DNA of 64,000 nucleotides from Pontibacter arcticus (lineage in GTDB: Bacteria; Bacteroidota; Bacteroidia; Cytophagales; Hymenobacteraceae): NCBI RefSeq assembly GCF_003284895.1, contig NZ_QMDV01000004.1:188501-252500 (forward strand). Reading direction: 5' to 3'. The notes beneath the pieces were generated by a model, which saw only the letters and a program-made list of their open reading frames with translations, was not told the origin of the DNA and did no database searches. Position 1 is the stretch's first letter. Each line of letters starts with the position of its first letter. Shown here piece by piece: positions 1-64,000 of this stretch. Made by a program: the position numbers and the translations under genes.

Positions 1-2
1 AG

Positions 3-383
3 AAGGCCCTGCAGCCCGAAGGCGATCTGGGTGAGAAAATGAATGCTGCTTTTGAAAACGCTTTTGCGTCTGGTTATACTTCGGTGGTGATCATCGGGAG
101 CGATTGCCAGCAATTGACCCAGGAAATTATACAACAGGCTTTTGCTGCACTCGAAACCCATGACGTAGTTATTGGCCCGGCGCTGGATGGCGGTTATTAC
201 CTGCTTGGCATGAAAAAACTGCACCTGCCATTTTTCCGGAATAAGCAGTGGAGCACCGAACACGTTTTTCCGGATACGCTCAAAGATACCAGGGCGCTGC
301 ACCTGACTTATACGTTGTTGCCCATACTTTCTGACGTTGACAAAGCCGAGGATTTTGATTTTTCTGAGCTTGGGCAGGAGTGA
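3..383 (+). CDS. DUF2064/TIGR04282-type glycosyltransferase-like protein, 5' truncated
   Basis: The reading frame is open from the window edge: codons before the first internal ATG (39) encode KALQPEGDLGEKM, which fits the family, so the gene begins outside the window and only about the last 127 residues are seen (the family is usually about 200). The visible part has the GSDCQQL and GPALDGGYYLLGM motifs, typical of the nucleotide-sugar-transferase fold of TIGR04282 (rSAM/selenodomain-associated transferase 1). The GSD motif corresponds to the metal/nucleotide-binding acidic motif of that fold. The substrate is not known for the family. Family assignment is confident; the function is not. Confidence 0.85.
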   Translation, partial: KALQPEGDLGEKMNAAFENAFASGYTSVVIIGSDCQQLTQEIIQQAFAALETHDVVIGPALDGGYYLLGMKKLHLPFFRNKQWSTEHVFPDTLKDTRALHLTYTLLPILSDVDKAEDFDFSELGQE

Positions 384-496
384 TTAGTCTGTTACCAGCG
401 CTTTCCAAAGTATAAATCAGTACACTACAGGCAGGGTTGGTTCAGCATTTCAGTATAAAAAATATAGCCGTAGCTTCGCTTCTTAAGAACAAAAAA

Positions 497-1375
497 ATGA
501 CGACACGATTTTGTGGTTTTATACTTTGGGCCTGGTGCGCACTGGCAGGCTGCACCTCCCGGAACGCAGGAAGTGAGGCTGGCAATGCGCCGGCAAAAGA
601 ATACAACCAGTTAGCAACCTATTTTAACCAGACTTGGGCAAAGGCTAAACACTGGGACGATGGCCTGGCCGAAGTAGCCATATACGATGCCGAACGCATG
701 ATTTACGGAAAAAACCGGGCGTACGAATACGCGGTTCTGACGGTGAAAGAAGATTTTAACCGGGAAAATAATGTGAAGACCGATGATTATACCCGCAATG
801 ATCTTTTTGAAGTGCTGAAAGTAAACAGTTTTGCCCGTATCGAAACAGACAATTATCCTTACCATTACCTGACCTCCGTATTTATACTTCGCGACAGGCC
901 GTGGGCATTGCATAAACTCACAACTTCGTCGCAGGAATGGTGTGGCAATACGTTTAAATCGATCACAGATAAGGGCGCAAATTTCGATCTGAGCTATAAT
1001 TCATACTTCGATGGGCAAGGGACAGGCATGCATCAATTACCAAAAGAGCTGCTCGTAGAAGATCAGCTTCCGTATACCTTGCGGGCTTTAAAGTTTACCG
1101 ACAACCCGACTTTTGACGCTAATATTTTAGAAACGCAGCAAACCAACCAGGCCAAAGCGCCGGTGGTGTACAAAGCCCACATCCGAAGTATAAATGCCCA
1201 GCTTAACGAAGCGGAAGTATGGCAGGTGCAGGTACAACTCGACTCGGCGAAAGTGAACAGCTATTGGTTTGCAAAAGCCTACCCAAACCATTTGTTGCAG
1301 CAACAAACCTGGGACGGCCGCAACCTGAAACTGAAAAAAATAAGCCGCTACGCCTACTGGAAACGCGATTCATAA
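497..1375 (+). CDS. Uncharacterised lipoprotein
   Basis: About 292 residues. The frame is open from a TTG at 437, but the ATG at 497 gives a clean lipoprotein signal peptide ending in LAGC (Cys19), so I choose 497. The mature protein is predicted to be membrane-anchored in the periplasm or outer membrane. It is rich in Tyr, Trp and Asp, with motifs such as WDDGLAEVAIYDAE near the N-terminus and a WCGNTF segment in the middle. Homologues in Bacteroidota are sometimes labelled septum formation inhibitor Maf, but I see no Maf motif and treat that name as an annotation error. No operon partner is clear. Function unknown. Confidence 0.8.
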   Translation: MTTRFCGFILWAWCALAGCTSRNAGSEAGNAPAKEYNQLATYFNQTWAKAKHWDDGLAEVAIYDAERMIYGKNRAYEYAVLTVKEDFNRENNVKTDDYTRNDLFEVLKVNSFARIETDNYPYHYLTSVFILRDRPWALHKLTTSSQEWCGNTFKSITDKGANFDLSYNSYFDGQGTGMHQLPKELLVEDQLPYTLRALKFTDNPTFDANILETQQTNQAKAPVVYKAHIRSINAQLNEAEVWQVQVQLDSAKVNSYWFAKAYPNHLLQQQTWDGRNLKLKKISRYAYWKRDS

Positions 1376-1445
1376 TTGAAGTAGAGGCAACCTTACCGCG
1401 CCAAAACCAAGTATAGATTCTTGATCAAAAGAAGAAAAAAGCTAC

Positions 1446-2132
1446 ATGGCTACCACAATAGATAAAAGCACGCTCAACTTTCTGGCTGAACTGGCCGAGC
1501 ACAACGCCCGCGAATGGTTTGCAGAAAACAAAAAGCGCTACGATGCTGCCCGCCAGAATTACATTGCTTTTCTGGATGAAATGCTGCCTGGCATGGAAAA
1601 ATTTGAGCCCGTAGTACGCGACCAGAAGGGCAAAGATTTGGTGTTCAGGATTTACCGCGATGTGCGTTTCTCAACTGATAAAAGGCCATACAAAGATCAT
1701 TTTGGGGCTTATATAGCAGAAGGCGGGCGCAAGTCTATTTACCCGGGTTACTATTTACATTTGGCCGGCAACGACAAATCTTTTCTGGCAGGCGGGCTGT
1801 GGTACCCACCGGCAGAGCAGCTAAAAGCCGTGCGCCAGGAAATTGATTACAGCCTCGATGAGTTTAAGCAAATTCTGGAAGCGCCGGCGTTTAAAAAACA
1901 TTTCAAGGGCATTACCGGCGACCAGCTCAAAACAACTCCCAAAGGCTACGATAAAGACAACCCGGCCATCGAATACCTGCGCTATAAAGGCTGGAACGGT
2001 GTAATGAACCTGCCCGATAAAGTAGTGCTTCAGGCTGATTTTATGGATGTGGTATTAACTGCTTTTAGAGCGGTGAAACCCCTCAACGATTTCCTGATAC
2101 ACCCGATGCGCGACGTCGAAAAAGAGAAATAA
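1446..2132 (+). CDS. DUF2461 (TIGR02453) family protein
   Basis: 228 residues, a full-length member of the DUF2461 family. The N-terminus has the family hallmark NAREWFAENKKRYD (residues 20-33); further on are RIYRDVRFSTDKRPYKDHFGA and GYYLHL. The protein has no signal peptide and is probably cytosolic. The biochemical role of the family is not established. The gene starts 70 bases after the preceding lipoprotein gene and is followed by a hairpin that probably ends transcription. The family call is firm and the function is open. Confidence 0.9.
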   Translation: MATTIDKSTLNFLAELAEHNAREWFAENKKRYDAARQNYIAFLDEMLPGMEKFEPVVRDQKGKDLVFRIYRDVRFSTDKRPYKDHFGAYIAEGGRKSIYPGYYLHLAGNDKSFLAGGLWYPPAEQLKAVRQEIDYSLDEFKQILEAPAFKKHFKGITGDQLKTTPKGYDKDNPAIEYLRYKGWNGVMNLPDKVVLQADFMDVVLTAFRAVKPLNDFLIHPMRDVEKEK

Positions 2133-2135
2133 AAA

Positions 2136-2175
2136 AAGCCCGGTCATACTTGCTTTAAAGTATAACCAGGGTTTA
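2136..2175 (+). terminator. Hairpin terminator after the DUF2461 gene
   Basis: An imperfect 17-base stem (arms 2135-2151 and 2158-2174, three mismatches) begins right after the stop codon. Its inner part pairs CATACTT with AAGTATA, so the window-wide repeated heptamer forms the top of the stem. Confidence 0.5.
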
Positions 2176-2265
2176 TTATCGCTTCAGTTTCTCCTTCTTA
2201 AGCAAGAGCATGTTAGAAACTGGTTCGAGGTTTATACTTTGTGGATGGAGTGGTGGCAAAAGCGT

Positions 2266-2841
2266 TTAAGCCGGCTCATTTTCTTTCAGATTCCGGATCA
2301 CTTTGCAGGGGTTTCCGGCCGCAAATACATTTGCCGGAATATCCTTTGTCACCACGCTACCGGCCCCAATTACACTGCGGTCGCCGATGGATACGCCTGG
2401 GCAAATAACGGCGCTGCCGCCCACCCAAACATCTTCCCCGATGGTGATCGGCTTGGCAAACTCCAGCCCGGAAGCGCGTTCTTTGTAATCCATTGGGTGC
2501 GTAGCGGTGTAAAGCTGCACATTCGGGCCAAATAAAGTGCGGCTGCCAATGGTTACCTGCATCACATCCAGCACCACGCAGTTAAAGTTGAAAAATACCT
2601 TCTCGCCGGTTTTAATGTTGGTGCCGTAATCGCAGTAAAAAGGAGTTTGGATCCAAAGGCCGTCGCCGGCTTCCGGAATTAATTTGGCAAGTATAGCAGC
2701 ACGTTTTTCGGGTTGGTCTTCGGGTGCGTCGTTCAGGGCTTTTAAAAGCAGCCGGGCCTGCAGGCGTTCTTCCGAAAGTTGTTGATCCAGCGCATCGTAT
2801 AATTCGCCGGCAAGCATTTTTTCTTTTTCTGATCGGGCCAT
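2266..2841 (-). CDS. maa: Maltose/galactoside O-acetyltransferase-like sugar acetyltransferase
   Basis: 191 residues, normal length for the LacA/Maa family, which transfers acetyl from acetyl-CoA to a sugar hydroxyl in the cytosol. The first 55 residues match the Mac domain (EKEKMLAGELYDALDQQL). The rest is a left-handed beta-helix of hexapeptide repeats (IGEDVWVGG, ICPGVSIGD, VIGAGSVVTKDIP). The catalytic His is His115 in TATHPMD. The C-terminal GNPCKVIR motif is typical of the family. The true sugar substrate cannot be told from sequence. Monocistronic and convergent with the DUF2461 gene. Confidence 0.9.
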   Translation of the reverse strand: MARSEKEKMLAGELYDALDQQLSEERLQARLLLKALNDAPEDQPEKRAAILAKLIPEAGDGLWIQTPFYCDYGTNIKTGEKVFFNFNCVVLDVMQVTIGSRTLFGPNVQLYTATHPMDYKERASGLEFAKPITIGEDVWVGGSAVICPGVSIGDRSVIGAGSVVTKDIPANVFAAGNPCKVIRNLKENEPA

Positions 2842-3017
2842 CGTACTACATTAAAGCTAAGTGAAAGTGTTGTAGTTAAAGTATACTTTTATTTGCTGAT
2901 TTGCCAGTTCAGCAGCTCATCTCTTACTGTAAAACCAAAAATTACATATGCAATAAGTAATTAACTTTGCGCTCATCAACGTTGGTTTTAAATCAGCGCC
3001 TTAAAGTATAAAGCATC

Positions 3018-3947
3018 ATGAAAAGTATAAGAGTAAGTATAAGTATAGCTTTTGTTTTGATTCTGAGTCTGGCCGCCTGCACCAGCAAGCAGGAGCAAAC
3101 TACCCAGACAGCTGTACAGGATGTTGCAGCTTACGAAGCAAGTATAAACGCGTGGCACCAGGAGCGCGAAGCAAAGCTAAAAGCCGAAGATGGCTGGCTG
3201 GCCTTAGCCGGCTTATTCTGGCTGAACGAAGGAGAGAACACATTCGGAAGCGCTGCAGGCAATGACCTGGTTTTTCCGGAAGGCAAGATTGCGGCGCGGG
3301 CAGGTACGTTTATACTTTCCGGGAACGAAGTAACGCTGCAGGTGCACAACAAAACAGCTATTTTAGTGAACAACAAACAGGTAACCGAAGCAGTTGTTTT
3401 TGAGCGCGGCACCAAAGATGCGCCCGAAATGAAGTATGGCTCCCTGAAATGGTATGTCATCAAACGCGGTAACAAGTATGGCATCCGGCTGCGCGATACC
3501 CAAAGCGATGCGCGCCTCAACTTTAAAGGCATTACACGCTACCCCGTTACCACCGACTGGCGAGTAGAAGCCCGCCTCGAATCCGGTATTTTCCCGAAGA
3601 AGATTGCCATAACCAATGTGCTGGGGCAAACGGCCCAAGAGGAATCTCCGGGAACGCTCGTTTTTACGGTTGATGGTAAAGAGCACAGGCTGGATGCGCT
3701 TGGCGAAGGAGACTCGTATTTCGTGATTTTTGCGGATAAGACCAACGGAACCGAAACCTATGGCGCGGGCCGCTACCTGTATGCCGATAAACCGGGCGCA
3801 GATGGCAAGATCATCCTTGATTTTAACAAAGCCACCAACCCGCCCTGCGCTTTTGTTCCTTACGCCACGTGCCCGTTGCCGCCTAAACAAAACTTTTTAA
3901 CCATCCCGGTTCCTGCTGGCGAAAAAAGCTACGAAGAAGCGCATTAA
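3018..3947 (+). CDS. DUF1684 family lipoprotein
   Basis: 309 residues. The N-terminus is a lipoprotein signal ending in SLAAC (Cys21). The mature part is a full DUF1684 domain: WHQEREAKLKAEDGWLALAGLFWL near residues 46-69, PVTTDWRVEA in the middle, and the C-terminal NPPCAFVPYATCPLPP and IPVPAGEKSY block. The family is common in Bacteroidota and its function is unknown. The first ten codons carry three copies of the repeated heptamer AAGTATA, making a run of Ser-Ile pairs in the signal peptide, and a fourth copy lies just upstream. The stop overlaps by three bases the stop of the convergent HTH gene. Confidence 0.9.
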   Translation: MKSIRVSISIAFVLILSLAACTSKQEQTTQTAVQDVAAYEASINAWHQEREAKLKAEDGWLALAGLFWLNEGENTFGSAAGNDLVFPEGKIAARAGTFILSGNEVTLQVHNKTAILVNNKQVTEAVVFERGTKDAPEMKYGSLKWYVIKRGNKYGIRLRDTQSDARLNFKGITRYPVTTDWRVEARLESGIFPKKIAITNVLGQTAQEESPGTLVFTVDGKEHRLDALGEGDSYFVIFADKTNGTETYGAGRYLYADKPGADGKIILDFNKATNPPCAFVPYATCPLPPKQNFLTIPVPAGEKSYEEAH

Positions 3948-4153
3948 TCACTTTCTTTATACTCCAGCAAGTCGCTGGGTTGGCAATCGAGCACTTTACA
4001 GATAGTTTCCAGCGTACTGAAACGGATGGCTTTTGCTTTTCCTGTTTTCAGAATAGAAAGATTGGCCAGGGTTAGTCCTACTTTTTCCGAGAGCTCGTTC
4101 AGTGACATCTTGCGCTTCGCCATCATCACATCCAGATTTACAATAATCGGCAT
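3944..4153 (-). CDS. Small Cro/C1-type HTH regulator (YozG-like)
   Basis: 69 residues, essentially one helix-turn-helix domain (MSLNELSEKVGLTLANLSILKTGKAKA, then FSTLETICKVLDCQPSDLLEY). This is the YozG-like XRE subfamily, usually found beside DUF2975 membrane proteins, as here: it starts two bases after the end of the DUF2975 gene, so the two are surely co-transcribed. It probably binds DNA in the cytosol, perhaps regulating its own operon in response to the membrane partner; that link is inference. Confidence 0.9.
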   Translation of the reverse strand: MPIIVNLDVMMAKRKMSLNELSEKVGLTLANLSILKTGKAKAIRFSTLETICKVLDCQPSDLLEYKESD

Positions 4154-4155
4154 AG

Positions 4156-4695
4156 CTAAACGGTTAACTCGTTTTCAGACTGTATTTCAACGCCTTTCTT
4201 AAAGATCTGTGCGATTACGAAGATGATCCCGGCCAGGAAAAGAAATTCGCTCCCATTATCAAAGTACTGGTGCAGGTTGCCGATGTCAGGAGATTTTTTG
4301 TAAAGCCATTTGGCATAACCTTCGGCTATAATGGCCAGAATTCCGGCGCCAAGCGCCACTTCGCTGATGTTATTTATTAATTTGGAAACCATTACGTTGA
4401 AGGGTTGGCTCAGGTCGATTTTCTGGAAGATCTGGATAACCAGAAAGGCCATATACGCCTTCAGGGCCGAAAGCGCAATCAGCAGCGACATGATGGAGAT
4501 ATAGTTGTGCCTGCTAAAGTGGTGGAGCCCGGAAAGGTTTAATCCGGAGTATAGATTCTGAGAACCTGCCGGATTTATAAACAGACTGACAAAAAATGAG
4601 AAAAGGAGCGCGCCGGTTTTAATGCACAAACCAATAAATACGATCCAGAACAGGACGTTAACCGTCGTGAAAATAAAGTGTGTATTTGTCTTCAT
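4156..4695 (-). CDS. DUF2975 family membrane protein
   Basis: 179 residues with four predicted membrane segments (near residues 10-35, 62-85, 108-128 and 148-167). The arrangement, with INNISEVALGAGILAII in the second half, fits DUF2975. The gene is first in a two-gene operon with a YozG-like HTH regulator, a pairing known across Firmicutes and Bacteroidota. The function of the family is unknown; a membrane-linked input to the regulator is plausible but unproven. Confidence 0.85.
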   Translation of the reverse strand: MKTNTHFIFTTVNVLFWIVFIGLCIKTGALLFSFFVSLFINPAGSQNLYSGLNLSGLHHFSRHNYISIMSLLIALSALKAYMAFLVIQIFQKIDLSQPFNVMVSKLINNISEVALGAGILAIIAEGYAKWLYKKSPDIGNLHQYFDNGSEFLFLAGIIFVIAQIFKKGVEIQSENELTV

Positions 4696-4836
4696 CGCCT
4701 TTTGATTTAAAAGTATGAAACAAATATCAATAATATTTTATTGAAAAACAATAAATATTTATTAATTATTTAGGTTAAGGTGGATTTATACTTTTAGCTA
4801 GCGATCGGGTAAAATAGGCGGATTTATACTTTGTTT

Positions 4837-5358
4837 TTACTTTAGATGCAGCTTCATCATAATATCTGTCTGCTCATCGTTCCCTAATCTGAAAATGTGT
4901 TTATCGAACGCCACAAAGCCGTTCTTTTTGTAGAAACGGATAGCCCTATGGTTTTCTTCCCAAACACCCAACCAAACGTAACTGGCATCTTTCTGCTTTG
5001 CCACTTTTAGCGCGAATTCATAAAGCACTTGCCCGACTTTTTTCCCGTGATACTCTTTCAGAACATAGATCCTTTCTATCTCCAAAGCTTCTTTGCTTTT
5101 CAATTCTGTCTGAGCCTTGCCAAAGTTGAGTTTCAGGTAGCCTATTACGTTTGTGTTCTCTGTCGCAAAATAAAATTCGGAGTTTTCGTTGCTGAGTTCG
5201 GCAGTCAGTTTTTCAAGTGAGAAGCCTTCTTCCAGGTATTGTTTCAGGTTCTCCTCTGTGTTGCCTTCCGCAAAAGTTTCTGTAAAAGTTTGTCGGCTAA
5301 TTTCCTGTAGCCGCGCTATATCTTCGGTCGTTACTTTTTTGATTTTTATACTTTGCAT
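4837..5358 (-). CDS. GNAT family N-acetyltransferase
   Basis: 173 residues, a single GNAT domain. The acetyl-CoA-binding motif A is IERIYVLKEYHGKKVGQVLYEFA (about residues 94-116), with the pyrophosphate loop YHGKKVGQ. The C-terminal GVWEENHRAIRFYKKNGF is the usual motif B. It resembles RimI/PaiA-like enzymes that acetylate small amines or protein N-termini, but the acceptor cannot be inferred. It stands alone between AT-rich spacers. Confidence 0.9.
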   Translation of the reverse strand: MQSIKIKKVTTEDIARLQEISRQTFTETFAEGNTEENLKQYLEEGFSLEKLTAELSNENSEFYFATENTNVIGYLKLNFGKAQTELKSKEALEIERIYVLKEYHGKKVGQVLYEFALKVAKQKDASYVWLGVWEENHRAIRFYKKNGFVAFDKHIFRLGNDEQTDIMMKLHLK

Positions 5359-5446
5359 TTGGTTTTAGCGATCGCACATCTGTTAATAACTGTTTTACTA
5401 GTTAGGAGTAAATCATACAAATGCTTTTTACTTGCGTCAGGAATGT

Positions 5447-5881
5447 TTATTTAATAAATACTCCAAAATTCAATTTATTCATAATAAGTCCGCAAGAAAT
5501 CATAGGTATGAATATTATTAAAAAGGAAAGAACACGGTCAATCCAATTTATTCCTTTCTTACCTTTAGGAGGATTGTCCCATCTTGTTGCAATTATAACA
5601 TGACGGTCATTAATAAATAATGAAATTAAGTCTGCTATCCTTAGTGTAACAAGGAAAATAATGGGTGCAAAATATAATGTCTCACGAGTGTCATCGCTAA
5701 TCCTCCACAGCCCGATTATAGCTATTGATACTGTTAAACCTAAATTTTTGACAAAGAAGCTATTTTCAAATAAATTATTAAAAGGTTGATCCTTAGGTTT
5801 TAGAGAGAAACGGCCTGCAATCATGTAATAAATGTAACCAAACCCTATCAGCCCTCCGAACCACAGATTAAAATTTTCCAT
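5447..5881 (-). CDS. Uncharacterised small membrane protein, AT-rich gene
   Basis: 144 residues with four predicted membrane segments (near residues 6-22, 45-62, 68-90 and 115-135) and a basic loop (RWDNPPKGKKGINW) between the last two. I recognise no family. The gene is visibly more AT-rich than its neighbours, has none of the repeated AAGTATA heptamers, and is not clearly in an operon. Those features would suit recent acquisition but are not proof. Coding is supported by the length of the open frame and the regular hydrophobic pattern. Confidence 0.6.
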   Translation of the reverse strand: MENFNLWFGGLIGFGYIYYMIAGRFSLKPKDQPFNNLFENSFFVKNLGLTVSIAIIGLWRISDDTRETLYFAPIIFLVTLRIADLISLFINDRHVIIATRWDNPPKGKKGINWIDRVLSFLIIFIPMISCGLIMNKLNFGVFIK

Positions 5882-5970
5882 TTTGATTTAATTTCTAAAT
5901 ATCATCCTGTGAGTGCAACTATAAAAAATGCTCAGATAGCTTTACATAGCTGGTTATTAATGAGATGAAA

Positions 5971-7302
5971 CTATCCGACTTCCAGATTAGCGTGCCGGCG
6001 ACGCTGGCGGTATAGGTATAATTCCACGACGAGCCACAAAAGCACCAGCGTATATTCCAGGGCAACCAGGCTAAGGTCTTCTTTGTAAACCGGCGTGTTG
6101 TAGGCGGCATAGGTAAGTATAGCCAAACCCGACCAGACGATGGCAAACCGGAAATGGCTGGCTGCTGTTAAGGCTACGAGCGTGGTAATGTACCAGGGAT
6201 GCACCGTTGTGGCCAGCAACAGGTAGATCACGAGCGCGGCAGCCATAAAGCCCATCAGGCGGCGCAACGAACCGATCTGTTTTACAGTAGCCATCGCGCA
6301 TACAAGTACCAGCGTGCCCACCGATAAAAGCGGTCCGATCAAAGCAATCTGGTTATAGCCCCACACCCGGAAACCAAGCCAGCGCAGCAGGTAATACAAA
6401 CTGGCATTAAACTCGAACTTCCGGAAGTATAAATCGATGCTTTGAAAGATATTTTGCAGCACCTCTGTGGTAACCAAAGGTATAAATGTAAGCAGTACGG
6501 TAAGCCCGAGCGGCAGCGCAAAAAGTATAAACCTGCGCCAGCCCAACTTGCGTAGCACGACGGGCAGGAAAAGAAGCGGCAATAATTTTACACTCACAGC
6601 CAGCCCGAACATAACGCCCGCCCACACCAAACGGTTGTAGTATAAAAATAGCAGCGCAGCCAGCAGGAAAAAGATCATCAGTCCCTCGAAGTGCAGGTTG
6701 CCGGTAATCTCCAGTATAACCAGCGGGTTCAGGGCGTAGAACAAAACGTTTTTTTCGGGGAGGGCCATTTTGCGGAGCAGGCGTAACAGCAAAAGTATAC
6801 TTCCGGTTTCGGCCATTAGAAGTATAGCCCGTATAGCGATTATACTTTCATGCAGGCTTTCCGGAGAAAGCTTTACGCTGAGCCAGAAAATAGCCTGCGC
6901 CACTGGTGGGTACACGCTAAAGTATACCTGGGAGTTTAGTTGCTGGTAAAGCGTTTCGGAAATTCCGGGCAGGGCAGGAGCGCCCTCCGCTACAAACCAC
7001 GAAGGCAAGTATAAATACGGGTTAAAGCCGGCAGTCAGCAAACGCCCATCCCAGATAAAACGGAAATAATCATCAGATAAAGCAGGCGTAGCAAAAAGCA
7101 GCAATAATCTGAAAAGTATAGCTGCAGCCAGCCCGTGCCACAGGTTTATTTTCAGGTTGATGTAATATACATACACCCCGAAAACGAAAGTATAAAGTAG
7201 CAGCAGTTGCGTAAAATCGGTGCGCGGCGTGTAATATCCTAAGCCCACATAGGCTACTCCTGATAGGCCAAGTAAAAGGTAAGCAACGGTGTTTCTGGTC
7301 AT
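5971..7302 (-). CDS. GT-C/GT87-like membrane glycosyltransferase
   Basis: 443 residues from the ATG at 7302. The frame is open 45 bases further, but that start would overlap the upstream gene, whereas 7302 leaves one base after its stop. The protein is almost all membrane helices, about ten to twelve. The N-terminal loop has the acidic motif LSDDYFRFIWDGR followed by GFNPYLY, as in polyprenol-phosphate-sugar-dependent mannosyltransferases (GT-C fold). It likely moves a sugar from a lipid-phosphate donor to a glycolipid outside the cytosol. The two upstream genes could supply the donor and acceptor. Family level is firm; substrate unknown. Confidence 0.8.
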   Translation of the reverse strand: MTRNTVAYLLLGLSGVAYVGLGYYTPRTDFTQLLLLYTFVFGVYVYYINLKINLWHGLAAAILFRLLLLFATPALSDDYFRFIWDGRLLTAGFNPYLYLPSWFVAEGAPALPGISETLYQQLNSQVYFSVYPPVAQAIFWLSVKLSPESLHESIIAIRAILLMAETGSILLLLRLLRKMALPEKNVLFYALNPLVILEITGNLHFEGLMIFFLLAALLFLYYNRLVWAGVMFGLAVSVKLLPLLFLPVVLRKLGWRRFILFALPLGLTVLLTFIPLVTTEVLQNIFQSIDLYFRKFEFNASLYYLLRWLGFRVWGYNQIALIGPLLSVGTLVLVCAMATVKQIGSLRRLMGFMAAALVIYLLLATTVHPWYITTLVALTAASHFRFAIVWSGLAILTYAAYNTPVYKEDLSLVALEYTLVLLWLVVELYLYRQRRRHANLEVG

Positions 7303-7303
7303 G

Positions 7304-8779
7304 TTAGCGCCTGCTATGCAAAACCGAATATAGAAAAACAGAACCAAACCCCAGCATCAGCAGCACATGGAATGGCAGCAAGCCAAAATCATGTAGCTCG
7401 AAAGCTGCCACAATGCCAAATAAAAAATATACCGCCAAAATTCCTTCCAGTATGGTTAACAGGTTTATACTTTTCAGGAAGTAAGCTTGTTTCCGCCAAC
7501 TGTCTGCTGCCTGCACAATGTTATACTTGGGCGTCCGGATGAAAGGGGATTTTTTGCCGATATACCCTTCCAGTACCGCCAGGCTATTGTGCAGCGAAAG
7601 CCCCATCGACATACTCAGAAACAGCAGAAAAAGAGGAATAAATTGCCAGGTGGTTTTGCTTGCATCGTGGGTTTTCTGGTACAGGGCAGTCCAGTAAAAA
7701 AAGCTGAGCGAAAGCAAACTGATTAACAGCACCGCGCCTATTTTAAACAGAAACTGAAGGTCGGGTAGCTCCGCTTTTATGTACAGCAAAGGCACACTCA
7801 GCAAGGCCGTTACAAGCACGCAAATAAAAATGCCGCTGTTCAGCAAATGGAAAACTGCATGCGCTTTGGTACCGGCCGGTTTATCTGATTTCCATACTTG
7901 CCTGAGGTGTTTGCGGGCGGTTTCGGCGGCGCCTTTTGCCCATCGGAACTGTTGCGATTTTAAAGCGCCCATCGCTACGGGCAGTTCAGAAGGTGTTTCG
8001 ACCTGTTCGAGGTATACAAACTGCCAGTTTTTTAATTGGGCGCGGTAGCTCAGATCCAGGTCTTCGGTTAAGGTATCGGCTTGCCAGCCACCGGCATCGG
8101 TTATACAGGTTTTGCGCCAAACGCCGGCCGTACCGTTAAAATTAATAAAATGCCCGGCGCTGTTGCGGCCGCTTTGCTCCACGGTAAAATGCGCATCCAA
8201 CCCGAAAGCCTGCAACCTGGTAAGCAGCGAATAATTTTGGTTGAGATGGCCCCAGTGGGTTTGCACCACACCAATTTTAGTTGAAGTAAAAGCAGGAATG
8301 GTACGTTTCAGGAAATCGGGGCCAGGAACAAAATCAGCATCAAAAATAGCAATGAAATCGCCGGTAGCGCGTGCCAGCCCATATTGCAAAGCGCCTGCTT
8401 TAAAACCACTTCGCCGCTCGCGCCGGATGTGCTGAAAATCAATGCCGCTGCCTTCGTAAGTTTTTAGCCTGGTCTGTATCAGCTCGGTGGTATCGTCCGT
8501 AGAGTCGTCTAATATCTGAACCTGGAGCAGGTGGCGTGGGTAATCAAAAGCAGCTATAGCATCCAGCAGGCGTTCTACAACATAACGCTCGTTGTAAACC
8601 GGCAACTGCACCGTAACGGCGGGCCATACATCGGGTGCTGGGTATGCTTTTATACGTTGTGCGGAGCGTTTGCAGAGCCAGTAAAGTATGGTTAAGTGCA
8701 GCTGCACCAGGCTGTAGCCGAAAATAAAGGCCAGACAGATGCCATAAATAACCAGAACAAGACCGCTGAGTAAGTGCAT
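7304..8779 (-). CDS. Processive-type GT2 membrane glycosyltransferase (cellulose-synthase-like)
   Basis: 491 residues. A membrane segment near residues 5-27 is followed by a GT2 domain with DDSTDD at 91-96, DAD at 147-149, the TED catalytic base region at 238-240 and QQFRW at 276-280: the D,D,D,QxxRW signature of cellulose synthase, CsbB and ceramide glucosyltransferase-like enzymes. The C-terminus has about four more membrane helices. It probably uses a nucleotide sugar in the cytosol to build a glycan or glycolipid at the inner membrane. It lies in a tight operon, 8 bases after the upstream GT2 gene and nearly touching the downstream GT-C gene. Confidence 0.9.
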   Translation of the reverse strand: MHLLSGLVLVIYGICLAFIFGYSLVQLHLTILYWLCKRSAQRIKAYPAPDVWPAVTVQLPVYNERYVVERLLDAIAAFDYPRHLLQVQILDDSTDDTTELIQTRLKTYEGSGIDFQHIRRERRSGFKAGALQYGLARATGDFIAIFDADFVPGPDFLKRTIPAFTSTKIGVVQTHWGHLNQNYSLLTRLQAFGLDAHFTVEQSGRNSAGHFINFNGTAGVWRKTCITDAGGWQADTLTEDLDLSYRAQLKNWQFVYLEQVETPSELPVAMGALKSQQFRWAKGAAETARKHLRQVWKSDKPAGTKAHAVFHLLNSGIFICVLVTALLSVPLLYIKAELPDLQFLFKIGAVLLISLLSLSFFYWTALYQKTHDASKTTWQFIPLFLLFLSMSMGLSLHNSLAVLEGYIGKKSPFIRTPKYNIVQAADSWRKQAYFLKSINLLTILEGILAVYFLFGIVAAFELHDFGLLPFHVLLMLGFGSVFLYSVLHSRR

Positions 8780-8787
8780 AGGTGCTG

Positions 8788-9480
8788 TTACAGGTATTTA
8801 AAAATGGTAAGTATAATTTTATAGCCAGCCATCACCGAGCCTTTCACTGTACCTGATACTTTAGACAAACCGATCCGCTTCCGATAAGTTACAGGCACTT
8901 CGGTATAGGGCACCCTTTTTTTAGCTGCTTTCACTTGCATTTCCACTGTCCAGCCGTAGGTGCGGTCGCGCATGTTCAGGGCCAGCAGCGCGTCTGTTCT
9001 TATTGCCCGGAAAGGCCCGAGGTCGGTATAGGTTACGCCGTAAAACCATCGCATTAAGGTAGTAGCCAGCCAGTTTCCGAAGATCTGTTGTGGCATCATA
9101 GCGCCTGCCTCACGGTTACCAAGCGCCCTCGAACCTATCACCATATCGGCTTTCCCGGCAAGTATGGGAGCCAGCAGTAAGGGCATTTCTTCGGGATGAT
9201 CAGAAAAATCGCCATCCAGAAAAACAATAATATCCGGACGCTCCTCTTCAGGTTTTGCAGTGGCATACGCAATTCCGCACAGGCAGGCATTCCCGTAACC
9301 GGGCGTGGGCTCGTGTAACACAGTGGCGCCGGCAGCGCTGGCCACCTTAGCCGTTTGGTCTGATGAATTGTTATTGACAACGATGATATCCGCTACCAAA
9401 CCGGCAGGGATAGCAGCTACTACCTGAGCGATGGATTGTTCTTCGTTGTAAGCCGGGATGATGACGTTGATACAGGGCAT
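8788..9480 (-). CDS. GT2 dolichyl/polyprenyl-phosphate sugar synthase-like protein
   Basis: 230 residues from the ATG at 9480; the longer frame begins with a TTG at 9501 and adds nothing recognisable. The domain starts at once with CINVIIPAYNEEQSI, then VNNNSSDQT, FLDGDFSDHPEEM (metal-binding DxD) and RAIRTDALL, matching DPM1/DPG synthase-like GT2 proteins that charge a polyprenyl phosphate with a hexose. No membrane anchor is clear. As first gene of the operon it may make the lipid-linked donor that the terminal GT-C enzyme needs; that pathway order is inference. Confidence 0.85.
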   Translation of the reverse strand: MPCINVIIPAYNEEQSIAQVVAAIPAGLVADIIVVNNNSSDQTAKVASAAGATVLHEPTPGYGNACLCGIAYATAKPEEERPDIIVFLDGDFSDHPEEMPLLLAPILAGKADMVIGSRALGNREAGAMMPQQIFGNWLATTLMRWFYGVTYTDLGPFRAIRTDALLALNMRDRTYGWTVEMQVKAAKKRVPYTEVPVTYRKRIGLSKVSGTVKGSVMAGYKIILTIFKYL

Positions 9481-9550
9481 GTAAGCAGTTATAACCGCCA
9501 ATTTACAGAAAGGATTTTGAGTAGCCGTTCATACTTTAAAAGAAGCTGCT

Positions 9551-9594
9551 TAAAAAAAGCGTAGCCCCGTTTTGCAGAAGCTACGCTTTTATAC
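9551..9594 (-). terminator. Terminator after the 9.6 kb lipoprotein gene
   Basis: An 11-base perfect stem (9555-9565 with 9580-9590, AAAAGCGTAGC) with A and T runs on its outer sides lies between the leftward lipoprotein gene and the glycosyltransferase operon. It is therefore an expected end for the former. Confidence 0.8.
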
Positions 9595-9610
9595 TTTGTG
9601 AACCTGGTTT

Positions 9611-10171
9611 TTACTGGCGGTCCAGGAATTTATTGTCGTTAAACTCTATCCGGATAAAGCCTTCTGCCTTCGTGAAAAGTATACGCTTTACATCGGTCGG
9701 GTTAGTGGCGGCAGGCGTCAGCTCAAATACATTCTGATACACTTTGCCATTTACTTCAGCCTCTATGGTTGGCTTTGTTTCGTCCAGGTCGTATGTTTTG
9801 CGGTTTTCTACAGCCAGACCTATAGACAGGTCGTCCGGCCTTTTCAGGACGTAGGTAGCAAGTCCGGGGCTTTTACGTTTCACATCCTCGATGGTAACTG
9901 TTACCTGGGTATCCAGGTTTTTGTAGCATTCATCATCAATGGAAGTGTCTTTGCCGGGCACGTTTCCCCCTCTCACGCTTGTACGGATGTATTTGATCAC
10001 ATTGGCCTGCTCATCTACAAACCGGATAGTGTCTTTCGGGTCTTCATACACCAGCCATTCTGCATCGGCTTCAGTTACTTCGGTTACGGTCGGGCTGTCG
10101 CAATCTTCGCAGGAACTCAAAAAAAGGCTGCAAACTAACAAGCTTCCGAGGGTGAGGGATTTTACTTTCAT
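9611..10171 (-). CDS. Uncharacterised lipoprotein
   Basis: 186 residues. The N-terminus is a lipoprotein signal peptide with lipobox LSSC followed by an acidic stretch (EDCDSPTVTEVTEADAEWL), so the protein is probably lipid-anchored. The rest is mixed beta-type sequence with no family I recognise. It stands alone, bounded downstream by a strong terminator. The gene is supported by its signal peptide, codon pattern and terminator; the function is unknown. Confidence 0.7.
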   Translation of the reverse strand: MKVKSLTLGSLLVCSLFLSSCEDCDSPTVTEVTEADAEWLVYEDPKDTIRFVDEQANVIKYIRTSVRGGNVPGKDTSIDDECYKNLDTQVTVTIEDVKRKSPGLATYVLKRPDDLSIGLAVENRKTYDLDETKPTIEAEVNGKVYQNVFELTPAATNPTDVKRILFTKAEGFIRIEFNDNKFLDRQ

Positions 10172-10410
10172 GATGAAATTAAGTATGATTTTAAAGGTAA
10201 TCTGATTTTAGCTTTTCTGAACAAGCGACTAATATACGATTAATAGACCCATTTAACAGGGCAAAGGGTTGCATGTGCTTTTCAGTTGAAACGAAAAATG
10301 GTAGCTGAAACGTATGGCTTTGCCGGTGTAGCTGCACATACTCATCATTTAAATCTTTTGTTTTATAGCTGTTTTTCATGTGCAGGCTGGGCCTAACTTA
10401 TGCGCTTAAC
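10172..10410. other. Spacer without a convincing gene
   Basis: Part of a 567-base gap. A 62-codon frame here (10191-10379, leftward) has no start signal, domain or hydrophobic pattern and I do not support it. I see no RNA gene. Confidence 0.5.
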
Positions 10411-10455
10411 CACCCCGCCTGCGGCACCCCTCCTTGAAAAAAGGAGGGGAGTTAG
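10411..10455. repeat. REP-like palindrome (CACCCCGCC type)
   Basis: The sequence CACCCCGCCTGCGGC is followed by a perfect 9-base hairpin, CCCCTCCTT (10427-10435) and AAGGAGGGG (10441-10449), with a GAAAA loop. It resembles a repetitive palindrome common in intergenic DNA of Bacteroidota. It is related in core (CCCCTCC) to the two larger palindromes at 42.7 and 48.4 kb but is not the same element. Confidence 0.6.
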
Positions 10456-10536
10456 CTCAACCAAAGCCACCTGCTCTTAATTGAAGTATACTTTATACTT
10501 TCTGTAAAGTATAAATCGGCTGATCAAATAAAAAAC

Positions 10537-10722
10537 TTATCCCAGTTTTTCCATGAAGCGCCTTGTGAATTTCCGGTGCGCAGCAGCCGTAAGGCAGGAA
10601 ATTAACACAGCGCTGAAGGGGAAAACGAGTCCCAGCGGACTTGGAGCGAAAAAGCCAACTATGCAACTAGTACTAGTCAAGTTAAAGAAGACATAAGCTA
10701 CGCCAGCAAAAACAAAACACAT
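10537..10722 (-). CDS. Possible small membrane peptide (weak call)
   Basis: 61 codons beginning 16 bases after the ceramidase-like gene on the same strand. The product would have two hydrophobic stretches (residues 3-20 and 26-46) and a basic tail (RKFTRRFMEKLG), the layout of a small membrane protein. No homologue is known to me and no ribosome-binding site is evident, so chance is a real alternative. Confidence 0.3.
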   Translation of the reverse strand: MCFVFAGVAYVFFNLTSTSCIVGFFAPSPLGLVFPFSAVLISCLTAAAHRKFTRRFMEKLG

Positions 10723-10738
10723 CTTTCAACTTAAGTAT

Positions 10739-12121
10739 TTAGTAAAGCAACTGCAAAAGCAGCTGTGTGATATACGTACCACTTTGCCTGCCATAAAAAT
10801 TCATGTCCCGTGCCTCATACTTGCGGAGCTGGTAATGTTTTTCAGGGATGATATAACCAATGTAACTGCCATTGAAACCTGTAACCAGCACATTCTTCCC
10901 GTTTGATTTCGCTGCTGTTTCAAGTTCGGCCATAAATTCTCCAGAGTAATCGGCGGGCACGCCCAGCAGCACCGTATTGCCAATTTGCAGGTGGTTGAGG
11001 TGCGCTTTATACTTTCCGAAAACAGCGTAAAACAGACCCGGAGCCAACCGCTTGTTATCGCCGAGCCGCCAGTGTGGTTCCGGTAAGGCCAGTTCAATTT
11101 TGTGGGTACTCAGTTCTGAAGTATAGGCTGTTTTAAGTTGATTAGCTTCCCGAAGTATGATTTTGGCCAGTTGCGTTCCGGTCTCGGTTACACTCCTAAA
11201 CGTGTCGCCATACTTGTAAACGGTGTTATGGCTGCCCACCGCGCCAGCCGCGAAAGCAGCAAAGTTCACGTTCTTTTCCAGTTCATCCACCAGCACGCCC
11301 GGGTAATCCCTGGAAAGTATAGGTTGCATGGACGGAAGTATGGTAGGGTGTGCCGAGAACGTGGTAAGTATAGCCGAAGCGCCGCCAGCCTGTTCGAACT
11401 TCATAAACCGGATGGTTGTATCGCGCTCGGTAACACTGCCTGTAAGCCGGTTTTGGATCAGCGCCGCTCCGTTTGCAGTTCCGTAGCCTACGCGCGCCGG
11501 TTGTTGCCTTACCTGCGCCAGTTTTATACTTTGGATGATGTGCTGCACCGTTTGCTTTACAACTGCTTTTTTATACTTGCCGGCCATTACTCTGCCGGCC
11601 GGTTTCTTGCCCCAACCGCCAAAACTGGTATGCGTGTGCGTAGCCGTTAAGTATACTTGGTCGGGTTTCAAATCCAGCTTTTCATACTCTGTCTCCAAAC
11701 CAGCAGCTACGCTCATGGGCGCGATCAGCATGTCCAGGGTTATCAATACTGCTTTACTTTGGCCATTATCAAAAGCAAATGTCCGTACCCAAACCGAATC
11801 GTGTACCGTTTTATACTTCATCCCGAGCCGTTTGCCGTAGCCAGCCAGCGGTGTTCCGGCAGGCGGCGTAATGTTTACCTTCGCCCAGCCAACTTGCAGC
11901 GTATCGCCTGTAATTGAAATTGGTTTGCTGTTATTTATACTTTCAGATGTGTTTTTATAATAAGCTGCTTGCTGGAAAGGTGTTTCGTCCGGTTTCTGAA
12001 TAACACAGGATGGAGCCACGCATGCTACTAAGACCAACATCAGCACGTTTCGTACTTTTTTCGGAAGTATACTGAGAACAAACGAGGCTGAAAGGCGCAT
12101 TTTTGAAGATTGAGCTTGCAT
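10739..12121 (-). CDS. Neutral/alkaline ceramidase-like lipoprotein
   Basis: 460 residues. The N-terminus carries a long signal region ending in lipobox APSC, so the protein is probably exported and lipid-anchored; starts at 12121 or 12100 both keep this. The mature part matches the N-terminal domain of neutral/alkaline non-lysosomal ceramidases: VGWAKVNITPPAGTPLAGYG, then the zinc-site motif TATHTHTSFGGW and SAHPTIL. Full ceramidases are about 650-700 residues, so this is a short form lacking much of the C-terminal part. Hydrolysis of sphingolipid amides is plausible, since many Bacteroidota make sphingolipids, but the substrate is not proven. Confidence 0.8.
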   Translation of the reverse strand: MQAQSSKMRLSASFVLSILPKKVRNVLMLVLVACVAPSCVIQKPDETPFQQAAYYKNTSESINNSKPISITGDTLQVGWAKVNITPPAGTPLAGYGKRLGMKYKTVHDSVWVRTFAFDNGQSKAVLITLDMLIAPMSVAAGLETEYEKLDLKPDQVYLTATHTHTSFGGWGKKPAGRVMAGKYKKAVVKQTVQHIIQSIKLAQVRQQPARVGYGTANGAALIQNRLTGSVTERDTTIRFMKFEQAGGASAILTTFSAHPTILPSMQPILSRDYPGVLVDELEKNVNFAAFAAGAVGSHNTVYKYGDTFRSVTETGTQLAKIILREANQLKTAYTSELSTHKIELALPEPHWRLGDNKRLAPGLFYAVFGKYKAHLNHLQIGNTVLLGVPADYSGEFMAELETAAKSNGKNVLVTGFNGSYIGYIIPEKHYQLRKYEARDMNFYGRQSGTYITQLLLQLLY

Positions 12122-12271
12122 ACGGGGGCCGGTTCCTAAAAGCAGCCTGTCTTTTTCTTTCGGGTTTGGTCAGGAAACCTTAAATTTGGTTTTGCTAACT
12201 TACTACAATCTTTTAAAACACGATAACAGGGGCGAAGGCAGCAGCGCGGAAAGTATACTTCTATTACCATC

Positions 12272-12279
12272 TACATTTG
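12272..12279 (+). promoter_or_regulatory. Candidate -7 box for tex
   Basis: TACATTTG matches the Bacteroidota -7 consensus TAnnTTTG and lies 25 bases before the tex start. No TTG at the expected -33 distance is seen, so the call is weak. Confidence 0.3.
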
Positions 12280-12304
12280 CCCCGGCCTAATCCACATCCA
12301 GCAT

Positions 12305-14572
12305 ATGGAACCGAATCTTGACCATTTATTAAAAATTGCCTCCGAGCTTACTATCACCATTAAGCAGGTAGAAGCCACCGCAGCCCTGCTGGCAGAAGGC
12401 GCGACCGTACCTTTTATTTCGCGTTACCGCAAAGAAGCCACCGGCTCTTTAGACGAAGTTCAGATCGCTGCCATCCGCGACAGACTGGAGCAGCTGCAGG
12501 AACTGGACAAGCGCCGCGAAAGTATACTGAAGTCGATCAAAGACCAGGAAAAACTTACGCCGGAACTGGAAGCCCGCATTATGGCCGCCGAAACCATGGC
12601 CGTACTCGAAGATATTTACCTGCCTTACAAACCTAAGCGCCGCACCAAAGCCACCATCGCCCGCGAAAAAGGACTGGAGCCATTAGCCCAACGTCTGTTT
12701 GAGCAGGAGAACATGGATGTAACCACCGAAGCCGCTGCTTTTATTTCAGAAGAAAAAGAAGTAAAAACAACCGAAGAAGCCCTGGCCGGTGCCCGCGACA
12801 TCATGGCTGAATGGATAAACGAGAATGCCGATGCACGGGCAAGTATGCGCCAGCTGTTCGAGAAGAAAGGCGTGTTCAAGAGTCGCGTGATGATGGGCAA
12901 GGAAGAAGAAGGCCAGAAGTTCAGGGATTATTTTGAGTGGGAAGAGCCGATCGAAAAAGCACCTTCGCACCGTGTGCTGGCCATGCGCCGCGGCGAAACC
13001 GAAATGATTCTGATGCTGAACGCGCAACCCGAAGAAGTAGAAGCACTCGCCAAGCTCGAAGGGATGTTCGTGAAAGGCAACAACGCGGCTTCGGAGCAGG
13101 TACGCCTGGCTGCCCGCGATTGCTACAAACGCATGCTGAAGCTTAGTATGGAAACTGAAGTGCGCCTGAGCTCGAAGAAGCGTGCTGACGAAGAAGCTAT
13201 TCGTGTTTTCGCTGATAACCTGCGCCAGTTGCTGCTTTCCTCGCCGCTTGGCCAGAAAACGATGATGGCCCTTGACCCGGGTTTCAGAACGGGTTGCAAA
13301 CTGGTGGTGCTCGATAAACAAGGCAAACTGCTGCACAACGAAACCATTTACCCTCACACCGGTGCCGGCAAAGCGCAGGAAGCAGGCCAGAACATAAAGT
13401 ACCTCGTTACCAAGTATGAAATTGAAGCCATCGCGATTGGCAACGGCACAGCCGGCCGTGAAACGGAAGCATTTGTAAATACGCTTAACCTGCCGAAAAC
13501 AGTAGCGGTGGTGATGGTAAACGAAAGCGGCGCATCTATTTACTCGGCTTCGGAAGTGGCCCGTGAAGAATTTCCGGACCAGGATGTTACCGTTCGTGGC
13601 TCTGTTTCGATTGGCCGACGCCTGATGGACCCGCTCGCAGAACTGGTAAAGATCGACCCGAAAAGTATAGGTGTAGGCCAGTACCAGCACGACGTAGACC
13701 AGACTGCTTTAAAGCATACCCTGGATGATGTGGTAATGAGCTGCGTAAATGCCGTTGGAGTGGAAGTGAATACAGCCAGCAAGCAACTACTGACCTACGT
13801 TTCCGGTTTAGGGCCTGCGTTGGCGCAGAACATTGTGGATTACCGTAACCAGAACGGCCCGTTCAAGACGCGCACCGAACTGAAAAAAGTAGCCCGTTTA
13901 GGCGATAAGGCGTTCGAGCAGGCAGCAGGTTTCCTGCGCATCCGCTATGCTAAAAATCCACTCGATGCCTCTGCCGTTCACCCCGAAAGTTACCCGGTTG
14001 TAGAGCAAATGGCGAAAGATCTCGGCGTAACTGTGCGCGATTTGATGCAGAAAGAAGAACTCCGCAAGCAGATCAACCTGAAAAATTACGTAACCGATAA
14101 AGTGGGTTTGCCTACGCTGCAGGATATTTTAAGCGAGCTTGCCAAGCCAGGCCGCGACCCGCGCGAGACGTTTGAGGCATTTAGCTTTACCGAAGGCGTA
14201 AACGACATCAAAGACCTGCGCGAAGGCATGAAACTGCCGGGCATCATTACCAACATTACTGCCTTTGGTGCTTTTGTGGATGTAGGTGTGCACCAGGACG
14301 GCCTTGTGCACGTGAGCCATCTATCAGACCGCTTCGTAACCAACGCGCACGATGTAGTGAAAGTAGGGCAGAAGGTAGAAGTAACGGTGATGGAAGTGGA
14401 TGTAAACCGCAAACGCATCTCCCTAAGTATGAAAGGCGAGCCGAATGCAGCCAAACCAGCTGCAAGACCAGCTACCGGAAATACAGCTAAAAAGGATAAT
14501 GCTAAAAAAGAGGAAGAGCCGATGGATGATTTCCAGGCGAAACTGGCCAAGCTGAAAGGCATGTTCAAGTAA
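12305..14572 (+). CDS. tex: Tex family RNA-binding transcriptional accessory protein
   Basis: 755 residues, the usual Tex length. In order: the helical N-terminal domain (VPFISRYRKEATGSLDE, residues 35-51), the YqgF/RNase H-like domain beginning MALDPGFRTGCKLVVLDK near 321, the helix-hairpin-helix region (LTYVSGLGPALAQNIVDYRNQNGPF) near 500, and a C-terminal S1 domain (GIITNITAFGAFVDVGVHQDGLVHVSHLS) near 640-710, then a Lys/Glu-rich tail. Tex binds nucleic acid and affects transcription in the cytosol; its precise job is debated. Monocistronic, with a strong terminator. Confidence 0.97.
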   Translation: MEPNLDHLLKIASELTITIKQVEATAALLAEGATVPFISRYRKEATGSLDEVQIAAIRDRLEQLQELDKRRESILKSIKDQEKLTPELEARIMAAETMAVLEDIYLPYKPKRRTKATIAREKGLEPLAQRLFEQENMDVTTEAAAFISEEKEVKTTEEALAGARDIMAEWINENADARASMRQLFEKKGVFKSRVMMGKEEEGQKFRDYFEWEEPIEKAPSHRVLAMRRGETEMILMLNAQPEEVEALAKLEGMFVKGNNAASEQVRLAARDCYKRMLKLSMETEVRLSSKKRADEEAIRVFADNLRQLLLSSPLGQKTMMALDPGFRTGCKLVVLDKQGKLLHNETIYPHTGAGKAQEAGQNIKYLVTKYEIEAIAIGNGTAGRETEAFVNTLNLPKTVAVVMVNESGASIYSASEVAREEFPDQDVTVRGSVSIGRRLMDPLAELVKIDPKSIGVGQYQHDVDQTALKHTLDDVVMSCVNAVGVEVNTASKQLLTYVSGLGPALAQNIVDYRNQNGPFKTRTELKKVARLGDKAFEQAAGFLRIRYAKNPLDASAVHPESYPVVEQMAKDLGVTVRDLMQKEELRKQINLKNYVTDKVGLPTLQDILSELAKPGRDPRETFEAFSFTEGVNDIKDLREGMKLPGIITNITAFGAFVDVGVHQDGLVHVSHLSDRFVTNAHDVVKVGQKVEVTVMEVDVNRKRISLSMKGEPNAAKPAARPATGNTAKKDNAKKEEEPMDDFQAKLAKLKGMFK

Positions 14573-14590
14573 AATTCAAAGTATAATTTG

Positions 14591-14627
14591 AAAGCCCCGG
14601 TTGTATTCGCAGCCGGGGCTTTTTTTA
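14591..14627 (+). terminator. Terminator after tex
   Basis: Ten-base perfect stem AAAGCCCCGG (14591-14600) with CCGGGGCTTT (14613-14622), followed by T residues. The core hairpin is almost identical, including the loop TGTATTCGCA, to the one after the next gene. Confidence 0.9.
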
Positions 14628-14759
14628 ATGCTGCCTAGCATTTTATACTTTAAAATGGAGCGATTATAAATAGATGCTTTATTTATATATTGTTTTTTAT
14701 ATATAGGTAATAGATGTAATTTTAACGGATATAGTTAAACAATTAAACCTTTTAATTAC

Positions 14760-15308
14760 ATGAAAACTTTTCTATTAGCCTTATTGGTAGCTGTTATGGC
14801 TGCAGGTACAACATTTGCTCAGGAGCAGGGGAAATTTAAGTTAGGCGCCGGCCTGGCTTATGGATCAGAAGCTGCTTTAGATGAAGATTTAGATTCTAAA
14901 GGAGGACTAGGCGTACACATTGGAGGCGAATATTTTTTTAATGAAAAGATCAGCTTTGCTCCCAGCTTTACTTATTTCTTTAAATCGAAGATTGATTTTT
15001 TTGGCGGCGAAATGTCGGGTAGAGTAAGTACATTGGATCTTGACGCGCGATATTATTTTGCGAAATCTGAAAAAGTATCATTTTACGGTATGACGGGCTT
15101 AACTGTAGGTTTTGCGAAATTAGAGGTATCCGGTGATGATAACTGGATGGATGCCGATGATGTATCTGATAACAAGGCTGGCGTAAACCTTGGCGCCGGA
15201 ATGGTTCTACCGATCACCGAAAAAGTAGACTTCAATGCCCAGGTAAAGTATAACACACCGCTGGAGCAGATTGCGATTCAGGTTGGCATTGCCTTCCCAA
15301 TTAACTAA
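14760..15308 (+). CDS. Outer-membrane beta-barrel protein
   Basis: 182 residues with a signal peptide cleaved after TTFAQ near residue 21. The mature chain is made of alternating strands typical of small 8-stranded outer-membrane barrels (FKLGAGLAYGSE, GVHIGGEYFFNEKISFAPSFTYFF, LDARYYFAKSEKVSFYGMTGL, GVNLGAGMVLPI) and ends in hydrophobic strand residues. It is probably an OmpW/OmpA-barrel-like porin-family protein; its ligand is unknown. It sits alone between two near-identical terminator hairpins. Confidence 0.85.
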   Translation: MKTFLLALLVAVMAAGTTFAQEQGKFKLGAGLAYGSEAALDEDLDSKGGLGVHIGGEYFFNEKISFAPSFTYFFKSKIDFFGGEMSGRVSTLDLDARYYFAKSEKVSFYGMTGLTVGFAKLEVSGDDNWMDADDVSDNKAGVNLGAGMVLPITEKVDFNAQVKYNTPLEQIAIQVGIAFPIN

Positions 15309-15337
15309 CTTAAAGTATAAATTATAGTAGATTCCTG

Positions 15338-15370
15338 AAGCCCCGGCTGTATTCGCAGCCGGGGCTTTTG
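15338..15370 (+). terminator. Terminator after the beta-barrel gene
   Basis: Twelve-base perfect stem AAGCCCCGGCTG (15338-15349) with CAGCCGGGGCTT (15356-15367), loop TATTCG, then a T run. It is a near copy of the hairpin after tex. Confidence 0.9.
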
Positions 15371-15383
15371 CGTACTAGGGAAA

Positions 15384-15977
15384 ATGAGAATTGAAAAAAT
15401 GAGAGGAACGCTGCTGTTTTTAAGTATGATCCTGCTGTTTACCAACTGCAAAGAAGTGCAGGATATACAGGCTTTTACAGAAGCAAACTACCAGCTCGAA
15501 AGTATAACCGATGTAAAAATTAACGGCGTAGACCTGCAGCAGCGCCTGATGACCGGCCAAAACCTCACCAACCAGGAACGCGACAGCCTGCTCACTTCTT
15601 TAACCAGCAACAAACTGCAGGTAAGCGGTAACATGGCCCTGCACGTGCAATTACCCGACACAACATCAGACCGGAAATTAACAGTAACCAAACTGGAGTG
15701 GCTGTTATTGGTAAGCGGCAAAGAAGCATTAACCGGCACCGTAACAAAACAACTAGAACTCCGCGAAGGCCTGAATACCATTGCGTTAGTTACGCCTGTG
15801 CTGCTAACCGAGGTCAATGGCCAGCCAAATTACGAAGGATTATCCCGAATCATCAACCTGATCAATACGAAGGCTGATATAAGAGGCAACGTATCGCTAC
15901 AAATAAAACCAACAATCAAAACACCGGTCGGTAACATTCCATCTCCGAACTTTATTACGGTTTCAGGTCAGAACTAA
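15384..15977 (+). CDS. LEA-type-2-like lipoprotein, paralogue 1
   Basis: 197 residues (or 192 from the ATG at 15399) with a lipoprotein signal ending in LFTNC. The mature part is all-beta in pattern: an IDVxINGVDL-like segment near residue 45, an LxWxLLVSGK segment near 109, REGLNTIALVTPVLLTE near 136, and LQIKPTIKTPVGNIPSPNFITV at the end. This resembles the LEA14/WHy-type beta-sandwich seen in other Bacteroidota lipoproteins; that fold call is inference. The gene at 17.2 kb encodes a clear paralogue with the same segments in the same order. Confidence 0.75.
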   Translation: MRIEKMRGTLLFLSMILLFTNCKEVQDIQAFTEANYQLESITDVKINGVDLQQRLMTGQNLTNQERDSLLTSLTSNKLQVSGNMALHVQLPDTTSDRKLTVTKLEWLLLVSGKEALTGTVTKQLELREGLNTIALVTPVLLTEVNGQPNYEGLSRIINLINTKADIRGNVSLQIKPTIKTPVGNIPSPNFITVSGQN

Positions 15978-16149
15978 AACCTTTTTATACTTCCGGTTTG
16001 CAAGATCTAGGAGCAGCAACAAATAAAGTATAAGTAAATAGCCATCAGGGAGAAAGTATAAAAAGTCTGGCAAAAAAGTTGCTATAGCAAGTATACCGGT
16101 AGCAAGACCATTTTCGTTTTATTTCTGCTACGCTTTAATACTCAAACTT

Positions 16150-17043
16150 ATGCGATACTTACATAAACTTCCGGTTATACTTGGCTTAGTTCTGCTGCCT
16201 TTGCTGGGCCAATCTGCGGCGCTTTCTCCAAAGCCTTCGCCGGCAACAGAGGTACAGGGCGCACGCGATATTGTGCAGGAAATTATCCAGGTGGTGGGCC
16301 TGAAAGCACGCTTTGAACTGCGTGCCGCCGATATCGAAAATGCAGCCGCTGTGATTTATAATGGCAACCGTTACATTTTATACAACGAGGATTTCCTGGC
16401 TGCCATTAACAACGCCGTGCACACAGACTGGGGCGGCGTTAGTATACTGGCCCACGAAATAGGCCACCACTTAAACGGCCATACGTTAACCCGAAGCGGA
16501 AGCAACCCAGCCGACGAACTAGAGGCTGATGAGTTCTCCGGGTTTGTGCTGCGCAAGATGGGAGCCAGTCTGGCCGAAGCCCAGGCTGCGATCAACCTGC
16601 TGTCGGAGGAGCGCACTTCGCGCACGCACCCGGGCCGCAGTTACCGGATGGCCGCTATCAGCAAAGGCTGGAAAGATGCAGATTCCCAGTTAATGGCTAG
16701 CTCCCAGAAACCACGCCCGGACCAGCGCGCTATCGCATCGCGGCCACAACCTGCGCAGCAACAACGGCAGCAGCCTCAGGTACAGCGCGCAGTATTAACT
16801 TCGCAGGATGTTATCACACGGGTATACTTTACTTCAGCGCCAAACGAGCAGTTTTACCTAACTAAAAAGCTGCAACTGGTACAAGTTACCAATCAGGGCG
16901 TAAAAGTGCTGGGCAAATTATCCAGAACCAATAACCCGGATTACCCATATTACTTCGAAAGCGAGTACATGCAGCCGCTCTTTATTTCGGAAAAAGGAAC
17001 AGTAGTAAACAAGCGCGGGCAACGTGTAGGTTATTTTACTTAA
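16150..17043 (+). CDS. Exported M48-like zinc metalloprotease
   Basis: 297 residues with a signal peptide (about residues 1-24). The zinc motif HEIGHH is at 102-107, and ELEADEFSG at 123-131 supplies the third ligand in the ExxAD pattern of M48 peptidases, so the active site looks intact. The C-terminal third is a Gln/Pro-rich linker (about 185-215) and a small beta-rich domain (VITRVYFTSAPNEQFYLTKKLQLV to the end). It probably acts outside the inner membrane. Flanked by the two LEA-like lipoproteins, all on the same strand, which may form a functional set; its substrate is unknown. Confidence 0.8.
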   Translation: MRYLHKLPVILGLVLLPLLGQSAALSPKPSPATEVQGARDIVQEIIQVVGLKARFELRAADIENAAAVIYNGNRYILYNEDFLAAINNAVHTDWGGVSILAHEIGHHLNGHTLTRSGSNPADELEADEFSGFVLRKMGASLAEAQAAINLLSEERTSRTHPGRSYRMAAISKGWKDADSQLMASSQKPRPDQRAIASRPQPAQQQRQQPQVQRAVLTSQDVITRVYFTSAPNEQFYLTKKLQLVQVTNQGVKVLGKLSRTNNPDYPYYFESEYMQPLFISEKGTVVNKRGQRVGYFT

Positions 17044-17067
17044 GCCTTATTTTATACTTTGCTATAC

Positions 17068-17105
17068 AGGCGGCCATACTATAAACGTATGGCCGTCGTA
17101 TTTTT
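17068..17105 (+). terminator. Terminator after the M48-like gene
   Basis: Nine-base perfect stem CGGCCATAC (17071-17079) with GTATGGCCG (17087-17095), loop TATAAAC, followed by a T-rich run. Confidence 0.75.
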
Positions 17106-17182
17106 AGCAACCAATTAATATCTTTACTCCGTAATTTTATACTTCCGATAAGCCTGTAAGCGGCCTGAATAACCGATTAAAC

Positions 17183-17764
17183 ATGAACCTGAATAAACTG
17201 ACTAATTTTTTTCTGCTGATCGTATTGGCTGCAAGTATACTTTCCTGCAAAACCAAAAACGACCTCGATGCTTTCAAAGAAGCAAAGTATGACCTGGCAG
17301 GCATTAGCCAGATTGATGTGAACGGCATTAATATGCTCGAAAAGAAAGGACCGCAAAGCTTTTCGTTCAGCGAAGCGGCCACCTTATTCAGTGCTTTCTC
17401 CGAGAACAAGTTTGATGCGATCACGACACTTGGCTTAAACGTAGAGCTGGATGAGGCCAATCAGGACCGCACCGTAACGGTCACCCAGCTTAAATGGCAG
17501 TTGCTTATCAACGACGAAAAGGAAATCAGTGGAATGGTGAGTGAGCCGGTACAGCTGCGCCATGGCCTGAATACCTTAACCGTCCGGACGCCGATTGTTT
17601 TTAACGAAGAGAAAGGCAAACCAAACCTGAATAACCTGGTGAGGCTGGCCTCGCTGTTGCAGCAGGACGGTGCCCAAAAACCGAATATCAAATTACAGAT
17701 AAAGCCTACTTTGCAAACCAGTGTAGGTGCGCTCGAATTTCCGGGGTTTATAAGTATAAAATAG
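17183..17764 (+). CDS. LEA-type-2-like lipoprotein, paralogue 2
   Basis: 193 residues with a lipoprotein signal ending in SILSC. It aligns end to end with the lipoprotein at 15.4 kb: DLDAFKEAKYDL matches DIQAFTEANYQL, QIDVNGINM matches DVKINGVDL, RHGLNTLTVRTPIVFNE matches REGLNTIALVTPVLLTE, and LQIKPTLQTSVG matches LQIKPTIKTPVG. A gene duplication followed by divergence is the simple reading. Probably a lipid-anchored beta-sandwich protein; role unknown. Confidence 0.75.
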   Translation: MNLNKLTNFFLLIVLAASILSCKTKNDLDAFKEAKYDLAGISQIDVNGINMLEKKGPQSFSFSEAATLFSAFSENKFDAITTLGLNVELDEANQDRTVTVTQLKWQLLINDEKEISGMVSEPVQLRHGLNTLTVRTPIVFNEEKGKPNLNNLVRLASLLQQDGAQKPNIKLQIKPTLQTSVGALEFPGFISIK

Positions 17765-17910
17765 TATAATTTCTAGGTAGTACATTATTCTGTAAATGAA
17801 TTTCGGGCAGCTGGCCAATATTATAACTTTTCGTGAACAAAAGCCGTAGCACGCCTTGTTAAGGCTATATAAGTAGAAAATTATTCATTCAACTGCTAGC
17901 CAAACAGATC

Positions 17911-18105
17911 ATGGAGAATCAGGAAATTAATGCAAAAGAAGCACAGGTTACTACCAAAACATTGAATAATAGCTGGATACCAAGAAGTTACGCTATTGCT
18001 GAATCGGCGCAAGCGCAACCAGCTTCTATTACCGATGATGATAACACACCGCAGGAAACCAGCAAGAAAAGATCGAAATCCTGGATTCCGTGGCCGGTGT
18101 TCTAG
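17911..18105 (+). CDS. Small hydrophilic protein with a repeated SWIP motif
   Basis: 64 residues, no signal peptide. The sequence has two copies of a tetrapeptide SWIP: NNSWIPRSYAIAE (residues 20-32) and SKSWIPWPVF at the extreme C-terminus, separated by an acidic, Thr/Gln-rich linker (SITDDDNTPQETSKKRSK). I know no family. The gene is 63 bases before the M28 peptidase on the same strand. Its low hydrophobicity and two aromatic patches suit a short disordered protein with two binding motifs; a peptide precursor is possible but no modifying enzyme is nearby. Confidence 0.55.
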   Translation: MENQEINAKEAQVTTKTLNNSWIPRSYAIAESAQAQPASITDDDNTPQETSKKRSKSWIPWPVF

Positions 18106-18168
18106 TTAAATATAAGGCATATTAATAGAGGGCTGTTTTCTTCTTCGTACTTTTATAATCTGAAAGTT

Positions 18169-19068
18169 ATGAGAATGAAAATAGCCCTCCTTTTTTTTGC
18201 CCTCCTGCCATTTGTAAGTGTAGCGCAAAGCAACGTCCTCAATAAAACCCAACTGCTGCAGGATGTAAAAGTGCTGTCAGCGGACTCGCTGGGAGGGAGG
18301 CTAAGTGGCAGTTCCGGAAACAAGCGGGCGCAGCAATACATCGAGAAGCGTTTTCAGCAGCTCGGTTTACAACCTTACAATAAAAGCTACAAACAGTTTT
18401 TTACACTGGTAAACCGTGAGTTGGGTTCTTTACAGGCCACAAATCTGATAGGCTATATTCCGGGCAAATCCGGGAAAGCCATTGTAATTACGGCGCATTA
18501 CGACCATGTAGGCCAGCGTGGCAACGAGATCTACAACGGAGCTGATGACAATGCCTCCGGCGTAGGTGGGCTGTTAGCCGCGATCGCATATTTTTCGAAA
18601 AACAAACCAGATCATACCTTGATATTTGCCGCCCTGGATGCGGAAGAGCAGGGGCTGAAAGGAGCAGAAGCTTTCCTGAAAAATCCTCCGGTACCAGTAA
18701 AGGATATCCTCCTGAATGTGAACATGGATATGTTAGGCCTTAATACCAAAGGTGAACTATATGCCAGCGGTGCCTATCATTATCCGCAGTTAAAACCGCT
18801 GCTCGAAAAAGTGAAGCCAAGAGCCAAAGCCAGACTCCTGCTTGGCCACGACAGGCCAGAACAGCTCCATGATGACTGGACCAACCAATCCGACCATTAC
18901 CACTTTCATAAACACAACATTCCGTTTGCCTATTTCGGGGTAGAGTCTCATGCGCATTATCACAAGCCAACCGACGAGTACGAAGCCCTGACACCAGACT
19001 TTTATGCCGATGCTGCCGCATTAGTAATCGACTTTATCCGGATTGCAGACAAACATTTCAGTAAGTAA
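18169..19068 (+). CDS. Exported M28 family metallopeptidase
   Basis: 299 residues, signal peptide to about residue 20 (FVSVAQS). The M28 di-zinc site is intact: AHYDHVG at 109-115, NGADDNASG at 123-131, LDAEEQG near 156-162 with the catalytic Glu pair, NMDMLG near 184, and a C-terminal His-rich segment ending HAHYHKPTDEYE. The family contains aminopeptidases and related enzymes acting outside the cytosol. Probably an aminopeptidase, cleaving N-terminal residues; specificity cannot be read. Confidence 0.92.
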   Translation: MRMKIALLFFALLPFVSVAQSNVLNKTQLLQDVKVLSADSLGGRLSGSSGNKRAQQYIEKRFQQLGLQPYNKSYKQFFTLVNRELGSLQATNLIGYIPGKSGKAIVITAHYDHVGQRGNEIYNGADDNASGVGGLLAAIAYFSKNKPDHTLIFAALDAEEQGLKGAEAFLKNPPVPVKDILLNVNMDMLGLNTKGELYASGAYHYPQLKPLLEKVKPRAKARLLLGHDRPEQLHDDWTNQSDHYHFHKHNIPFAYFGVESHAHYHKPTDEYEALTPDFYADAAALVIDFIRIADKHFSK

Positions 19069-19186
19069 ATAATCAGACTGCCAAGTATAATCCAGTCTGA
19101 TTCCTTACGCATACAAAGTATAAATGCTTGATATATCATTTTAAAAAGTATTTGTAGCGATATTCAAGTATATATTATCCATTTTT

Positions 19187-19194
19187 TATATTTG
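19187..19194 (+). promoter_or_regulatory. Candidate -7 box for the beta-barrel gene
   Basis: TATATTTG fits TAnnTTTG. It would give a leader of about 150 bases before the ATG at 19354. No -33 TTG at the right distance. Confidence 0.3.
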
Positions 19195-19353
19195 ACGTAG
19201 GAGATATAAGTAATCCGGAAGTATAAACCGGCGCAGTATTTTTAAACAGACCGTAAGTTGTTTGTTATAGATTTTGAAGGAAAGCTATACTTTACCGGGC
19301 ATTCTCAATTTAAAAGCTGCCTTATTTTTATTCACGTTAACCCTGAAAATGCG

Positions 19354-20121
19354 ATGGGAAAGAAGTTATACGCACAGATAACTTTCATACTTTTATTTAG
19401 CTTACTGCCATACTTTGTACAGGCCCAGCCTAACTTTTTACCGAAAGGCCGCGAAAGCTTAACGCCGGAGCGCGGATTGGTTTTTATTGCCGGAGCAGGC
19501 ATAGCTGCAGTTAAAAGCGATATTTGCCGGGGTTGGGGATGCAACAATTTTGGACCAAACTTCAGTGTAGGAGCCCTGTATAAGCTCTCTCCTAAATTCG
19601 GAATAAGCGGAAATGTGAACTATGCCCGCCTAGGTGCACAGGAAAGTGAAAAGTGGCGCAAGCTCAATGTTTCGTTTCAGACAGAAGTAATTGAAGTATC
19701 CGGAACGGTGGTGCTGAACCTGCTCGATAGTTACAGTGGCACCGGTTACCGCTCGTCGCGCAAACGCTTTATTGTGCCCTATGTAAAAGCTGGTGCTGGC
19801 CTGATCTATTATACTGCTATCTCTTACCCGGGACAGGGCAAACTGGATGAAGCGCCTGTAAAAGATGACCCTGAGCGCGATTACCCGGCTGTAGCTGCCG
19901 TAATTCCGTTTGGCGGTGGCCTTCGTTTCCGGATAAACGACCAGATAAGTATAGCCCCGGAGCTGATGTACCAGATCTCAACCACCGATTTTCTCGATAA
20001 CATCAGTGCACGCTTCGGTAACCCGAATACCAACGATCATTATGGTACCGCCTCAGTCAAAATCATGTACACACCGGTTGTTAAAAGTGAAGTGTTTACT
20101 AGGCGGCCTCGCACAAAATAA
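19354..20121 (+). CDS. Outer-membrane beta-barrel protein
   Basis: 255 residues from the ATG at 19354; the open frame extends to a TTG at 19258, but only the inner start gives a proper signal peptide (MGKKLYAQITFILLF, cleaved after VQAQ). The mature protein has repeated amphipathic strands (FIAGAGIAAVKSDI, NFSVGALYKLSPKFGISGNVNYARL, FIVPYVKAGAGLIYYTAIS, GGGLRFRINDQISIAPELMYQIS) typical of porin-family barrels. A Cys pair (DICRGWGCNNF) could form a disulphide. Ligand unknown. Confidence 0.8.
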   Translation: MGKKLYAQITFILLFSLLPYFVQAQPNFLPKGRESLTPERGLVFIAGAGIAAVKSDICRGWGCNNFGPNFSVGALYKLSPKFGISGNVNYARLGAQESEKWRKLNVSFQTEVIEVSGTVVLNLLDSYSGTGYRSSRKRFIVPYVKAGAGLIYYTAISYPGQGKLDEAPVKDDPERDYPAVAAVIPFGGGLRFRINDQISIAPELMYQISTTDFLDNISARFGNPNTNDHYGTASVKIMYTPVVKSEVFTRRPRTK

Positions 20122-20218
20122 CCTCTCCCGGTTTTTATACTAACTACAGCTAAGTACCTCCGTAAAGCAGAAAGGCAACCCTACATACTGCCACACGAAA
20201 CATACTGCTTTAACAACT

Positions 20219-21241
20219 ATGAAAACAACGAATGATAACAAGCTTTTGTGGCTTGCTGCCGGGGCCGGTGCTTTATTTGCTGCCAAAGCTATTTCCAAAA
20301 AACTGAATGCCTACGATTTTAAGGGCAAAGTAGTCCTGATAACAGGAGGTGCCCGTGGCCTTGGCCTTGTCATGGCCCGCCAACTAGCCAAAGAAGGAGC
20401 CAGGCTGGTATTGTGCTCGCGCACCGAACGCCAATTGGAAGACGCCCGCCTGGAACTGGCCGGAAAAGGCGCTGATGTGCTGGTAATAAAATGCGACCTG
20501 ACTGAGCAGCAACAGGTGAACGACATGATCACGACGGTTCAGAATGAATTTGGGCCGATTGATGTGTTGATCAACAATGCCGGCATGATACACGCTGGCC
20601 CGGCCGCAGAAATGACGATGCAGGAGTTTGATGAGGCCATAAAAATCCATTACTGGGCGCCTATCTTTACCACCTATGCTTTGCTGCCCTCCATGAAAGC
20701 GCGCGGCGAAGGCCGTATTCTGAACATTGCCTCTATCGGCGGAAAAATAAGCGTACCACACTTGTTGCCTTACAGCGCAAGTAAATTTGCGTTGGTTGGC
20801 TTTTCGGAAGGGCTGCGCGCCGAACTTAAAAAGTATAACATCACCGTAACTACAGCTACACCAGGCCTGATCCAATCGGGTAGTACGGGCCATGCCATCG
20901 TAAAAGGGCAACACAAAATAGAATATACTTTATTTAAACTGATGGATTCGAGTCCGCTAACATCGATGAGTGCGGAGAAAACAGCGAAGCAGATTTTAAA
21001 TGCTTTCCGGCATGGCGATGCACAGGTTACCACTACTTTCCCGGCGAAGATGGCTGAACGGTTGCACGCCCATTCCCCGCAACTGATGGCGGATATTTTT
21101 GGGTTTGTAAACCAGTTATTACCCGGCGAAGGCGGTATTGGCAAGAACAGGGCTACAGGTTTTGAGAGCGAAACAAGCCTTTCCAAATCGTGGCTGGCCA
21201 ACAATGCAAACAAAGCAACTGTCAAAAATAACGAGCTTTAA
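20219..21241 (+). CDS. SDR family NAD(P)-dependent oxidoreductase
   Basis: 340 residues. A short hydrophobic N-terminus (LLWLAAGAGALFAAKAIS) may anchor it to the membrane. The Rossmann domain has the cofactor motif TGGARGLG at about residues 42-49, NNAG near 121, and the catalytic YSASK near 183, with a Ser in the IASIGGKIS stretch before it. A classical short-chain dehydrogenase with an extended C-terminus, common in Bacteroidota. The substrate is unknown, and steroid or acyl-lipid reduction would both be guesses. Followed within 60 bases by a Nudix gene. Confidence 0.93.
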   Translation: MKTTNDNKLLWLAAGAGALFAAKAISKKLNAYDFKGKVVLITGGARGLGLVMARQLAKEGARLVLCSRTERQLEDARLELAGKGADVLVIKCDLTEQQQVNDMITTVQNEFGPIDVLINNAGMIHAGPAAEMTMQEFDEAIKIHYWAPIFTTYALLPSMKARGEGRILNIASIGGKISVPHLLPYSASKFALVGFSEGLRAELKKYNITVTTATPGLIQSGSTGHAIVKGQHKIEYTLFKLMDSSPLTSMSAEKTAKQILNAFRHGDAQVTTTFPAKMAERLHAHSPQLMADIFGFVNQLLPGEGGIGKNRATGFESETSLSKSWLANNANKATVKNNEL

Positions 21242-21299
21242 GTTTAATCTTTTATACTTTCGCGCCAGCCATACTTTAAACGCATGGCCTACAAAACCT

Positions 21300-21815
21300 A
21301 TGGAAATCAAAAAAAGAGAAAAAGCTTACAACGGCTATTTCAAAATATATAAACTTACAGTAGAGCACCAAGGGCAGGAATTTACCCGGGAGCAGTTTGA
21401 GCGTGGCCATGCCGTAGCGGCGCTTGTTTACGATACCGTACAGCAGGTGTACATCCTGACAAAGCAGTTCAGGGTTGGTTCGGAATCTGAGTTGATTGAA
21501 GTTGTAGCCGGTATGATTGATGAAGGAGAAACGCCCGAAGCAAGTATAAAACGCGAGATAGAAGAGGAGATTGGCTACCACGTAGATAAACTGGAGTACC
21601 TGCATACGTTCTATTCCTCGCCGGGCGGCACTACCGAAAAAGTAACGTTATACTATGCGGAAGTATCAGCGCAACACGCAGCAGGCGGCGGTAATGCCCA
21701 CGAAAACGAACACATCGAACTGGTAAAATTAACTGCCCAGGAATTCGATGAACTGGAAACGCCCGATGCAAAAACCATCATCGCACAGCAATGGGTAAAG
21801 CTCCAGCGAAAATAA
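21300..21815 (+). CDS. Nudix hydrolase (ADP-ribose/GDP-mannose pyrophosphatase-like)
   Basis: 171 residues from the ATG at 21300; the longer frame runs back into the upstream SDR gene and adds no domain. The Nudix box is complete: GMIDEGETPEASIKREIEEE (residues 66-85), matching GX5EX7REUXEEXGU with its IGY end. Upstream segments (YDTVQQVYILTKQFRVGSES, LIEVVAG) and the downstream YSSPGGTTEKVTLYYAE fit the NudK/ADP-ribose pyrophosphatase group, which hydrolyses nucleoside diphosphate sugars. The precise substrate is not clear. Confidence 0.9.
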   Translation: MEIKKREKAYNGYFKIYKLTVEHQGQEFTREQFERGHAVAALVYDTVQQVYILTKQFRVGSESELIEVVAGMIDEGETPEASIKREIEEEIGYHVDKLEYLHTFYSSPGGTTEKVTLYYAEVSAQHAAGGGNAHENEHIELVKLTAQEFDELETPDAKTIIAQQWVKLQRK

Positions 21816-21864
21816 CTTTAAAGTATAAAGGCCGGCTCTGAACCGGCCTTTATACTTTAAAGTT
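21814..21864. terminator. Bidirectional terminator between convergent genes
   Basis: A perfect 22-base stem (21814-21835 with 21843-21864) with a 7-base loop lies between the ends of the Nudix gene and the leftward lipoprotein gene. Each arm contains one copy of the repeated heptamer (AAGTATA and TATACTT). Confidence 0.92.
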
Positions 21865-21876
21865 AAGATTTATACT

Positions 21877-22581
21877 TTATTGCTGCTCACGTAGAATGCT
21901 TCGTGTATCGGCTGCACCTTCCAGGGCAAGGTATTCGGTTTGCAGCGCTCTTATTTTCAGGTTATCCGCTGAGTTTAACTGGCCTTCAATCTGGCCTCGT
22001 CTTACGTTTAGCTGGCTGTACACATAATCCACATAATCCCAATCGTTCTGAGTCCAGTTGCGGCGCTTGGCTCTAACAACACCCATAAAAGTTAAGTAGG
22101 CTTCGCGCGCATTGGCAGGCGTTATCTTCTGCATATCACTGAACTCGCCTAACAGTTGCTGCTGCCATTTTTTAACCTGCTTTACATCCAGGGGCTGTTG
22201 CTGGCGCTCTTCCTGGCGTTTTTCCCACTGTTTGTAACGTGCCTGCAGCTGGCGGTATTCTTCTTTTGATTTAACTGATAAACTGTCGAAGTTCTTTTCC
22301 AGTTCGGCATTCCGGAGGCGTAGTTTTTCTTTTACTTCCGGCCAGTCGCGGCGTATGGCCGTGTCGCCTTTCGCTGATTTTTCGTTTAACCAGCCCCTGA
22401 ATTCTTCCAGTTTCTCGTCGGCTGTCTCGCCGGTTTCCATTACCACAGCTGTGTCTTCTGTTGTGGTTTCGGTCGCTATTTCATCGTTGCCCTCTACCTG
22501 CCGGTTGCCTTCGCAGCTGGCAAGGCCAAAAGTTAAACAGGCAGCTAAGCCCAGGTACAGGGGTGTTTTTATTTTTTGCAT
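21877..22581 (-). CDS. Helical, charged lipoprotein
   Basis: 234 residues. Signal peptide with lipobox LASC, then an acidic Thr/Glu-rich linker (EIATETTTEDTAVVMETGET) and a long helical part rich in Lys, Glu, Arg and Gln (LRLRNAELEKNFDSLSVKSK and similar), probably coiled coil. I recognise no named family. It starts 17 bases after the GH3 gene on the same strand, so the two are probably co-transcribed and this one may support the enzyme at the cell envelope; that is inference. Confidence 0.7.
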   Translation of the reverse strand: MQKIKTPLYLGLAACLTFGLASCEGNRQVEGNDEIATETTTEDTAVVMETGETADEKLEEFRGWLNEKSAKGDTAIRRDWPEVKEKLRLRNAELEKNFDSLSVKSKEEYRQLQARYKQWEKRQEERQQQPLDVKQVKKWQQQLLGEFSDMQKITPANAREAYLTFMGVVRAKRRNWTQNDWDYVDYVYSQLNVRRGQIEGQLNSADNLKIRALQTEYLALEGAADTRSILREQQ

Positions 22582-22598
22582 GAGGTGTTTCTGTGTTT

Positions 22599-24494
22599 CT
22601 AAGGTATACGTACGGATGCAGCCGAAACAGGATGCTTGGTGCTGGTAAGTGAAATGTGCAGGGGCTTATTTTTGATGATGCCATCGCCGTAAACAAAATG
22701 TTTGTTAACAGTTACCGGAAGCTGCCCCCGCGCAGGTAAATAACCGAAAAGCAGTTTTGCCGCCGATTGCTGCACAATAACCTGCGGCTGGTAAGCCACC
22801 ACCAGGGCCCTGCTTTTTTCGATGCCCGGAAACTGGTTTAACGTATAAGCATTATCAAACAAAACGATGGCTGCTTTATTTGATTTCGCTAACTGCACCA
22901 CGAGGTCTTTTACAGGTTTGCCGTACCCCAGGCTTGTACTTGGCCGCATATCAGGCCCATACAAAGCTACCAGCACTACATCATAACCTGCCAGCTGCTT
23001 CGCTAACTTTCTGGCGTATTTTATACTTGCTTTTCTCCGGATAGTGAAGTTTTTGGTAGTAGTTAACTGGCTGGTATACTTCTGAAAGGCTGTCGGCCTA
23101 ACCGCCCCGACTGATAAAGTGGCAATACGAGCTTTACGACGAGTGCGCAACGGCAACATCCTTTTTTGGTTCCGGAGCACAGTAAGCGAAGCTTCTGCCA
23201 GGTGCTTGTTTGTTTCGTGCGCTACCGACGGGTTCAGGTCGGTGTGTAAATTTGGTAGCGGGATGGGTTTGTACGTATGCAGCCCCAGCCATTGTTTGGC
23301 AGCCAGTATGCGTTTGCAGCGCCTGTCTATTTCCTGCTGGCTGATCTCCCCGTTTGCAATAGCGAGTTTTACCGCCTGGATGGCTTTAGGCACACTGTTT
23401 AATCGTTCCAGTACATCGTTGCCGGCAATTAGGGCGCGCGCTTCGGCCTCGCCGGGTTTAAAATATTTGGTCACGCCTTTCATCACCATCGCATCCGTAA
23501 AAATCAGCCCGTTATACTTTAGTTCATCGCGCAGCAGATCTGTTACAATTGGTTTTGATAGGGTGGAAGGCAGGTTTTTGGTTGAGTCGAGTTGAGGCAG
23601 ATGCATGTGCCCCACCATCATACCGCCCAAACCATATTTGATCAGTTCACGGAAAGGATAAAGTTCCAGCGAATCGAGGCGCTGGCGGTTGAACGGAATA
23701 ACCGGCAGATCATAGTGCGAATCGATGTTGGTATCGCCGTGACCCGGGAAGTGCTTGGCTACCGCGATAATGCCGTTTTCCTGCATTCCCTGCATGTAAG
23801 CCAGGCTTTTTGCGGTTACATCCTGCCGGTCTTCGCCGAAAGCGCGGTAACTTATGATCGGGTTATTGGGGTTATTATTGATATCGGCAACCGGCGCAAA
23901 GTTAATGTGCATCCCCAGGCGTTTAAATTCTTCGGCCACCTCGGCACCCATCGCATAAATGAGCCCGTTATCCTGAATGGCGCCCAGCATCTGCTGAAAA
24001 GGATATTGCATCGTGCTATCCAGTCGCATGCCTACGCCGGTTTCGGCATCCATCGCGATCATCAGAGGTACTTTAGAAGCAGCCTGGAAACGGTTGGTAA
24101 GTTTTGCCTGGCGCACCGGCCCCCCTTGGAAAAAAATGATACCGCCTACTTTATACTTTTGAATCAGGTTGAGCACATCGGCTTCATACTTTTTTCCTTT
24201 GTTCGAGAATGCCTCGATGATAATAAGTTGTGCAATACGTTCTTCAGGCGTCAGGGTCTTAAAAACAGAATCGACCCAGGTGCTGGGCGGTAAAGCCAAT
24301 GCTTCCAGTAAATTATCGGGCCTTTTGTAAGGCACAGCTGGGGTGGCCATAGCTTTTGCATGAACCGCCTTGTATGTTTTTTGCCCGCGCGCATCCGAGC
24401 TATCGCAGCCAGCCAGCAATGTGCAGAGCAGTAGCAGCATCGACCAGATTAAAACATACTTGGTCAGGGAAGGGCGAATGTGGTGGAAGAGCAT
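22599..24494 (-). CDS. Glycoside hydrolase family 3 lipoprotein (NagZ-like)
   Basis: 631 residues with a lipoprotein signal (LLAGC, Cys30). The GH3 barrel runs from about residue 70 to 420: AQLIIIEAFSNKGK, the NagZ-type signature KHFPGHGDTNIDSHYD, and the nucleophile segment LIFTDAMVMKGV. That signature marks beta-N-acetylglucosaminidases, which use the His/Asp pair in it as acid/base. Many Bacteroidota homologues carry a C-terminal beta-lactamase-like domain (about 950-1000 residues); here there is only a shorter GH3 C-terminal region. Likely removes N-acetylglucosamine from wall fragments or glycans at the envelope. Confidence 0.88.
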   Translation of the reverse strand: MLFHHIRPSLTKYVLIWSMLLLLCTLLAGCDSSDARGQKTYKAVHAKAMATPAVPYKRPDNLLEALALPPSTWVDSVFKTLTPEERIAQLIIIEAFSNKGKKYEADVLNLIQKYKVGGIIFFQGGPVRQAKLTNRFQAASKVPLMIAMDAETGVGMRLDSTMQYPFQQMLGAIQDNGLIYAMGAEVAEEFKRLGMHINFAPVADINNNPNNPIISYRAFGEDRQDVTAKSLAYMQGMQENGIIAVAKHFPGHGDTNIDSHYDLPVIPFNRQRLDSLELYPFRELIKYGLGGMMVGHMHLPQLDSTKNLPSTLSKPIVTDLLRDELKYNGLIFTDAMVMKGVTKYFKPGEAEARALIAGNDVLERLNSVPKAIQAVKLAIANGEISQQEIDRRCKRILAAKQWLGLHTYKPIPLPNLHTDLNPSVAHETNKHLAEASLTVLRNQKRMLPLRTRRKARIATLSVGAVRPTAFQKYTSQLTTTKNFTIRRKASIKYARKLAKQLAGYDVVLVALYGPDMRPSTSLGYGKPVKDLVVQLAKSNKAAIVLFDNAYTLNQFPGIEKSRALVVAYQPQVIVQQSAAKLLFGYLPARGQLPVTVNKHFVYGDGIIKNKPLHISLTSTKHPVSAASVRIP

Positions 24495-24639
24495 AACTAT
24501 CTTTTAACGCTGTTTATTCTTACTTCTTGCGTTGCTGCTGGTTAAAGCGTACATAACAATTACCGGACTGCACCAATACGTGAATTAAAAGTGTAAAGGT
24601 ATTTTTATAAAGTATAGCCTTAACTGAACAAAGTGTGTT

Positions 24640-24647
24640 TAGGTTTG
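24640..24647 (+). promoter_or_regulatory. Candidate -7 box for the rhomboid gene
   Basis: TAGGTTTG fits TAnnTTTG in the divergent gap between the GH3 and rhomboid genes. No -33 TTG at the expected distance. Confidence 0.3.
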
Positions 24648-24778
24648 TAGATGCCTGAACTCAGGTTAACGTTACTCGCCAGTACCAGCGCTTTATCCGT
24701 TATCAAAGTATAAAGTTAAATTAGAGGACGCACAAATGGCCAGAAAGTATAACTTGGTAAAAGATTAAGCTCAGAACC

Positions 24779-25582
24779 ATGTACCTCTCACCTTTAAAAG
24801 ATTCTGCTGTAGCAGCAGGAACCGATAAAACTGATTTTAGTTACAGTTTTTTGCCGGGCGTGCTTTTTATGGCCATGCTCTGGCTGATTCATGTGTTAAC
24901 CTACCTCACGGATGCCAGCATTGCCTGGTTAGGTGTGTTGCCGCGTAATTTTTTTGGCCTGATCGGGATTGTTGCCAGCCCGCTTATCCACGCAGATCTG
25001 TTGCACTTGCTGTCCAATTCTTTTCCGTTGGTGTTGTTAGCCGGTTTTATTTTTTACCTGCACCGTTCGGTGGCATTACGTGTGTTGGGCACTATTTATC
25101 TGGGCAGCGGTTTGCTTACGTGGTTACTGGGGCGATCATCCTACCACATTGGCGCGAGCGGTTTGGTTTACGGCATGGCCGGCTACCTGCTTTTTAATGG
25201 CTTTCTGAAACAGAACAGGGGGGCTATGGCGGTTTCGCTGGCAGTGCTTTTTTTATATGGCGGGCTTTTTTACGGTTTATTTCCGGCTGAAGAACGCATA
25301 TCCTGGGAAGGGCATGTGGGCGGCCTTATAGCGGGTTTTGTAGCTGCGCTGCTTTTTGGTGAGAAAACCGAAGCCATAAAAAAGAAGGAGGCCATTGTAT
25401 TACAGACCGATGTGGTGCAAAAGCATCTCAGCCATACCTTGGGGAGCCATCATCAGTATTTTCATATCGCTTATACCGTACAAAAACCTAAGCCTGCTGC
25501 TATCGTCAGCCACACGTATAAGTTAGGGCCGGCAACCAACACTTTTCCGTTGTCTACCGGGCCGCAGGTTGCTCAACGTTAA
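24779..25582 (+). CDS. Rhomboid family intramembrane serine protease
   Basis: 267 residues, about six membrane helices. The catalytic Ser is Ser127 in GASGLVYG and the partner His is His179 in EGHVGG, the two sites expected for an active rhomboid, and a third hallmark, HADLLHLLSN (71-80), precedes them. Rhomboids cut membrane-spanning helices within the bilayer. The C-terminal 75 residues are a soluble, His-containing tail. Substrates are unknown, and it appears to be monocistronic. Confidence 0.92.
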   Translation: MYLSPLKDSAVAAGTDKTDFSYSFLPGVLFMAMLWLIHVLTYLTDASIAWLGVLPRNFFGLIGIVASPLIHADLLHLLSNSFPLVLLAGFIFYLHRSVALRVLGTIYLGSGLLTWLLGRSSYHIGASGLVYGMAGYLLFNGFLKQNRGAMAVSLAVLFLYGGLFYGLFPAEERISWEGHVGGLIAGFVAALLFGEKTEAIKKKEAIVLQTDVVQKHLSHTLGSHHQYFHIAYTVQKPKPAAIVSHTYKLGPATNTFPLSTGPQVAQR

Positions 25583-25954
25583 AATCTATCCATACTTAGT
25601 CCGGCTGTTTTATACAGCTCCGTACTTGTTTCAGATCAATATATAAACTTCAGAAGTAAGATCAGGTTTGACTTTAGCCTAAGTATATAACTCAACCAAA
25701 AGCAGCCTAAAGTATAAACTTACCCGGCAAGTACAAGCTGCTACGAGGTGTGGGATGCCATCCTATTTTTGCTGCATCTCAATATTTAAATATTATAATA
25801 AAAATTATACCAAATTAGACAAAACCTTGCGTTTGAATTTAGTGGGTAAAACTGAGTTTAAAATGCTTTCTGAGGCTTTTGTAAAACCCTATCAGTTTCC
25901 AGCCGTTTAAGCGTCATTATTACAAAAATCGATGTTTCACGAAATGGATTAAGC
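25583..25954. other. 372-base spacer, AT-rich, no gene seen
   Basis: Contains an AAGTATA heptamer copy and an AT-rich core around 25780-25810. No open frame, hairpin terminator or RNA gene that I can support. Confidence 0.5.
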
Positions 25955-26482
25955 ATGATAAGGTTAAAAATACTCGTGGTTGCCTTTTTTTCTATGGGAT
26001 TGGTTGCCAAAGAATTTTCCGAATTGAAGGCTGATACTTCTGTTCCGAAAACAAAAGATTACTACATAGGATGGGTGCCCGATTCGAGCAATTTTATCAG
26101 CCCTTTACCTGCCCCTGAAAAAGAAGAAAAAGCAGAAGATATACCACCCAAACTCAACGTTTCTGCTTCCGTTTATTTCCCTGAGCCAAATCAAACCGAT
26201 TCTACTCCCTTTATAACTGCGGATGGCTCCCGCATCAGTAAGAAAAACCCCGGAAAACACCGCTGGATTGCCGTATCAAGAAACCTGCACAGCCGCTGGG
26301 GAGGCGAAATTAATTATGGCGACTCGCTCTGGGTAAGCGGCATCTCCAACGACCTCGACGGACTTTATGTTGTGCGGGATGTAATGAACCGCCGCATCCG
26401 TAACCGCATCGATATTTTAGTTGGCAAACAAGATGATGTAATGGGCTACTGGAAAAACGTAAGTATAGCCAAAGTGGATTAA
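25955..26482 (+). CDS. RlpA/3D-like double-psi barrel protein
   Basis: 175 residues. The N-terminus is a likely signal peptide or membrane anchor (IRLKILVVAFFSMGLVAK). After a Glu/Lys/Pro-rich linker (about 50-65) comes a small domain from about 68: NVSASVYFPEP, ITADGSRI, WIAVSRNLHSRWGG, INYGDSLWVSG, LYVVRDVMNRRIRNRIDI. This is the pattern of the 3D/RlpA-like six-stranded double-psi barrel, which binds or cleaves peptidoglycan glycans in known members. Probably exported. Family placement is moderately sure; catalytic activity is not. Confidence 0.7.
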   Translation: MIRLKILVVAFFSMGLVAKEFSELKADTSVPKTKDYYIGWVPDSSNFISPLPAPEKEEKAEDIPPKLNVSASVYFPEPNQTDSTPFITADGSRISKKNPGKHRWIAVSRNLHSRWGGEINYGDSLWVSGISNDLDGLYVVRDVMNRRIRNRIDILVGKQDDVMGYWKNVSIAKVD

Positions 26483-26569
26483 GGCCGCCTAACGTTCCTG
26501 GAGCCACAACCGTACCTGTGCTATTAAGCCGGTCAGCCCCAAAAGCCGGCGCCACGCACGGAAATATAC

Positions 26570-27418
26570 ATGAAGCAAAAAGATACAGAAGCAGCACAAC
26601 CGGAAAAACAACTTGAGCAGGAGCGCTACGAACTCCTGAACCGCCTGCAGGATGCATTGGAAATACCGATGGTGGTGCTTGGGTTTATCTGGCTGGTATT
26701 GCTGGTAGTAGAACTTATAAAAGGGTTAAGCCCGTTGCTGCAGCTGTTCAGCAATATTATTTGGGTACTATTTATAATTGATTTCCTGATCAAGTTTATA
26801 CTTGCACCCCATAAGATTAAGTTCTTAAAAAAGAACATCCTCACTACTATTTCGCTGGCAGTGCCTGCCCTCAGGCTTTTCAGGGTGGCACGTGCATTCC
26901 GGTTACTGGCTACAGTGCGTGCAGCAAGAGGCTTGCGGCTTGTAAAAGTAGTTAGTTCTATTAACAGAAGTATGCGCAGCCTGGGCCAGACCATGAAACG
27001 GCGGGCCTTCGGTTACATGCTTGCACTTACGCTAATTGTAATTCTGGCTGGTTCGGCTGGCATCTATGCCTTCGAAAACAAACATGGTTTAGATAGCTTT
27101 GGCGAATCCGTATGGTGGACGGTTATGCTGCTGACTTCTATCGGGAGCGATTATTTTCCGGTAACGGCCGAGGGGCGGGTATTGTGCCTGTTATTAGCGA
27201 TGTATGGCTTTGCTGTGTTCGGATACTTTACCGCCACGTTGGCTACTTTTTTTATAGATACCGATGCCAATGATAAAGAGTCGGCGGTGGCAGGGGCAGA
27301 GCAGATACGAGAGCTGCAACAAGAGCTCCACCAACTCCGCTCTGAGTTGCAGTTAGTATTACAGCACCTTCAGGAAAAAGAAAATGACAAGCCCAGTCCT
27401 AGTCCTCCGCAACTATAG
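26570..27418 (+). CDS. Voltage-gated-type ion channel
   Basis: 282 residues. Six membrane segments: S1-S3 about 35-100, an S4 voltage-sensor helix rich in arginines (RLFRVARAFRLLATVRAARGLRLVK, about 99-123), S5 about 144-165, a pore loop, and S6 about 200-228. The C-terminus is a coiled coil (IRELQQELHQLRSELQLVLQ). The pore signature reads TSIGSDYFP where most K+ channels have TVGYGD, so ion choice is uncertain. Probably a tetrameric cation channel in the inner membrane. Stands alone; convergent with a small gene. Confidence 0.85.
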   Translation: MKQKDTEAAQPEKQLEQERYELLNRLQDALEIPMVVLGFIWLVLLVVELIKGLSPLLQLFSNIIWVLFIIDFLIKFILAPHKIKFLKKNILTTISLAVPALRLFRVARAFRLLATVRAARGLRLVKVVSSINRSMRSLGQTMKRRAFGYMLALTLIVILAGSAGIYAFENKHGLDSFGESVWWTVMLLTSIGSDYFPVTAEGRVLCLLLAMYGFAVFGYFTATLATFFIDTDANDKESAVAGAEQIRELQQELHQLRSELQLVLQHLQEKENDKPSPSPPQL

Positions 27419-27425
27419 GCTTGTT

Positions 27426-27617
27426 TTATGCGCTGTAATCTTTCAGTATCTCGTGCGCTTCCTTATCGTCTTTTGCTTCCACAATTTCGTTTATCACAAA
27501 CTGAATTTCCTGCTCGGTCCAGTTCTCATTTTCGGCAGCCTTTACAAACAGATCGAGCGCCGTGAAACGGGAGCCTTTACCTGGTAATGTTGTTTTTATT
27601 TTCTTGCGGATGTTCAT
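27426..27617 (-). CDS. Small conserved-looking helical protein
   Basis: 63 residues, charged and helical ([39 protein letters not shown]), no signal or membrane segment. I do not recognise a family, but the amphipathic pattern and the tidy placement, eight bases from the convergent channel gene and with a plausible -7 box just upstream, argue that it is real. Confidence 0.6.
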
Positions 27618-27631
27618 GTTCAGCTTTTTTG

Positions 27632-27639
27632 CAAATATA
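27632..27639 (-). promoter_or_regulatory. Candidate -7 box for the small helical gene
   Basis: On the minus strand TATATTTG fits TAnnTTTG, 15 bases before the start codon. No -33 TTG is seen. Confidence 0.3.
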
Positions 27640-27861
27640 AGAAATGGCGGTTTATAATGCTTTACAGGTTAAGCGCTGGCACACTAAATAAAGTGTTTAA
27701 ACATTGATTAATCTTGCTTCAGAAATTATTTAACGGAAGCATAAACAGCATCAAGGCAACAGGTTAAAACTCATTTTCGACTCCTGAAAGTATAAATTTC
27801 TAACTCTTTAGGTAGAGAACCGTTTTAAAAGGTATACACAGTACACAGTTTATACTTTTTA

Positions 27862-28809
27862 ATGGGAAAGGAAATTTACACATTTGACCAACTCAAGCAG
27901 CTCGACGACCTGACGATTATGCACTATGCAGTGCCGATCATTGTACTTTCGTTGCTGGTAGAGTGGGGCATCAGTTTTTTCGGTAAGCGGGCTTATTACA
28001 ACCGGAAAGATTTTATGGCGGCTGTTGTGATCGGCGGCGTTAACGCAGTGCTTGGGGCTATACTTAAAGTATGGCTGTTTGCAATTGCGATGGTAGTATA
28101 TAACATGGTGCCCTGGGCCATGCCACGGAGCTGGGTTGGGTTTATCGTCTGTTTTATTGCCGTAGACCTATGCAGGTACTGGGCGCACCGGGTATCGCAT
28201 GAGCAGCGTTTCTGGTGGGCTACCCACGTTACGCACCACTCCTCAGAGAAAATGAACTTTGGTGTTTCTTTCCGGACCGGCTGGACAAACCATATAAAGT
28301 TCGTTTTCTTTATACCTGTGCCTTTGCTTGGTATCGATCCGTTCACATTTTTTATCTGCCACCAGGTAGCGGTGCTATACCAGTTTTTTGTACACACCGA
28401 AGTTATCAAAAAACTGCCGGCCCCAATCGAATATATTTTTGTAACGCCCTCACATCATCGTGCGCACCACGGGTCTAACCCCGAATACATCGATAAAAAT
28501 TACGGCTCTACTTTTATTATCTGGGACAGGATGTTTGGCACGTTTGTGTCTGAAGAAGAAAAGCCGGTTTACGGGCTAACCACACCGGTTACGTCTTACA
28601 ATCCGGTATACCTGGTTTTCCATGAGTGGGTCGCCATCTGGCAGGATATCAAAGGTGCTAAATCCCTGAAAGAGGTGTTTAAGATCTTATACTATCCGCC
28701 GGGGGCCATTATAACAGAACAGCAACAACAGGCTGCCTTAACTGCTAAAGAAGAAAGCCGAAGTGGCAGCCCTACACCTAGCTTAACAGAACCTGTAGCA
28801 ACTGCCTGA
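27862..28809 (+). CDS. Sterol desaturase/fatty acid hydroxylase family protein
   Basis: 315 residues, integral membrane with about four or five helices. The di-iron histidine motifs are all present: HRVSH, HVTHHSSE and HHRAHHG (near residues 110-200). The superfamily covers C5 sterol desaturases, fatty acid hydroxylases and alkylglycerol monooxygenases, which introduce oxygen or a double bond into lipids. In this phylum the likely substrate is a membrane or sphingoid lipid. The C-terminal 25 residues are a polar tail. A terminator follows directly. Confidence 0.92.
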   Translation: MGKEIYTFDQLKQLDDLTIMHYAVPIIVLSLLVEWGISFFGKRAYYNRKDFMAAVVIGGVNAVLGAILKVWLFAIAMVVYNMVPWAMPRSWVGFIVCFIAVDLCRYWAHRVSHEQRFWWATHVTHHSSEKMNFGVSFRTGWTNHIKFVFFIPVPLLGIDPFTFFICHQVAVLYQFFVHTEVIKKLPAPIEYIFVTPSHHRAHHGSNPEYIDKNYGSTFIIWDRMFGTFVSEEEKPVYGLTTPVTSYNPVYLVFHEWVAIWQDIKGAKSLKEVFKILYYPPGAIITEQQQQAALTAKEESRSGSPTPSLTEPVATA

Positions 28810-28813
28810 AAAC

Positions 28814-28845
28814 AAAAAAGCCTGGTGTGAGCCAGGCTTTTTTTA
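28814..28845. terminator. Bidirectional terminator
   Basis: Stem AAAAAAGCCTGG (28814-28825) with CCAGGCTTTTTT (28832-28843), loop TGTGAG, between the ends of two convergent genes. Confidence 0.92.
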
Positions 28846-29298
28846 TTAGTTATTTTCTTCGTTCATGGGGCTTTGCTGCCGTGCTGCCGGGTTAGAGCGT
28901 ACTTCGCGCGGTACACCCATTTTTTCTTCGCGGCGCTCCTGGTATTGCTGGAACTGGGCGGGCGATAAAATATCTTTTACCTGCGAAAGCCTGGTCTGGC
29001 TGATGATATCCATTTGCTGTACCGTTTTGCGCGGATCGTTCTTATGCTTCACCTTCGCTTTTTCGGCCTGTTTCATACTTTCCAAGTTAATCACGTAGAG
29101 CTTTTTGGTTTGCTCGGCGTTCAGGCGCAAATTACGCGACATACCGTTGGTTATTTCTTCGGCGCGCTGCTCCACTGTTTTTGCAGCCGGGGCGGCCTTG
29201 GTTGGCGTTGTTGTAGTTGATTGCTGTGCTGCAATACTCTGCGCGTAAGCGCTACTGGCAAAAATAGTTAATAGCAGGACAAAAGCTGTCTTCTTCAT
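28846..29298 (-). CDS. Small exported helical protein of the DUF4890/Spy-like type
   Basis: 150 residues, signal peptide cleaved near SAYAQS (residue 20). After a Thr/Pro-rich stretch comes a helical part with TVEQRAEEITNGMSRNLRLN, LYVINLESMKQAEKAK and DILSPAQFQQYQERREEKM, the layout of small periplasmic helical proteins such as Spy/CpxP and DUF4890 members. A shorter relative with the same NLRLN/KLRLN and LTPxQ-like elements is encoded at 35.1-35.4 kb. A chaperone-like role is possible by analogy only. Confidence 0.75.
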   Translation of the reverse strand: MKKTAFVLLLTIFASSAYAQSIAAQQSTTTTPTKAAPAAKTVEQRAEEITNGMSRNLRLNAEQTKKLYVINLESMKQAEKAKVKHKNDPRKTVQQMDIISQTRLSQVKDILSPAQFQQYQERREEKMGVPREVRSNPAARQQSPMNEENN

Positions 29299-29411
29299 AT
29301 GGGTTGTTTAATCTCTAAAGCTGGTCTGGGGTGTAGCGCAATTATTGTTCCGTAGTTTTAGTGCGCAGTTACAAACACAGGTTTTGCAAGTATAGTTTCT
29401 GATCAAAAACG

Positions 29412-30461
29412 TTACGACTCGTTGTAAAAGTATACTTTGTAAAAGTGCATGTTCCGTTCCTTATCAAAGCCGCGCTCTACAAACTGCTCGCTTTGCTCCG
29501 GGTTATAGCCACTAAATTTGATTTCGATCTGCGTATCCAGTTTTATGAAATTCCGGAATTTACGCTTCATGTTGCGCACCGTATTCTTATTTATCTCGAA
29601 ATCATCGATCACATCAAAACCACGTTCTTCGGCAAAGCTTTGGCTATAGTTCTTAAAGCGCTCTTTTGCTTCCGGTTCATCTATCACGCTGCTGGTAAAC
29701 TCTTCCAGGTCAAAAGTATCGCTTTTAGAAAAGTAATCGACCGAACGGCTGATGAATTCTACCTGCGCTTTTTTGCTTTCCGTTTTGGCAAACACCTCTT
29801 CAGAAAAATCCTTGCAAAGGTTTAAAACAGCTTTGGTGTTAAAGTTTGTATCGCGCAGCTCGGTTACATTCAGAAAATCTTCCTTCCAGAAAACGGCATC
29901 GGTACTGTTGGCATCAACCATCTTCACCCTGAAACCATCCTCGGCTTCGGTGTTAAAAATGAGGCAGCCTTTGTCTACGCTTTTCAGGTTTACGCCCGCG
30001 TGGTAGTTTATTTCCAGGTCATCGGCCTTATCCTGAAAGGTAAGAAACGTGTCTTTGTTCTCTGATTTAAAAATACCGATCGCGTCCACGGTTTCGTCGC
30101 CCATCACGCAACCCGAAAAGTAGACTACATACAGCTCGCCGCTTTTCACTTTCGGGTGGTCTGATTGCTCGTACAAGTGGTTAAGAATATGCACCGAGTA
30201 AGTATGAAATTTCTCCGGCTCGTTAAAAAGCAGCGCTGCATAAGCAAACAACTCGTTCAGGGCGAGGTCGGAAGTATGCGTAAACCTGAAAAACTCTTCC
30301 TGTTTAAACGGCGTCATGAAGTAAGTAAGCAGCAGATCGGATAACTGTTCATCGCGCAGGTCCACCAGATCCTTCGAGGCAATCACGCCTTCTTCCTTCG
30401 CTTTATTGCCAACGCGGTGCACGGCAAGTTTCTTCAGCCTGACCTCTGTTCTATCGTTCAT
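29412..30461 (-). CDS. Nucleoid-associated protein, NdpA/YejK family
   Basis: 349 residues. The whole chain fits the NdpA family as found in Bacteroidota: VRLKKLAVHRVGNKAKEEGV at the N-terminus, TYSVHILNHLYEQS near 92, then LYVVYFSGCVMGDETVDAIGIFKSE near 115. NdpA in E. coli (YejK) binds the nucleoid and inhibits gyrase; in Bacteroidota the role has not been shown to be the same. Cytosolic, monocistronic, with a possible -7 box 24 bases upstream. Confidence 0.85.
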   Translation of the reverse strand: MNDRTEVRLKKLAVHRVGNKAKEEGVIASKDLVDLRDEQLSDLLLTYFMTPFKQEEFFRFTHTSDLALNELFAYAALLFNEPEKFHTYSVHILNHLYEQSDHPKVKSGELYVVYFSGCVMGDETVDAIGIFKSENKDTFLTFQDKADDLEINYHAGVNLKSVDKGCLIFNTEAEDGFRVKMVDANSTDAVFWKEDFLNVTELRDTNFNTKAVLNLCKDFSEEVFAKTESKKAQVEFISRSVDYFSKSDTFDLEEFTSSVIDEPEAKERFKNYSQSFAEERGFDVIDDFEINKNTVRNMKRKFRNFIKLDTQIEIKFSGYNPEQSEQFVERGFDKERNMHFYKVYFYNES

Positions 30462-30484
30462 GGTACAAGTATAATAAGGAGCCG

Positions 30485-30492
30485 CAAAGGTA
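30485..30492 (-). promoter_or_regulatory. Candidate -7 box for the NdpA-like gene
   Basis: On the minus strand TACCTTTG fits TAnnTTTG, 24 bases from the start codon. No -33 TTG seen. Confidence 0.35.
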
Positions 30493-30664
30493 ACAGATAA
30501 AGCTGCTTTCTAAGAATGTTAATTTTTAACTAATTGATAATCTGAAGTATAAATTAAAAGTATAAATTCGTTTCTACGCCTTTTATTTTGTGGCACGGTT
30601 TTTACAAGTTGGCAATACAAGCAGCGCAGCTTTAAAGACAGCATAAAATTAAAAGGAAGAAGAG

Positions 30665-31354
30665 ATGAAAAAGATATTTTTACTTATAGCAGTTGTGCTG
30701 GCTTTTGCAGCAGAAAAAGCAACTGCACAACAGCAGCAACCGATCCGTTTTGGTATAAAAGCAGGCCTTAACTTATCTCAGTGGGAAGGCGAAACAGTAA
30801 ACAGCGCCCAGAGCCTGATCGATTTTACGAACGGCAGCGTTTCCAGAAAAATGCGCGAAGGGTTCCATGTGGGAGGTTATGTAACTATTCCGGTGATGCC
30901 TGGTTTTGAGATTGAACCGGGTTTATCTTACTCTCAGAAAGGCACAAAGCTGATTGGCTCTATCCCGAACGAAAGCGGAGGCGTTTTAAACATATTGAAC
31001 CCACGTGCTACCATCACAAACAAAGCCGAGTACATTGATTTGCCAATAATGGCGAAAGTATACATCGGCGAAGGATTCCATGTTTTTGGTGGGCCACAGG
31101 TGTCGTACCTGGTTTCAAATAAAATAAAGGCAGAGGCTGGTGCACTTGGTTTTAATGTACTGAACCGCGAGTTTGATGCTACAGAGCAGTTTAACGAGTT
31201 TGATCTTGGCCTGGCCGGTGGTTTAGGTTACCGCTTTGCAAATGGCTTTAACATGAGCGCCAGCTACGATTACGGTTTACAGCCAATCGATAAGAACGGA
31301 AGTTTCGAAACGTTTAACAGAACAATAAAGGCTTCGGTTGGTTATACTTTCTGA
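30665..31354 (+). CDS. Outer-membrane beta-barrel protein (porin family)
   Basis: 229 residues with signal peptide (cleaved near KATAQQQ). The mature protein begins RFGIKAGLNLSQWEGE, the common opening of PorT/OmpX-like family barrels in Bacteroidota, and continues in alternating strands to a C-terminal IKASVGYTF ending in Phe, typical for outer-membrane insertion. The function in this organism is unknown. Strong terminator 45 bases after the stop. Confidence 0.88.
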   Translation: MKKIFLLIAVVLAFAAEKATAQQQQPIRFGIKAGLNLSQWEGETVNSAQSLIDFTNGSVSRKMREGFHVGGYVTIPVMPGFEIEPGLSYSQKGTKLIGSIPNESGGVLNILNPRATITNKAEYIDLPIMAKVYIGEGFHVFGGPQVSYLVSNKIKAEAGALGFNVLNREFDATEQFNEFDLGLAGGLGYRFANGFNMSASYDYGLQPIDKNGSFETFNRTIKASVGYTF

Positions 31355-31398
31355 AAGAAAGAAAATATTAAAAGTACATATGTTTTAAGGTGATTGCT

Positions 31399-31430
31399 AA
31401 GGCCGCTACTAGAAGTAGCGGCCTTTTTTA
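31399..31430 (+). terminator. Terminator after the porin-family gene
   Basis: Stem AAGGCCGCTACT (31399-31410) with AGTAGCGGCCTT (31414-31425), three-base loop, T run. Confidence 0.9.
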
Positions 31431-31485
31431 TGCAAGCAAGTATAGAAGTAACAGCTATAATTTTATACTTTGGAGAGCCTCAGAA

Positions 31486-32124
31486 CTAAGATTTCTTATA
31501 AGGGAATTTTTTAGAGGAGTTTTTCATCAGCGTATTGGTAAGCGACTGTCGGTTGCTGCCAATGCTGCCAGAAGCCATGTAATCATACTTCCAGAGCAGG
31601 TCGCCTTTTTCGCTTTCATGTATGGTAATGGTTGTCATAACGGTATTGGTTGGGCCCCAGGCACCTACCAGTAAACCAACTGCAATGGCAGCGCCATCCG
31701 ACATTGGTTTCGTCATGGATGCTTTTCCGGATACCACGGCATCCACGCCCAGCAAAGCACATAATTCGTCTTTCGATTTCAGGCGAAGCTCGTCATAACT
31801 AAGGCCGGCATCGTTTAGCGTAGCATTGGTTTTGGTTACATCCTGAAACGTAACGGTATACTTATATTTGCTCATTTGCTTCAGAAAATAACCGTATACA
31901 TCGCTTTGGATGCCATAGCCATAATCACGCTGCTGGTCTAGGATCATGTCGGCGGTTACGCCCTTTGGTAGTTTCCTGGATTCGATGGTAACGTCAAATG
32001 GAAGTATGGCCACCACTTTGTGTTTCTCCTTCACAGTTGCAAAGCTGGCCGACTGGTAAATCTCAGGTCCGCAACTGCTGAAAGTAGCCATACAGGCCAG
32101 TAATACAATAACTAGTTTTTTCAT
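31486..32124 (-). CDS. Uncharacterised lipoprotein (LpoB/CsgG-like fold possible)
   Basis: 212 residues with lipobox FSSC. The early segment KHKVVAILPFDVTIESRKLP and the later ELCALLGVDAVVSGKASM recall the nucleotide-binding-like fold of LpoB, CsgG and GNA1162 lipoproteins (PFxD, then LLGVDAVVxG), but similarity is only by pattern. A Gly-rich membrane-like piece (AAIAVGLLVGAWG, 147-159) follows. It probably sits in the periplasm or on the outer membrane. Function unknown. Confidence 0.65.
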   Translation of the reverse strand: MKKLVIVLLACMATFSSCGPEIYQSASFATVKEKHKVVAILPFDVTIESRKLPKGVTADMILDQQRDYGYGIQSDVYGYFLKQMSKYKYTVTFQDVTKTNATLNDAGLSYDELRLKSKDELCALLGVDAVVSGKASMTKPMSDGAAIAVGLLVGAWGPTNTVMTTITIHESEKGDLLWKYDYMASGSIGSNRQSLTNTLMKNSSKKFPYKKS

Positions 32125-32385
32125 GGGCTTGGTAATTTATAGGTAAGTGTTAGGTTTAGCGCACGATAATCCGGCAGGTAACGAAGCGTTCTAAAAGTAT
32201 AAATGCTAGCTTTTTGCCGAGGTAAAGTATAAATATAAAATACAATATATAGGATTTATTTTTAATCTGAAAGAAGTTACCCTTAAGTATTTTAATTCTG
32301 TTGCATATTCTTTCTTATCGTCTTGCTTCCAACTCAACCTGCTTTAAAAGAGTATGATACTACATACCAAAGCAATTAAGCATCT

Positions 32386-33390
32386 ATGAGAAATATTTTC
32401 AAAAGCATCCTGTTCTTTAGTTTGATCTTATACTTGCTACCGCTTCGGGCGCAGCTGTTACAGGTGCAGGATGCAACTTTATCCGGATACAAATACCCGT
32501 TTGCCGTTAAATATTTTGAAGTAAGTATGGAAGGCAGCCCTTATAAAATGGCGTATATGGATGTGGCTGCGTCAGGTAAAAATGCCAACCCTGAGACAAT
32601 TGTATTGCTGCACGGCAAAAACTTTAGCGGAGCGTATTGGAAGCAAACTATCAGTTACCTTTCAGAGCAGGGATACCGGGTAATCGTGCCCGACCAGATC
32701 GGGTTTGGCAAATCCGATAAACCCGAAGTATACTATACATTCCATCAACTGGCCCATAACACAAACGCCTTATTGCTGCATCTCGGTATTAAAAAAACGA
32801 CCGTTGTAGGGCACTCGATGGGAGGGATGCTAGCCACGCGTTTTGCCTTGCTGTATCCGGAGCAAACGCACAAACTTATACTGGAGAACCCGATCGGGCT
32901 GGAAGATTACCGCACGTTTGTGCCCTATAAAACAATAGAAGAACTGTACCAGGAGGAGTTGAAACGCACAGAAGCCTCTATCCGCAACTACCACAAAACC
33001 TACTATACCGCCTGGAAGCCAGCTTACGACGAGTGGGTGCAATTACCTGCCTCGCAAATAGCCAGTAAAGATTATCCGGTGGTGGCCAAGGCAGCGGCGC
33101 TAACCTATGCTATGATATTTCAGCAGCCTGTTGTGTATGAATTCAGCCAGCTGAAGGTGCCCGTGATGCTGGTAATAGGGCAAACAGACAGGACAATTGT
33201 AGGCAAAGGCTATATTAAAGATAAACAGAAAGTGGAGCAGCACGGGCAATATCCCTTGTTAGGGCAGCAAACTGCAGGCGCTATCCCGAATGCCAAGTTA
33301 ATAGAGTTAAGCCAGATCGGCCATATACCACATATCGAAGCACCGGCACAGTTTCATAAAGCCTTAACCGATTTCCTGAAACAGAACTAG
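32386..33390 (+). CDS. Exported alpha/beta hydrolase
   Basis: 334 residues with a probable signal peptide (about 1-22). The alpha/beta-hydrolase core is complete: oxyanion-hole loop LLHGKNFSG, nucleophile elbow GHSMGG, acid in IGQTDRT near 266 and the final His in IGHIPHIEAP near 313. The order and spacing fit esterases, lipases and haloalkane-dehalogenase-like enzymes. The substrate cannot be named. Its stop codon abuts the convergent gene at 33391. Confidence 0.9.
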   Translation: MRNIFKSILFFSLILYLLPLRAQLLQVQDATLSGYKYPFAVKYFEVSMEGSPYKMAYMDVAASGKNANPETIVLLHGKNFSGAYWKQTISYLSEQGYRVIVPDQIGFGKSDKPEVYYTFHQLAHNTNALLLHLGIKKTTVVGHSMGGMLATRFALLYPEQTHKLILENPIGLEDYRTFVPYKTIEELYQEELKRTEASIRNYHKTYYTAWKPAYDEWVQLPASQIASKDYPVVAKAAALTYAMIFQQPVVYEFSQLKVPVMLVIGQTDRTIVGKGYIKDKQKVEQHGQYPLLGQQTAGAIPNAKLIELSQIGHIPHIEAPAQFHKALTDFLKQN

Positions 33391-33615
33391 TTAATGGTGG
33401 TGATGGTGGTCATCTTCGGGCTTGCTCCGGAAATTCACGATCGTGCCTAACGTAAAAAAGACTGCCCAACAGAGGTATAACGCATTAAAGTTCTCGATTT
33501 CTTTACCGACTAAGGCAAGTATGATATTTGCTAAAAGCGTCATAACTAAACCTGTTGCAGCTACAAACTGGTAGGAATTCATCTGGCGAGGGTCGTAGAT
33601 CTTGGATAGCTTCAT
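33391..33615 (-). CDS. Small membrane protein with a C-terminal oligo-His tail
   Basis: 74 residues from the ATG at 33615; the frame extends to 33693, but the extra residues look unlike a protein start. Two membrane segments (LVMTLLANIILALVG about 22-36 and ALYLCWAVFFTLGTIV about 44-59) and a tail ending EDDHHHHH. The tail is encoded by the natural sequence and could bind a metal ion. No family recognised; convergent and touching the hydrolase gene. Confidence 0.65.
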   Translation of the reverse strand: MKLSKIYDPRQMNSYQFVAATGLVMTLLANIILALVGKEIENFNALYLCWAVFFTLGTIVNFRSKPEDDHHHHH

Positions 33616-33758
33616 GCAACAGGTTTTTGGTTTTTTTATTACTATTAACGTGGATAAACCTTTAGGGTGGCAACAGGTTAATGATCGAGGCAAAGATAAT
33701 AAAGCAATAACTACCTTCCGGCTTGTTTATTGCAACAAGGCCATAAAATCAGATCCAA

Positions 33759-34520
33759 GTGAAAAATAACCTGAAAGTGATTCCGAAACTATACGTTGTA
33801 GCCATCATGCTGCTGTTAATTGTTACTTCAAAAGCTGAGGCAACTGTACAAAAAGTATATCATATAACCTTTTTTGATCAGGTAGATCAGCTTTTGAAGG
33901 ACCACGTCCGGGGTGGGCAGGTGCGCTATACGTTTTTGCAGCAGCGTAAAAAGGAACTGGCAAGTATAACACAACAGATTGCGACCTATGATCTAAGCAA
34001 AGCCTCGGCTAACGAGAAAAAAGCCTTTTATATTAATGCCTATAATATGCTGGTGTGGCAACAGGTAATTCACTACTACCCGGTAAAGTCTGTGATGGAT
34101 ATAGCCGGTTTTTTTGATGCAAAAAAGTATAACGTAGCGGGAGAGATGCTGACTCTGAATGAACTGGAAAAGAAAAAGCTAATAGCTCCTTACAAAGATG
34201 CCCGCATCCATTTTGCGTTGGTTTGTGCAGCCAAGTCCTGTCCGCCGCTACTGGCTAAAGCATTCAGGCCGGCTACGCTAGATGCCCAGTTAGAAGCGCA
34301 AACCAAACAGACCTTGCAGGATAAGAACTTCATCAGAGTAGATGCTAAAACAAACAAGGTACAGGTATCAGAGATATTTAGGTGGTACGAGGCAGACTTT
34401 TTAAGAGAGGCGCCAAGTATAGTGGATTACATCAACAAGTATTTACCTAAACCCTTGCCGGCCAAAACGGTGGGTTACTACACTTATGATTGGGCGTTGA
34501 ATGATACCAGCTTACAGTAG
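33759..34520 (+). CDS. DUF547 family exported protein
   Basis: 253 residues, GTG start, signal peptide through about residue 28 (LLLIVTSKAEA). The DUF547 hallmarks are present: FYINAYNMLVWQQVI (about residues 90-104), LTLNELEKKKLIAPYKDARIHFALVCAAKSCPPL (about 129-162) and IFRWYEADF near 207. In some bacteria the family is linked to envelope functions, but no reaction is known. Exported or periplasmic by signal peptide. It precedes a hydrophilin-like gene without a terminator. Confidence 0.9.
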   Translation: MKNNLKVIPKLYVVAIMLLLIVTSKAEATVQKVYHITFFDQVDQLLKDHVRGGQVRYTFLQQRKKELASITQQIATYDLSKASANEKKAFYINAYNMLVWQQVIHYYPVKSVMDIAGFFDAKKYNVAGEMLTLNELEKKKLIAPYKDARIHFALVCAAKSCPPLLAKAFRPATLDAQLEAQTKQTLQDKNFIRVDAKTNKVQVSEIFRWYEADFLREAPSIVDYINKYLPKPLPAKTVGYYTYDWALNDTSLQ

Positions 34521-34547
34521 TATTTAGTGTATTTATTATGTAAAGTA

Positions 34548-34555
34548 TAAATTTG
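34548..34555 (+). promoter_or_regulatory. Candidate -7 box for the hydrophilin gene
   Basis: TAAATTTG fits TAnnTTTG, directly after an AAGTATA heptamer. No -33 TTG. Weak. Confidence 0.3.
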
Positions 34556-34615
34556 TATAATTGAACAAGTGGTTCTTCGGCGCGTATACGATATCATAAC
34601 TAAAGACACCCAACC

Positions 34616-34990
34616 ATGGAAAATATAGAAAACGAAGAAGAACTGAAAAATACCGGCGGACCTAAAAACGTAAACAGCGATTACAACCAGCGGGTAGGCA
34701 TGGGGAACCAACCAGACCCAAGTGCCAAACGAAATGTAGCCCAAAACGGAGATACCGAACGCACCGGCCAGAAAGATCAGTTACAAAACCTGCACATTGG
34801 CGGAAACGAAGCAACAGGCTACGGTGCCAACGACCCTAAAAGTATAGAAAGTCATGCGCAAGGCCCTGGCTTTGAGTTTGAAGGAAGCGATACTGCCATG
34901 GATGATAGCGTTTCGGGCATCCGGACAGGTGACCAGAAATTTGGTGACGATGAAAAAACAGCTGATAACGCCGACCACAGCCGCATTTAA
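34616..34990 (+). CDS. Disordered, hydrophilin-like protein
   Basis: 124 residues with almost no hydrophobic stretch: rich in Asn, Asp, Glu, Gly, Lys and Gln (NSDYNQRVGMGNQPDPSAKR, NLHIGGNEATGYGANDPKS). No signal, no membrane helix, no known domain. The composition resembles small stress or desiccation hydrophilins and general disordered proteins; a stress role would be a guess. It is followed directly by a strong terminator shared with the next gene. Confidence 0.65.
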   Translation: MENIENEEELKNTGGPKNVNSDYNQRVGMGNQPDPSAKRNVAQNGDTERTGQKDQLQNLHIGGNEATGYGANDPKSIESHAQGPGFEFEGSDTAMDDSVSGIRTGDQKFGDDEKTADNADHSRI

Positions 34991-35005
34991 ACATAAAGGT
35001 TCTGA

Positions 35006-35050
35006 TAACAAAAAAGGCTGCGAAGATTTTCTTCGCAGCCTTTTTTGTTA
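35006..35050. terminator. Bidirectional terminator
   Basis: A perfect 20-base stem (35006-35025 with 35031-35050) with loop ATTTT and T runs on both strands lies between two convergent genes. Confidence 0.95.
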
Positions 35051-35079
35051 TGGTATAAAGCCCTGATCAGGCAATAAAT

Positions 35080-35448
35080 TTAGTTCTCTTCAGAAGAAGC
35101 CATAAAGCGTACTTTCTTTTCCTCTTTGTACACAGCGTAGGCTTGCAATTGGTTAGGCTTTAAAAACGAAGTAAGCGTTTTCTCGTATCCTTTCTCCAAT
35201 TCAGCGATCTTTTCTGTTTTCAGTCGGTCATCCTGGCTGTAAGCCCTCAGAATCTCATCTGTTTTAGCCACATGGCTGCGGTTTAAAGCTTTTAATCTGA
35301 TATACTCTGCTTCGTTTAAGCGCAATTTGATAGACATGGAGCGGGTCAGTTCAAGGCACTTTCTTTCTCCTTCAGGAGATAACTGTACCTGAGCAAATGC
35401 TAAAACACAAGAAAAAAGTAATGTTACGGTAAGTAAAAATTTTTTCAT
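35080..35448 (-). CDS. Small exported helical protein, relative of the 28.8 kb gene
   Basis: 122 residues, signal peptide cleaved near LAFAQV. Helical mature part: LSPEGERKCLELTRSMSIKL, NEAEYIRLKALNRSHVAK, SFLKPNQLQAYAVYKEEK. The layout matches the protein at 28.8 kb (SIKLRLNEAE against RNLRLNAEQ; SFLKPNQLQAYAVY against DILSPAQFQQYQER), so both are probably one family of small periplasmic proteins. Function unknown. Confidence 0.75.
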   Translation of the reverse strand: MKKFLLTVTLLFSCVLAFAQVQLSPEGERKCLELTRSMSIKLRLNEAEYIRLKALNRSHVAKTDEILRAYSQDDRLKTEKIAELEKGYEKTLTSFLKPNQLQAYAVYKEEKKVRFMASSEEN

Positions 35449-35860
35449 TTGGGCGTAAAGTATAGATAGATACAGAGTATTTAATTGCGTTTAACTGTTG
35501 CCGTAAATTATATATATCTATTATTAGATATAACTTACGCCCGAAGGTACTTTATAGTTTTGAAAATGCGATACTTTTATTAATATTTTTTTAAAAATTT
35601 ACTTAATATCTTATTATGTTAATATTAATACTGTAATAGTGCAATGTATTGACTATTTTTTTAGTTATTTAGGATCAAGCATAGAAAATATGGGATGTAG
35701 AAAGTATACTTCATGCTTGATATCAAATTAACGATAGTCTTATTAACACAGGTTGTACTGGTTTATACGCTTTAAATATAAGAAAGTAGCCACAATGGTT
35801 TCTTTAAATTAAGGATAATAAATAGTAGGTGAGAAGTATGAACGCAGGATGGCAGAGTGT
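35449..35860. other. AT-rich spacer, no gene seen
   Basis: About 410 bases, with its most AT-rich part at 35570-35650. It holds AAGTATA-type heptamers but no open frame or RNA that I can support. Confidence 0.5.
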
Positions 35861-35908
35861 AAAAAGCAAATGCCAGCTGGCATTACGACCAGCTGGCATT
35901 TGCTTTTT
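35861..35908. terminator. Strong hairpin after the kinase/receiver operon
   Basis: A perfect 20-base stem (35861-35880 with 35889-35908) around loop CATTACGA, with A and T runs, placed 20 bases after the stop of the leftward receiver gene. Confidence 0.92.
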
Positions 35909-35928
35909 AAGTATAAGGCAGGTGTAGA

Positions 35929-36339
35929 TTACCGACCGATAAATTCTTCTTTGATAAACTCTAAGATTTCAGGAGATAATGGTTTAGAGAAAAAGTCTTT
36001 TACTTCCAGATGGTTTTTAGCAGATATGATGTCTTTTCTATCTACCGCCGAAGATAGCATGAACAGGCAGCAATTGCTTGTGATGTGTTCAGGTAACATG
36101 CGATATTCATCTATAAAAGACCAGCCATCCATACCGGGCATGTTAATATCCAGAAAGATTAGGTTTGGGAAGCTTTCAGGCTTTTCAGCTGCTGCAGAAC
36201 TTAAATAGGCAAGAGCGTTTTCAGCCCGCTCAAAACTTATAACTTCCTCCGCAAACTTCTCATTTTTAATGATGCTTTCACAGACAAAATTATTAACCTG
36301 ATCATCATCAATTAAAACAACCTTCTTTAACAAACTCAT
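35929..36339 (-). CDS. Stand-alone response regulator receiver (CheY-like)
   Basis: 136 residues, just one receiver domain. Acidic pair DDD near residues 11-13, phosphorylation site in LIFLDINMPGMDGW (Asp near 54), a Ser in MLSSA and the conserved Lys in FFSKPLSP. There is no output domain, so it works by protein contacts or as a phosphate shuttle. It is the second gene of an operon, six bases after the multi-PAS kinase, and so is its likely partner; whether the phosphate flows to it is inference from that position. Confidence 0.93.
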   Translation of the reverse strand: MSLLKKVVLIDDDQVNNFVCESIIKNEKFAEEVISFERAENALAYLSSAAAEKPESFPNLIFLDINMPGMDGWSFIDEYRMLPEHITSNCCLFMLSSAVDRKDIISAKNHLEVKDFFSKPLSPEILEFIKEEFIGR

Positions 36340-36345
36340 TATAAG

Positions 36346-39300
36346 CTAACTTTTGAAATATATGTTAAATGTAGTACCTACGTCTACCTGACTTCTAATT
36401 TCTACTTTACCACCCAACAGCTCGGCCTGTGTTTTAACTAAATGCAAACCCAGTCCCTTGCCCTCAATGTTAGAGTGAAAACGTTTATAAAGGCCAAAAA
36501 CCTTGTCTTCTACTTTTGTTAAATCAAGACCAATGCCATTATCTGAAACGCTTAGACAAATATAGTTAGGAACTTTTGAAGTTTTAATTTTTAAGTGCAA
36601 TTTTCTTTTTTCTGATCTATACTTTATTGCATTGGAAGCCAAATTTAAGAGGATGCTGTAGGCATAACTGCGTACCGTTTTAATTTTTGAAGTTGTGTTA
36701 AAATCATATTCTATACAGGCTCCTGCATTTTTAATCTCTTCCGATAAACTAAGTAACACCGGCTGAAGAAGATCTTCCAGGTACACTTCTTCTTTTACTT
36801 TATTTATTTCGCTTCGGATGGTTAGCAGATCATTCAGGTCGCGGATGGTGGTATCCAGCAGGTTAGCAGATATTTCCAGTTTATCTACTACTTTTAAGTT
36901 AGCGGGCGCGTTCGGCTGCTCACGGTTATAGATGGATGTGAGGCCTAAAATATTTGCAATAGGTGCCCGCAGGTTGTGCGATACGATATAGGCAAACTGC
37001 TGCAGGTTCTGGTTCTGTCTTAAAAGTTCTTCGGTCAGATCCTGCCGTTTTTCCTCAGCCAGCTTATACTGTGTCATGTCAGCCGCAGAACCGTCTACAC
37101 GTAGAACTCTGCCATTTTCATCCAACAAAGGCGACATTCTCAGTAATAGCCATTTCTGGTTGCCATTGGCATCTGTTATCCGGACTTCAAATTGCTGTTT
37201 CTGGCCTAACTTAATTTGCGATACTACATGGCTAAGTATATACTGCTTATCTTCTTCGTGTAATATTTCGAGCCAGGTATGCGCGCAATTCAGAAATTTA
37301 TCGCCCGGGTAGCCCGTAATCTCAGCGCATTGGGGGCTGATGTACGTGATCTTTAAGCCTGCATCCGAAGAAAAAATAATCTCAGGAATGTTCTCTATTG
37401 TGGATTGAAGCAAATTCTTTGCTTCTGTTATTTCCTGTTTAGCAAGAATCCTTTCTGTGATATCCTGCACGGCCCCTACAAGTTTAACCGGGTTACCAAA
37501 TTCATCGGTTAAGACCTCACAAACCTGCGAAATGTATTTTATCTGCCCGTTGGGAAGCTCTATTTTATAGTCTGAAGTATAATCTCCGGGATATTTAATT
37601 AACTGGAGATACTTTTCCCGGGCTTCATCTCTGTCATCAGGGTGCAGAAAAGAAGAGGCAGCTTCCGGAGTCAGAATAAAATCTTTTTTAAGATTGTAAA
37701 TGGCATACATCTCTGCAGACCAATGTACCAGCCTTCGCTGCAGATCGAATTCCCAGTTACCGATATTAGCCATCTGCTGCGCTCGGGCAAGTTTTACCTC
37801 ATTTTGGCGGATTGTTTCGATCGCTTTCTTTTGTTCTGATATATCATTGATAGAAAGCGCAACAGCCAGTATTTTATTATCCGGGCCAGTAACGGGCCTG
37901 AATGTAACCTCATGCCAGAAATCATGTTTGCCTGTTTCGTACCGGATCGTTTCTCCTTGCAAACATAACGCATGGTGTTGCACAAAGCTTTCGGACATTC
38001 CTTCTGTAATGTAGCCCATGATATTTTCACCTGTTTCAAGTTTTTTCATCTCGAACTGGAATACATCTTCAGCGGCAACCGCATTATAGGCAATAATGCG
38101 AAGGTGTTCATCTAACAGGAAAATGGCCTGCGGCGAGCTGTCCAGTAACGCTCGCAGGTTGGCTTCGCTTCTTACTAATTCGTCCTGAGCTTCTTTTTGA
38201 GAGTTTATGTTTATAAAAGTACCATTCCAAAGCACGGTACCATCTGGCTTGCGGGTAGGCAGGCTATGGCCCCGAATCCAGATATGTTTTTGCAAAGCAG
38301 GTTGCCACACCCTGAACTCTTTTTCCCAGGGTGTTAGCTTCTCGTAAGATACATACAAAGATTCCTGCACAACCAGAAGATCGTCGGGGTAAATGGAAGC
38401 GTACACAACATTAGCGTTGGCATAGATTTCCTGGGGAGTAACACCAAAAAGATCGATGATGCCTTCACTTACATAAGGGAAATCGAATACCTTAGCAGGT
38501 GTAAGCTGGAACTGGTAAACCGCACCCGGAATACTGGAGCTTACTTCGCGTAATTGTTTTTCCTGGCGTTCGAGCTTTTCAGTGGCCACTACCTGGTCGT
38601 GTATGTTGATAGCAATAACAACCCGTGGCTTTTGCTGGTCCATGTCCGGCAGCGGTCTGGATTTAACCAGTACATTAAATGTACTGCCATCTTTTCGCCG
38701 GTGCAGGCGGGTGCTGGTTGCAACCGAAGACTTATCTATCTTGTCAAGATGGGCAGTTAAAGGTTCTACATCATCGTCAGGTCTTATATCAAGTATCGTT
38801 CTTTCCAAAAACTCTTCTCTGCTTAAGCCATATTCATTTACAGCCGCTTCGTTCACTTCCAGAAACCTGAAGGTGTTCTGGTCATAGATCCACATGGGCA
38901 TAGGGTTATTGTCGAAAAGCCCTTTGTATTGTGTTTGGCTGTCATTTAAGGCTTTTTCAAGCTGAATGCGCTCAGTAACTTCTGTATTGAGCGCGATATT
39001 TTCCTGTTTTAGCTGCTTGATGATATAATACATCAACAGAGATGTGATCACAACGGCCAGCACAGCCAGCATCAGGAGTGTGTAATAACTTAAAGCTGCA
39101 TCAGATACAAACTCCAACGCTTTGTCTCCATTCTTATTTGTAGAATCCCGGATATGGTCGTTAAAACTATCGATAGCGTCTTTATAACTAACATAAGCAG
39201 GAAGCAGGTTAGAGCGGTTAAACTGTGTTGCTTCCTTTTGCATTTTCTGATTGCTGAGGGAAAGCAGTTTCCAGACTTCCGTATAGTACAGCGCACGTTC

Positions 39301-39684
39301 TTGCTGGAGGCTCTGAAAAAGCTCTACGCGGTTATCCTCTACAACTGTACTTTCCAGCGCCTGTAATTTGGTAGTGTTCTCGGCGTTTGCTTGCCGGATA
39401 ACGCGTTCTAAATCAGATTTCAGTTTGGGGTCCGAAGTAATGAGATGCCCCATGACCTTCGTATACACGAGTTCTTCGTTGTCATGTAGCGTGTCTATCA
39501 GGTCAAGTTTCTGAAAAGCGGTAGAAACCTGTTTGCTGTAAGTTTCACGGATATTTTTAAATCCTATAAAAGAGATTGCACTCAGGGCAATTAAACCAAT
39601 AGCAAGTACTGAAAACGAAATAGTTATAAATCGGATCGTCCTGTTCTGGTTATTCGTATATGGATGTTTATTGTCGTTTGGCAT
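36346..39684 (-). CDS. Multi-PAS membrane histidine kinase
   Basis: 1112 residues. Two membrane helices (about 19-41 and 203-223) flank a helical periplasmic sensor of about 160 residues; the cytosolic part has about five PAS/PAC repeats (roughly 245-365, 375-495, 500-620, 630-750 and 755-875), a HisKA domain with phospho-acceptor His in FAYIVSHNLRAPIA (about 900), and a C-terminal HATPase with N box NLASNAIKYRS, DNGIGL and GKGLGLHLV. It probably autophosphorylates on signal and feeds the receiver encoded six bases later. The sensed ligand or redox cue is unknown. Confidence 0.95.
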   Translation of the reverse strand: MPNDNKHPYTNNQNRTIRFITISFSVLAIGLIALSAISFIGFKNIRETYSKQVSTAFQKLDLIDTLHDNEELVYTKVMGHLITSDPKLKSDLERVIRQANAENTTKLQALESTVVEDNRVELFQSLQQERALYYTEVWKLLSLSNQKMQKEATQFNRSNLLPAYVSYKDAIDSFNDHIRDSTNKNGDKALEFVSDAALSYYTLLMLAVLAVVITSLLMYYIIKQLKQENIALNTEVTERIQLEKALNDSQTQYKGLFDNNPMPMWIYDQNTFRFLEVNEAAVNEYGLSREEFLERTILDIRPDDDVEPLTAHLDKIDKSSVATSTRLHRRKDGSTFNVLVKSRPLPDMDQQKPRVVIAINIHDQVVATEKLERQEKQLREVSSSIPGAVYQFQLTPAKVFDFPYVSEGIIDLFGVTPQEIYANANVVYASIYPDDLLVVQESLYVSYEKLTPWEKEFRVWQPALQKHIWIRGHSLPTRKPDGTVLWNGTFININSQKEAQDELVRSEANLRALLDSSPQAIFLLDEHLRIIAYNAVAAEDVFQFEMKKLETGENIMGYITEGMSESFVQHHALCLQGETIRYETGKHDFWHEVTFRPVTGPDNKILAVALSINDISEQKKAIETIRQNEVKLARAQQMANIGNWEFDLQRRLVHWSAEMYAIYNLKKDFILTPEAASSFLHPDDRDEAREKYLQLIKYPGDYTSDYKIELPNGQIKYISQVCEVLTDEFGNPVKLVGAVQDITERILAKQEITEAKNLLQSTIENIPEIIFSSDAGLKITYISPQCAEITGYPGDKFLNCAHTWLEILHEEDKQYILSHVVSQIKLGQKQQFEVRITDANGNQKWLLLRMSPLLDENGRVLRVDGSAADMTQYKLAEEKRQDLTEELLRQNQNLQQFAYIVSHNLRAPIANILGLTSIYNREQPNAPANLKVVDKLEISANLLDTTIRDLNDLLTIRSEINKVKEEVYLEDLLQPVLLSLSEEIKNAGACIEYDFNTTSKIKTVRSYAYSILLNLASNAIKYRSEKRKLHLKIKTSKVPNYICLSVSDNGIGLDLTKVEDKVFGLYKRFHSNIEGKGLGLHLVKTQAELLGGKVEIRSQVDVGTTFNIYFKS

Positions 39685-40059
39685 TATGTAATGCGCTGAA
39701 GGTCACAGTTGTCGAATGATAAATATAAGGCTAACAGTTAACAACTAATAATTATATATCGGGATTGTTAGATTATTAAAAATTAATATTACTTAGATTA
39801 TATGTTAAGCCGTTGATTTTAATAATAAGAGCATCGGGGATGTAGCTGGTGTACAACCATTACTTGTGTATACTCTCGTGATAATTAGTGTTTTAGTTAA
39901 AAAAAATTGGTCACTAAAAATGAGATCATACTTCAGGTAATTTTATAATGGGCTATACTATTTTATAAAAGTTATACTTTGTGGTTTCCTGCTATAAATG
40001 CTGGTTTTGCCAAATAATACAGTTTTGCTTTTAAACTAGGGGAAAATGCCTGAAAATTA
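39685..40059. other. Spacer between kinase and DUF1737-like genes
   Basis: About 375 AT-rich bases, no gene seen. Only repeated-heptamer copies (for example in the TATACTT near 39975) and runs of A/T. Confidence 0.5.
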
Positions 40060-40106
40060 AAAGCCCTTCTGTCTGCAGCTTTGAAAGCTACAAGCAGAAG
40101 GGCTTT
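40060..40106 (-). terminator. Terminator after the DUF1737-like gene
   Basis: Twelve-base perfect stem (40060-40071 with 40095-40106) enclosing a second small stem AGCTTT/AAAGCT, 33 bases after the stop codon. Confidence 0.85.
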
Positions 40107-40138
40107 ATACCCGGCTAAAGGTTGAAAGCGCTATATGC

Positions 40139-40360
40139 TTACAGACCCGTCTGGATCCATTTTGTTCGTTTTTGTTTTGCTGGGCGCACTTGTTTGCGCT
40201 GTAATCTGATATTATCGGAAGGGGTGCGTACTAACTGCTGGGCAAAACCATCGTTATGTTCTAAGATACCACCTTTTAATTGCCAACCCATTGGCAAAAA
40301 TCCTGCTACTTCTGTTGCCAACACCTCCAGGTCCGGAGCAACTATAATATTGTATTCCAT
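40139..40360 (-). CDS. DUF1737-like small protein
   Basis: 73 residues. The first 45 match the DUF1737 pattern: YNIIVAPDLEVLATEVAGFL, then GWQLKGGI and FAQQLVR, the expected GWxxxGG and QxxxR elements. The C-terminal tail is basic (RLQRKQVRPAKQKRTK). The family is small and uncharacterised. A clear terminator sits downstream, so this is a real gene in an otherwise AT-rich gap. Cytosolic, function unknown. Confidence 0.75.
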   Translation of the reverse strand: MEYNIIVAPDLEVLATEVAGFLPMGWQLKGGILEHNDGFAQQLVRTPSDNIRLQRKQVRPAKQKRTKWIQTGL

Positions 40361-40876
40361 AACGATTTCCTTTTCTATAGTTCTAATGTATTAATTAATT
40401 TAATAGGTTGTATTGGCGCGCTACGTTTTATTTTAAAAATTGTTGAAATTCATTTTATTATTTATTGAATTAAAGGAATAGTATAAAATATGGGTGCTTT
40501 AATGAGTAAATTAATAATATAAATACTAAATTAGTAACACAGGCTAGAGCTGTTTTGAAAGTATAATCTGATAAACCAAGGATTTATCAGCTCCATTTAT
40601 CCTAAAAAACAGAAGCACTACTATTAAATAAAAAATAGTATTATTCCTTTAATCTGATAGAAGTATAATTACAGGTTACTTTATTAAGTATTAACAAAGC
40701 AGGGGCCAGAAATTAATAGCCTAATCAAAGATCTGTACTTTAAAATTTGGCGTAGGCAGAGGCTTATAAAATATAGTTGGCAGCAAATTAAAAGAGGTGT
40801 AGTGGAGATAAATCAACTTCGCTGCCTGATTATCGCCATCTTTTTTTAATTTGCCATAACACGAAAGCCCTAAACT
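40361..40876. other. 516-base AT-rich spacer, no gene seen
   Basis: No frame, hairpin or RNA that I can support. It holds two near copies of the heptamer and would carry the promoter of the aminopeptidase gene, which I could not place. Confidence 0.5.
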
Positions 40877-42655
40877 ATGAGCTATAAAGAAAGATTATCT
40901 GCCATCCGCAGCCAAATGAAGGAGCACGGCATAAGTGCCTACATTATTCCATCCGCCGATCCGCATATAAGCGAGTACCTGCCAGATCGTTATAAGTGTA
41001 TTTACTTTGCTTCGGGCTTTACCGGCTCTGCGGGCACGCTGGTGATAACCGAAGATTTTGCCGGACTCTGGACCGATGCGCGCTACTTTGTACAGGCAAA
41101 CGAACAACTGGAAAATTCCGGTTTTGAGCTGGTGAAACTGAAAGTACAAAACACACCCGAGTACATTACCTGGCTAGGCGAGAAGTTTGACAAAGGTGCA
41201 ATCGTAGCTTTTGACGGCAAACTGATAGCGGTTAACCTGGCACAAATGCTGGAACAGGCATTAGCCCCTCAAGGTATAAAACTGGCCCCTGAATACGATT
41301 TGCTTGATCCGATCTGGGAAAACCGACCTGCTTTGCCAACTGCACCAGCTTACCTGTTAGGCGAAGAAATCACGGGGAAATCATTGACCGATAAGTTAAC
41401 AGAAGTTCGTGCTTCGCTTCAGAAGCATAAAACAGGCACGCACCTTATCTCTTCACTGGATGATATGGCCTGGCTGTTTAATATGCGTGGCTCCGATGTA
41501 AAATGCAACCCGGTGGTGTTAAGCTTTGCCCTGATCAGCGCGGATAAAGCCGAACTTTATGTAGATGAAAGTAAACTAAGCGGCAGCGATAAAGCTACCT
41601 TACAGCAGGCAGGCGTTACGTTGCAGCCTTACGAAAGTATAGAACAGGCATTGGCGGGTTTGTCCTCTGACAGTTCCATTCTGATAGATCCGAGGCGTAC
41701 CTGCTTTGCCTTATATAATAAAATACCGGCTGGCGTGCGCATTGTACAGGATACCAACCCAACCACCGTTTTTAAAGCAGTAAAGAACAAAACGGAGATC
41801 GAAAATACCCGCATCACGATGGTGAAAGATGGCGTGGCGCTTACCCGTTTCTTTAAGTGGCTGGAAGATAATATCGGCAAAACTACTATTACCGAACTTT
41901 CGGTGGCAGATAAAGTCCTGGAGTTCAGAGCGCAGCAGGAGGGTTTTGTGGGCGAAAGCTTTGATACCATTGCCGGTTACCGCGCGCACGGCGCCTTGCC
42001 TCACTATAAAGCCACTCCCGAAAGCGATGTGGAACTGAAAGCAGAAGGTTTATTTTTATTAGACTCTGGCGGACAATACCGTACCGGCACTACTGATATC
42101 ACGCGTGTGGTATCGCTGGGAAATTTAACGGAGCAGGAAAGTATAGATTATACGTTGGTATTAAAAGGGATGATTGATGGTGCAACAGCCCGTTTCCCGA
42201 AGGGCACGCGTGGTTACCAGATTGATGCCATTACACGTAAGCCGCTCTGGGATTATGCCCGCAACTATGGCCATGGTACCGGCCACGGCGTTGGCTTCTT
42301 CCTGAATGTGCACGAAGGACCACATGTATTTAATGCCACGCCAACCCCCATCGATATTGAGCTGGGCATGATCACATCAGTGGAGCCCGGTATTTACCGC
42401 CCGGACCAGTACGGCATTCGCATCGAAAATCTGGTATTAACGATTGAAGACGAAGTAAACGATTTCGGTGAGTTTTATACGTTTGAGCACCTGACTGTTG
42501 CCCTGATCGATACAACGCCTGTTAAGGTAGAGTTGCTGGAAGCGCACCAGTTAAACTGGCTGAATGCCTACAACCAGATGGTCCTAGACCGTGTTGGCCC
42601 GCACCTGAACCCCCAGGAACTAGCCTGGCTGAAAGAGAAAGCAAAGGCGATTTGA
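40877..42655 (+). CDS. pepP: Xaa-Pro aminopeptidase (M24B, aminopeptidase P)
   Basis: 592 residues, the long three-domain form. Two N-terminal creatinase-like domains (about 1-310: YIIPSADPHISEYLPDRYK, FDGKLI) precede the pita-bread catalytic domain. Metal ligands are visible: LLDSGGQYRTGTTDITR (two Asp), GHGTGHGVG (His), SVEPGIY (Glu) and RIENL (Glu). Aminopeptidase P removes the N-terminal residue when proline is second, in the cytosol. No signal peptide. Family and reaction are secure; the gene name is by homology. Confidence 0.95.
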   Translation: MSYKERLSAIRSQMKEHGISAYIIPSADPHISEYLPDRYKCIYFASGFTGSAGTLVITEDFAGLWTDARYFVQANEQLENSGFELVKLKVQNTPEYITWLGEKFDKGAIVAFDGKLIAVNLAQMLEQALAPQGIKLAPEYDLLDPIWENRPALPTAPAYLLGEEITGKSLTDKLTEVRASLQKHKTGTHLISSLDDMAWLFNMRGSDVKCNPVVLSFALISADKAELYVDESKLSGSDKATLQQAGVTLQPYESIEQALAGLSSDSSILIDPRRTCFALYNKIPAGVRIVQDTNPTTVFKAVKNKTEIENTRITMVKDGVALTRFFKWLEDNIGKTTITELSVADKVLEFRAQQEGFVGESFDTIAGYRAHGALPHYKATPESDVELKAEGLFLLDSGGQYRTGTTDITRVVSLGNLTEQESIDYTLVLKGMIDGATARFPKGTRGYQIDAITRKPLWDYARNYGHGTGHGVGFFLNVHEGPHVFNATPTPIDIELGMITSVEPGIYRPDQYGIRIENLVLTIEDEVNDFGEFYTFEHLTVALIDTTPVKVELLEAHQLNWLNAYNQMVLDRVGPHLNPQELAWLKEKAKAI

Positions 42656-42673
42656 GTTGATTTTTTCTATTGT

Positions 42674-42753
42674 TAACCCACCCCTAACCCCTCCGTGGAG
42701 GGGAATTCTCTCAAGTATAAATTCCCCTCCTCGGAGGGGTTAGGGGTGGGTAA
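42674..42753. repeat. REP-like palindrome, copy 1
   Basis: Outer arms CCCACCCCTAACCCCTCC (42677-42694) and GGAGGGGTTAGGGGTGGG (42733-42750) pair perfectly over 18 bases. An inner stem, GGAGGGGAATT with AATTCCCCTCC, holds a loop with CAAGTATA, the window-wide heptamer. A second copy lies at 48.35-48.43 kb. Confidence 0.85.
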
Positions 42754-42800
42754 TAAATTATCAGAAAAGTATTACTAACAAGTTCAAGAGGATGTTGGCC

Positions 42801-42825
42801 GTTGTTGTGTGTTTTCACCAACAAC
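42801..42825. repeat. GTTGTTG..CAACAAC hairpin
   Basis: A hairpin GTTGTTGTGTG-TTTT-CACCAACAAC. A close relative, GTTGTTGGTGTTTTCACC, occurs inside the MITE-like element at 61.8 kb. It recalls a short palindrome scattered in Bacteroidota genomes. Confidence 0.5.
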
Positions 42826-42876
42826 TTGTTGGTCAGATGACACAATAAAGGGGGGGATACTTCTTATTTTTGAAAA

Positions 42877-42909
42877 ACGGCTATACTTGCAGGTGCAGGT
42901 ATAGCCGTT
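42877..42909 (-). terminator. Terminator after the zinc-ribbon gene
   Basis: Ten-base perfect stem AACGGCTATA (42877-42886) with TATAGCCGTT (42900-42909), 11 bases after the stop codon of the leftward gene. The loop contains the CTTGCAGG part of a heptamer. Confidence 0.8.
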
Positions 42910-42919
42910 CTTGTTTTAA

Positions 42920-43558
42920 TTATTTCGGGTCTTGCCAGGTATCCAGCTTTATTTTTTCGATGAGCAGGTAGTTTTTAAACTGGTGGATCATTTTGTCCAT
43001 TTCAAGTTCTTTTTCTTCCAGTGCCGCTACTTCTTCATCCGATATTTGCAGTACCGGGCGCAGGCGGTCCAGGCTTTCCTGCATGTTTGCCAAGGCTTGC
43101 GCTATATGTGCTTGTACTTCTTCGTTTACTTCTTTAGATGCGTTTTCTTCTAACTGTTTCATATATACTTCCAGAAACTCGGCCATGTGCCAGGGGTTGT
43201 TCGGGCGGTTCCAGGTAAAGGTTGTGTTACAGCGGCGGCAACGGTAGGTATTACTTTTCCAGCCGTGTTCGTTTGTAGCCACACCGTTTTTCTTCAGCAT
43301 ATCGGCTTTGCCGCACTTGGGGCATTGTGCGTTTTCTTCTATTATTCTCTGCAGGCGCTCGCGTTTGTCCAGTATGGCGGCGCGGTTTTCGGCATGCATG
43401 TACAGCTGGGTTTCCAGATTTTGGCAGGCGTTGGTCAGCTGTGAGTGGTCTTCGGTCAGTTCGCCGGTTTGCGCCAACGCCACAGCCCGCTTGCTGAAAA
43501 ACCGGATCAGCTTCATCAGTTCTCTTTCGTTTGGTTTCAGGTTAGCGTTAGTCGGCAT
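42920..43558 (-). CDS. Coiled-coil protein with a zinc ribbon
   Basis: 212 residues. A helical N-terminal region (residues 1-78), then a CPKC (about 78-81) ... CRRC (about 106-109) pair that looks like a zinc ribbon, GWKSNTYRCRRCNTTF, and a long Glu-rich helical tail (QLEENASKEVNEEVQAHIAQ and so on). No family name is known to me. Probably cytosolic. The zinc-ribbon context suggests nucleic-acid or protein binding, but no evidence goes further. Confidence 0.75.
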   Translation of the reverse strand: MPTNANLKPNERELMKLIRFFSKRAVALAQTGELTEDHSQLTNACQNLETQLYMHAENRAAILDKRERLQRIIEENAQCPKCGKADMLKKNGVATNEHGWKSNTYRCRRCNTTFTWNRPNNPWHMAEFLEVYMKQLEENASKEVNEEVQAHIAQALANMQESLDRLRPVLQISDEEVAALEEKELEMDKMIHQFKNYLLIEKIKLDTWQDPK

Positions 43559-43560
43559 AG

Positions 43561-43801
43561 TTTAAGTTAAAAAAGTTAGTATGAGTTAGAAAGTCGGGCT
43601 AAGTTAAAAAGTTAGATATTCAGAAAGTTAGAAAGGGGGATATAGTTGAGCAAGAAGTTTTCCTCATTCAGTCAAAAACAAAGTATAAATCCGCTAAAGA
43701 TGTGCTAACCAAAGTATAGACGAAGCAAAGTGTCTGATTAAAAAGCCATACTTTAGAAAACCAGCTTTCTAACCTTTTAACTTTCTAAATTTCTAACTTA
43801 A
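43561..43801. repeat. Imperfect AAGTTAGAAAG repeat region
   Basis: The left side (43561-43638) has several copies of AAGTTAAAA/AAGTTAGAAA, and the right side (43764-43801) has the same in inverse order (TTTCTAACCTTTTAAC), so the 240-base gap could fold into a loose long hairpin. No gene. Confidence 0.45.
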
Positions 43802-43802
43802 A

Positions 43803-44330
43803 TTAACCTTCTCTGGTTCGTTTGTAGATACGGATAGCCAGCATCAGGATAACTGAAAATACGATTAGCCCGATAAGCCCCCAAAGCATACTCAGGCTGC
43901 TTTTAAGCACCACCAGGAATACGATACTGAACAGGAAAAGCGTGGCTACTTCGTTCCAGATGCGTAATTGGGTGGATGTATACTTTAGAATGCCTTGCTG
44001 CTGCTGCTTAAAAAGGACGTGGCACAGGAAATGGTACACGTATAATCCCGCAACAAAACACAACTTCCAGACGAGCCAGCCCGGCACCGAGCCATACAAG
44101 TACAACATGCCCAACCCGAAGATAAACGTCAGCACAGCCGATGGCCAGGTAATACCATACCACAGCCTTTTCTGCATCAGGGAAAATTGTTTCTGAAGTA
44201 TACTTTTCTCGGGTTCGGGTTTTTCGGCGGCTTCAGCGAAATAAATAAACAGGCGCACAATATAGAACAGGCCCGCAAACCAGGTAACTACAAAAATAAT
44301 ATGCAGGGCCTTAACGTAAAAGAAGCTCAT
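43803..44330 (-). CDS. hemJ: Protoporphyrinogen oxidase HemJ (CopD-family fold)
   Basis: 175 residues, four or more membrane helices. The opening YVKALHIIFVVTWFAGLFYIVRLFIYFAE fits HemJ, including the His at residue 10 expected to bind heme and the conserved Arg after it. HemJ oxidises protoporphyrinogen IX to protoporphyrin IX, the step before ferrochelatase. hemN lies 389 bases upstream on the same strand, giving a local heme pathway context, though not an operon. A -7 box lies 17 bases upstream. Confidence 0.85.
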   Translation of the reverse strand: MSFFYVKALHIIFVVTWFAGLFYIVRLFIYFAEAAEKPEPEKSILQKQFSLMQKRLWYGITWPSAVLTFIFGLGMLYLYGSVPGWLVWKLCFVAGLYVYHFLCHVLFKQQQQGILKYTSTQLRIWNEVATLFLFSIVFLVVLKSSLSMLWGLIGLIVFSVILMLAIRIYKRTREG

Positions 44331-44619
44331 CTGAAACTGTTTTTTACAAAGGTAAGGTATACGTCGGAATAATTGGTGAAGACTGTTCAGCTTGCACCAA
44401 CCTGAAAAAAACGCTCATCTCCTTATCAAGATACTATCAGCGCACAAGTATAAATATTTACTCTGCCGGTTTGTAAGCCTGAAGTACTTAATGTGCGGAT
44501 TTATAACTCGATTTTTAGCTTTTAATCAACCGGCAAAGTATAAAACCGGAATAAAAATCGAAAGAGCCGAGACTGCATAAGTTGTTCCGGAATAAACAGA
44601 TTAGGATCTAAAACAAAAA
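44331..44619. other. Spacer between hemJ and hemN
   Basis: 389 bases between the genes, ending in the hemN terminator. No frame is convincing; a 62-codon rightward frame at 44392 has no support. AAGTATA copies are present. Confidence 0.5.
44347..44354 (-). promoter_or_regulatory. Candidate -7 box for hemJ
   Basis: On the minus strand TACCTTTG fits TAnnTTTG and lies 17 bases before the hemJ ATG, so the leader would be very short. No -33 TTG seen. Confidence 0.35.
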
Positions 44620-44643
44620 GCCCTTCCGGTTTACCGGAAGGGC
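44620..44643 (-). terminator. Terminator after hemN
   Basis: Stem GCCCTTCCGGT (44620-44630) with ACCGGAAGGGC (44633-44643), followed on the minus strand by TTTTTG. Confidence 0.8.
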
Positions 44644-44719
44644 ATAAGCAGCAAGCCTTTGTAACGATGTTAAACCTTACCTTAGCAAATGAAACAGGAA
44701 GGCTGCGCTGCCATTTTTG

Positions 44720-46096
44720 TTAAACTGATCTACTGAATACAGGTGTGGTTGGCTCCGATTCCCAGAGGCGGGCATCAAAACACATGGCAATGTTTCGTAA
44801 AAAAGTTTTTCCGGCCGGTAATACTTCCACAAATGTGTTTCCGTAGGCTACCAGCCCATCCTCGGCTAAAGGTTGTAATCTTGTTAGGGCATCGGCAAAG
44901 TATGGCTGCTCGGCCTCGCTCCACGATGTATAAAACCGGCACATCAGGTTAAGGATATGCGCTCGTATCAAAGTATCTTCTGCTGTCAGGGCGTGGCCTT
45001 TCAGGATGGGGAGTTTGCCTGTTGCGATGCCAGCTTCATAGGCTTCCACTTCTTTTACATTCTGCAGGAACGCGGTACCTGTATCGGAAATGCTGGATGC
45101 GCCCAAAGCGATCAGCAGTTCGGTATGGCGCGGCGTGTAGCCCATAAAGTTGCGGTGCAGCGTGTTTTGCTCATAAGCAATGTTCAGTTCATCATCCGGC
45201 AGGGCAAAATGGTCCATCCCAATTTCAAGGTAACCGGCTTCCTGCAATAGCTCGCGGCCCAGCTCATACAAGGCACGTTTTTCATCCGGCGATGGCAGGT
45301 CGGCATCTGAATAGCGGCGCTGTGCCTTACTTTTCCAGGGCACGTGGGCATAACTATAGAAGGCGATCCTTTCGGGGCGCAGCTCTTTTACTTTCTCGAT
45401 GGTATGGCGAATGCTGTCTTGAGTTTGGAACGGCAGGCCGTAAATAATGTCACCGTTCATGGAAGTATAGCCAATGGCGCGGGCATCATCAAACGTAACT
45501 TTAGTGCGCTCGAATGTCTGGATGCGGTTGATCACAAACTGTACTCTTGAGTCGAAATCCTGAATACCCACACTCAGCCTTCTGAAGCCCAGTTCATACA
45601 ATACTTCCAGTTGTTCGCGGTTGGTAGCATTGGGGTGTACTTCCAGGCTAAAGGCTGCATCTTCGGTTATATCAGCTTTCTCGAGAAGTAAAGTAAGTAA
45701 CGTTTTCAGGTTTTGCGCATTGAAAAAAGTGGGCGTTCCACCGCCCAGATGCAACTCCGTGATGCGCGGGCGCTCTTCGAATTCTGCCAGGTAGATTTCC
45801 CACTCCTGCAATATAGCCTGCAAATAGGGTTCTTCTACGGCGTGGTTGGTGGTGATGCGCTTGTTGCAGCCGCAGTAGGTGCAAAGTTTTTCGCAGAAAG
45901 GCAGGTGCAGGTATAAACTGATGCCTTCGGTGCTGTTTGTTTTCCGGAAAGCCTGTTTTACGTGTGCCATCCATTGCTCCTGTGTTAGTGGGGTTTCGTC
46001 CCAATAAGGCACGGTAGGGTAGCTGGTATAACGCGGCGAAGGCACATCATATTTGGCTAGCAGTTCGGAGGCGGTAGTTAAAACAGTCGTGTTCAT
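44720..46096 (-). CDS. hemN: Oxygen-independent coproporphyrinogen III oxidase
   Basis: 458 residues, the HemN length. Radical-SAM cluster motif: CEKLCTYCGC with Cys68, Cys72 and Cys75. Preceded by TSYPTVPYWDE and followed by HLGGGTPTF, and the HemN C-terminal domain follows (ITGKALTAED, LIRAHILNLMC). HemN decarboxylates coproporphyrinogen III anaerobically in the cytosol. The HemW paralogue is shorter (about 380) and usually lacks this CGC/KR context. hemJ is the next gene downstream. Confidence 0.95.
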   Translation of the reverse strand: MNTTVLTTASELLAKYDVPSPRYTSYPTVPYWDETPLTQEQWMAHVKQAFRKTNSTEGISLYLHLPFCEKLCTYCGCNKRITTNHAVEEPYLQAILQEWEIYLAEFEERPRITELHLGGGTPTFFNAQNLKTLLTLLLEKADITEDAAFSLEVHPNATNREQLEVLYELGFRRLSVGIQDFDSRVQFVINRIQTFERTKVTFDDARAIGYTSMNGDIIYGLPFQTQDSIRHTIEKVKELRPERIAFYSYAHVPWKSKAQRRYSDADLPSPDEKRALYELGRELLQEAGYLEIGMDHFALPDDELNIAYEQNTLHRNFMGYTPRHTELLIALGASSISDTGTAFLQNVKEVEAYEAGIATGKLPILKGHALTAEDTLIRAHILNLMCRFYTSWSEAEQPYFADALTRLQPLAEDGLVAYGNTFVEVLPAGKTFLRNIAMCFDARLWESEPTTPVFSRSV

Positions 46097-46221
46097 AGCT
46101 TCTGGTTGTATCAGCGCCCGTTAACTGGGCTGCAATTGATACTACAAAGGTCTGAAGTAACGGCTGTGAATTAAATGATAAATATCAGTTGAAAAGGGAG
46201 ATTATTGTCAGGTTTAAAGAG

Positions 46222-46257
46222 GCTGGAAGTATAATCTTTTAAGATTATACTTCCAGC
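46222..46257. terminator. Near-perfect palindrome after the acetolactate decarboxylase gene
   Basis: Stem GCTGGAAGTATAATCTT (46222-46238) with AAGATTATACTTCCAGC (46241-46257), two-base loop. Each arm contains the heptamer, AAGTATA or TATACTT. It lies 39 bases beyond the end of the leftward gene. Confidence 0.7.
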
Positions 46258-46296
46258 AACCCAAAATTCAACTTTATTGGTGTGTATCTGCAGTTT

Positions 46297-47013
46297 TTAC
46301 TCTGCCGGTAAGTAAAGTTTAACCGCTCCTTTCTGAAACAGCACATCATCTAAATGGCCCATTTTTTTACGATCGGCCGTTATCAGGTGCATGTGCAGGT
46401 AGGTATCGTGATGCGTGAAAATGGCTTTGTGTTCTGTAGAAAAGAAACCCACTATTTCTGCCTGTTCATTTTCGAGTTTATAGTTTATCTGTCCTTCGTG
46501 GGCCTGGTCCGGAGAACTCACTTTGGAGCCTTTCGGCAGATTTACAATATGGATAGTTGCCTGCTCCACTGCACCTGAAAGCTTAAACATAAATGGCCTT
46601 TGCGAGGCTTTGGTTTCTTTATCCAGGTACTGCTCCAATTCTTGAATGGTCTGTATGTTTTCCGGCAGGTTTTGTTCTTTCCATTTTGAAATGTTGGCAT
46701 ATCCGAAAAAGGGCGCTTTCAAGTTATAGGTTTCTTCTACCAGCATGGTTGTGTCCGAAGTAACAGTCGATTTATACGATTTACCATCCAGGATCAGGAT
46801 CTCTCCTGTTAGATATTCCACAGGGCCGAGGCCGTATAAATTTGTCTTGTCTGCGATGGTATCAAGTTGAATGTTGCCCTGGAGTTGCCCTTTCCACATT
46901 ACGTTTTTCATCTCACCGACAACTTTTACTGTATGATCTGTTTGTTGCGTTTTTGTTGCGCAGCCTGTAAAAGTCAAAACGGCAAGGCCTAATAGTATGG
47001 TGTTGAAATTCAT
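46297..47013 (-). CDS. budA: Alpha-acetolactate decarboxylase family lipoprotein
   Basis: 238 residues. The N-terminus is a lipoprotein signal (LTFTGC near residue 18), which is unusual because the classic enzyme is cytosolic. The rest matches AlsD/BudA: GLGPVEYLTGEILIL, HEGQINYKLENEQAEIVGFFS, and the zinc site HMH in TYLHMHLITADRKKMGHLDD, with the third His in GHL. It would convert acetolactate to acetoin. The mismatch with the expected place of its substrate suggests it may have a different job. Family call strong; role uncertain. Confidence 0.85.
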   Translation of the reverse strand: MNFNTILLGLAVLTFTGCATKTQQTDHTVKVVGEMKNVMWKGQLQGNIQLDTIADKTNLYGLGPVEYLTGEILILDGKSYKSTVTSDTTMLVEETYNLKAPFFGYANISKWKEQNLPENIQTIQELEQYLDKETKASQRPFMFKLSGAVEQATIHIVNLPKGSKVSSPDQAHEGQINYKLENEQAEIVGFFSTEHKAIFTHHDTYLHMHLITADRKKMGHLDDVLFQKGAVKLYLPAE

Positions 47014-47209
47014 AGTATAAAATTGTTTTTACGTTGATGGCTGTAGCCGGCACTACAGCTGTTAAATTAGCTTAAAATTAAGTTAATCTCTTTTGAATTT
47101 AAAAAAGGTTCAGCTTTCAACTTAAAGCTACGTTCTTATTTTTAATACCTGTTAAATCATTTACATTGCCTGAAGTATAAAAGTGATGTATCCTCAAAAG
47201 TAGAATGCC

Positions 47210-48313
47210 ATGAACATAACCGTACCAACGCTCTTGCTCGATCAGGAAAAATGCAGACGCAACATACATAAAATGGCAGCGAAAGCCGACCAAAATAATG
47301 TGAAGCTGCGGCCGCATTTTAAAACACACCAATCTTGGCAGGTGGGCGAGTGGTTCCGGGAAGCGGGAGTAGACCGGATAACGGTTTCATCGTTGCGGAT
47401 GGCCGAGTATTTTGCAAGCCACGGCTGGACGGATATTATGGTAGCTTTCCCGGCCAACATCCTGGAAATGGAACGCATTAACCGGCTGGCCGCCACTATA
47501 AAACTACACCTGGTTGCTGTAAATTCAGAAACGATTGAGGCCTTGGCGCAAGGGTTGCTGCATCCGGTTTATACCTGGCTCAAGATCGATACCGGCTATC
47601 ACCGCACCGGCATACTTCCAACCGATCATGGGCACATCAGCTTAACTTTAGAAAGTATAAAACAAAGTGTAAACCTGTATTTCTCGGGTTTCCTGGCACA
47701 CGACGGCCATACCTATAAGCAAACCGAAAAAGCAGCCGTGCAGGCCATTCATAACACAACGGTCAGTGCATTGCAGGAGCTTCAAACAAAGTATAAACCG
47801 CATTTTCCGGACCTGAAGCTTTCGTTAGGCGATACGCCTTCGTGTAGTATGCTGGATGATCTGAGTGGTGTGGATGAGATCCGGCCGGGCAATTATGTTT
47901 TTTACGACCTCACGCAGCAGCACATCGGCTCCTGTACTTTTGATGAAATTGCAGTTTGCATGGCTTGCCCGGTAGTGGCCATTCACCCGGAGCGCAACGA
48001 AATTATACTTTACGGCGGCAGCGTGCATTTCTCGAAAGATGTTTTGCCGCAGGCAGATGGCAGCTTATGTTTTGGCCGGATTGTGGAGCTAACCGAAAGC
48101 GGCTGGACTGCGCCAAAAGAGGGGATTATGCTGGTGTCGCTTTCGCAGGAACATGGTATCGTAAAAGCGAGCGATGCGGAACTGGCAAAGTATAAAATCG
48201 GCGATCTGCTGTATGTGCTACCTGTTCACTCGTGCCTGACGGCGGATGCCATGCGGGGTTATACTACGCTGGAAGGTGAGCAGCTGGAACATTTATCGGG
48301 GTTGCTAAAGTAA
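47210..48313 (+). CDS. D-threonine aldolase/alanine racemase-fold PLP enzyme
   Basis: 367 residues. The PLP lysine is Lys38 in RPHFKTHQ, the fingerprint of the D-TA/DSD1 group (fold-type III). The C-terminal metal-binding pair VHSC (His340, Cys342) matches the His/Cys site of D-threonine aldolase and D-serine dehydratase. It probably acts on a D-amino acid or a hydroxy-amino acid in the cytosol; aldolase or dehydratase cannot be chosen from sequence. No operon partner. Confidence 0.88.
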   Translation: MNITVPTLLLDQEKCRRNIHKMAAKADQNNVKLRPHFKTHQSWQVGEWFREAGVDRITVSSLRMAEYFASHGWTDIMVAFPANILEMERINRLAATIKLHLVAVNSETIEALAQGLLHPVYTWLKIDTGYHRTGILPTDHGHISLTLESIKQSVNLYFSGFLAHDGHTYKQTEKAAVQAIHNTTVSALQELQTKYKPHFPDLKLSLGDTPSCSMLDDLSGVDEIRPGNYVFYDLTQQHIGSCTFDEIAVCMACPVVAIHPERNEIILYGGSVHFSKDVLPQADGSLCFGRIVELTESGWTAPKEGIMLVSLSQEHGIVKASDAELAKYKIGDLLYVLPVHSCLTADAMRGYTTLEGEQLEHLSGLLK

Positions 48314-48352
48314 AGGTTGGAGCCTGTACAAAGAGATTACCTCTGAACTTGT

Positions 48353-48432
48353 AAACCCACCCCTAACCCCTCCTGAGAGGGGAATTCGCTCAAGTATAAA
48401 TTCCCCTCCTTGGAGGGGCTAGGGGTGGGTAA
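48353..48432. repeat. REP-like palindrome, copy 2
   Basis: Arms CCCACCCCTAACCCCTCC (48356-48373) and GGAGGGGCTAGGGGTGGG (48412-48429) pair with one mismatch, and the inner AATTCGCTCAAGTATAAATT loop is almost identical to the copy at 42.7 kb. It is followed by AAGTATACTT, a palindromic version of the heptamer. Confidence 0.85.
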
Positions 48433-48486
48433 GTATACTTTCAAGTACGCTGCCAGGTATAAACAGCATGCCTGCAAGTATAAATG

Positions 48487-48810
48487 TTAAGCTTCGGGCA
48501 TAATGCGCAGCACTATGCCATCCAGTTCTTCGTTTACACGCAGCTGGCACGACAGGCGGCTTTGCTGGGTAGCGTGCGGCAACGATTCCAGCATATACGC
48601 TTCGTCGTCGCTCTGCTCGGGTAGTGCTTCGCTTTCCAGTACCTCTACATGGCAGGTTGCGCAAATAGCCATTCCACCGCACAAAGCCTGAATATCGTAC
48701 TCATTTGCTTTCAGCACTTCCATAACCGAAAGGCCCATATCGGTGGGTGCTTCGAGGGCAATGCGTTCGCCGTTTTCCTGGGCTACATAAATGGTTATGG
48801 TGTCTTTCAT
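48487..48810 (-). CDS. [2Fe-2S] ferredoxin
   Basis: 107 residues. The cluster ligands are visible as Cys44, Cys50, Cys53 (CGGMAICATC) and Cys88 (SRLSCQL), the spacing of adrenodoxin-type and putidaredoxin-type ferredoxins. It carries one electron at a time in the cytosol. Its start codon overlaps by four bases (ATGA) the stop of the upstream reductase gene, so the two are translationally coupled and form a reductase-ferredoxin pair. Which oxidase uses them is not visible here. Confidence 0.95.
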   Translation of the reverse strand: MKDTITIYVAQENGERIALEAPTDMGLSVMEVLKANEYDIQALCGGMAICATCHVEVLESEALPEQSDDEAYMLESLPHATQQSRLSCQLRVNEELDGIVLRIMPEA

Positions 48811-49820
48811 GTCAGTTCCTGTATGCCGTTCACGGTAGTATATTTCAGCACGAATTTTTTATCTGGATACACAATGTTGTAAGCGCTTTGTGCCATCAGG
48901 GCCGCCTCATGGAAACCGCAAAGTATAAGTTTCAGTTTGCCCGGGTACGTGTTGATGTCGCCGATGGCGTAGATGCCTGGGATATTGGTAGAGTAATCAA
49001 AGGTGTTTACCACGATCGCGCTTTTCTCCAAATCCAGTCCCCAGTTTTCCAGCGGGCCAAGCTTCGGAACCAAGCCAAATAACGGAATAAAGTAATCGGC
49101 TTCGATCTGATAAGGTGCCTCGTTATCAACCAGCACCGTTACCGCTTCCAGTTCGTTTTCGCCGTGCAGCTCGCTTACATTCGATTTCAGGATGAGTTTG
49201 ATCTGGCCTTCTTCTGCCATGCTCATGACTTTGGCCGCAGACTCAGGCGCTCCTCTGAACATGGTGCCACGGTGTACCAGGGTCAGTTCTTTGCAGATTG
49301 CCGCCAGGTAAATAGTCCAGTCTAAGGCAGAGTCGCCGCCACCCGAAATTACCACGCGCTTGTCCCGGAATGTTTCCGGATCGCGCACCATGTAGGTTAC
49401 GCCGTTGTTTTCATACTTTTCCAGGTTTTCGATGGCTGGTTTGCGGGGCTCAAAAGAACCCAGGCCACCGGCAATCACTACTACTTTGCAGGCAATTTCG
49501 GTACCGGCAACAGTGGTTACTATAAAAGAACCGTCTTCCTGTTTTTCAAGGTCTTCTACGCGCTCGCCTAATGTAAATGTAGGGTGAAAAGGGTCAATCT
49601 GTTGCTCCAGATTTTTAACCAGGTCGCCGGCCATCACTTCCGGAAAACCCGGAATATCGTAGATCGGTTTTTTAGGATAAATCTCGGTTAACTGGCCGCC
49701 AACAGCTGCCAGCGCATCTACCACATGGCAGCGCATTTTTAAAAGTCCGGCTTCGAATACGGCAAAAAGTCCTACGGGGCCTGCGCCCACTATACATATA
49801 TCAGTTGTTATTCTTTCCAT
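48807..49820 (-). CDS. Ferredoxin-NADP reductase, thioredoxin-reductase-like type
   Basis: 337 residues. FAD motif IVGAGPVGLFAVFEA near residue 10, NADPH motif VISGGGDSALDWTI near 158, and C-terminal AIGDINTYPGKLKLILCGFHEA. It lacks a CxxC redox pair between the domains, as expected for the FNR2 type that passes electrons to ferredoxin rather than thioredoxin. The gene overlaps the ferredoxin gene by four bases, and a possible -7 box lies 36 bases upstream. Cytosolic electron transfer. Confidence 0.93.
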   Translation of the reverse strand: MERITTDICIVGAGPVGLFAVFEAGLLKMRCHVVDALAAVGGQLTEIYPKKPIYDIPGFPEVMAGDLVKNLEQQIDPFHPTFTLGERVEDLEKQEDGSFIVTTVAGTEIACKVVVIAGGLGSFEPRKPAIENLEKYENNGVTYMVRDPETFRDKRVVISGGGDSALDWTIYLAAICKELTLVHRGTMFRGAPESAAKVMSMAEEGQIKLILKSNVSELHGENELEAVTVLVDNEAPYQIEADYFIPLFGLVPKLGPLENWGLDLEKSAIVVNTFDYSTNIPGIYAIGDINTYPGKLKLILCGFHEAALMAQSAYNIVYPDKKFVLKYTTVNGIQELT

Positions 49821-49855
49821 TACTGCGTCAGATTTTAGTCGCTCGGTTAAAGGCG

Positions 49856-49863
49856 CAAAATTA
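49856..49863 (-). promoter_or_regulatory. Candidate -7 box for the reductase/ferredoxin operon
   Basis: On the minus strand TAATTTTG fits TAnnTTTG, 36 bases before the start. No -33 TTG at the right spacing. Confidence 0.3.
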
Positions 49864-50095
49864 CAACGGCCTTTAGAGCTTCCCTAATAAAATACTTTAA
49901 AATAAACGGTTTAGCTGGTTAGGATGATGTGCGGTTATGCATCAGTAAATGTTCGGTCGCGGAATTGTAACATGCTTTTCAGCATAACACCGATTGGCTT
50001 ACTTTGTTGCAGGTATTTATACTTTGTTCAGCCTGCTTAATGTGATTATTAGCCACAACAAAATTAATTTATACTTCCTGAAAGTATAGATTACT

Positions 50096-50425
50096 CTATT
50101 CCTTATCGTTTTCCAGAATTTTTAAAATTGCATTCCTGACTTCTGCGATCGGCTCGGAGTTCAGTACTTTCCGGGAATAACGGTCCAGGCCGATTTCAGC
50201 TAACACCTGCTGCAGTTTCATAACATAAGAGTCGATATCATTTGTGAGCAGCACCACTGCTTCCGGGTTATTTTTTATCTCTTCATCTACCAGGTTTATC
50301 TTCAGGTTCTCAGCCTGTTTTATTTCATTTTGCAAAGTAGATGTGATGGCTTGTAAGGATAGGCCTTCTTCAAAAAGGCGGTTTAAGAGCATGTTAGCAT
50401 TCAGATACCTGTTTTGAGTCGCCAT
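50096..50425 (-). CDS. Small helical uncharacterised protein
   Basis: 109 residues, no signal or membrane segment. Helical and charged, with regions such as MLLNRLFEEGLSLQAITSTLQNEI and SYVMKLQQVLAEIGLDRYSR. I know no family name. It is divergent from the low-complexity gene at 50.7 kb. The even codon pattern and the amphipathic helices support a real gene. Confidence 0.6.
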   Translation of the reverse strand: MATQNRYLNANMLLNRLFEEGLSLQAITSTLQNEIKQAENLKINLVDEEIKNNPEAVVLLTNDIDSYVMKLQQVLAEIGLDRYSRKVLNSEPIAEVRNAILKILENDKE

Positions 50426-50696
50426 TTTTTTGTTACGAAGGAAGGAAAACGGATTTGTAGTAAAGCACTATGCAGTACCTGTAATTGCCTTATAATGTTG
50501 TGGCGGAAGTCTGCTTTATCAGCTTAAAACAGGGATGACTAGATCAGATGCAGCTCAGGATACCTGGAGCATAAAAGCGGGCCCAAATATTTTGCGGTGA
50601 AATATGGGTTTTTAAAGCTCAAAAGGATAACCGGCCGTAAGTAACTGCGTTTAAGAAGCATGTGTACTTTAACTCTAATTTTTAAAAACCAAAGCT

Positions 50697-52040
50697 ATGG
50701 CAAGAGATTATCAGAATGACTACAACAACGATTACGACAATAACGAAGACAGAGGTTTTCTGGGTCGCGTAGGCGAGACTATAAGCAACGCCTGGAACCG
50801 CGTAGTCGGACACGATGACGATGACTATAACCAGGATAACAATAGCAACCGCAACTACGGAAACTCAGGAAACAGCAACCGTTCATATGGCTCATCCAGC
50901 GACAGCGACCGTGGCGGTTACCGCTCTTACGGCAGCACGACCGGCGACTACAGCGGCGGTACTCGTTACGGAGAAGGTGGCAGCACTTATGGCGGAGGCT
51001 CAGGGTATGGTTACTCTAATTTAGGCAACTCCAGCAGCAATGAAGCCAGCAGATACGGCGGCGGCGGTTCTTACCGCTCAGACAGAGGCGAATCAAGTAG
51101 CTACGGAAGCCAGGGAAGTTCTTCCGGAAGTATGCGTGGCAACGATCGTTACTCGTCAGGAAACTACGGTTCTTCTTCGCAGGGCAGCTCATCACGTGGC
51201 AGCTCCGACAACGATTACAGCAACTACATGAACAACAACTATAGCTCCGGAGGCCAAAACCGTGGCATGGGCAGTTCATCTAACTACGGCCAGAGCGGCA
51301 GCAGCAACTATGGTTCAAGCAGAGGATCAAACTATGGTTCGTCTGGTTCAGGTTCACAGTCAGGCTATGGCTCAGGATCGCAGTCTGGTTACGGCAGCAG
51401 CAGCAGAAGCAACTATGGCGCATCATCTGATAGTGGCAGAAACAGCTTTGGCAGCGGCTCTATGAATAGCTACGGTTCAGGTAACACTGGCTCTTCAGGT
51501 TACGGCAGCAGTTCTATGGGTTCAGGCTCAGGTTATGGTGGAAGCAGCTCCATGGGAAGTTCAGGATCACAAGGTAATTATGGAAGCGGTTCTACGGGAA
51601 GCTCCAGCTCCATGGGTAATTATGGCAGCAGCTCAAGAGGACAAGGCTCATCTAACTACGGAAGTGGTTCGCAAGGCAACTACGGTTCCTCATCAAACTA
51701 CGGAAGCAGCAACAGAGGCGGGTCAGGTTCACAGGGTAACTACGGTGGTTCAAACTATGGTAGCAGCTCGATGGGTTCTGGCTCAGGTTATGGCGGAAGT
51801 GGTTCTATGGGATCAGGTTCGCAGGGCAATTACGGCAGCAGCTCCAGAGGCCAGGGTTCGTCTAATTACGGCGGCGGCTCTATGGGTTCTTCTAACTCTA
51901 GTTATGGCAGAAGCTCAGGCAGCAGCCAGGGCAACTATGGTTCCGGAAGCCAGTCTGGCCATGGAAGCTATAACTCCGATAACAATGTGAATCCACGCTC
52001 CGGCCGTGGCAGAAACTGGGACGAGAACGACAGATACTAA
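50697..52040 (+). CDS. Low-complexity Gly/Ser/Tyr/Asn-rich protein (FUS-like composition)
   Basis: 447 residues. The first 45 are Asp/Asn-rich with a short amphipathic piece (RGFLGRVGETISNAWNRVVG); from about 50 the chain is low-complexity Gly, Ser, Tyr, Asn and Gln with scattered Arg. I count about 30 Tyr-Gly dipeptides, mostly in NYGS, GYGS and SYGS contexts, and no Cys. The C-terminus is charged (RSGRGRNWDENDRY). The middle shows an internal duplication: the block SMGSGSGYGGS...QGNYGS...SRGQGSSNYG occurs twice. No signal peptide is visible, so it is probably cytosolic. Such sequences can form condensates or fibres in eukaryotes; here that is an inference. Confidence 0.8.
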   Translation: MARDYQNDYNNDYDNNEDRGFLGRVGETISNAWNRVVGHDDDDYNQDNNSNRNYGNSGNSNRSYGSSSDSDRGGYRSYGSTTGDYSGGTRYGEGGSTYGGGSGYGYSNLGNSSSNEASRYGGGGSYRSDRGESSSYGSQGSSSGSMRGNDRYSSGNYGSSSQGSSSRGSSDNDYSNYMNNNYSSGGQNRGMGSSSNYGQSGSSNYGSSRGSNYGSSGSGSQSGYGSGSQSGYGSSSRSNYGASSDSGRNSFGSGSMNSYGSGNTGSSGYGSSSMGSGSGYGGSSSMGSSGSQGNYGSGSTGSSSSMGNYGSSSRGQGSSNYGSGSQGNYGSSSNYGSSNRGGSGSQGNYGGSNYGSSSMGSGSGYGGSGSMGSGSQGNYGSSSRGQGSSNYGGGSMGSSNSSYGRSSGSSQGNYGSGSQSGHGSYNSDNNVNPRSGRGRNWDENDRY

Positions 52041-52065
52041 GTCGTACGGAACCCTATTCACACTC

Positions 52066-52100
52066 ACAAAAGCCTGCCATGTTGCAGGCTTTTGTATTAT
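52066..52100 (+). terminator. Terminator after the first low-complexity gene
   Basis: Stem ACAAAAGCCTGC (52066-52077) with GCAGGCTTTTGT (52084-52095), 12 bases, perfect, with a 6-base loop. So the next low-complexity gene probably has its own promoter. Confidence 0.85.
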
Positions 52101-52181
52101 ATACTTTTCAGATTTATACTTTGATTAAAACGTAAAGTATAGTTTCAAACTAATTCATACTTCAATTTAATAAACAACGCT

Positions 52182-52829
52182 ATGGAAAGATACGAGCAAG
52201 ACAACTATTACCACGGAGGTGTAGGCGAAGAAAACAGACGCAACCAAAGCCACGGCCAGAATTACCACAACGATTTCGGGAGAGGCCACGACCGCCGACC
52301 AGACAGCAATTTTAATGGCCGAAGTATAGAAGAGCGCCGCCAAGATATGAGCCAGTATGATAACCACGCCCGACTCCGTTCCGGCAACCACGATTTCGAT
52401 AACGAAGCGTACAACAATTACCAGCGCAACAACCAACAATTAAGGAACGCTTATGATAACCAGGTACGTCGCGAGCACCACCAGTTAGACGATATCCGGC
52501 AGGGCTACGGCGTCCCGGAATTCGGAAATTCATCAGGTTCGGGATATCAGCAGGAGCAAGGCTACAATTCCGGAAGAATGAGCGGTTACAGCGGTGCTGC
52601 CTTCGGAGGATCTAATTACAGTGCACATGGCGGGTTTGGTGGAGCACCTGAGTACGGCGCCATGAGCGGCGACAGAGGCAATGTAACACAATACACATCC
52701 GCATCAGGTTATGGCGGCGGCGAAAACCGCAATGCATACGGACAGGGTATAAGGCAACCTGATTCAGATAATTACAGAAATCAGGATCATCAGAACAGAT
52801 ACAGAAGAAACCACGAACAGAACTGGTAA
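52182..52829 (+). CDS. Second low-complexity Tyr/Asn/Arg/Gly-rich protein
   Basis: 215 residues. The N-terminal half is Asn-, Arg-, Gln-, His- and Asp-rich (ENRRNQSHGQNYHNDFGRGHDRR, SQYDNHARLRSGNHDF), and the C-terminal half is Gly/Ser/Tyr-rich (SGSGYQQEQGYNSGRMSGYSG, SGYGGGENRNAYGQGI), ending in basic aromatic residues. No signal, no domain recognised. With the gene before it, this makes two adjacent disordered, tyrosine- and arginine-containing proteins. A strong terminator follows. Confidence 0.75.
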   Translation: MERYEQDNYYHGGVGEENRRNQSHGQNYHNDFGRGHDRRPDSNFNGRSIEERRQDMSQYDNHARLRSGNHDFDNEAYNNYQRNNQQLRNAYDNQVRREHHQLDDIRQGYGVPEFGNSSGSGYQQEQGYNSGRMSGYSGAAFGGSNYSAHGGFGGAPEYGAMSGDRGNVTQYTSASGYGGGENRNAYGQGIRQPDSDNYRNQDHQNRYRRNHEQNW

Positions 52830-52830
52830 T

Positions 52831-52868
52831 AAAAAAAGCGCCTCTTTATCAGGAGGCGCTTTTTTTAT
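52831..52868. terminator. Bidirectional terminator after the second low-complexity gene
   Basis: Stem AAAAAAAGCGCCTC (52831-52844) with GAGGCGCTTTTTTT (52853-52866), loop of eight, between convergent genes. Confidence 0.95.
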
Positions 52869-52887
52869 AATGTACTCTATTATTCTT

Positions 52888-54297
52888 TTAAGCCGATACT
52901 TCAGTTGCAGCTATATGGCGTGGTATAGTTGTGTTTTTGATGGAAGCATAACCTCCCTGTATTTCAACCAGATCGGTAAAGCCTTTGTGCTTCAGGATGG
53001 AAGCTGCGATCATAGAACGGTAACCACCCGCGCAATGGATATATAGCGTTTCACCCTTCGGAAACTGCTCAAGTTGCTGCTGTATGTAGTCGAGCGGCAG
53101 GTTCCTAGCGTTTACAATGTGGTCCGGAGCAAATTCGCCGGGCTTGCGCACATCAATTACAGCAATTGTATCATCCTCAGCATAGGTTTTTGCAAACGCA
53201 TCCGCTGCAATAGAGGTGATGGTTTCAGTTTTGTTTCCGGCAGCAGTCCAGGCAGCAATTCCGCCTTCCAGAAAGCCAAGTATGTTATCGAACCCAACGC
53301 GGGCCATGCGGGTAATTACTTCCTGCTCGCGGCCTGCATCTGCAACTAATATGATAGGCTGGTGCACATCCGGTAACAAAGTGCCTACCCAGGGCGCAAA
53401 GCCGCCATCAATCCCGATATTTATTGATTTAGGAATAAAGCCGGCAGCAAAATCCTGCGGTTTGCGGGTATCCAGCACCAGTGCGTTCGCACTATTTATT
53501 TCATTTTGAAACGCAGCTACTGTTAAAGGCTGCAGGCCTTTGGCAAGCACCGTATCAATGTTGATATAGCCTTGTTTGTTCAGTTGTACGTTAACCGGAA
53601 AATATTCCGGAGGAGGAAGGAGTCCGTTGGTAACTTCTGCAATAAATTCCGCCTTCGTCATATCAGCGCGCAGGGCGTAGTTGGTTTTCTTTTGGTTTCC
53701 GAGGGTGTCAGATGTTTCCTTGCTCATGTTTTTTCCACAAGCAGAGCCCGCGCCATGCGCTGGATAAATGACCACATCATCTGCCAGCGGCATGATCTTC
53801 GTGCGCAGCGACTCGAACAACATACCGGCCAGGTCAGCCTGGCTAAGGTCCGATTTTGCAGCCAGATCAGGACGGCCAACATCGCCAATAAACAGTGTAT
53901 CGCCGGTAAATAGTGCCAGGTCTTTTCCGTTCTCGTCCTGCAGCAAATACGTGGTAGATTCTAATGTATGGCCAGGTGTGTGCAGCACTTTCAGGGTCAG
54001 CTTACCCACTTTCAGTTCTTCGCCGTCTTTGGCAATATGGGCAGGGTAAGAGGGCTGCGCGTTCGGCCCGAAAACCAGCGTTGCGCCGGTTACTTTGGTT
54101 AAGTCTATGTGCCCGGATACAAAATCAGCGTGGAAGTGTGTTTCGAGTACATATTTGATGGTGGCGTTGTTGCCGGCAGCTTTTTGCAGGTAGGGTTCAA
54201 TATCGCGGAGCGGGTCGATGATGGCAGCTTCGCCGTTGCTTTCGATGTAATAAGCGCCCTGAGCCAGGCAACTGGTATAAATCTGTTCAACTTTCAT
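52888..54297 (-). CDS. MBL-fold hydrolase with two rhodanese domains
   Basis: 469 residues from the ATG at 54297; the open frame reaches 54351, but the domain starts at MKVEQIYTSCLAQGAYYIES. The metallo-beta-lactamase domain has LETHFHADFVSGH and LHTPGHTLES, plus DTLFIGDVGRPDL, like persulfide dioxygenases (ETHE1-like). It is followed by two rhodanese-like domains: the first lacks the active Cys (ILVADAGREQEV), the second has it (HCAGGYRS). Such proteins are tied to sulfide or persulfide metabolism in the cytosol. Probable persulfide dioxygenase/rhodanese; the exact substrate is inferred. Confidence 0.9.
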   Translation of the reverse strand: MKVEQIYTSCLAQGAYYIESNGEAAIIDPLRDIEPYLQKAAGNNATIKYVLETHFHADFVSGHIDLTKVTGATLVFGPNAQPSYPAHIAKDGEELKVGKLTLKVLHTPGHTLESTTYLLQDENGKDLALFTGDTLFIGDVGRPDLAAKSDLSQADLAGMLFESLRTKIMPLADDVVIYPAHGAGSACGKNMSKETSDTLGNQKKTNYALRADMTKAEFIAEVTNGLLPPPEYFPVNVQLNKQGYINIDTVLAKGLQPLTVAAFQNEINSANALVLDTRKPQDFAAGFIPKSINIGIDGGFAPWVGTLLPDVHQPIILVADAGREQEVITRMARVGFDNILGFLEGGIAAWTAAGNKTETITSIAADAFAKTYAEDDTIAVIDVRKPGEFAPDHIVNARNLPLDYIQQQLEQFPKGETLYIHCAGGYRSMIAASILKHKGFTDLVEIQGGYASIKNTTIPRHIAATEVSA

Positions 54298-54496
54298 GAT
54301 GCAGTGGTTGCGTATAAACTCCTGCAAAGATGCGTATAAATTTTCGCTCAAAAAGTGATTAATGTTATTTACTGTTCAGAAGTTGGCGTTATCAGAATGC
54401 TGTATATTGGAAATCATCTTTGAGAAGTATAAATGAAAACAAGGGAAAGTATGCATTGATAACCTATGTTGAAATCAGCTGCAGGGTGCTAAAATA

Positions 54497-54546
54497 AAAT
54501 CTGCCGACTGATGATTTTAAAGTATAAATCACCAGCCGGCAGATTT
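54497..54546 (-). terminator. Terminator after the DUF4126 gene
   Basis: A 21-base stem (54497-54517 with 54526-54546, two mismatches) with loop TAAAGTAT, 14 bases beyond the stop of the leftward gene. The heptamer again sits in the loop. Confidence 0.75.
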
Positions 54547-54560
54547 AAAGAAAGTATGAA

Positions 54561-55043
54561 TTACTTTTTAGCGATGGCTAAGCCGCTTTTCAGCATGATG
54601 CCATCTTCGATCAATCCACAGATTAAATTCGGAACCTTGCCTTTATCATGTAGCGCTTTGCGCAGGTAGAAAGTGGCATAGGTAGCGGCAATGGCAGCTA
54701 CACCTCCGAGTGCTGCGCCTTTTAGCGGACTATCGTTGTTTACAGTAAAGATGGTAGCCCCTACTACAGCGCCTGAAATAGCGCGCACCCCGATCTGCGG
54801 CAAGGCAATCCGGTCTGGTGAGTTCGGTACTTTATCGCCGGCCATTTCGGTTACGGCCAGCCATTTAAGTCCGGTTGCTACCGGGCCTTTTTGTAAATAA
54901 CGCAAGGGGCTATTGGCAAGCAAAGCGGTAGGGGCGTCCTGTAATTCGTTGCTGAGTATGGCAGGGGCCGAAAGCGCACGCATGCCTGCAATAGCGCCCA
55001 TGCCCAATGCTTTTAAAGTATAGTTTTGAGTTGTCTGTTTCAT
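54561..55043 (-). CDS. DUF4126 family membrane protein
   Basis: 160 residues. The signature region GMGAIAGMRALSAPAILSNEL at residues 14-34 and three or four membrane segments fit DUF4126. Two Gly/Ala-rich helices (AISGAVVGATIF about 90-101 and GAALGGVAAIAATYATFYL about 110-128) follow. The family is uncharacterised. Probably in the inner membrane. It is a single gene with a terminator. Confidence 0.85.
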   Translation of the reverse strand: MKQTTQNYTLKALGMGAIAGMRALSAPAILSNELQDAPTALLANSPLRYLQKGPVATGLKWLAVTEMAGDKVPNSPDRIALPQIGVRAISGAVVGATIFTVNNDSPLKGAALGGVAAIAATYATFYLRKALHDKGKVPNLICGLIEDGIMLKSGLAIAKK

Positions 55044-55172
55044 TTGTTCGTCGTATGTTTTTTGGATATACGCGAAAGCGCAGGCAGAGACGGGAAAATT
55101 ATGCGCTTAAAGAGTTCAGGTGTTTTTTTTACCCAACAACCTAACCTCTTATCAGAGCGGAAATAGCGGGCG

Positions 55173-55208
55173 CAAAAAAGGCCTTGCTGTGAAGCAAGGC
55201 CTTTTTTG
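55173..55208 (-). terminator. Terminator after the cold-shock gene
   Basis: Stem CAAAAAAGGCCTTGCT (55173-55188) with AGCAAGGCCTTTTTTG (55193-55208), four-base loop. Confidence 0.95.
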
Positions 55209-55230
55209 TTTGATGGTTTATAGTTTAAAA

Positions 55231-55422
55231 CTAAACCAGCTTTACGTTTACCGCGTTTAGTCCTTTTCTTCCTTCTTGCAGGTCGAAAGTTACTTCATCG
55301 TTCTCACGAACTTCGTTTACTAGTCCAGAGATGTGTACGAAGTACTCTTGTCCTGAATCTGCGTCTTTGATAAATCCGAATCCTTTAGAATCGTTGAAAA
55401 ATTTTACTGTTCCTTTGTTCAT
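55231..55422 (-). CDS. cspA: Cold-shock protein, CspA family
   Basis: 63 residues, the standard cold-shock domain. RNA-binding motifs RNP1 KGFGFI (13-18) and RNP2 YFVHIS (27-32) are present. CspA-type proteins bind single-stranded RNA and melt structure at low temperature. A 450-base gap lies upstream, room for the long leader usual in this family. A strong terminator follows. Confidence 0.95.
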   Translation of the reverse strand: MNKGTVKFFNDSKGFGFIKDADSGQEYFVHISGLVNEVRENDEVTFDLQEGRKGLNAVNVKLV

Positions 55423-55875
55423 GATGTTGTTAATTATACACTGAAGACGTTAAGGTAGGCTAAATTGTTCACTATCGCATTTTTATTTTATACTTTTTTT
55501 CCAAAAAGCCCCTTTAAAACCGTTCAGTACTGTATTTATTTTCAAGGTTAAACTTCTGCTCAAACCATATCTGTTCAAAATAACCAATCAGCATCTTCTG
55601 GAAATCTCCCTGAAAATCGGAGTATGCTCCATCCAACCGATATTTGCTTTGCTTCTAAATTCCGCATTAACTGGTTGTGGGAGGTGTAAAGTATACTAAC
55701 ACATAATATATTCTTACATCAACAAGGAAAAGACCGTAAACCTTAACTTTTATACTTTCAGGTTTAACTTAACCTTGATAGTTAAGCCAATAGTACACTT
55801 GTTTGAAAAAATATTTATATATTAAGGAACTAACTGTTACCAATATTACTTATAGCCTTAGATCAATAATTATTT
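55423..55875. other. Spacer upstream of the cold-shock gene
   Basis: 453 AT-rich bases. The minus-strand part nearest to 55423 is where a cold-shock leader would lie, but I could not recognise a cold-box or a defined promoter. No gene. Confidence 0.5.
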
Positions 55876-56145
55876 ATGAAGGAATTAGAGAAAATACAAC
55901 AGGGTTTAGCAAACAGCAACACACTGGTACTGACTTACAACACTAAAGGCGTAGAATGTTCTTTTGTGAAGGAAGGGTTGGTAAAAGATTTTCTTGTGAT
56001 TGAAGATAAAATTATTGCTGAAGAGCTGAACGGCAAAAGCGTTAACGGCATCATCGAAGGCAGTAATTTCCATACTTTGAAAGCTGATTACGGTTGGTTT
56101 TCATTGCGCGTAAAATCTAAGAAACTATACCAGGAACTTCTGTAA
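55876..56145 (+). CDS. Small uncharacterised protein
   Basis: 89 residues, no signal or membrane segment. Beta-type pattern (LVLTYNTKGVECSFVKEG, FLVIEDKIIAEELNG, HTLKADYGWFSLRVKSKK). Resembles small cytosolic conserved proteins of Bacteroidota that I cannot name. Followed by a terminator shared with the next, convergent gene. Confidence 0.65.
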   Translation: MKELEKIQQGLANSNTLVLTYNTKGVECSFVKEGLVKDFLVIEDKIIAEELNGKSVNGIIEGSNFHTLKADYGWFSLRVKSKKLYQELL

Positions 56146-56166
56146 CAAGCATACGATCCAAGTATA

Positions 56167-56215
56167 AAATCCCACGCTGCACAACTCTTATGAGGTAGGC
56201 AGCGTGGGGTTTTTG
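56167..56215. terminator. Bidirectional terminator
   Basis: Perfect ten-base stem CCCACGCTGC (56171-56180) with GCAGCGTGGG (56199-56208) and T/A runs on both sides, between convergent genes. Confidence 0.9.
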
Positions 56216-56228
56216 TTTAAACGAAGAT

Positions 56229-56876
56229 TTAAGCGTTAGCTGTATCTGCTGTCGGAGGTTCTTCTAAATGTACCAGGTAGCGGGTAAGCTTATCCCATTG
56301 CAGCGCCTGCACACCTGCCCAGCCGCCTTCTGCCACCAGCGTATTCAGTAAAGCTCTGTTACCTGCCTCTTCGCCGGTGTTGTTGATGGTCTCGTTCTTA
56401 CCGATTTCGAAAGCGGCCAGTTTGATGCCTTCTTTGGTTACCCGGAACGTGCTGCTGGCTTCCTTTACAAAAAAGTGCTGGGTTACCTCCCTGCCTTCGT
56501 TGGTTGGCTTTGGCTTTTCGCTGGGGTGCACGGTAAATTCCACCAGGTTGTCTTGCCGGCGTACATCAGTTATGCGTACCCAGTTCTCGATCGGAGAGGC
56601 CGGAAGTATGATCTGCATATAAAAGCCTTCCTGCGCCACTTCGTTTTCTGCCGGATTTCCGTTGGCATCATACAGTGTAAAGGTAGAGTTAAAACCTTCC
56701 AGTTCTGACCACCTGTTTACATCAAATAATTTCTCCTGGCTCCGTTTAAAAGCGGCTAATGCGGCAGCTTCATCGGCAAATTCCTGCTCGTTGGCATAAA
56801 CCTTATCTTTCGAGGCATCGCCCTGCAACACCTTAATTTCTTCCTTTACTTTGTCTACTATATTCTTCAGGCCCAT
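56229..56876 (-). CDS. Uncharacterised soluble protein
   Basis: 215 residues, cytosolic by composition. A helical N-terminus (residues 1-55, VDKVKEEIKVLQGDASKDKV) is followed by a beta-rich part (NSTFTLYDANGNPAENEVAQ, YMQIILPASPIENWVRITDV, FTVHPSEKPKPTNEGREVTQ, HFFVKEASSTFRVTKEGIKL). I know of homologues of this layout in Bacteroidota but not of a family name. The gene is supported by its length and regular codon usage. Confidence 0.7.
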   Translation of the reverse strand: MGLKNIVDKVKEEIKVLQGDASKDKVYANEQEFADEAAALAAFKRSQEKLFDVNRWSELEGFNSTFTLYDANGNPAENEVAQEGFYMQIILPASPIENWVRITDVRRQDNLVEFTVHPSEKPKPTNEGREVTQHFFVKEASSTFRVTKEGIKLAAFEIGKNETINNTGEEAGNRALLNTLVAEGGWAGVQALQWDKLTRYLVHLEEPPTADTANA

Positions 56877-56987
56877 GGCATTATTTTTAAGTTACATTTA
56901 CTAAAGCGTACGTCTGGGCGGGGCCGATGTTAAACCAACATGTGTTTACTTCGTTAAAAAATAAGGTAAACCAATGAATGTAAAGTA

Positions 56988-57212
56988 ATGGGAGAGTTAA
57001 TCTTAGGGCTCGGGCTTTTAGGAATTGTGCTGGGTATTGTGATTCTGGTACTTTATGTCTGGAGCATTATCTGGGCCTACCGCGATGCCGAACGCAGAGG
57101 GAAATCCGGTATTTTAATAGCGCTGCTGGTTGCATTTCTGCCATCTTGGCCGCTGGGCATCATTCTCTGGCTACTTATACGGCCTGCCAACCCGACAAGC
57201 AATTTCCGATAA
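56988..57212 (+). CDS. Small membrane protein, two helices
   Basis: 74 residues. Two hydrophobic segments, about 3-27 and 41-65, with the loop WAYRDAERRGKSGI between and a proline-rich tail. This hairpin layout, W(A/T)YRDAxxRG, is seen in small conserved bacterial membrane proteins of unknown function. The gene stands alone. Confidence 0.75.
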   Translation: MGELILGLGLLGIVLGIVILVLYVWSIIWAYRDAERRGKSGILIALLVAFLPSWPLGIILWLLIRPANPTSNFR

Positions 57213-57385
57213 TGGATACTTTGTAAGCCAGTAAATCATCAAGCTATTACTACCTGAAATTTACTCTAGACCCCTTAAAATCATACTTGCCTGTTTACTA
57301 ATAGAGTAAATTAGAATGCTGCCATTTGATTTTCTTTTACACGATTTCAGGTTAGGTTTACCTGCCACAAATAAATTTATACTTT

Positions 57386-57682
57386 ATGAAAGCCAGCAAG
57401 AAATGCCCACACTGCGGCCAATGGTCCGGCTGGAACCAGAACCCAACTGACCGCTGCGAACATTGCCACAAGATACTGGACCCGGTTAAAGTAGCCAGCC
57501 AGCAAGCACAGGAAGTGCGCAAACAAGAAGAAAAAGAGCGTTTCTCCGTTAATTTTATTCAGGTCGATCCGGATGATGCGTGGTATACTAAGTTTTTCAA
57601 AAGGATAGGGCTGGGCTTTCAGCTTGCCTTTGTTTCCATTATCTCGCTTATTCTGTGGCTTATCGCATTTCTGGCTGGCTAA
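57386..57682 (+). CDS. Zinc-ribbon membrane protein
   Basis: 98 residues. CPHC (7-10) and CEHC (24-27) look like a zinc ribbon at the N-terminus (SKKCPHCGQWSGW, TDRCEHCHKIL), then a charged helix and a C-terminal membrane helix (QLAFVSIISLILWLIAFLAG). Tail-anchored with the ribbon in the cytosol is a likely topology. The next gene overlaps its end by 28 bases in another frame, so the two are probably co-transcribed. Confidence 0.8.
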   Translation: MKASKKCPHCGQWSGWNQNPTDRCEHCHKILDPVKVASQQAQEVRKQEEKERFSVNFIQVDPDDAWYTKFFKRIGLGFQLAFVSIISLILWLIAFLAG

Positions 57683-58029
57683 GAATCTGGCACACTGTTT
57701 CTCCCTTATTCTGGGTGCTGGCGGCAATTTATGCTGGGCACGTAAGCTGGCGTTGGCTGGCCTTACCAAGACCGTGGTGGATAATAAATTACCTTGATGA
57801 TCTGCTTTGCCTGCCCCTGGTACTAACCATCACTTTATACTTGCTTCGTCTTTTTTACGGTTCTGAATTACGGCTTGCGTGGTACCACGTGGTTTTTACG
57901 GTCGTGTATTTTATACTTGCTTTCGAAGTTTTCTTTCCTGGTTTTATGCCCCGTTATACTTCCGATTGGGTGGATGGCGTACTCTATGCAATTGGCGGGA
58001 TGATCTTTTACCGTTTCCTCAATAAGTAA
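57655..58029 (+). CDS. Small membrane protein (magnesium-citrate-transporter-like label)
   Basis: 124 residues with a GTG start in the overlap with the preceding gene; the exact start is uncertain. About four membrane segments (12-27, 50-66, 76-92 and 102-120) and the motif NYLDDLLCLPLVLTI. Homologues in Bacteroidota are often labelled magnesium citrate secondary transporter, a label I would not trust on this evidence. Function unknown. Confidence 0.65.
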   Translation: MAYRISGWLRIWHTVSPLFWVLAAIYAGHVSWRWLALPRPWWIINYLDDLLCLPLVLTITLYLLRLFYGSELRLAWYHVVFTVVYFILAFEVFFPGFMPRYTSDWVDGVLYAIGGMIFYRFLNK

Positions 58030-58101
58030 ATCTGAATGCTAAACAGCTAATTTCTGGCTGATCAACCAAAGTATAAATCAATCGCAAAGTATAAAAACGA
58101 A

Positions 58102-58131
58102 GCCGGCAGCAAGTATAAATCTGCTGCCGGC
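58102..58131. terminator. Terminator hairpin with heptamer in the loop
   Basis: Stem GCCGGCAGCA (58102-58111) with TGCTGCCGGC (58122-58131), loop AGTATAAATC. Four copies of AAGTATA lie within 71 bases around it. It probably ends both convergent genes. Confidence 0.85.
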
Positions 58132-58153
58132 AAAGTATAAAATCATAAGAATC

Positions 58154-60622
58154 TTAATTTCCGGTACGGTTCAGCTCGTCGAGGCTGGTGTCGCGTTTGC
58201 GTTGCTCAAACGATTTGCCTTTGTTAAACTTATAGCGAAGGCTGAAGCGCACGGCCTGGGTGCCGCGGTACTGTTCTATGGCATTCAAGTTGCCGTTTAA
58301 GTAGGTATCCACGTTCATGGTGCGGCTTCTAAAGATATCTGTTACATTCAGGGTCAGGGTCAGTTTATCGTCTTTAAAAGAACGCTTCAAGCCTGCATCA
58401 GCCCACCAGGTGCTTTTTACTTCGTAGAGTGCGTATGCGGCCGGGCCCTGGTATTGTCCGGAAAGCTCCAAGCCGAAACCATAAGGCAGCCTGATGTTGT
58501 GGTTTGTGTTGAAGAAGAAAGTTGTTTTCTCGTTTAACACCGGCTCATCGGCAATTTCTTTCTTGTAACGATTATACATCAGAATCAGGTTGTTGCTGAT
58601 TTCCCAGCTTTTGGAAACTCGTACAGGAGCAACCAGTGTAGCGGTAGCGTTGCGCAAATCTTCCACGTTTTGCTGCAGAAAAACAGTTGCAATTTCTTCT
58701 TTCATTTCGCCGTTCTCTTCTACCATACGCTTCACCAGCATCGGTACTTCGCCCATAAAATCTTTGGTTTCGGCGTAGCTCAAAATCAGGTTATAGGTCT
58801 GCTTAAACGTGTTGGTTACTTCAAAAGAGTTGGTGTATTGCGGTTTCAGGTTCGGGTTGCCCTGTGCCGATGTAAATTTATCGAGGTAGAAAACGAATGG
58901 GTTCAGGCTTTCGTAATGCGGCCTGTTTATGCGGCGACTGAATTTGTAGCCTATCTGGTAATTATCGCTCACTTTCTGCTGCAGAAACAAGGTCGGGAAA
59001 AAATTAAGGTAACTACGTTTGTTAATCGGAGCTTTGTCTTTCAGGTCGCCTTCCGATTCGGTTTGTTCAGCGCGTAAGCCAGCCTGCATCGTCCATTTAT
59101 CGCCCAGTTTTGCAGATAAGTTGGCATAAGCAGCATAAATGTTTTCGGTATAAATAAAGTGGTTGCTTCTGTTCGGGTCCAGATTTCGTCGGCCATCGTT
59201 CACAACATAAAACTGCAGTTCGTTATCCGAAATTACATGGCTTGCTTTTGCGCCCAGTTCAAGTTTGGTAGTTTTGGTAAGGGGTTTGGTAAAGTCTACT
59301 TTCGCAGCATAAATGTTATAACTGGTGGGGTTGTCGTTTTGTAGAAGTTCAGTTGCATCTGCCTGGTTTCCGGACAGGAAAATGGTGCGGTTAAAGAACT
59401 CCGCCTGGTCATCGTTCACCAGATTTACAAAGTCCAGATCCGCAGACAGGGTAGTGCCGGCTGTATCTAATTTGCCCATGTAATGCAGGTTAAACGTACC
59501 GTTTTTATAAGTACCATCTGCCTCATTTCTGGCATCAATAAACTTGTTTTCGGCTGCATTTTGTAGCGTTTGGTTTGTCGCTGTCAGGAACACATCGCTG
59601 CTCGTTGTATGGGCCAGTCGTGCCATAAAACCAATGCTGTGCTTGTCTGTGATATCATAATCGGTGTTGAAGCGCAGGGAAGGAGAAATGCGCTCAGACT
59701 CGTCGTAACCGTCCTGTAGCAGTGTGCTTTTTTCGCCTTTGTCCATGATGATGCGGTTGGTGTTTATATCGCGGTAACGCAACTGGTTTGCAAAATCGAG
59801 GCTGGCGGTGGTGTTCCATTTGCCCTGTTTAAAACCGAAGTTGGTACCTGCCGAATATGAATTCAGTTTGTTGTAGGTATAGTTGCCGTACACGCTGCCG
59901 TTCAAACCAAAATCAATGTTCTTTTTCAGGTTTATGTTGATGATGCCCGAAGCGCCTTCCGCATCATACTTTGACGATGGATTAGTGATGATCTCCAGGT
60001 CTTTGATGTTTTCAGCGGACATGCCCTGCAGTAAAGTTTGCAGCTCCTTGCCTGTTAAGTAGGATAGTTTGCCGTTCAGCATGATCTGGATTCCTGCTTT
60101 GCCATTCAGCTGTATGTTGCCATCCTGATCAACCCAAACGCCCGGCGATTTGGTGAGTACCTCGTAAGCTGTGCTGCCCGATGCCATGGCCGTGTTCTCA
60201 ACACTGACCACCATTTTATCCGGGTGCGTAATTACTGTAGGGCGCAAGGCCTGCACCTGCACTTCCTTCAGTGTTTTGGCATCAGACTTCAGTTGTATCT
60301 TTCCGAAATCTTTCGAAAACTCAGGACCCGTAACAGTAAAAACAGCTGTCTTGGTTTCGACGTAGCCGAGGCTTGTCAGTTTCAGAAGATAGGTGCCGGT
60401 AGCCGGAGATTTGATCTCAAACTTTCCGTCCATATCAGCAATGGCGCCTGTAACGATCTTAGCGCTGGCAGCATCTAAAACAGCTACGTTCACAAAACCA
60501 ACAGCCTGCCCTTTTTCGTCGGCGATAGTTCCGGAAAGCATACTTCCGGATTGGGCCTGGGCAGGGCCCGCTCCCAGAAGCATACATAAAAACAAAACAG
60601 GAAAGAGATACAATTTTTTCAT
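58154..60622 (-). CDS. TonB-receptor-type outer-membrane protein with carboxypeptidase-like N-terminal domain
   Basis: 822 residues. Signal peptide (cleaved near AQAQS, residue 24), then a carboxypeptidase regulatory-like domain (MLSGTIADEKGQAVGFVNVAV, FEIKSPATGTYLLKL, about 28-115), a plug region (VVSVENTAMASGSTAYEVLTKSPGV, about 133-157), and a large C-terminal barrel ending with IEQYRGTQAVRFSLRYKF. This is the OMP_b-brl_3 group of TonB-linked proteins in Bacteroidota. It takes up a large ligand (peptide, glycan or siderophore) across the outer membrane, but no SusD partner is next to it. No AAGTATA heptamer is present in 2.47 kb. A good promoter lies upstream. Confidence 0.9.
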   Translation of the reverse strand: MKKLYLFPVLFLCMLLGAGPAQAQSGSMLSGTIADEKGQAVGFVNVAVLDAASAKIVTGAIADMDGKFEIKSPATGTYLLKLTSLGYVETKTAVFTVTGPEFSKDFGKIQLKSDAKTLKEVQVQALRPTVITHPDKMVVSVENTAMASGSTAYEVLTKSPGVWVDQDGNIQLNGKAGIQIMLNGKLSYLTGKELQTLLQGMSAENIKDLEIITNPSSKYDAEGASGIININLKKNIDFGLNGSVYGNYTYNKLNSYSAGTNFGFKQGKWNTTASLDFANQLRYRDINTNRIIMDKGEKSTLLQDGYDESERISPSLRFNTDYDITDKHSIGFMARLAHTTSSDVFLTATNQTLQNAAENKFIDARNEADGTYKNGTFNLHYMGKLDTAGTTLSADLDFVNLVNDDQAEFFNRTIFLSGNQADATELLQNDNPTSYNIYAAKVDFTKPLTKTTKLELGAKASHVISDNELQFYVVNDGRRNLDPNRSNHFIYTENIYAAYANLSAKLGDKWTMQAGLRAEQTESEGDLKDKAPINKRSYLNFFPTLFLQQKVSDNYQIGYKFSRRINRPHYESLNPFVFYLDKFTSAQGNPNLKPQYTNSFEVTNTFKQTYNLILSYAETKDFMGEVPMLVKRMVEENGEMKEEIATVFLQQNVEDLRNATATLVAPVRVSKSWEISNNLILMYNRYKKEIADEPVLNEKTTFFFNTNHNIRLPYGFGLELSGQYQGPAAYALYEVKSTWWADAGLKRSFKDDKLTLTLNVTDIFRSRTMNVDTYLNGNLNAIEQYRGTQAVRFSLRYKFNKGKSFEQRKRDTSLDELNRTGN

Positions 60623-60658
60623 AGTGTTATTTTGTTAGCGAGTGTTAATGTACTGATG

Positions 60659-60689
60659 CAAACTTATACTAAAGTACTATGTATAGCAA
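60659..60689 (-). promoter_or_regulatory. Bacteroidota-type promoter for the TonB-receptor-type gene
   Basis: On the minus strand TTG (60687-60689) and TAAGTTTG (60659-60666) are 20 bases apart, matching the -33/-7 consensus TTG-N(17-23)-TAnnTTTG. The start codon is 37 bases beyond the -7 box. This is the only promoter in the window where I find both boxes. Confidence 0.6.
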
Positions 60690-61029
60690 GGTACTGTTTA
60701 GATTTAAAGTATAGTTTTAGACGAACCTTACTTTTTTATCGCTCAACCAGATTATACTTTGTATAGAAAGTATAATTGCATTTAATTAATTGAAAATCAA
60801 TTAGCTAAAAATGATTGCTGCGATGTAGAGTTAGTCTTTTTAACTTATGAACCAAAGATGTAGGAAGCAGGGCAGTGGTTGCCTGAGGGAAACGAGAAGT
60901 AGACGAATAGCAGAAATTAACCGGCCAACCATTCTATTTTAAGGATGAAACGGAATGTTGCTTCAAAGTATAAAGCAGAATGGATAACGGAAAAGTTATA
61001 GAATGTACGAATCCTGAATACGCTATAAA
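60690..61029. other. Spacer upstream of the TonB-receptor-type gene
   Basis: About 340 bases with several copies of the heptamer. No gene, RNA or further motif seen. Confidence 0.5.
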
Positions 61030-61034
61030 ACAAA

Positions 61035-61064
61035 AAAGCGGAACAGGATAGCCTGTTCCGCTTT
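61035..61064 (-). terminator. Terminator after the DUF3347 gene
   Basis: Stem AAAGCGGAACAGG (61035-61047) with CCTGTTCCGCTTT (61052-61064), 13 bases, perfect, four-base loop. Confidence 0.9.
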
Positions 61065-61086
61065 CAGCAAAGTATAAACTTATAAA

Positions 61087-61698
61087 TTAGTTGTATGCTT
61101 CTTTGTTAGTGCCGCATTTCAGCATTGCATCACCAAAGTATGGGTTCAGCACCTGCTCTTCCGTACTGATCCAGTAAGCGCCCTTGTCATCAAAGGCCAT
61201 CGGGCAATACTGGTAGTATAGCTTCTGATCGGTAGCGCCAAATGCTTTAGTCAGCGCATAAGTAGCTTCAGACAAAGGCTGCAGATGTGTACGTTGCACG
61301 CCCAGGTCGGCAGAGCCGGAAATAGCGGTGGCAGCATCTTTTATGGCCTGCGTTTTTTCTTCGGTATACTGTTTTTCATCACCTGCCAGCGACGCAACCG
61401 GAATGGCATTTACAGCTGTCAGTACGGTAGTGGCTGCTGTTTTGGCAGTAGCCGCATCCGACTCAATCAGGGCATCTTTCAGGGTAATATAATCTGTGAG
61501 CAATTGTTCCACCTGCATTTTAACCGGTCCGCCGGTAGCTGTAAAATCCGGTGTTTCCACCACTACGGTTTCTGCTTCGGAATCTTCTGATGCTTGTTCT
61601 GCCTGGGCAGTTTCCTGGCCTTCAGTAGCTGGTTTTTGCTCGGAGCAGGCTGTAAAAATAAACGCGCAAAATGTGGCTGCAATAAGTGTCTTTTTCAT
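61087..61698 (-). CDS. DUF3347 family lipoprotein
   Basis: 203 residues. Lipobox FTAC (Cys18), a Glu-rich linker (EGQETAQAEQASEDSEAETV), then DUF3347: TDYITLKDALIESDAATAKT (about 69-88), and the C-terminal motif YYQYCPMAFDDKGAYWISTE and NPYFGDAMLKCG. Conserved Cys, Met and His fit its use in copper-linked proteins in this phylum, where the domain is found near copper efflux genes; no such gene lies here. Probably periplasmic, metal-binding is possible. Confidence 0.88.
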   Translation of the reverse strand: MKKTLIAATFCAFIFTACSEQKPATEGQETAQAEQASEDSEAETVVVETPDFTATGGPVKMQVEQLLTDYITLKDALIESDAATAKTAATTVLTAVNAIPVASLAGDEKQYTEEKTQAIKDAATAISGSADLGVQRTHLQPLSEATYALTKAFGATDQKLYYQYCPMAFDDKGAYWISTEEQVLNPYFGDAMLKCGTNKEAYN

Positions 61699-61788
61699 GT
61701 TCGGTTTCTTTTATAACGTCCGCTAAAACTGATGTTTTGCTTTCATTTCCGGATTTGTATTTCAGGTTTCAAGAAAGCTTCTCAAAAA

Positions 61789-61937
61789 AAGCTGTTTAGC
61801 GTTTTCAATTACAGCGCCTTAACCCGCCGTTGTTGGTGTTTTCACCCACAACTATACATTAAACTTGAAGTGCTTGCTGGTGAAAACACGCAGCAAGGGC
61901 CGCAAAAATTTATTTAGTTAAAAACGCTAAACAGCTT
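61789..61937. mobile_element. MITE-like element with 17-base terminal inverted repeats
   Basis: The ends AAGCTGTTTAGCGTTTT (61789-61805) and AAAACGCTAAACAGCTT (61921-61937) are perfect inverse copies. Inside lie two further inverted hairpins, TTGTTGGTGTTTTCACC (61830-61846) and CTTGCTGGTGAAAACACGC (61873-61891). No open frame. The size (149 bases) and the terminal repeats look like a MITE; no target duplication was recognised. Confidence 0.65.
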
Positions 61938-61981
61938 CAAAGTATAAAATTTAAGGATTTATACTTTGAAAAGTATCTGGA

Positions 61982-63445
61982 TTAACCTTTAACCGGAATT
62001 TGTTTTAAAGTATCGAGCAGGTAATCCCAGTATTTCTGAACCGAGCTTATCTGTACTTTTTCATCCGGAGAGTGTGCGCCCTGTATGTTTGGCCCAAACG
62101 AGATCATCTCCATGGCAGGGTAGTTTCCCCCTAAAATGCCGCACTCCAGGCCGGCGTGGCAGGCATTAACGTGAGGCGCTTCGTTAAATTTCTGGCGGTA
62201 CAGGTCGCTCATAATTTTAACGATGGCAGCATCTGGTTTTGGCGTCCAGCCCGGGTAAGAACCACTGTTGCTAACCGTAGCGCCTGTCAGTTCGAAAGCG
62301 CTTTGCACGGCCATCGCCAGGTCATTTTTCTCTGAATCTACGGAGCTGCGGGTCAGGCATTGCATCAGGTAAGTGCCGTCTTTTACAAGTACACGTGCCA
62401 GGTTATTGCTCGTCTGCACCAGGCCTTCAATGGCCGGACTCATGCGGTGAATGCCGTTCGGACACGTATAAATGGCCCGGATAAAAGTAGCCTGCAGCGC
62501 AGTTGGCAGAACTTCTGTTGGCGTTTCGGCTTCTTCCAGTGTTACCTGTATGTTTGGGTCTGTGATGTTGTATTCCGCCTGTAGTATTTGCGTTTGCTCG
62601 GTAATATAAGTTTTAAAAGCGACCTCAGTGGCAGCCGGAACAGCTACTATTGCAAACGACTCGCGCGGAATGGCATTGCGTAAACTGCCGCCATCTATAG
62701 AGCCAATGCGTGCGTTATGCGCCGTGACAGCACCAGCCAGCAGGCGGTTCATCAGTTTGTTAGCATTGCCGCGCCCCAGGTGGATATCCATGCCCGAGTG
62801 GCCACCGGTTAAGCCGGTTATACTTAATTTGTAGCTTTTATGGTCGCCGCTCAGGGTGTCGGAAGTATACTTTCCGGTTGCGTTTATATCGATGCCGCCG
62901 GCGCACCCGATAGTCAGTTCGCGGTCGTCCTCGGTATCCAGATTCAACATGATGCTGGCATCCAGCAAACCGCCTTTCAGGTTTAAGGCACCTGTCATAC
63001 CAGTTTCCTCATCAATCGTGAAAAGAGCTTCCAGGGGAGGATGCGCAATATCAGTTGAGGCTAGTAGCGCCATAATAGTCGCTACGCCAATGCCATTATC
63101 AGCGCCCAGCGTAGTGCCTTTTGCTTTTACCCAATCGCCATCAATATACATCTGGATGCCCTGTGTATTGAAATCGAATGTGGTGTCGGCATTTTTCTGA
63201 TGCACCATATCCAGGTGGCTTTGCAGCGCAACGGTTTCGCGGTTTTCCATGCCGGGGCTGGCCGGTTTTTTAATGATCACGTTGCCGATCTCATCTACCT
63301 GCGTGTGTAAGCCCAGCTTTTCGCCGAAGCTTTTCATAAACTGAATAACACGTTCTTCTTTTTTAGAGGGGCGCGGTACTTCGTTCAGGTCGGCAAAATT
63401 GCTCCATAAAGCTTTGGGTTCTAACGCTCTTACTTCGTTGCTCAT
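61982..63445 (-). CDS. pepD: Aminoacyl-histidine dipeptidase
   Basis: 487 residues, the length of PepD (carnosinase, M20C). The di-zinc residues are visible: QSHLDMVHQKN, TLGADNGIGVA, the base IDEETGMTGA and the C-terminal CHAGLECG near 428. It hydrolyses Xaa-His dipeptides and others in the cytosol. No signal peptide. The M20 dimerisation domain lies in the middle (GGHSGMDIHLGRGNAN). Single gene, with several heptamer copies in the upstream gap. Confidence 0.95.
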   Translation of the reverse strand: MSNEVRALEPKALWSNFADLNEVPRPSKKEERVIQFMKSFGEKLGLHTQVDEIGNVIIKKPASPGMENRETVALQSHLDMVHQKNADTTFDFNTQGIQMYIDGDWVKAKGTTLGADNGIGVATIMALLASTDIAHPPLEALFTIDEETGMTGALNLKGGLLDASIMLNLDTEDDRELTIGCAGGIDINATGKYTSDTLSGDHKSYKLSITGLTGGHSGMDIHLGRGNANKLMNRLLAGAVTAHNARIGSIDGGSLRNAIPRESFAIVAVPAATEVAFKTYITEQTQILQAEYNITDPNIQVTLEEAETPTEVLPTALQATFIRAIYTCPNGIHRMSPAIEGLVQTSNNLARVLVKDGTYLMQCLTRSSVDSEKNDLAMAVQSAFELTGATVSNSGSYPGWTPKPDAAIVKIMSDLYRQKFNEAPHVNACHAGLECGILGGNYPAMEMISFGPNIQGAHSPDEKVQISSVQKYWDYLLDTLKQIPVKG

Positions 63446-63866
63446 AATCAGATAGGTTGGTGTTGTAAAGTATAAACTGCGTATATCAACTCCGGATGTA
63501 AAACCAGAAGTATAACTGCGCCGCTAATATAAGGCTTACTTTCTTAGCATCTAAAATCCGATCATCCATCAAGTATAAATCAAGCTCTTAAAGTATAAAT
63601 AAATACCAGCGCCAGGCCATACTTTAAAGCTATTTTCAGGAGCATGCTTAATCTTTAAAGTAACTTAAGTTAACTGTATTTTATAAAGGCAAAATTTTTA
63701 AATCTAAACATAGGATTATATTAATAGATAAAAAAGTGAAATATAATAAGATTTGATGTTCACTTTTTAGCAGCTGAATCGTACTTATGGAGATTTATGT
63801 GCAAAAAAGCTGAAAGGCCTTGCACGCTTCCCGAAGTCCCGTAAATCTTAACCGAAACAAATTTAT
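63446..63866. other. Spacer rich in the AAGTATA heptamer
   Basis: 421 bases, with at least four exact copies in the first 160, then an AT-rich stretch up to the next start. No gene or RNA. Confidence 0.5.
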
Positions 63867-64000
63867 ATGTATAAAGACATACCTTCGTCTGCTGCCCTTA
63901 ACCTGCAAGAAAATACCGCCGCCATTACGAGCACTGACAGTGTTTCACCTATGAAAATCGCCCGTACAGGGCAAGAGACAGCCACCAGTTTTTTGCAGCA
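63867..64000 (+). CDS. Start of an uncharacterised gene, 3' truncated
   Basis: The ATG at 63867 opens a frame that stays open to the window end (44 codons seen: MYKDIPSSAALNLQENTAAI, then TSTDSVSPMKIARTGQETAT). It is hydrophilic, without signal peptide, too short to place in a family. The gene, if real, continues outside the window. Confidence 0.45.
   Translation, partial: MYKDIPSSAALNLQENTAAITSTDSVSPMKIARTGQETATSFLQ

Follow-up and report, generated by a model that had tools for sequence, protein, structure and literature searches.

A candidate uptake-sequence-like word with clade-wise dialects in the genus Pontibacter

Introduction

Uptake sequences are known from the Neisseriaceae and the Pasteurellaceae, both of which have type IV pili. 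In Neisseria, inverted pairs of uptake sequences form terminators, and in Haemophilus influenzae the spacing of uptake sequences is more even than random; the H. influenzae USS word differs from the Pontibacter word considered here. The DUS dialects of the Neisseriaceae follow clades, have a conserved core and occur in thousands of copies, with one genome carrying two dialects and some relatives carrying no obvious one (PMC3630211). All these features recur in Pontibacter, whereas the Pontibacter word is unrelated, the phylum is Bacteroidota and matches to the pilus assembly ATPase are weak and partial. In the Pasteurellaceae, two USS types follow subclades and sites are made by mutation rather than insertion; in three species the competence genes are defective, the damage being judged recent, and all but one of these species have kept a dense USS (PMC1626085). 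These features have parallels in Pontibacter. Unlike USS, the word of Pontibacter has a different sequence and a density of 2.3/kb genome-wide.

Two further systems invite comparison. HIP1, the palindrome GCGATCGC of cyanobacteria, is tied to orphan methyltransferases and, like the Pontibacter word, is iterated genome-wide with variants in some species (PMC4390886). The first-pass annotation of the present DNA had likened the word to HIP1 in kind, not in sequence, which is a fair comparison; unlike in cyanobacteria, GCGATCGC occurs at 0.003–0.008/kb in Pontibacter, and among three adenine families searched no methyltransferase was found with a good match in all motif-bearing species. Within the Bacteroidota, transformation of Riemerella anatipestifer requires ComEC, DprA and a helix-hairpin-helix protein, according to the part of an account that, as far as it goes, mentions no uptake sequence (PMC8459023). 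Each of these three proteins is matched in all 50 Pontibacter genomes, whereas the DUF5689 component of Riemerella is not common to the motif-bearing ones (22 of 50 genomes, in two architectures). Among the matches listed from the open-licence literature, neither the AAGTATA word nor any uptake sequence from the Bacteroidota is described, and there is likewise nothing on transformation in Pontibacter. The sole paper with both 'Pontibacter' and 'natural transformation' has the two terms in unrelated places.

Results

Abundance and form of the word

In the window, by which we mean the whole stretch of 64,000 nucleotides analysed, AAGTATA/TATACTT occurs 190 times, as compared with an order-1 expectation of 9.5. 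The features referred to below are as follows.

1..64000, both strands: AAGTATA/TATACTT, 190 copies by word count (119 on +, 71 on −)
2879..2888, unstranded: palindrome AAGTATACTT, two opposite-strand heptamers sharing four bases
3004..3047, + strand: four clustered AAGTATA (starts 3004, 3023, 3035 and 3041), extending across the beginning of the ORF at 3018
10484..10513, unstranded: inter-ORF cluster of AAGTATACTT, then TATACTT and AAGTATA
12251..12260, unstranded: palindrome AAGTATACTT upstream of tex
12305..14572, + strand: tex, named from the initial sequence reading and no part of the motif system; it served to anchor orthology and to build the species tree

The first-pass annotation had reported 20 exact copies in the first 5.4 kb, and our recount agrees (11 + 9); the variant AAGTATG/CATACTT, which it called common, is likewise enriched (29 + 25 in the window). 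It had also described the word as dense between genes and present on both strands, in genes and in gaps, and indeed the density is 9.0/kb between genes versus 1.75/kb within them, genes being the longest ORFs of at least 60 codons. Inside genes, 53 sites are sense and 40 antisense. The claim that genic copies encode Ser-Ile or Ile-Leu holds in part: xxA-AGT-ATA (28 of 93) and xxT-ATA-CTT (22 of 93) are the commonest frames, but other frames are used as well.

Markov models of orders 0 to 5 predict 12.1, 9.5, 16.4, 37.5, 100.0 and 170.5 copies in the window. Order 5, which had been proposed as a refutation test, thus nearly reproduces the count, yet the test is empty here because the hexamers of the model are themselves enriched by the motif. 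The excess extends to the rest of the 3.77-Mb genome, in which 8,844 copies were counted (4,403 and 4,441 on the two strands) versus 429 of the reversed word; a further control, AAAGTATAAA, gave 2,020 versus 12. Density is 2.97/kb in the window, as compared with 0.23/kb in samples of eight motif-poor congeners (see below). Over-representation on both strands of the whole genome, a criterion for DUS and USS, is therefore found for AAGTATA/TATACTT, and its overabundance is confirmed as real.

The extended consensus in the window is A-AAGTATR-A-(A/T)-T-T, and the optimal context is A-AAGTATA-A-A/T-T-T. Flank preferences are graded, which is compatible with the protein-binding site that had been suggested. 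Convergent pairs lying close together, which might act as terminators, are in many cases overlapping palindromes, and palindromic forms are enriched in dialects A (134 vs 40 expected), B (48 vs 12) and C (170 vs 13.5), the dialects being defined below. Spacing is mildly clustered in genome G000 and in A and B, and C shows an excess at 50–120 bp; spacing more even than random was looked for in G000 and in dialects A, B and C, and was not found. Chi-type recombination signals have a strong leading-strand orientation. The strand-skew check, by comparison, returned a slight bias of the AAGTATA strand, unlike Chi, with 364 of 644 copies on the G-rich strand, counted over the 13 of 16 regions whose skew was clear (the other 3 had low skew).

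Dialects and in-place conversion

Across 50 Pontibacter species, we distinguish dialects A (AAGTATR; 21 species), B (AGGTATAG; a 12-species clade) and C (AACTATAG), besides single-species variants in G036 (GGTATAA/C) and G069 (CTATATA); a TATA core is common to all. Among cultured environmental species, P. aquaedesilientis has dialect B and P. populi dialect C. In eight species the word is scarce or absent (166 copies in samples totalling 724 kb, or 0.23/kb). The tex tree implies at least nine state changes, with G007 left out and G022 scored as A. Clade-wise dialects with a conserved core, another DUS/USS criterion, are thus observed in Pontibacter. On the fuller proposition discussed below, one species, G027, would clearly be in mid-switch between dialects, G065 probably so, and G032 perhaps.

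Sites are made by point change, not by insertion; gaps were seen in 21 of 551 motif alignments versus 190 of 3773 controls. Conservation of the own-dialect word at orthologous positions, which the first-pass annotation had listed as a check, exceeded that of letter-permuted counterparts in every one of the 12 same-dialect pairs compared. AAGTAT followed by R was retained in 345 of 569 cases and AAGTAT followed by Y in 7 of 26. Among 947 AAGTATA sites aligned with dialect B orthologues, 154 read AGGTATA and 37 AAGTATA, against a background of 3730/19937 for A-to-G elsewhere; among 105 aligned with dialect C, 12 read AACTATA and 9 AAGTATA, against 258/6323 for G-to-C. Dialects replace one another in place at orthologous sites. 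Sites of the A clade are retained in G022 at the normal ratio (75/210 vs 240/1389), and G031, of dialect A, lacks shared A-clade sites (11/118 vs 121/772).

Contig C6, which is plasmid-like but belongs to the genome that carries the word, is near background for it, with 38 copies in 80 kb and 22 of the reversed word, as compared with 1.6–2.95/kb in chromosomal samples. Late acquisition of the plasmid might by itself explain this.

Beyond Pontibacter, no word resembling those of the genus was found in the loci of at least 12 kb among 80 tex loci. Within this screen, numerous octamers are strongly repeated in one locus (L053), single octamers reach 12–14 copies in L081 and L084 (0.7–0.9 expected) and are perhaps local repeats, Rufibacter has a weak CTGTTTT-type word, and several other loci show slight excesses.

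Site profiles and competence genes

The intergenic/coding density ratio of the active dialects is 2.89 for A, 2.88 for B and 3.61 for C; for the superseded A word it is 1.23 in C species and 1.06 in G027. If broken copies are counted, every one of the 50 species has a match to comEC, to comEA-like and to dprA, so that the competence core genes, also a DUS/USS criterion, are found throughout; the ComEC frame of G018 is short (561 aa). In G022, each of the three genes contains stops and frame changes while the neighbours compared are intact, and the AAGTATA ratio is 1.19 (143 coding and 31 intergenic copies in 160 kb; p = 4.7e-10 vs 20 other A species), with no replacement dialect seen. This is the profile of a faded word, accompanied here by the loss of three natural-transformation genes. 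G022 is a single case.

Other species fit less well. In G009, comEC and dprA are broken and the comEA-like alignment has a stop (frame of 304 aa vs 327–331 aa in B relatives), and its dialect looks active (ratio 1.98 vs 2.88, p = 0.19). G061 and G006, with dense dialect A and no stops in the competence genes, have flat profiles in one 20-kb sample each (1.03, 37 coding and 7 intergenic copies, p = 5e-4; 1.38, 35 and 9, p = 0.005), and the ratio of G019 is also low (1.93, p = 0.017). G020, without stops, is sparser than G022 (823 vs 996/Mb). The presence of competence genes is not enough to predict the word, since the ComEC, ComEA-like and DprA frames are apparently whole in the eight motif-poor species.

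Several candidate components were considered. The neighbourhoods of ComEC and ComEA-like, in 20 genomes each, revealed no conserved neighbour tracking the motif. A pilus assembly ATPase (PF00437) was rejected as uptake motor, its matches being weak and partial, with 3 of 50 barely over the cut-off and frames of about 650 aa. The DUF5689 protein was likewise set aside as specificity factor; it takes a form of about 430 aa in 12 genomes and of about 1,100–1,300 aa in 10, the short form occurring in 2 of 21 dialect A species. A neighbour of dprA was dropped as the helix-hairpin-helix protein because its sequence is that of a helicase.

Discussion

We consider it somewhat probable (about 0.6) that AAGTATR is an uptake-sequence-like word kept by natural transformation. 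We infer a DNA receptor, at the surface or in the periplasm, whose graded preference for the word would favour uptake of DNA carrying it; since such DNA would recombine via the ComEC/DprA route, alleles with a better word would spread as a result (molecular drive). A change in receptor specificity would then be followed by the genome site by site, intergenic sites first and coding ones later, and upon loss of transformation intergenic sites would fade first. The fuller proposition, that Pontibacter has a DUS system outside the Proteobacteria, without a type IV pilus, with at least five dialects in the genus and with species in mid-switch, seems to us, from the genomes compared, slightly better than an even bet. 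We count against the uptake reading the active-looking profile of G009 with its broken genes, the flat profiles of G061 and G006 with unbroken ones, the intact competence genes of the eight motif-poor species, the sparseness of G020, the normal conservation ratio in G022, the unshared sites of G031, the clustered spacing and the weak pilus ATPase matches.

Alternatively, the word may mark the sites of an abundant chromosomal DNA-binding protein, serving nucleoid organization or as a recombination or repair signal, under direct selection at thousands of positions. The graded, dyad-like motif with its palindromic forms, the conservation of orthologous sites, the near-background plasmid-like contig and the weak G-rich-strand excess would all suit such a protein, and the flat G061 and G006 profiles do not contradict it. 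An essential chromosomal signal would, however, hardly be exchanged genome-wide for another dialect inside a single genus or be nearly missing from eight species, the orientation bias is slight and the G022 profile is left unaccounted for, which makes this explanation unlikely. Rather less probable still is a HIP1-like origin, in which an orphan methyltransferase reads the word, the copies are maintained and increased in number by selection or by methylation-dependent mismatch repair, and dialects track shifts in the enzyme target. With its single degenerate position, AAGTATR does look like the target of a methyltransferase, palindromes are over-represented in A, B and C, and HIP1 variant words are linked to methyltransferases (PMC4390886).

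The methylation site proposed in the first-pass annotation is nevertheless disfavoured, because none of the three adenine-methyltransferase families covered (PF01555, PF02384 and PF07669) matches well in all motif-bearing species: matches to N6_N4 (PF01555) are lacking in 19 of the 50 species, including many motif-rich ones, those to N6_Mtase (PF02384) occur in 50 of 50 yet are weak and partial in motif-rich G006 and G061, and those to the Eco57I family (PF07669) are lacking in G022, G002 and G036. Graded flank preferences also speak against such an enzyme, and it too would leave the G022 profile unexplained. A neutral, context-dependent mutation bias generating the word would agree with the higher intergenic density, the wide variation between species and the point-change origin of sites. 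Yet a gain bias alone would neither raise conservation at orthologous positions nor convert old sites in place, and the plasmid-like contig is near background; on these grounds pure mutational bias, the last of the earlier suggestions, is highly improbable.

If natural transformation does keep the word, Pontibacter would provide an independent case in the Bacteroidota, implying that self-recognizing transformation has arisen more than once, and a hitherto unrecognized receptor able to read DNA sequence would be expected. The turnover of such codes is visible in the relic and active dialect layers of this one genus, and a whole-genome change of the self-recognition code would, on the same premise, be traceable site by site. 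The drive hypothesis can be put to a direct test in species whose competence genes are broken.

Abundance and range of the word

The heptamer AAGTATA/TATACTT, of which the first-pass annotation had counted 20 copies in the first 5.4 kb (our recount was identical), occurs 190 times in the 64,000 nt of the window, which spans positions 188501–252500 of contig C4 in the P. arcticus assembly (genome G000). Markov models of orders 0 to 5 predict 12.1, 9.5, 16.4, 37.5, 100.0 and 170.5 copies, respectively. The order-5 figure comes near the observed count, an outcome that the first-pass annotation had named as a refutation, but predictions at high order are swollen by the motif itself, which makes up most of the sub-words that they use. 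Genome-wide, AAGTATA is present in 8,844 copies as compared with 429 for the reversed word of the same composition, and the decamer AAAGTATAAA in 2,020 as compared with 12 for its control. Across the 50 genomes of the genus, AAGTATA numbers between 770 and 11,818 copies, and outside the genus a survey of 22 genomes from other families of that order gave no comparable excess of AAAGTATAAA (highest ratio to control, 1.8). The strand bias of the word relative to GC skew is slight, and even spacing was not found. The Tex protein encoded in the window is 88% identical to that of P. populi and 87% to that of P. aquaedesilientis.

Sampled stretches of contigs C1–C5 of the P. arcticus assembly carry 1.6–2.95 copies per kb, and contig C6 has 38 copies in 80 kb, a stretch in which the reversed word occurs 22 times. 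C6 (139,335 bases) repeats with a 74.3-kb unit (a 60-mer lies at offsets 1000 and 75337) and therefore looks like a circular plasmid, probably assembled nearly twice; it encodes a PF01555 methyltransferase.

Other words are also over-represented in the window. TCCGGA, listed with TTCCGGAA, occurs 102 times, counting both strands, against 16.0 expected at order 1; since its density is similar in the A, B, C and motif-poor groups of species defined below (0.33–0.46/kb), it is distinct from the dialect words and independent of the dialects. A second group comprises AACCTGA (41 against 6.8), ACCTGC and CAGGTA, with AACCTGA at 0.28–0.50/kb in all four groups. Two Rufibacter loci show a weak excess of words of the CTGTTTT/AAACAGAA type (12–15 against 1.1–2.2), which may be a kindred case outside Pontibacter. 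Strong local excesses of the octamers GAGAAAGC (26 against 0.8), ACCGTGAC (14 against 0.7) and CCTCGTCC (12 against 0.7), each at one extracted locus (L053, L081 and L084, respectively), are perhaps repeat arrays. A DUF5689 protein of about 430 aa, a form present in 12 of the 50 genomes, adjoins at three loci (L152, L151 and L157, from genomes G066, G011 and G070) another gene, whose product we take to be SusD-like.

Dialects within the genus

Many species that appeared empty of the word turned out to hold a different one. In the 20 kb around tex, AGGTATA ranks first in 11 of the 12 species of one clade and second in the remaining one, five other species have AACTATA or ACTATAG as their top word, and the A and C words stand side by side in G027 and G032. 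With more sequence, two single-species variants were seen, GGTATAA/GGTATAC in G036 and CTATATA/TATATAA in G069. Using between 20 and 304 kb of sampled sequence from each genome, we assigned 21 species to dialect A (AAGTATR; among them G022, which is faded, and G032, which is mixed), 12 to B (AGGTATA type), six to C (AACTATA type; including G027), two to the single-species variants and one (G007) to a weak mixed state. Eight have no clear dialect (G002, G033, G024, G064, G025, G028, G068 and G026), G064 and G025 together retaining a weak AAAGTATA excess (23 against 5.5). The dialects have TATA in common and graded flank preferences, and palindromic forms are over-represented (sites within AAGTATACTT, 134 against 40 expected; AGGTATACCT, 48 against 12; AACTATAGTT, 170 against 13.5). 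On the tex tree, in which 25 of 49 inner branches are well supported and the bootstrap is not settled, the dialect state changed at least nine times, leaving G007 uncounted.

With the longest ORFs of at least 80 codons taken as coding, active dialects are denser in intergenic DNA: 4.92/kb against 1.70 for A (18 species pooled), 4.25 against 1.47 for B (11 species) and 8.32 against 2.31 for C (five species). Superseded words are nearly flat. This holds for the A word within C species (0.61 against 0.49), in G027 (A, 2.07 against 1.95; C, 4.45 against 1.49) and in G065 (A, 1.23 against 1.20; C, 7.66 against 2.27; p 0.046, sites being taken as independent in this and the other Fisher tests). G032 looks like a reverse switch, with a non-significant test (p 0.20). 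Single A species differ: the 20-kb samples of G061 (ratio 1.03) and G006 (1.38) give a flat profile, and G062 is high (4.24).

Orthologous alignments, whose counts are not independent events because species pairs overlap, place AAGTATA of seven A species opposite AGGTATA in B species at 154/947 sites and opposite AAGTATA at 37/947 (A-to-G control in other contexts, three species, 3730/19937). Relative to C species, AAGTATA of G071 and G006 lies opposite AACTATA at 12/105 sites and opposite AAGTATA at 9/105 (G-to-C control, 258/6323); for the mixed species the figures are 35/382 and 52/382 (control, 569/13974). When A sites of 13 species are compared with G024, G064, G033, G002 and G069, gaps account for 21/551 (control, 190/3773), and the difference arises through substitutions, not insertions.

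Maintenance of the sites

Conservation at orthologous positions, which the first-pass annotation had proposed to examine, is evident: in 12 of 12 same-dialect sister pairs, counted in both directions, the own-dialect word is kept above its letter-permuted words (for instance 18/39 against 48/225 in G023/G034, and 28/47 against 120/500 in G010/G015). Counts for other-dialect words are small and mixed. Conservation is likewise high in G064/G025, a motif-poor pair, but from few sites (14/21). Sites of the A clade are retained in the distant P. arcticus (79/151 against 175/850 for the control) and slightly in G064 (19/143 against 91/864). No raised conservation was found in the motif-poor G024 (7/125 against 65/897) and G033 (13/70 against 78/397) or in G069 (0/106 against 21/695), and G031 is an exception within the A species (11/118 against 121/772). 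Within the word, the last base agrees with maintenance (AAGTAT kept at 345/569 when followed by R and at 7/26 when followed by Y); the first base does not (AGTATA kept at 227/386 after A and at 32/50 after T).

Relation to uptake sequences and to transformation genes

The whole set of properties fits uptake sequences more closely than it fits HIP1, Chi or mutation bias. We do not claim membership, since the defining uptake bias lies beyond sequence analysis and a search for the pilus motor gave no convincing match to a pilus ATPase. No receptor gene was found, and none of three families of adenine methyltransferases was well matched in every motif-bearing species.

ComEC, DprA and a ComEA-kind helix-hairpin-helix protein of roughly 315 aa have matches in all 50 species. 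Internal stops in the DprA and ComEC matches occur only in G022 and G009, in both genes of each; the ComEC frame of G018 is short (561 aa), its matched part being free of stops. In G022, comEC, the comEA-like gene and dprA all carry stops and frame changes, while the compared neighbours are whole. Among the members of its clade that use dialect A, this species has the lowest density of the word, at 996/Mb (the others, 1,237–2,310). Its profile is that of a relic dialect, with an intergenic/coding ratio of 1.19 (31 intergenic sites, 143 coding ones, in 160 kb), and no replacement word was seen. On the other side, A-clade sites alignable to G022 are conserved at a normal ratio, and G020, outside that clade, has a still lower density (823/Mb) with no stops in these genes. 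In G009, stops and a frame change are seen in comEC and dprA, whereas a single stop interrupts the comEA-like alignment and leaves a frame of 304 aa. The relic profile is absent there (ratio 1.98 against 2.88, p 0.19); a more recent loss, which is a guess, would fit the fewer disruptions visible in its sequence than in that of G022. The eight motif-poor species have whole frames for all three genes, and so, if the word is maintained through natural transformation, they would have lost specificity, not transformation itself.
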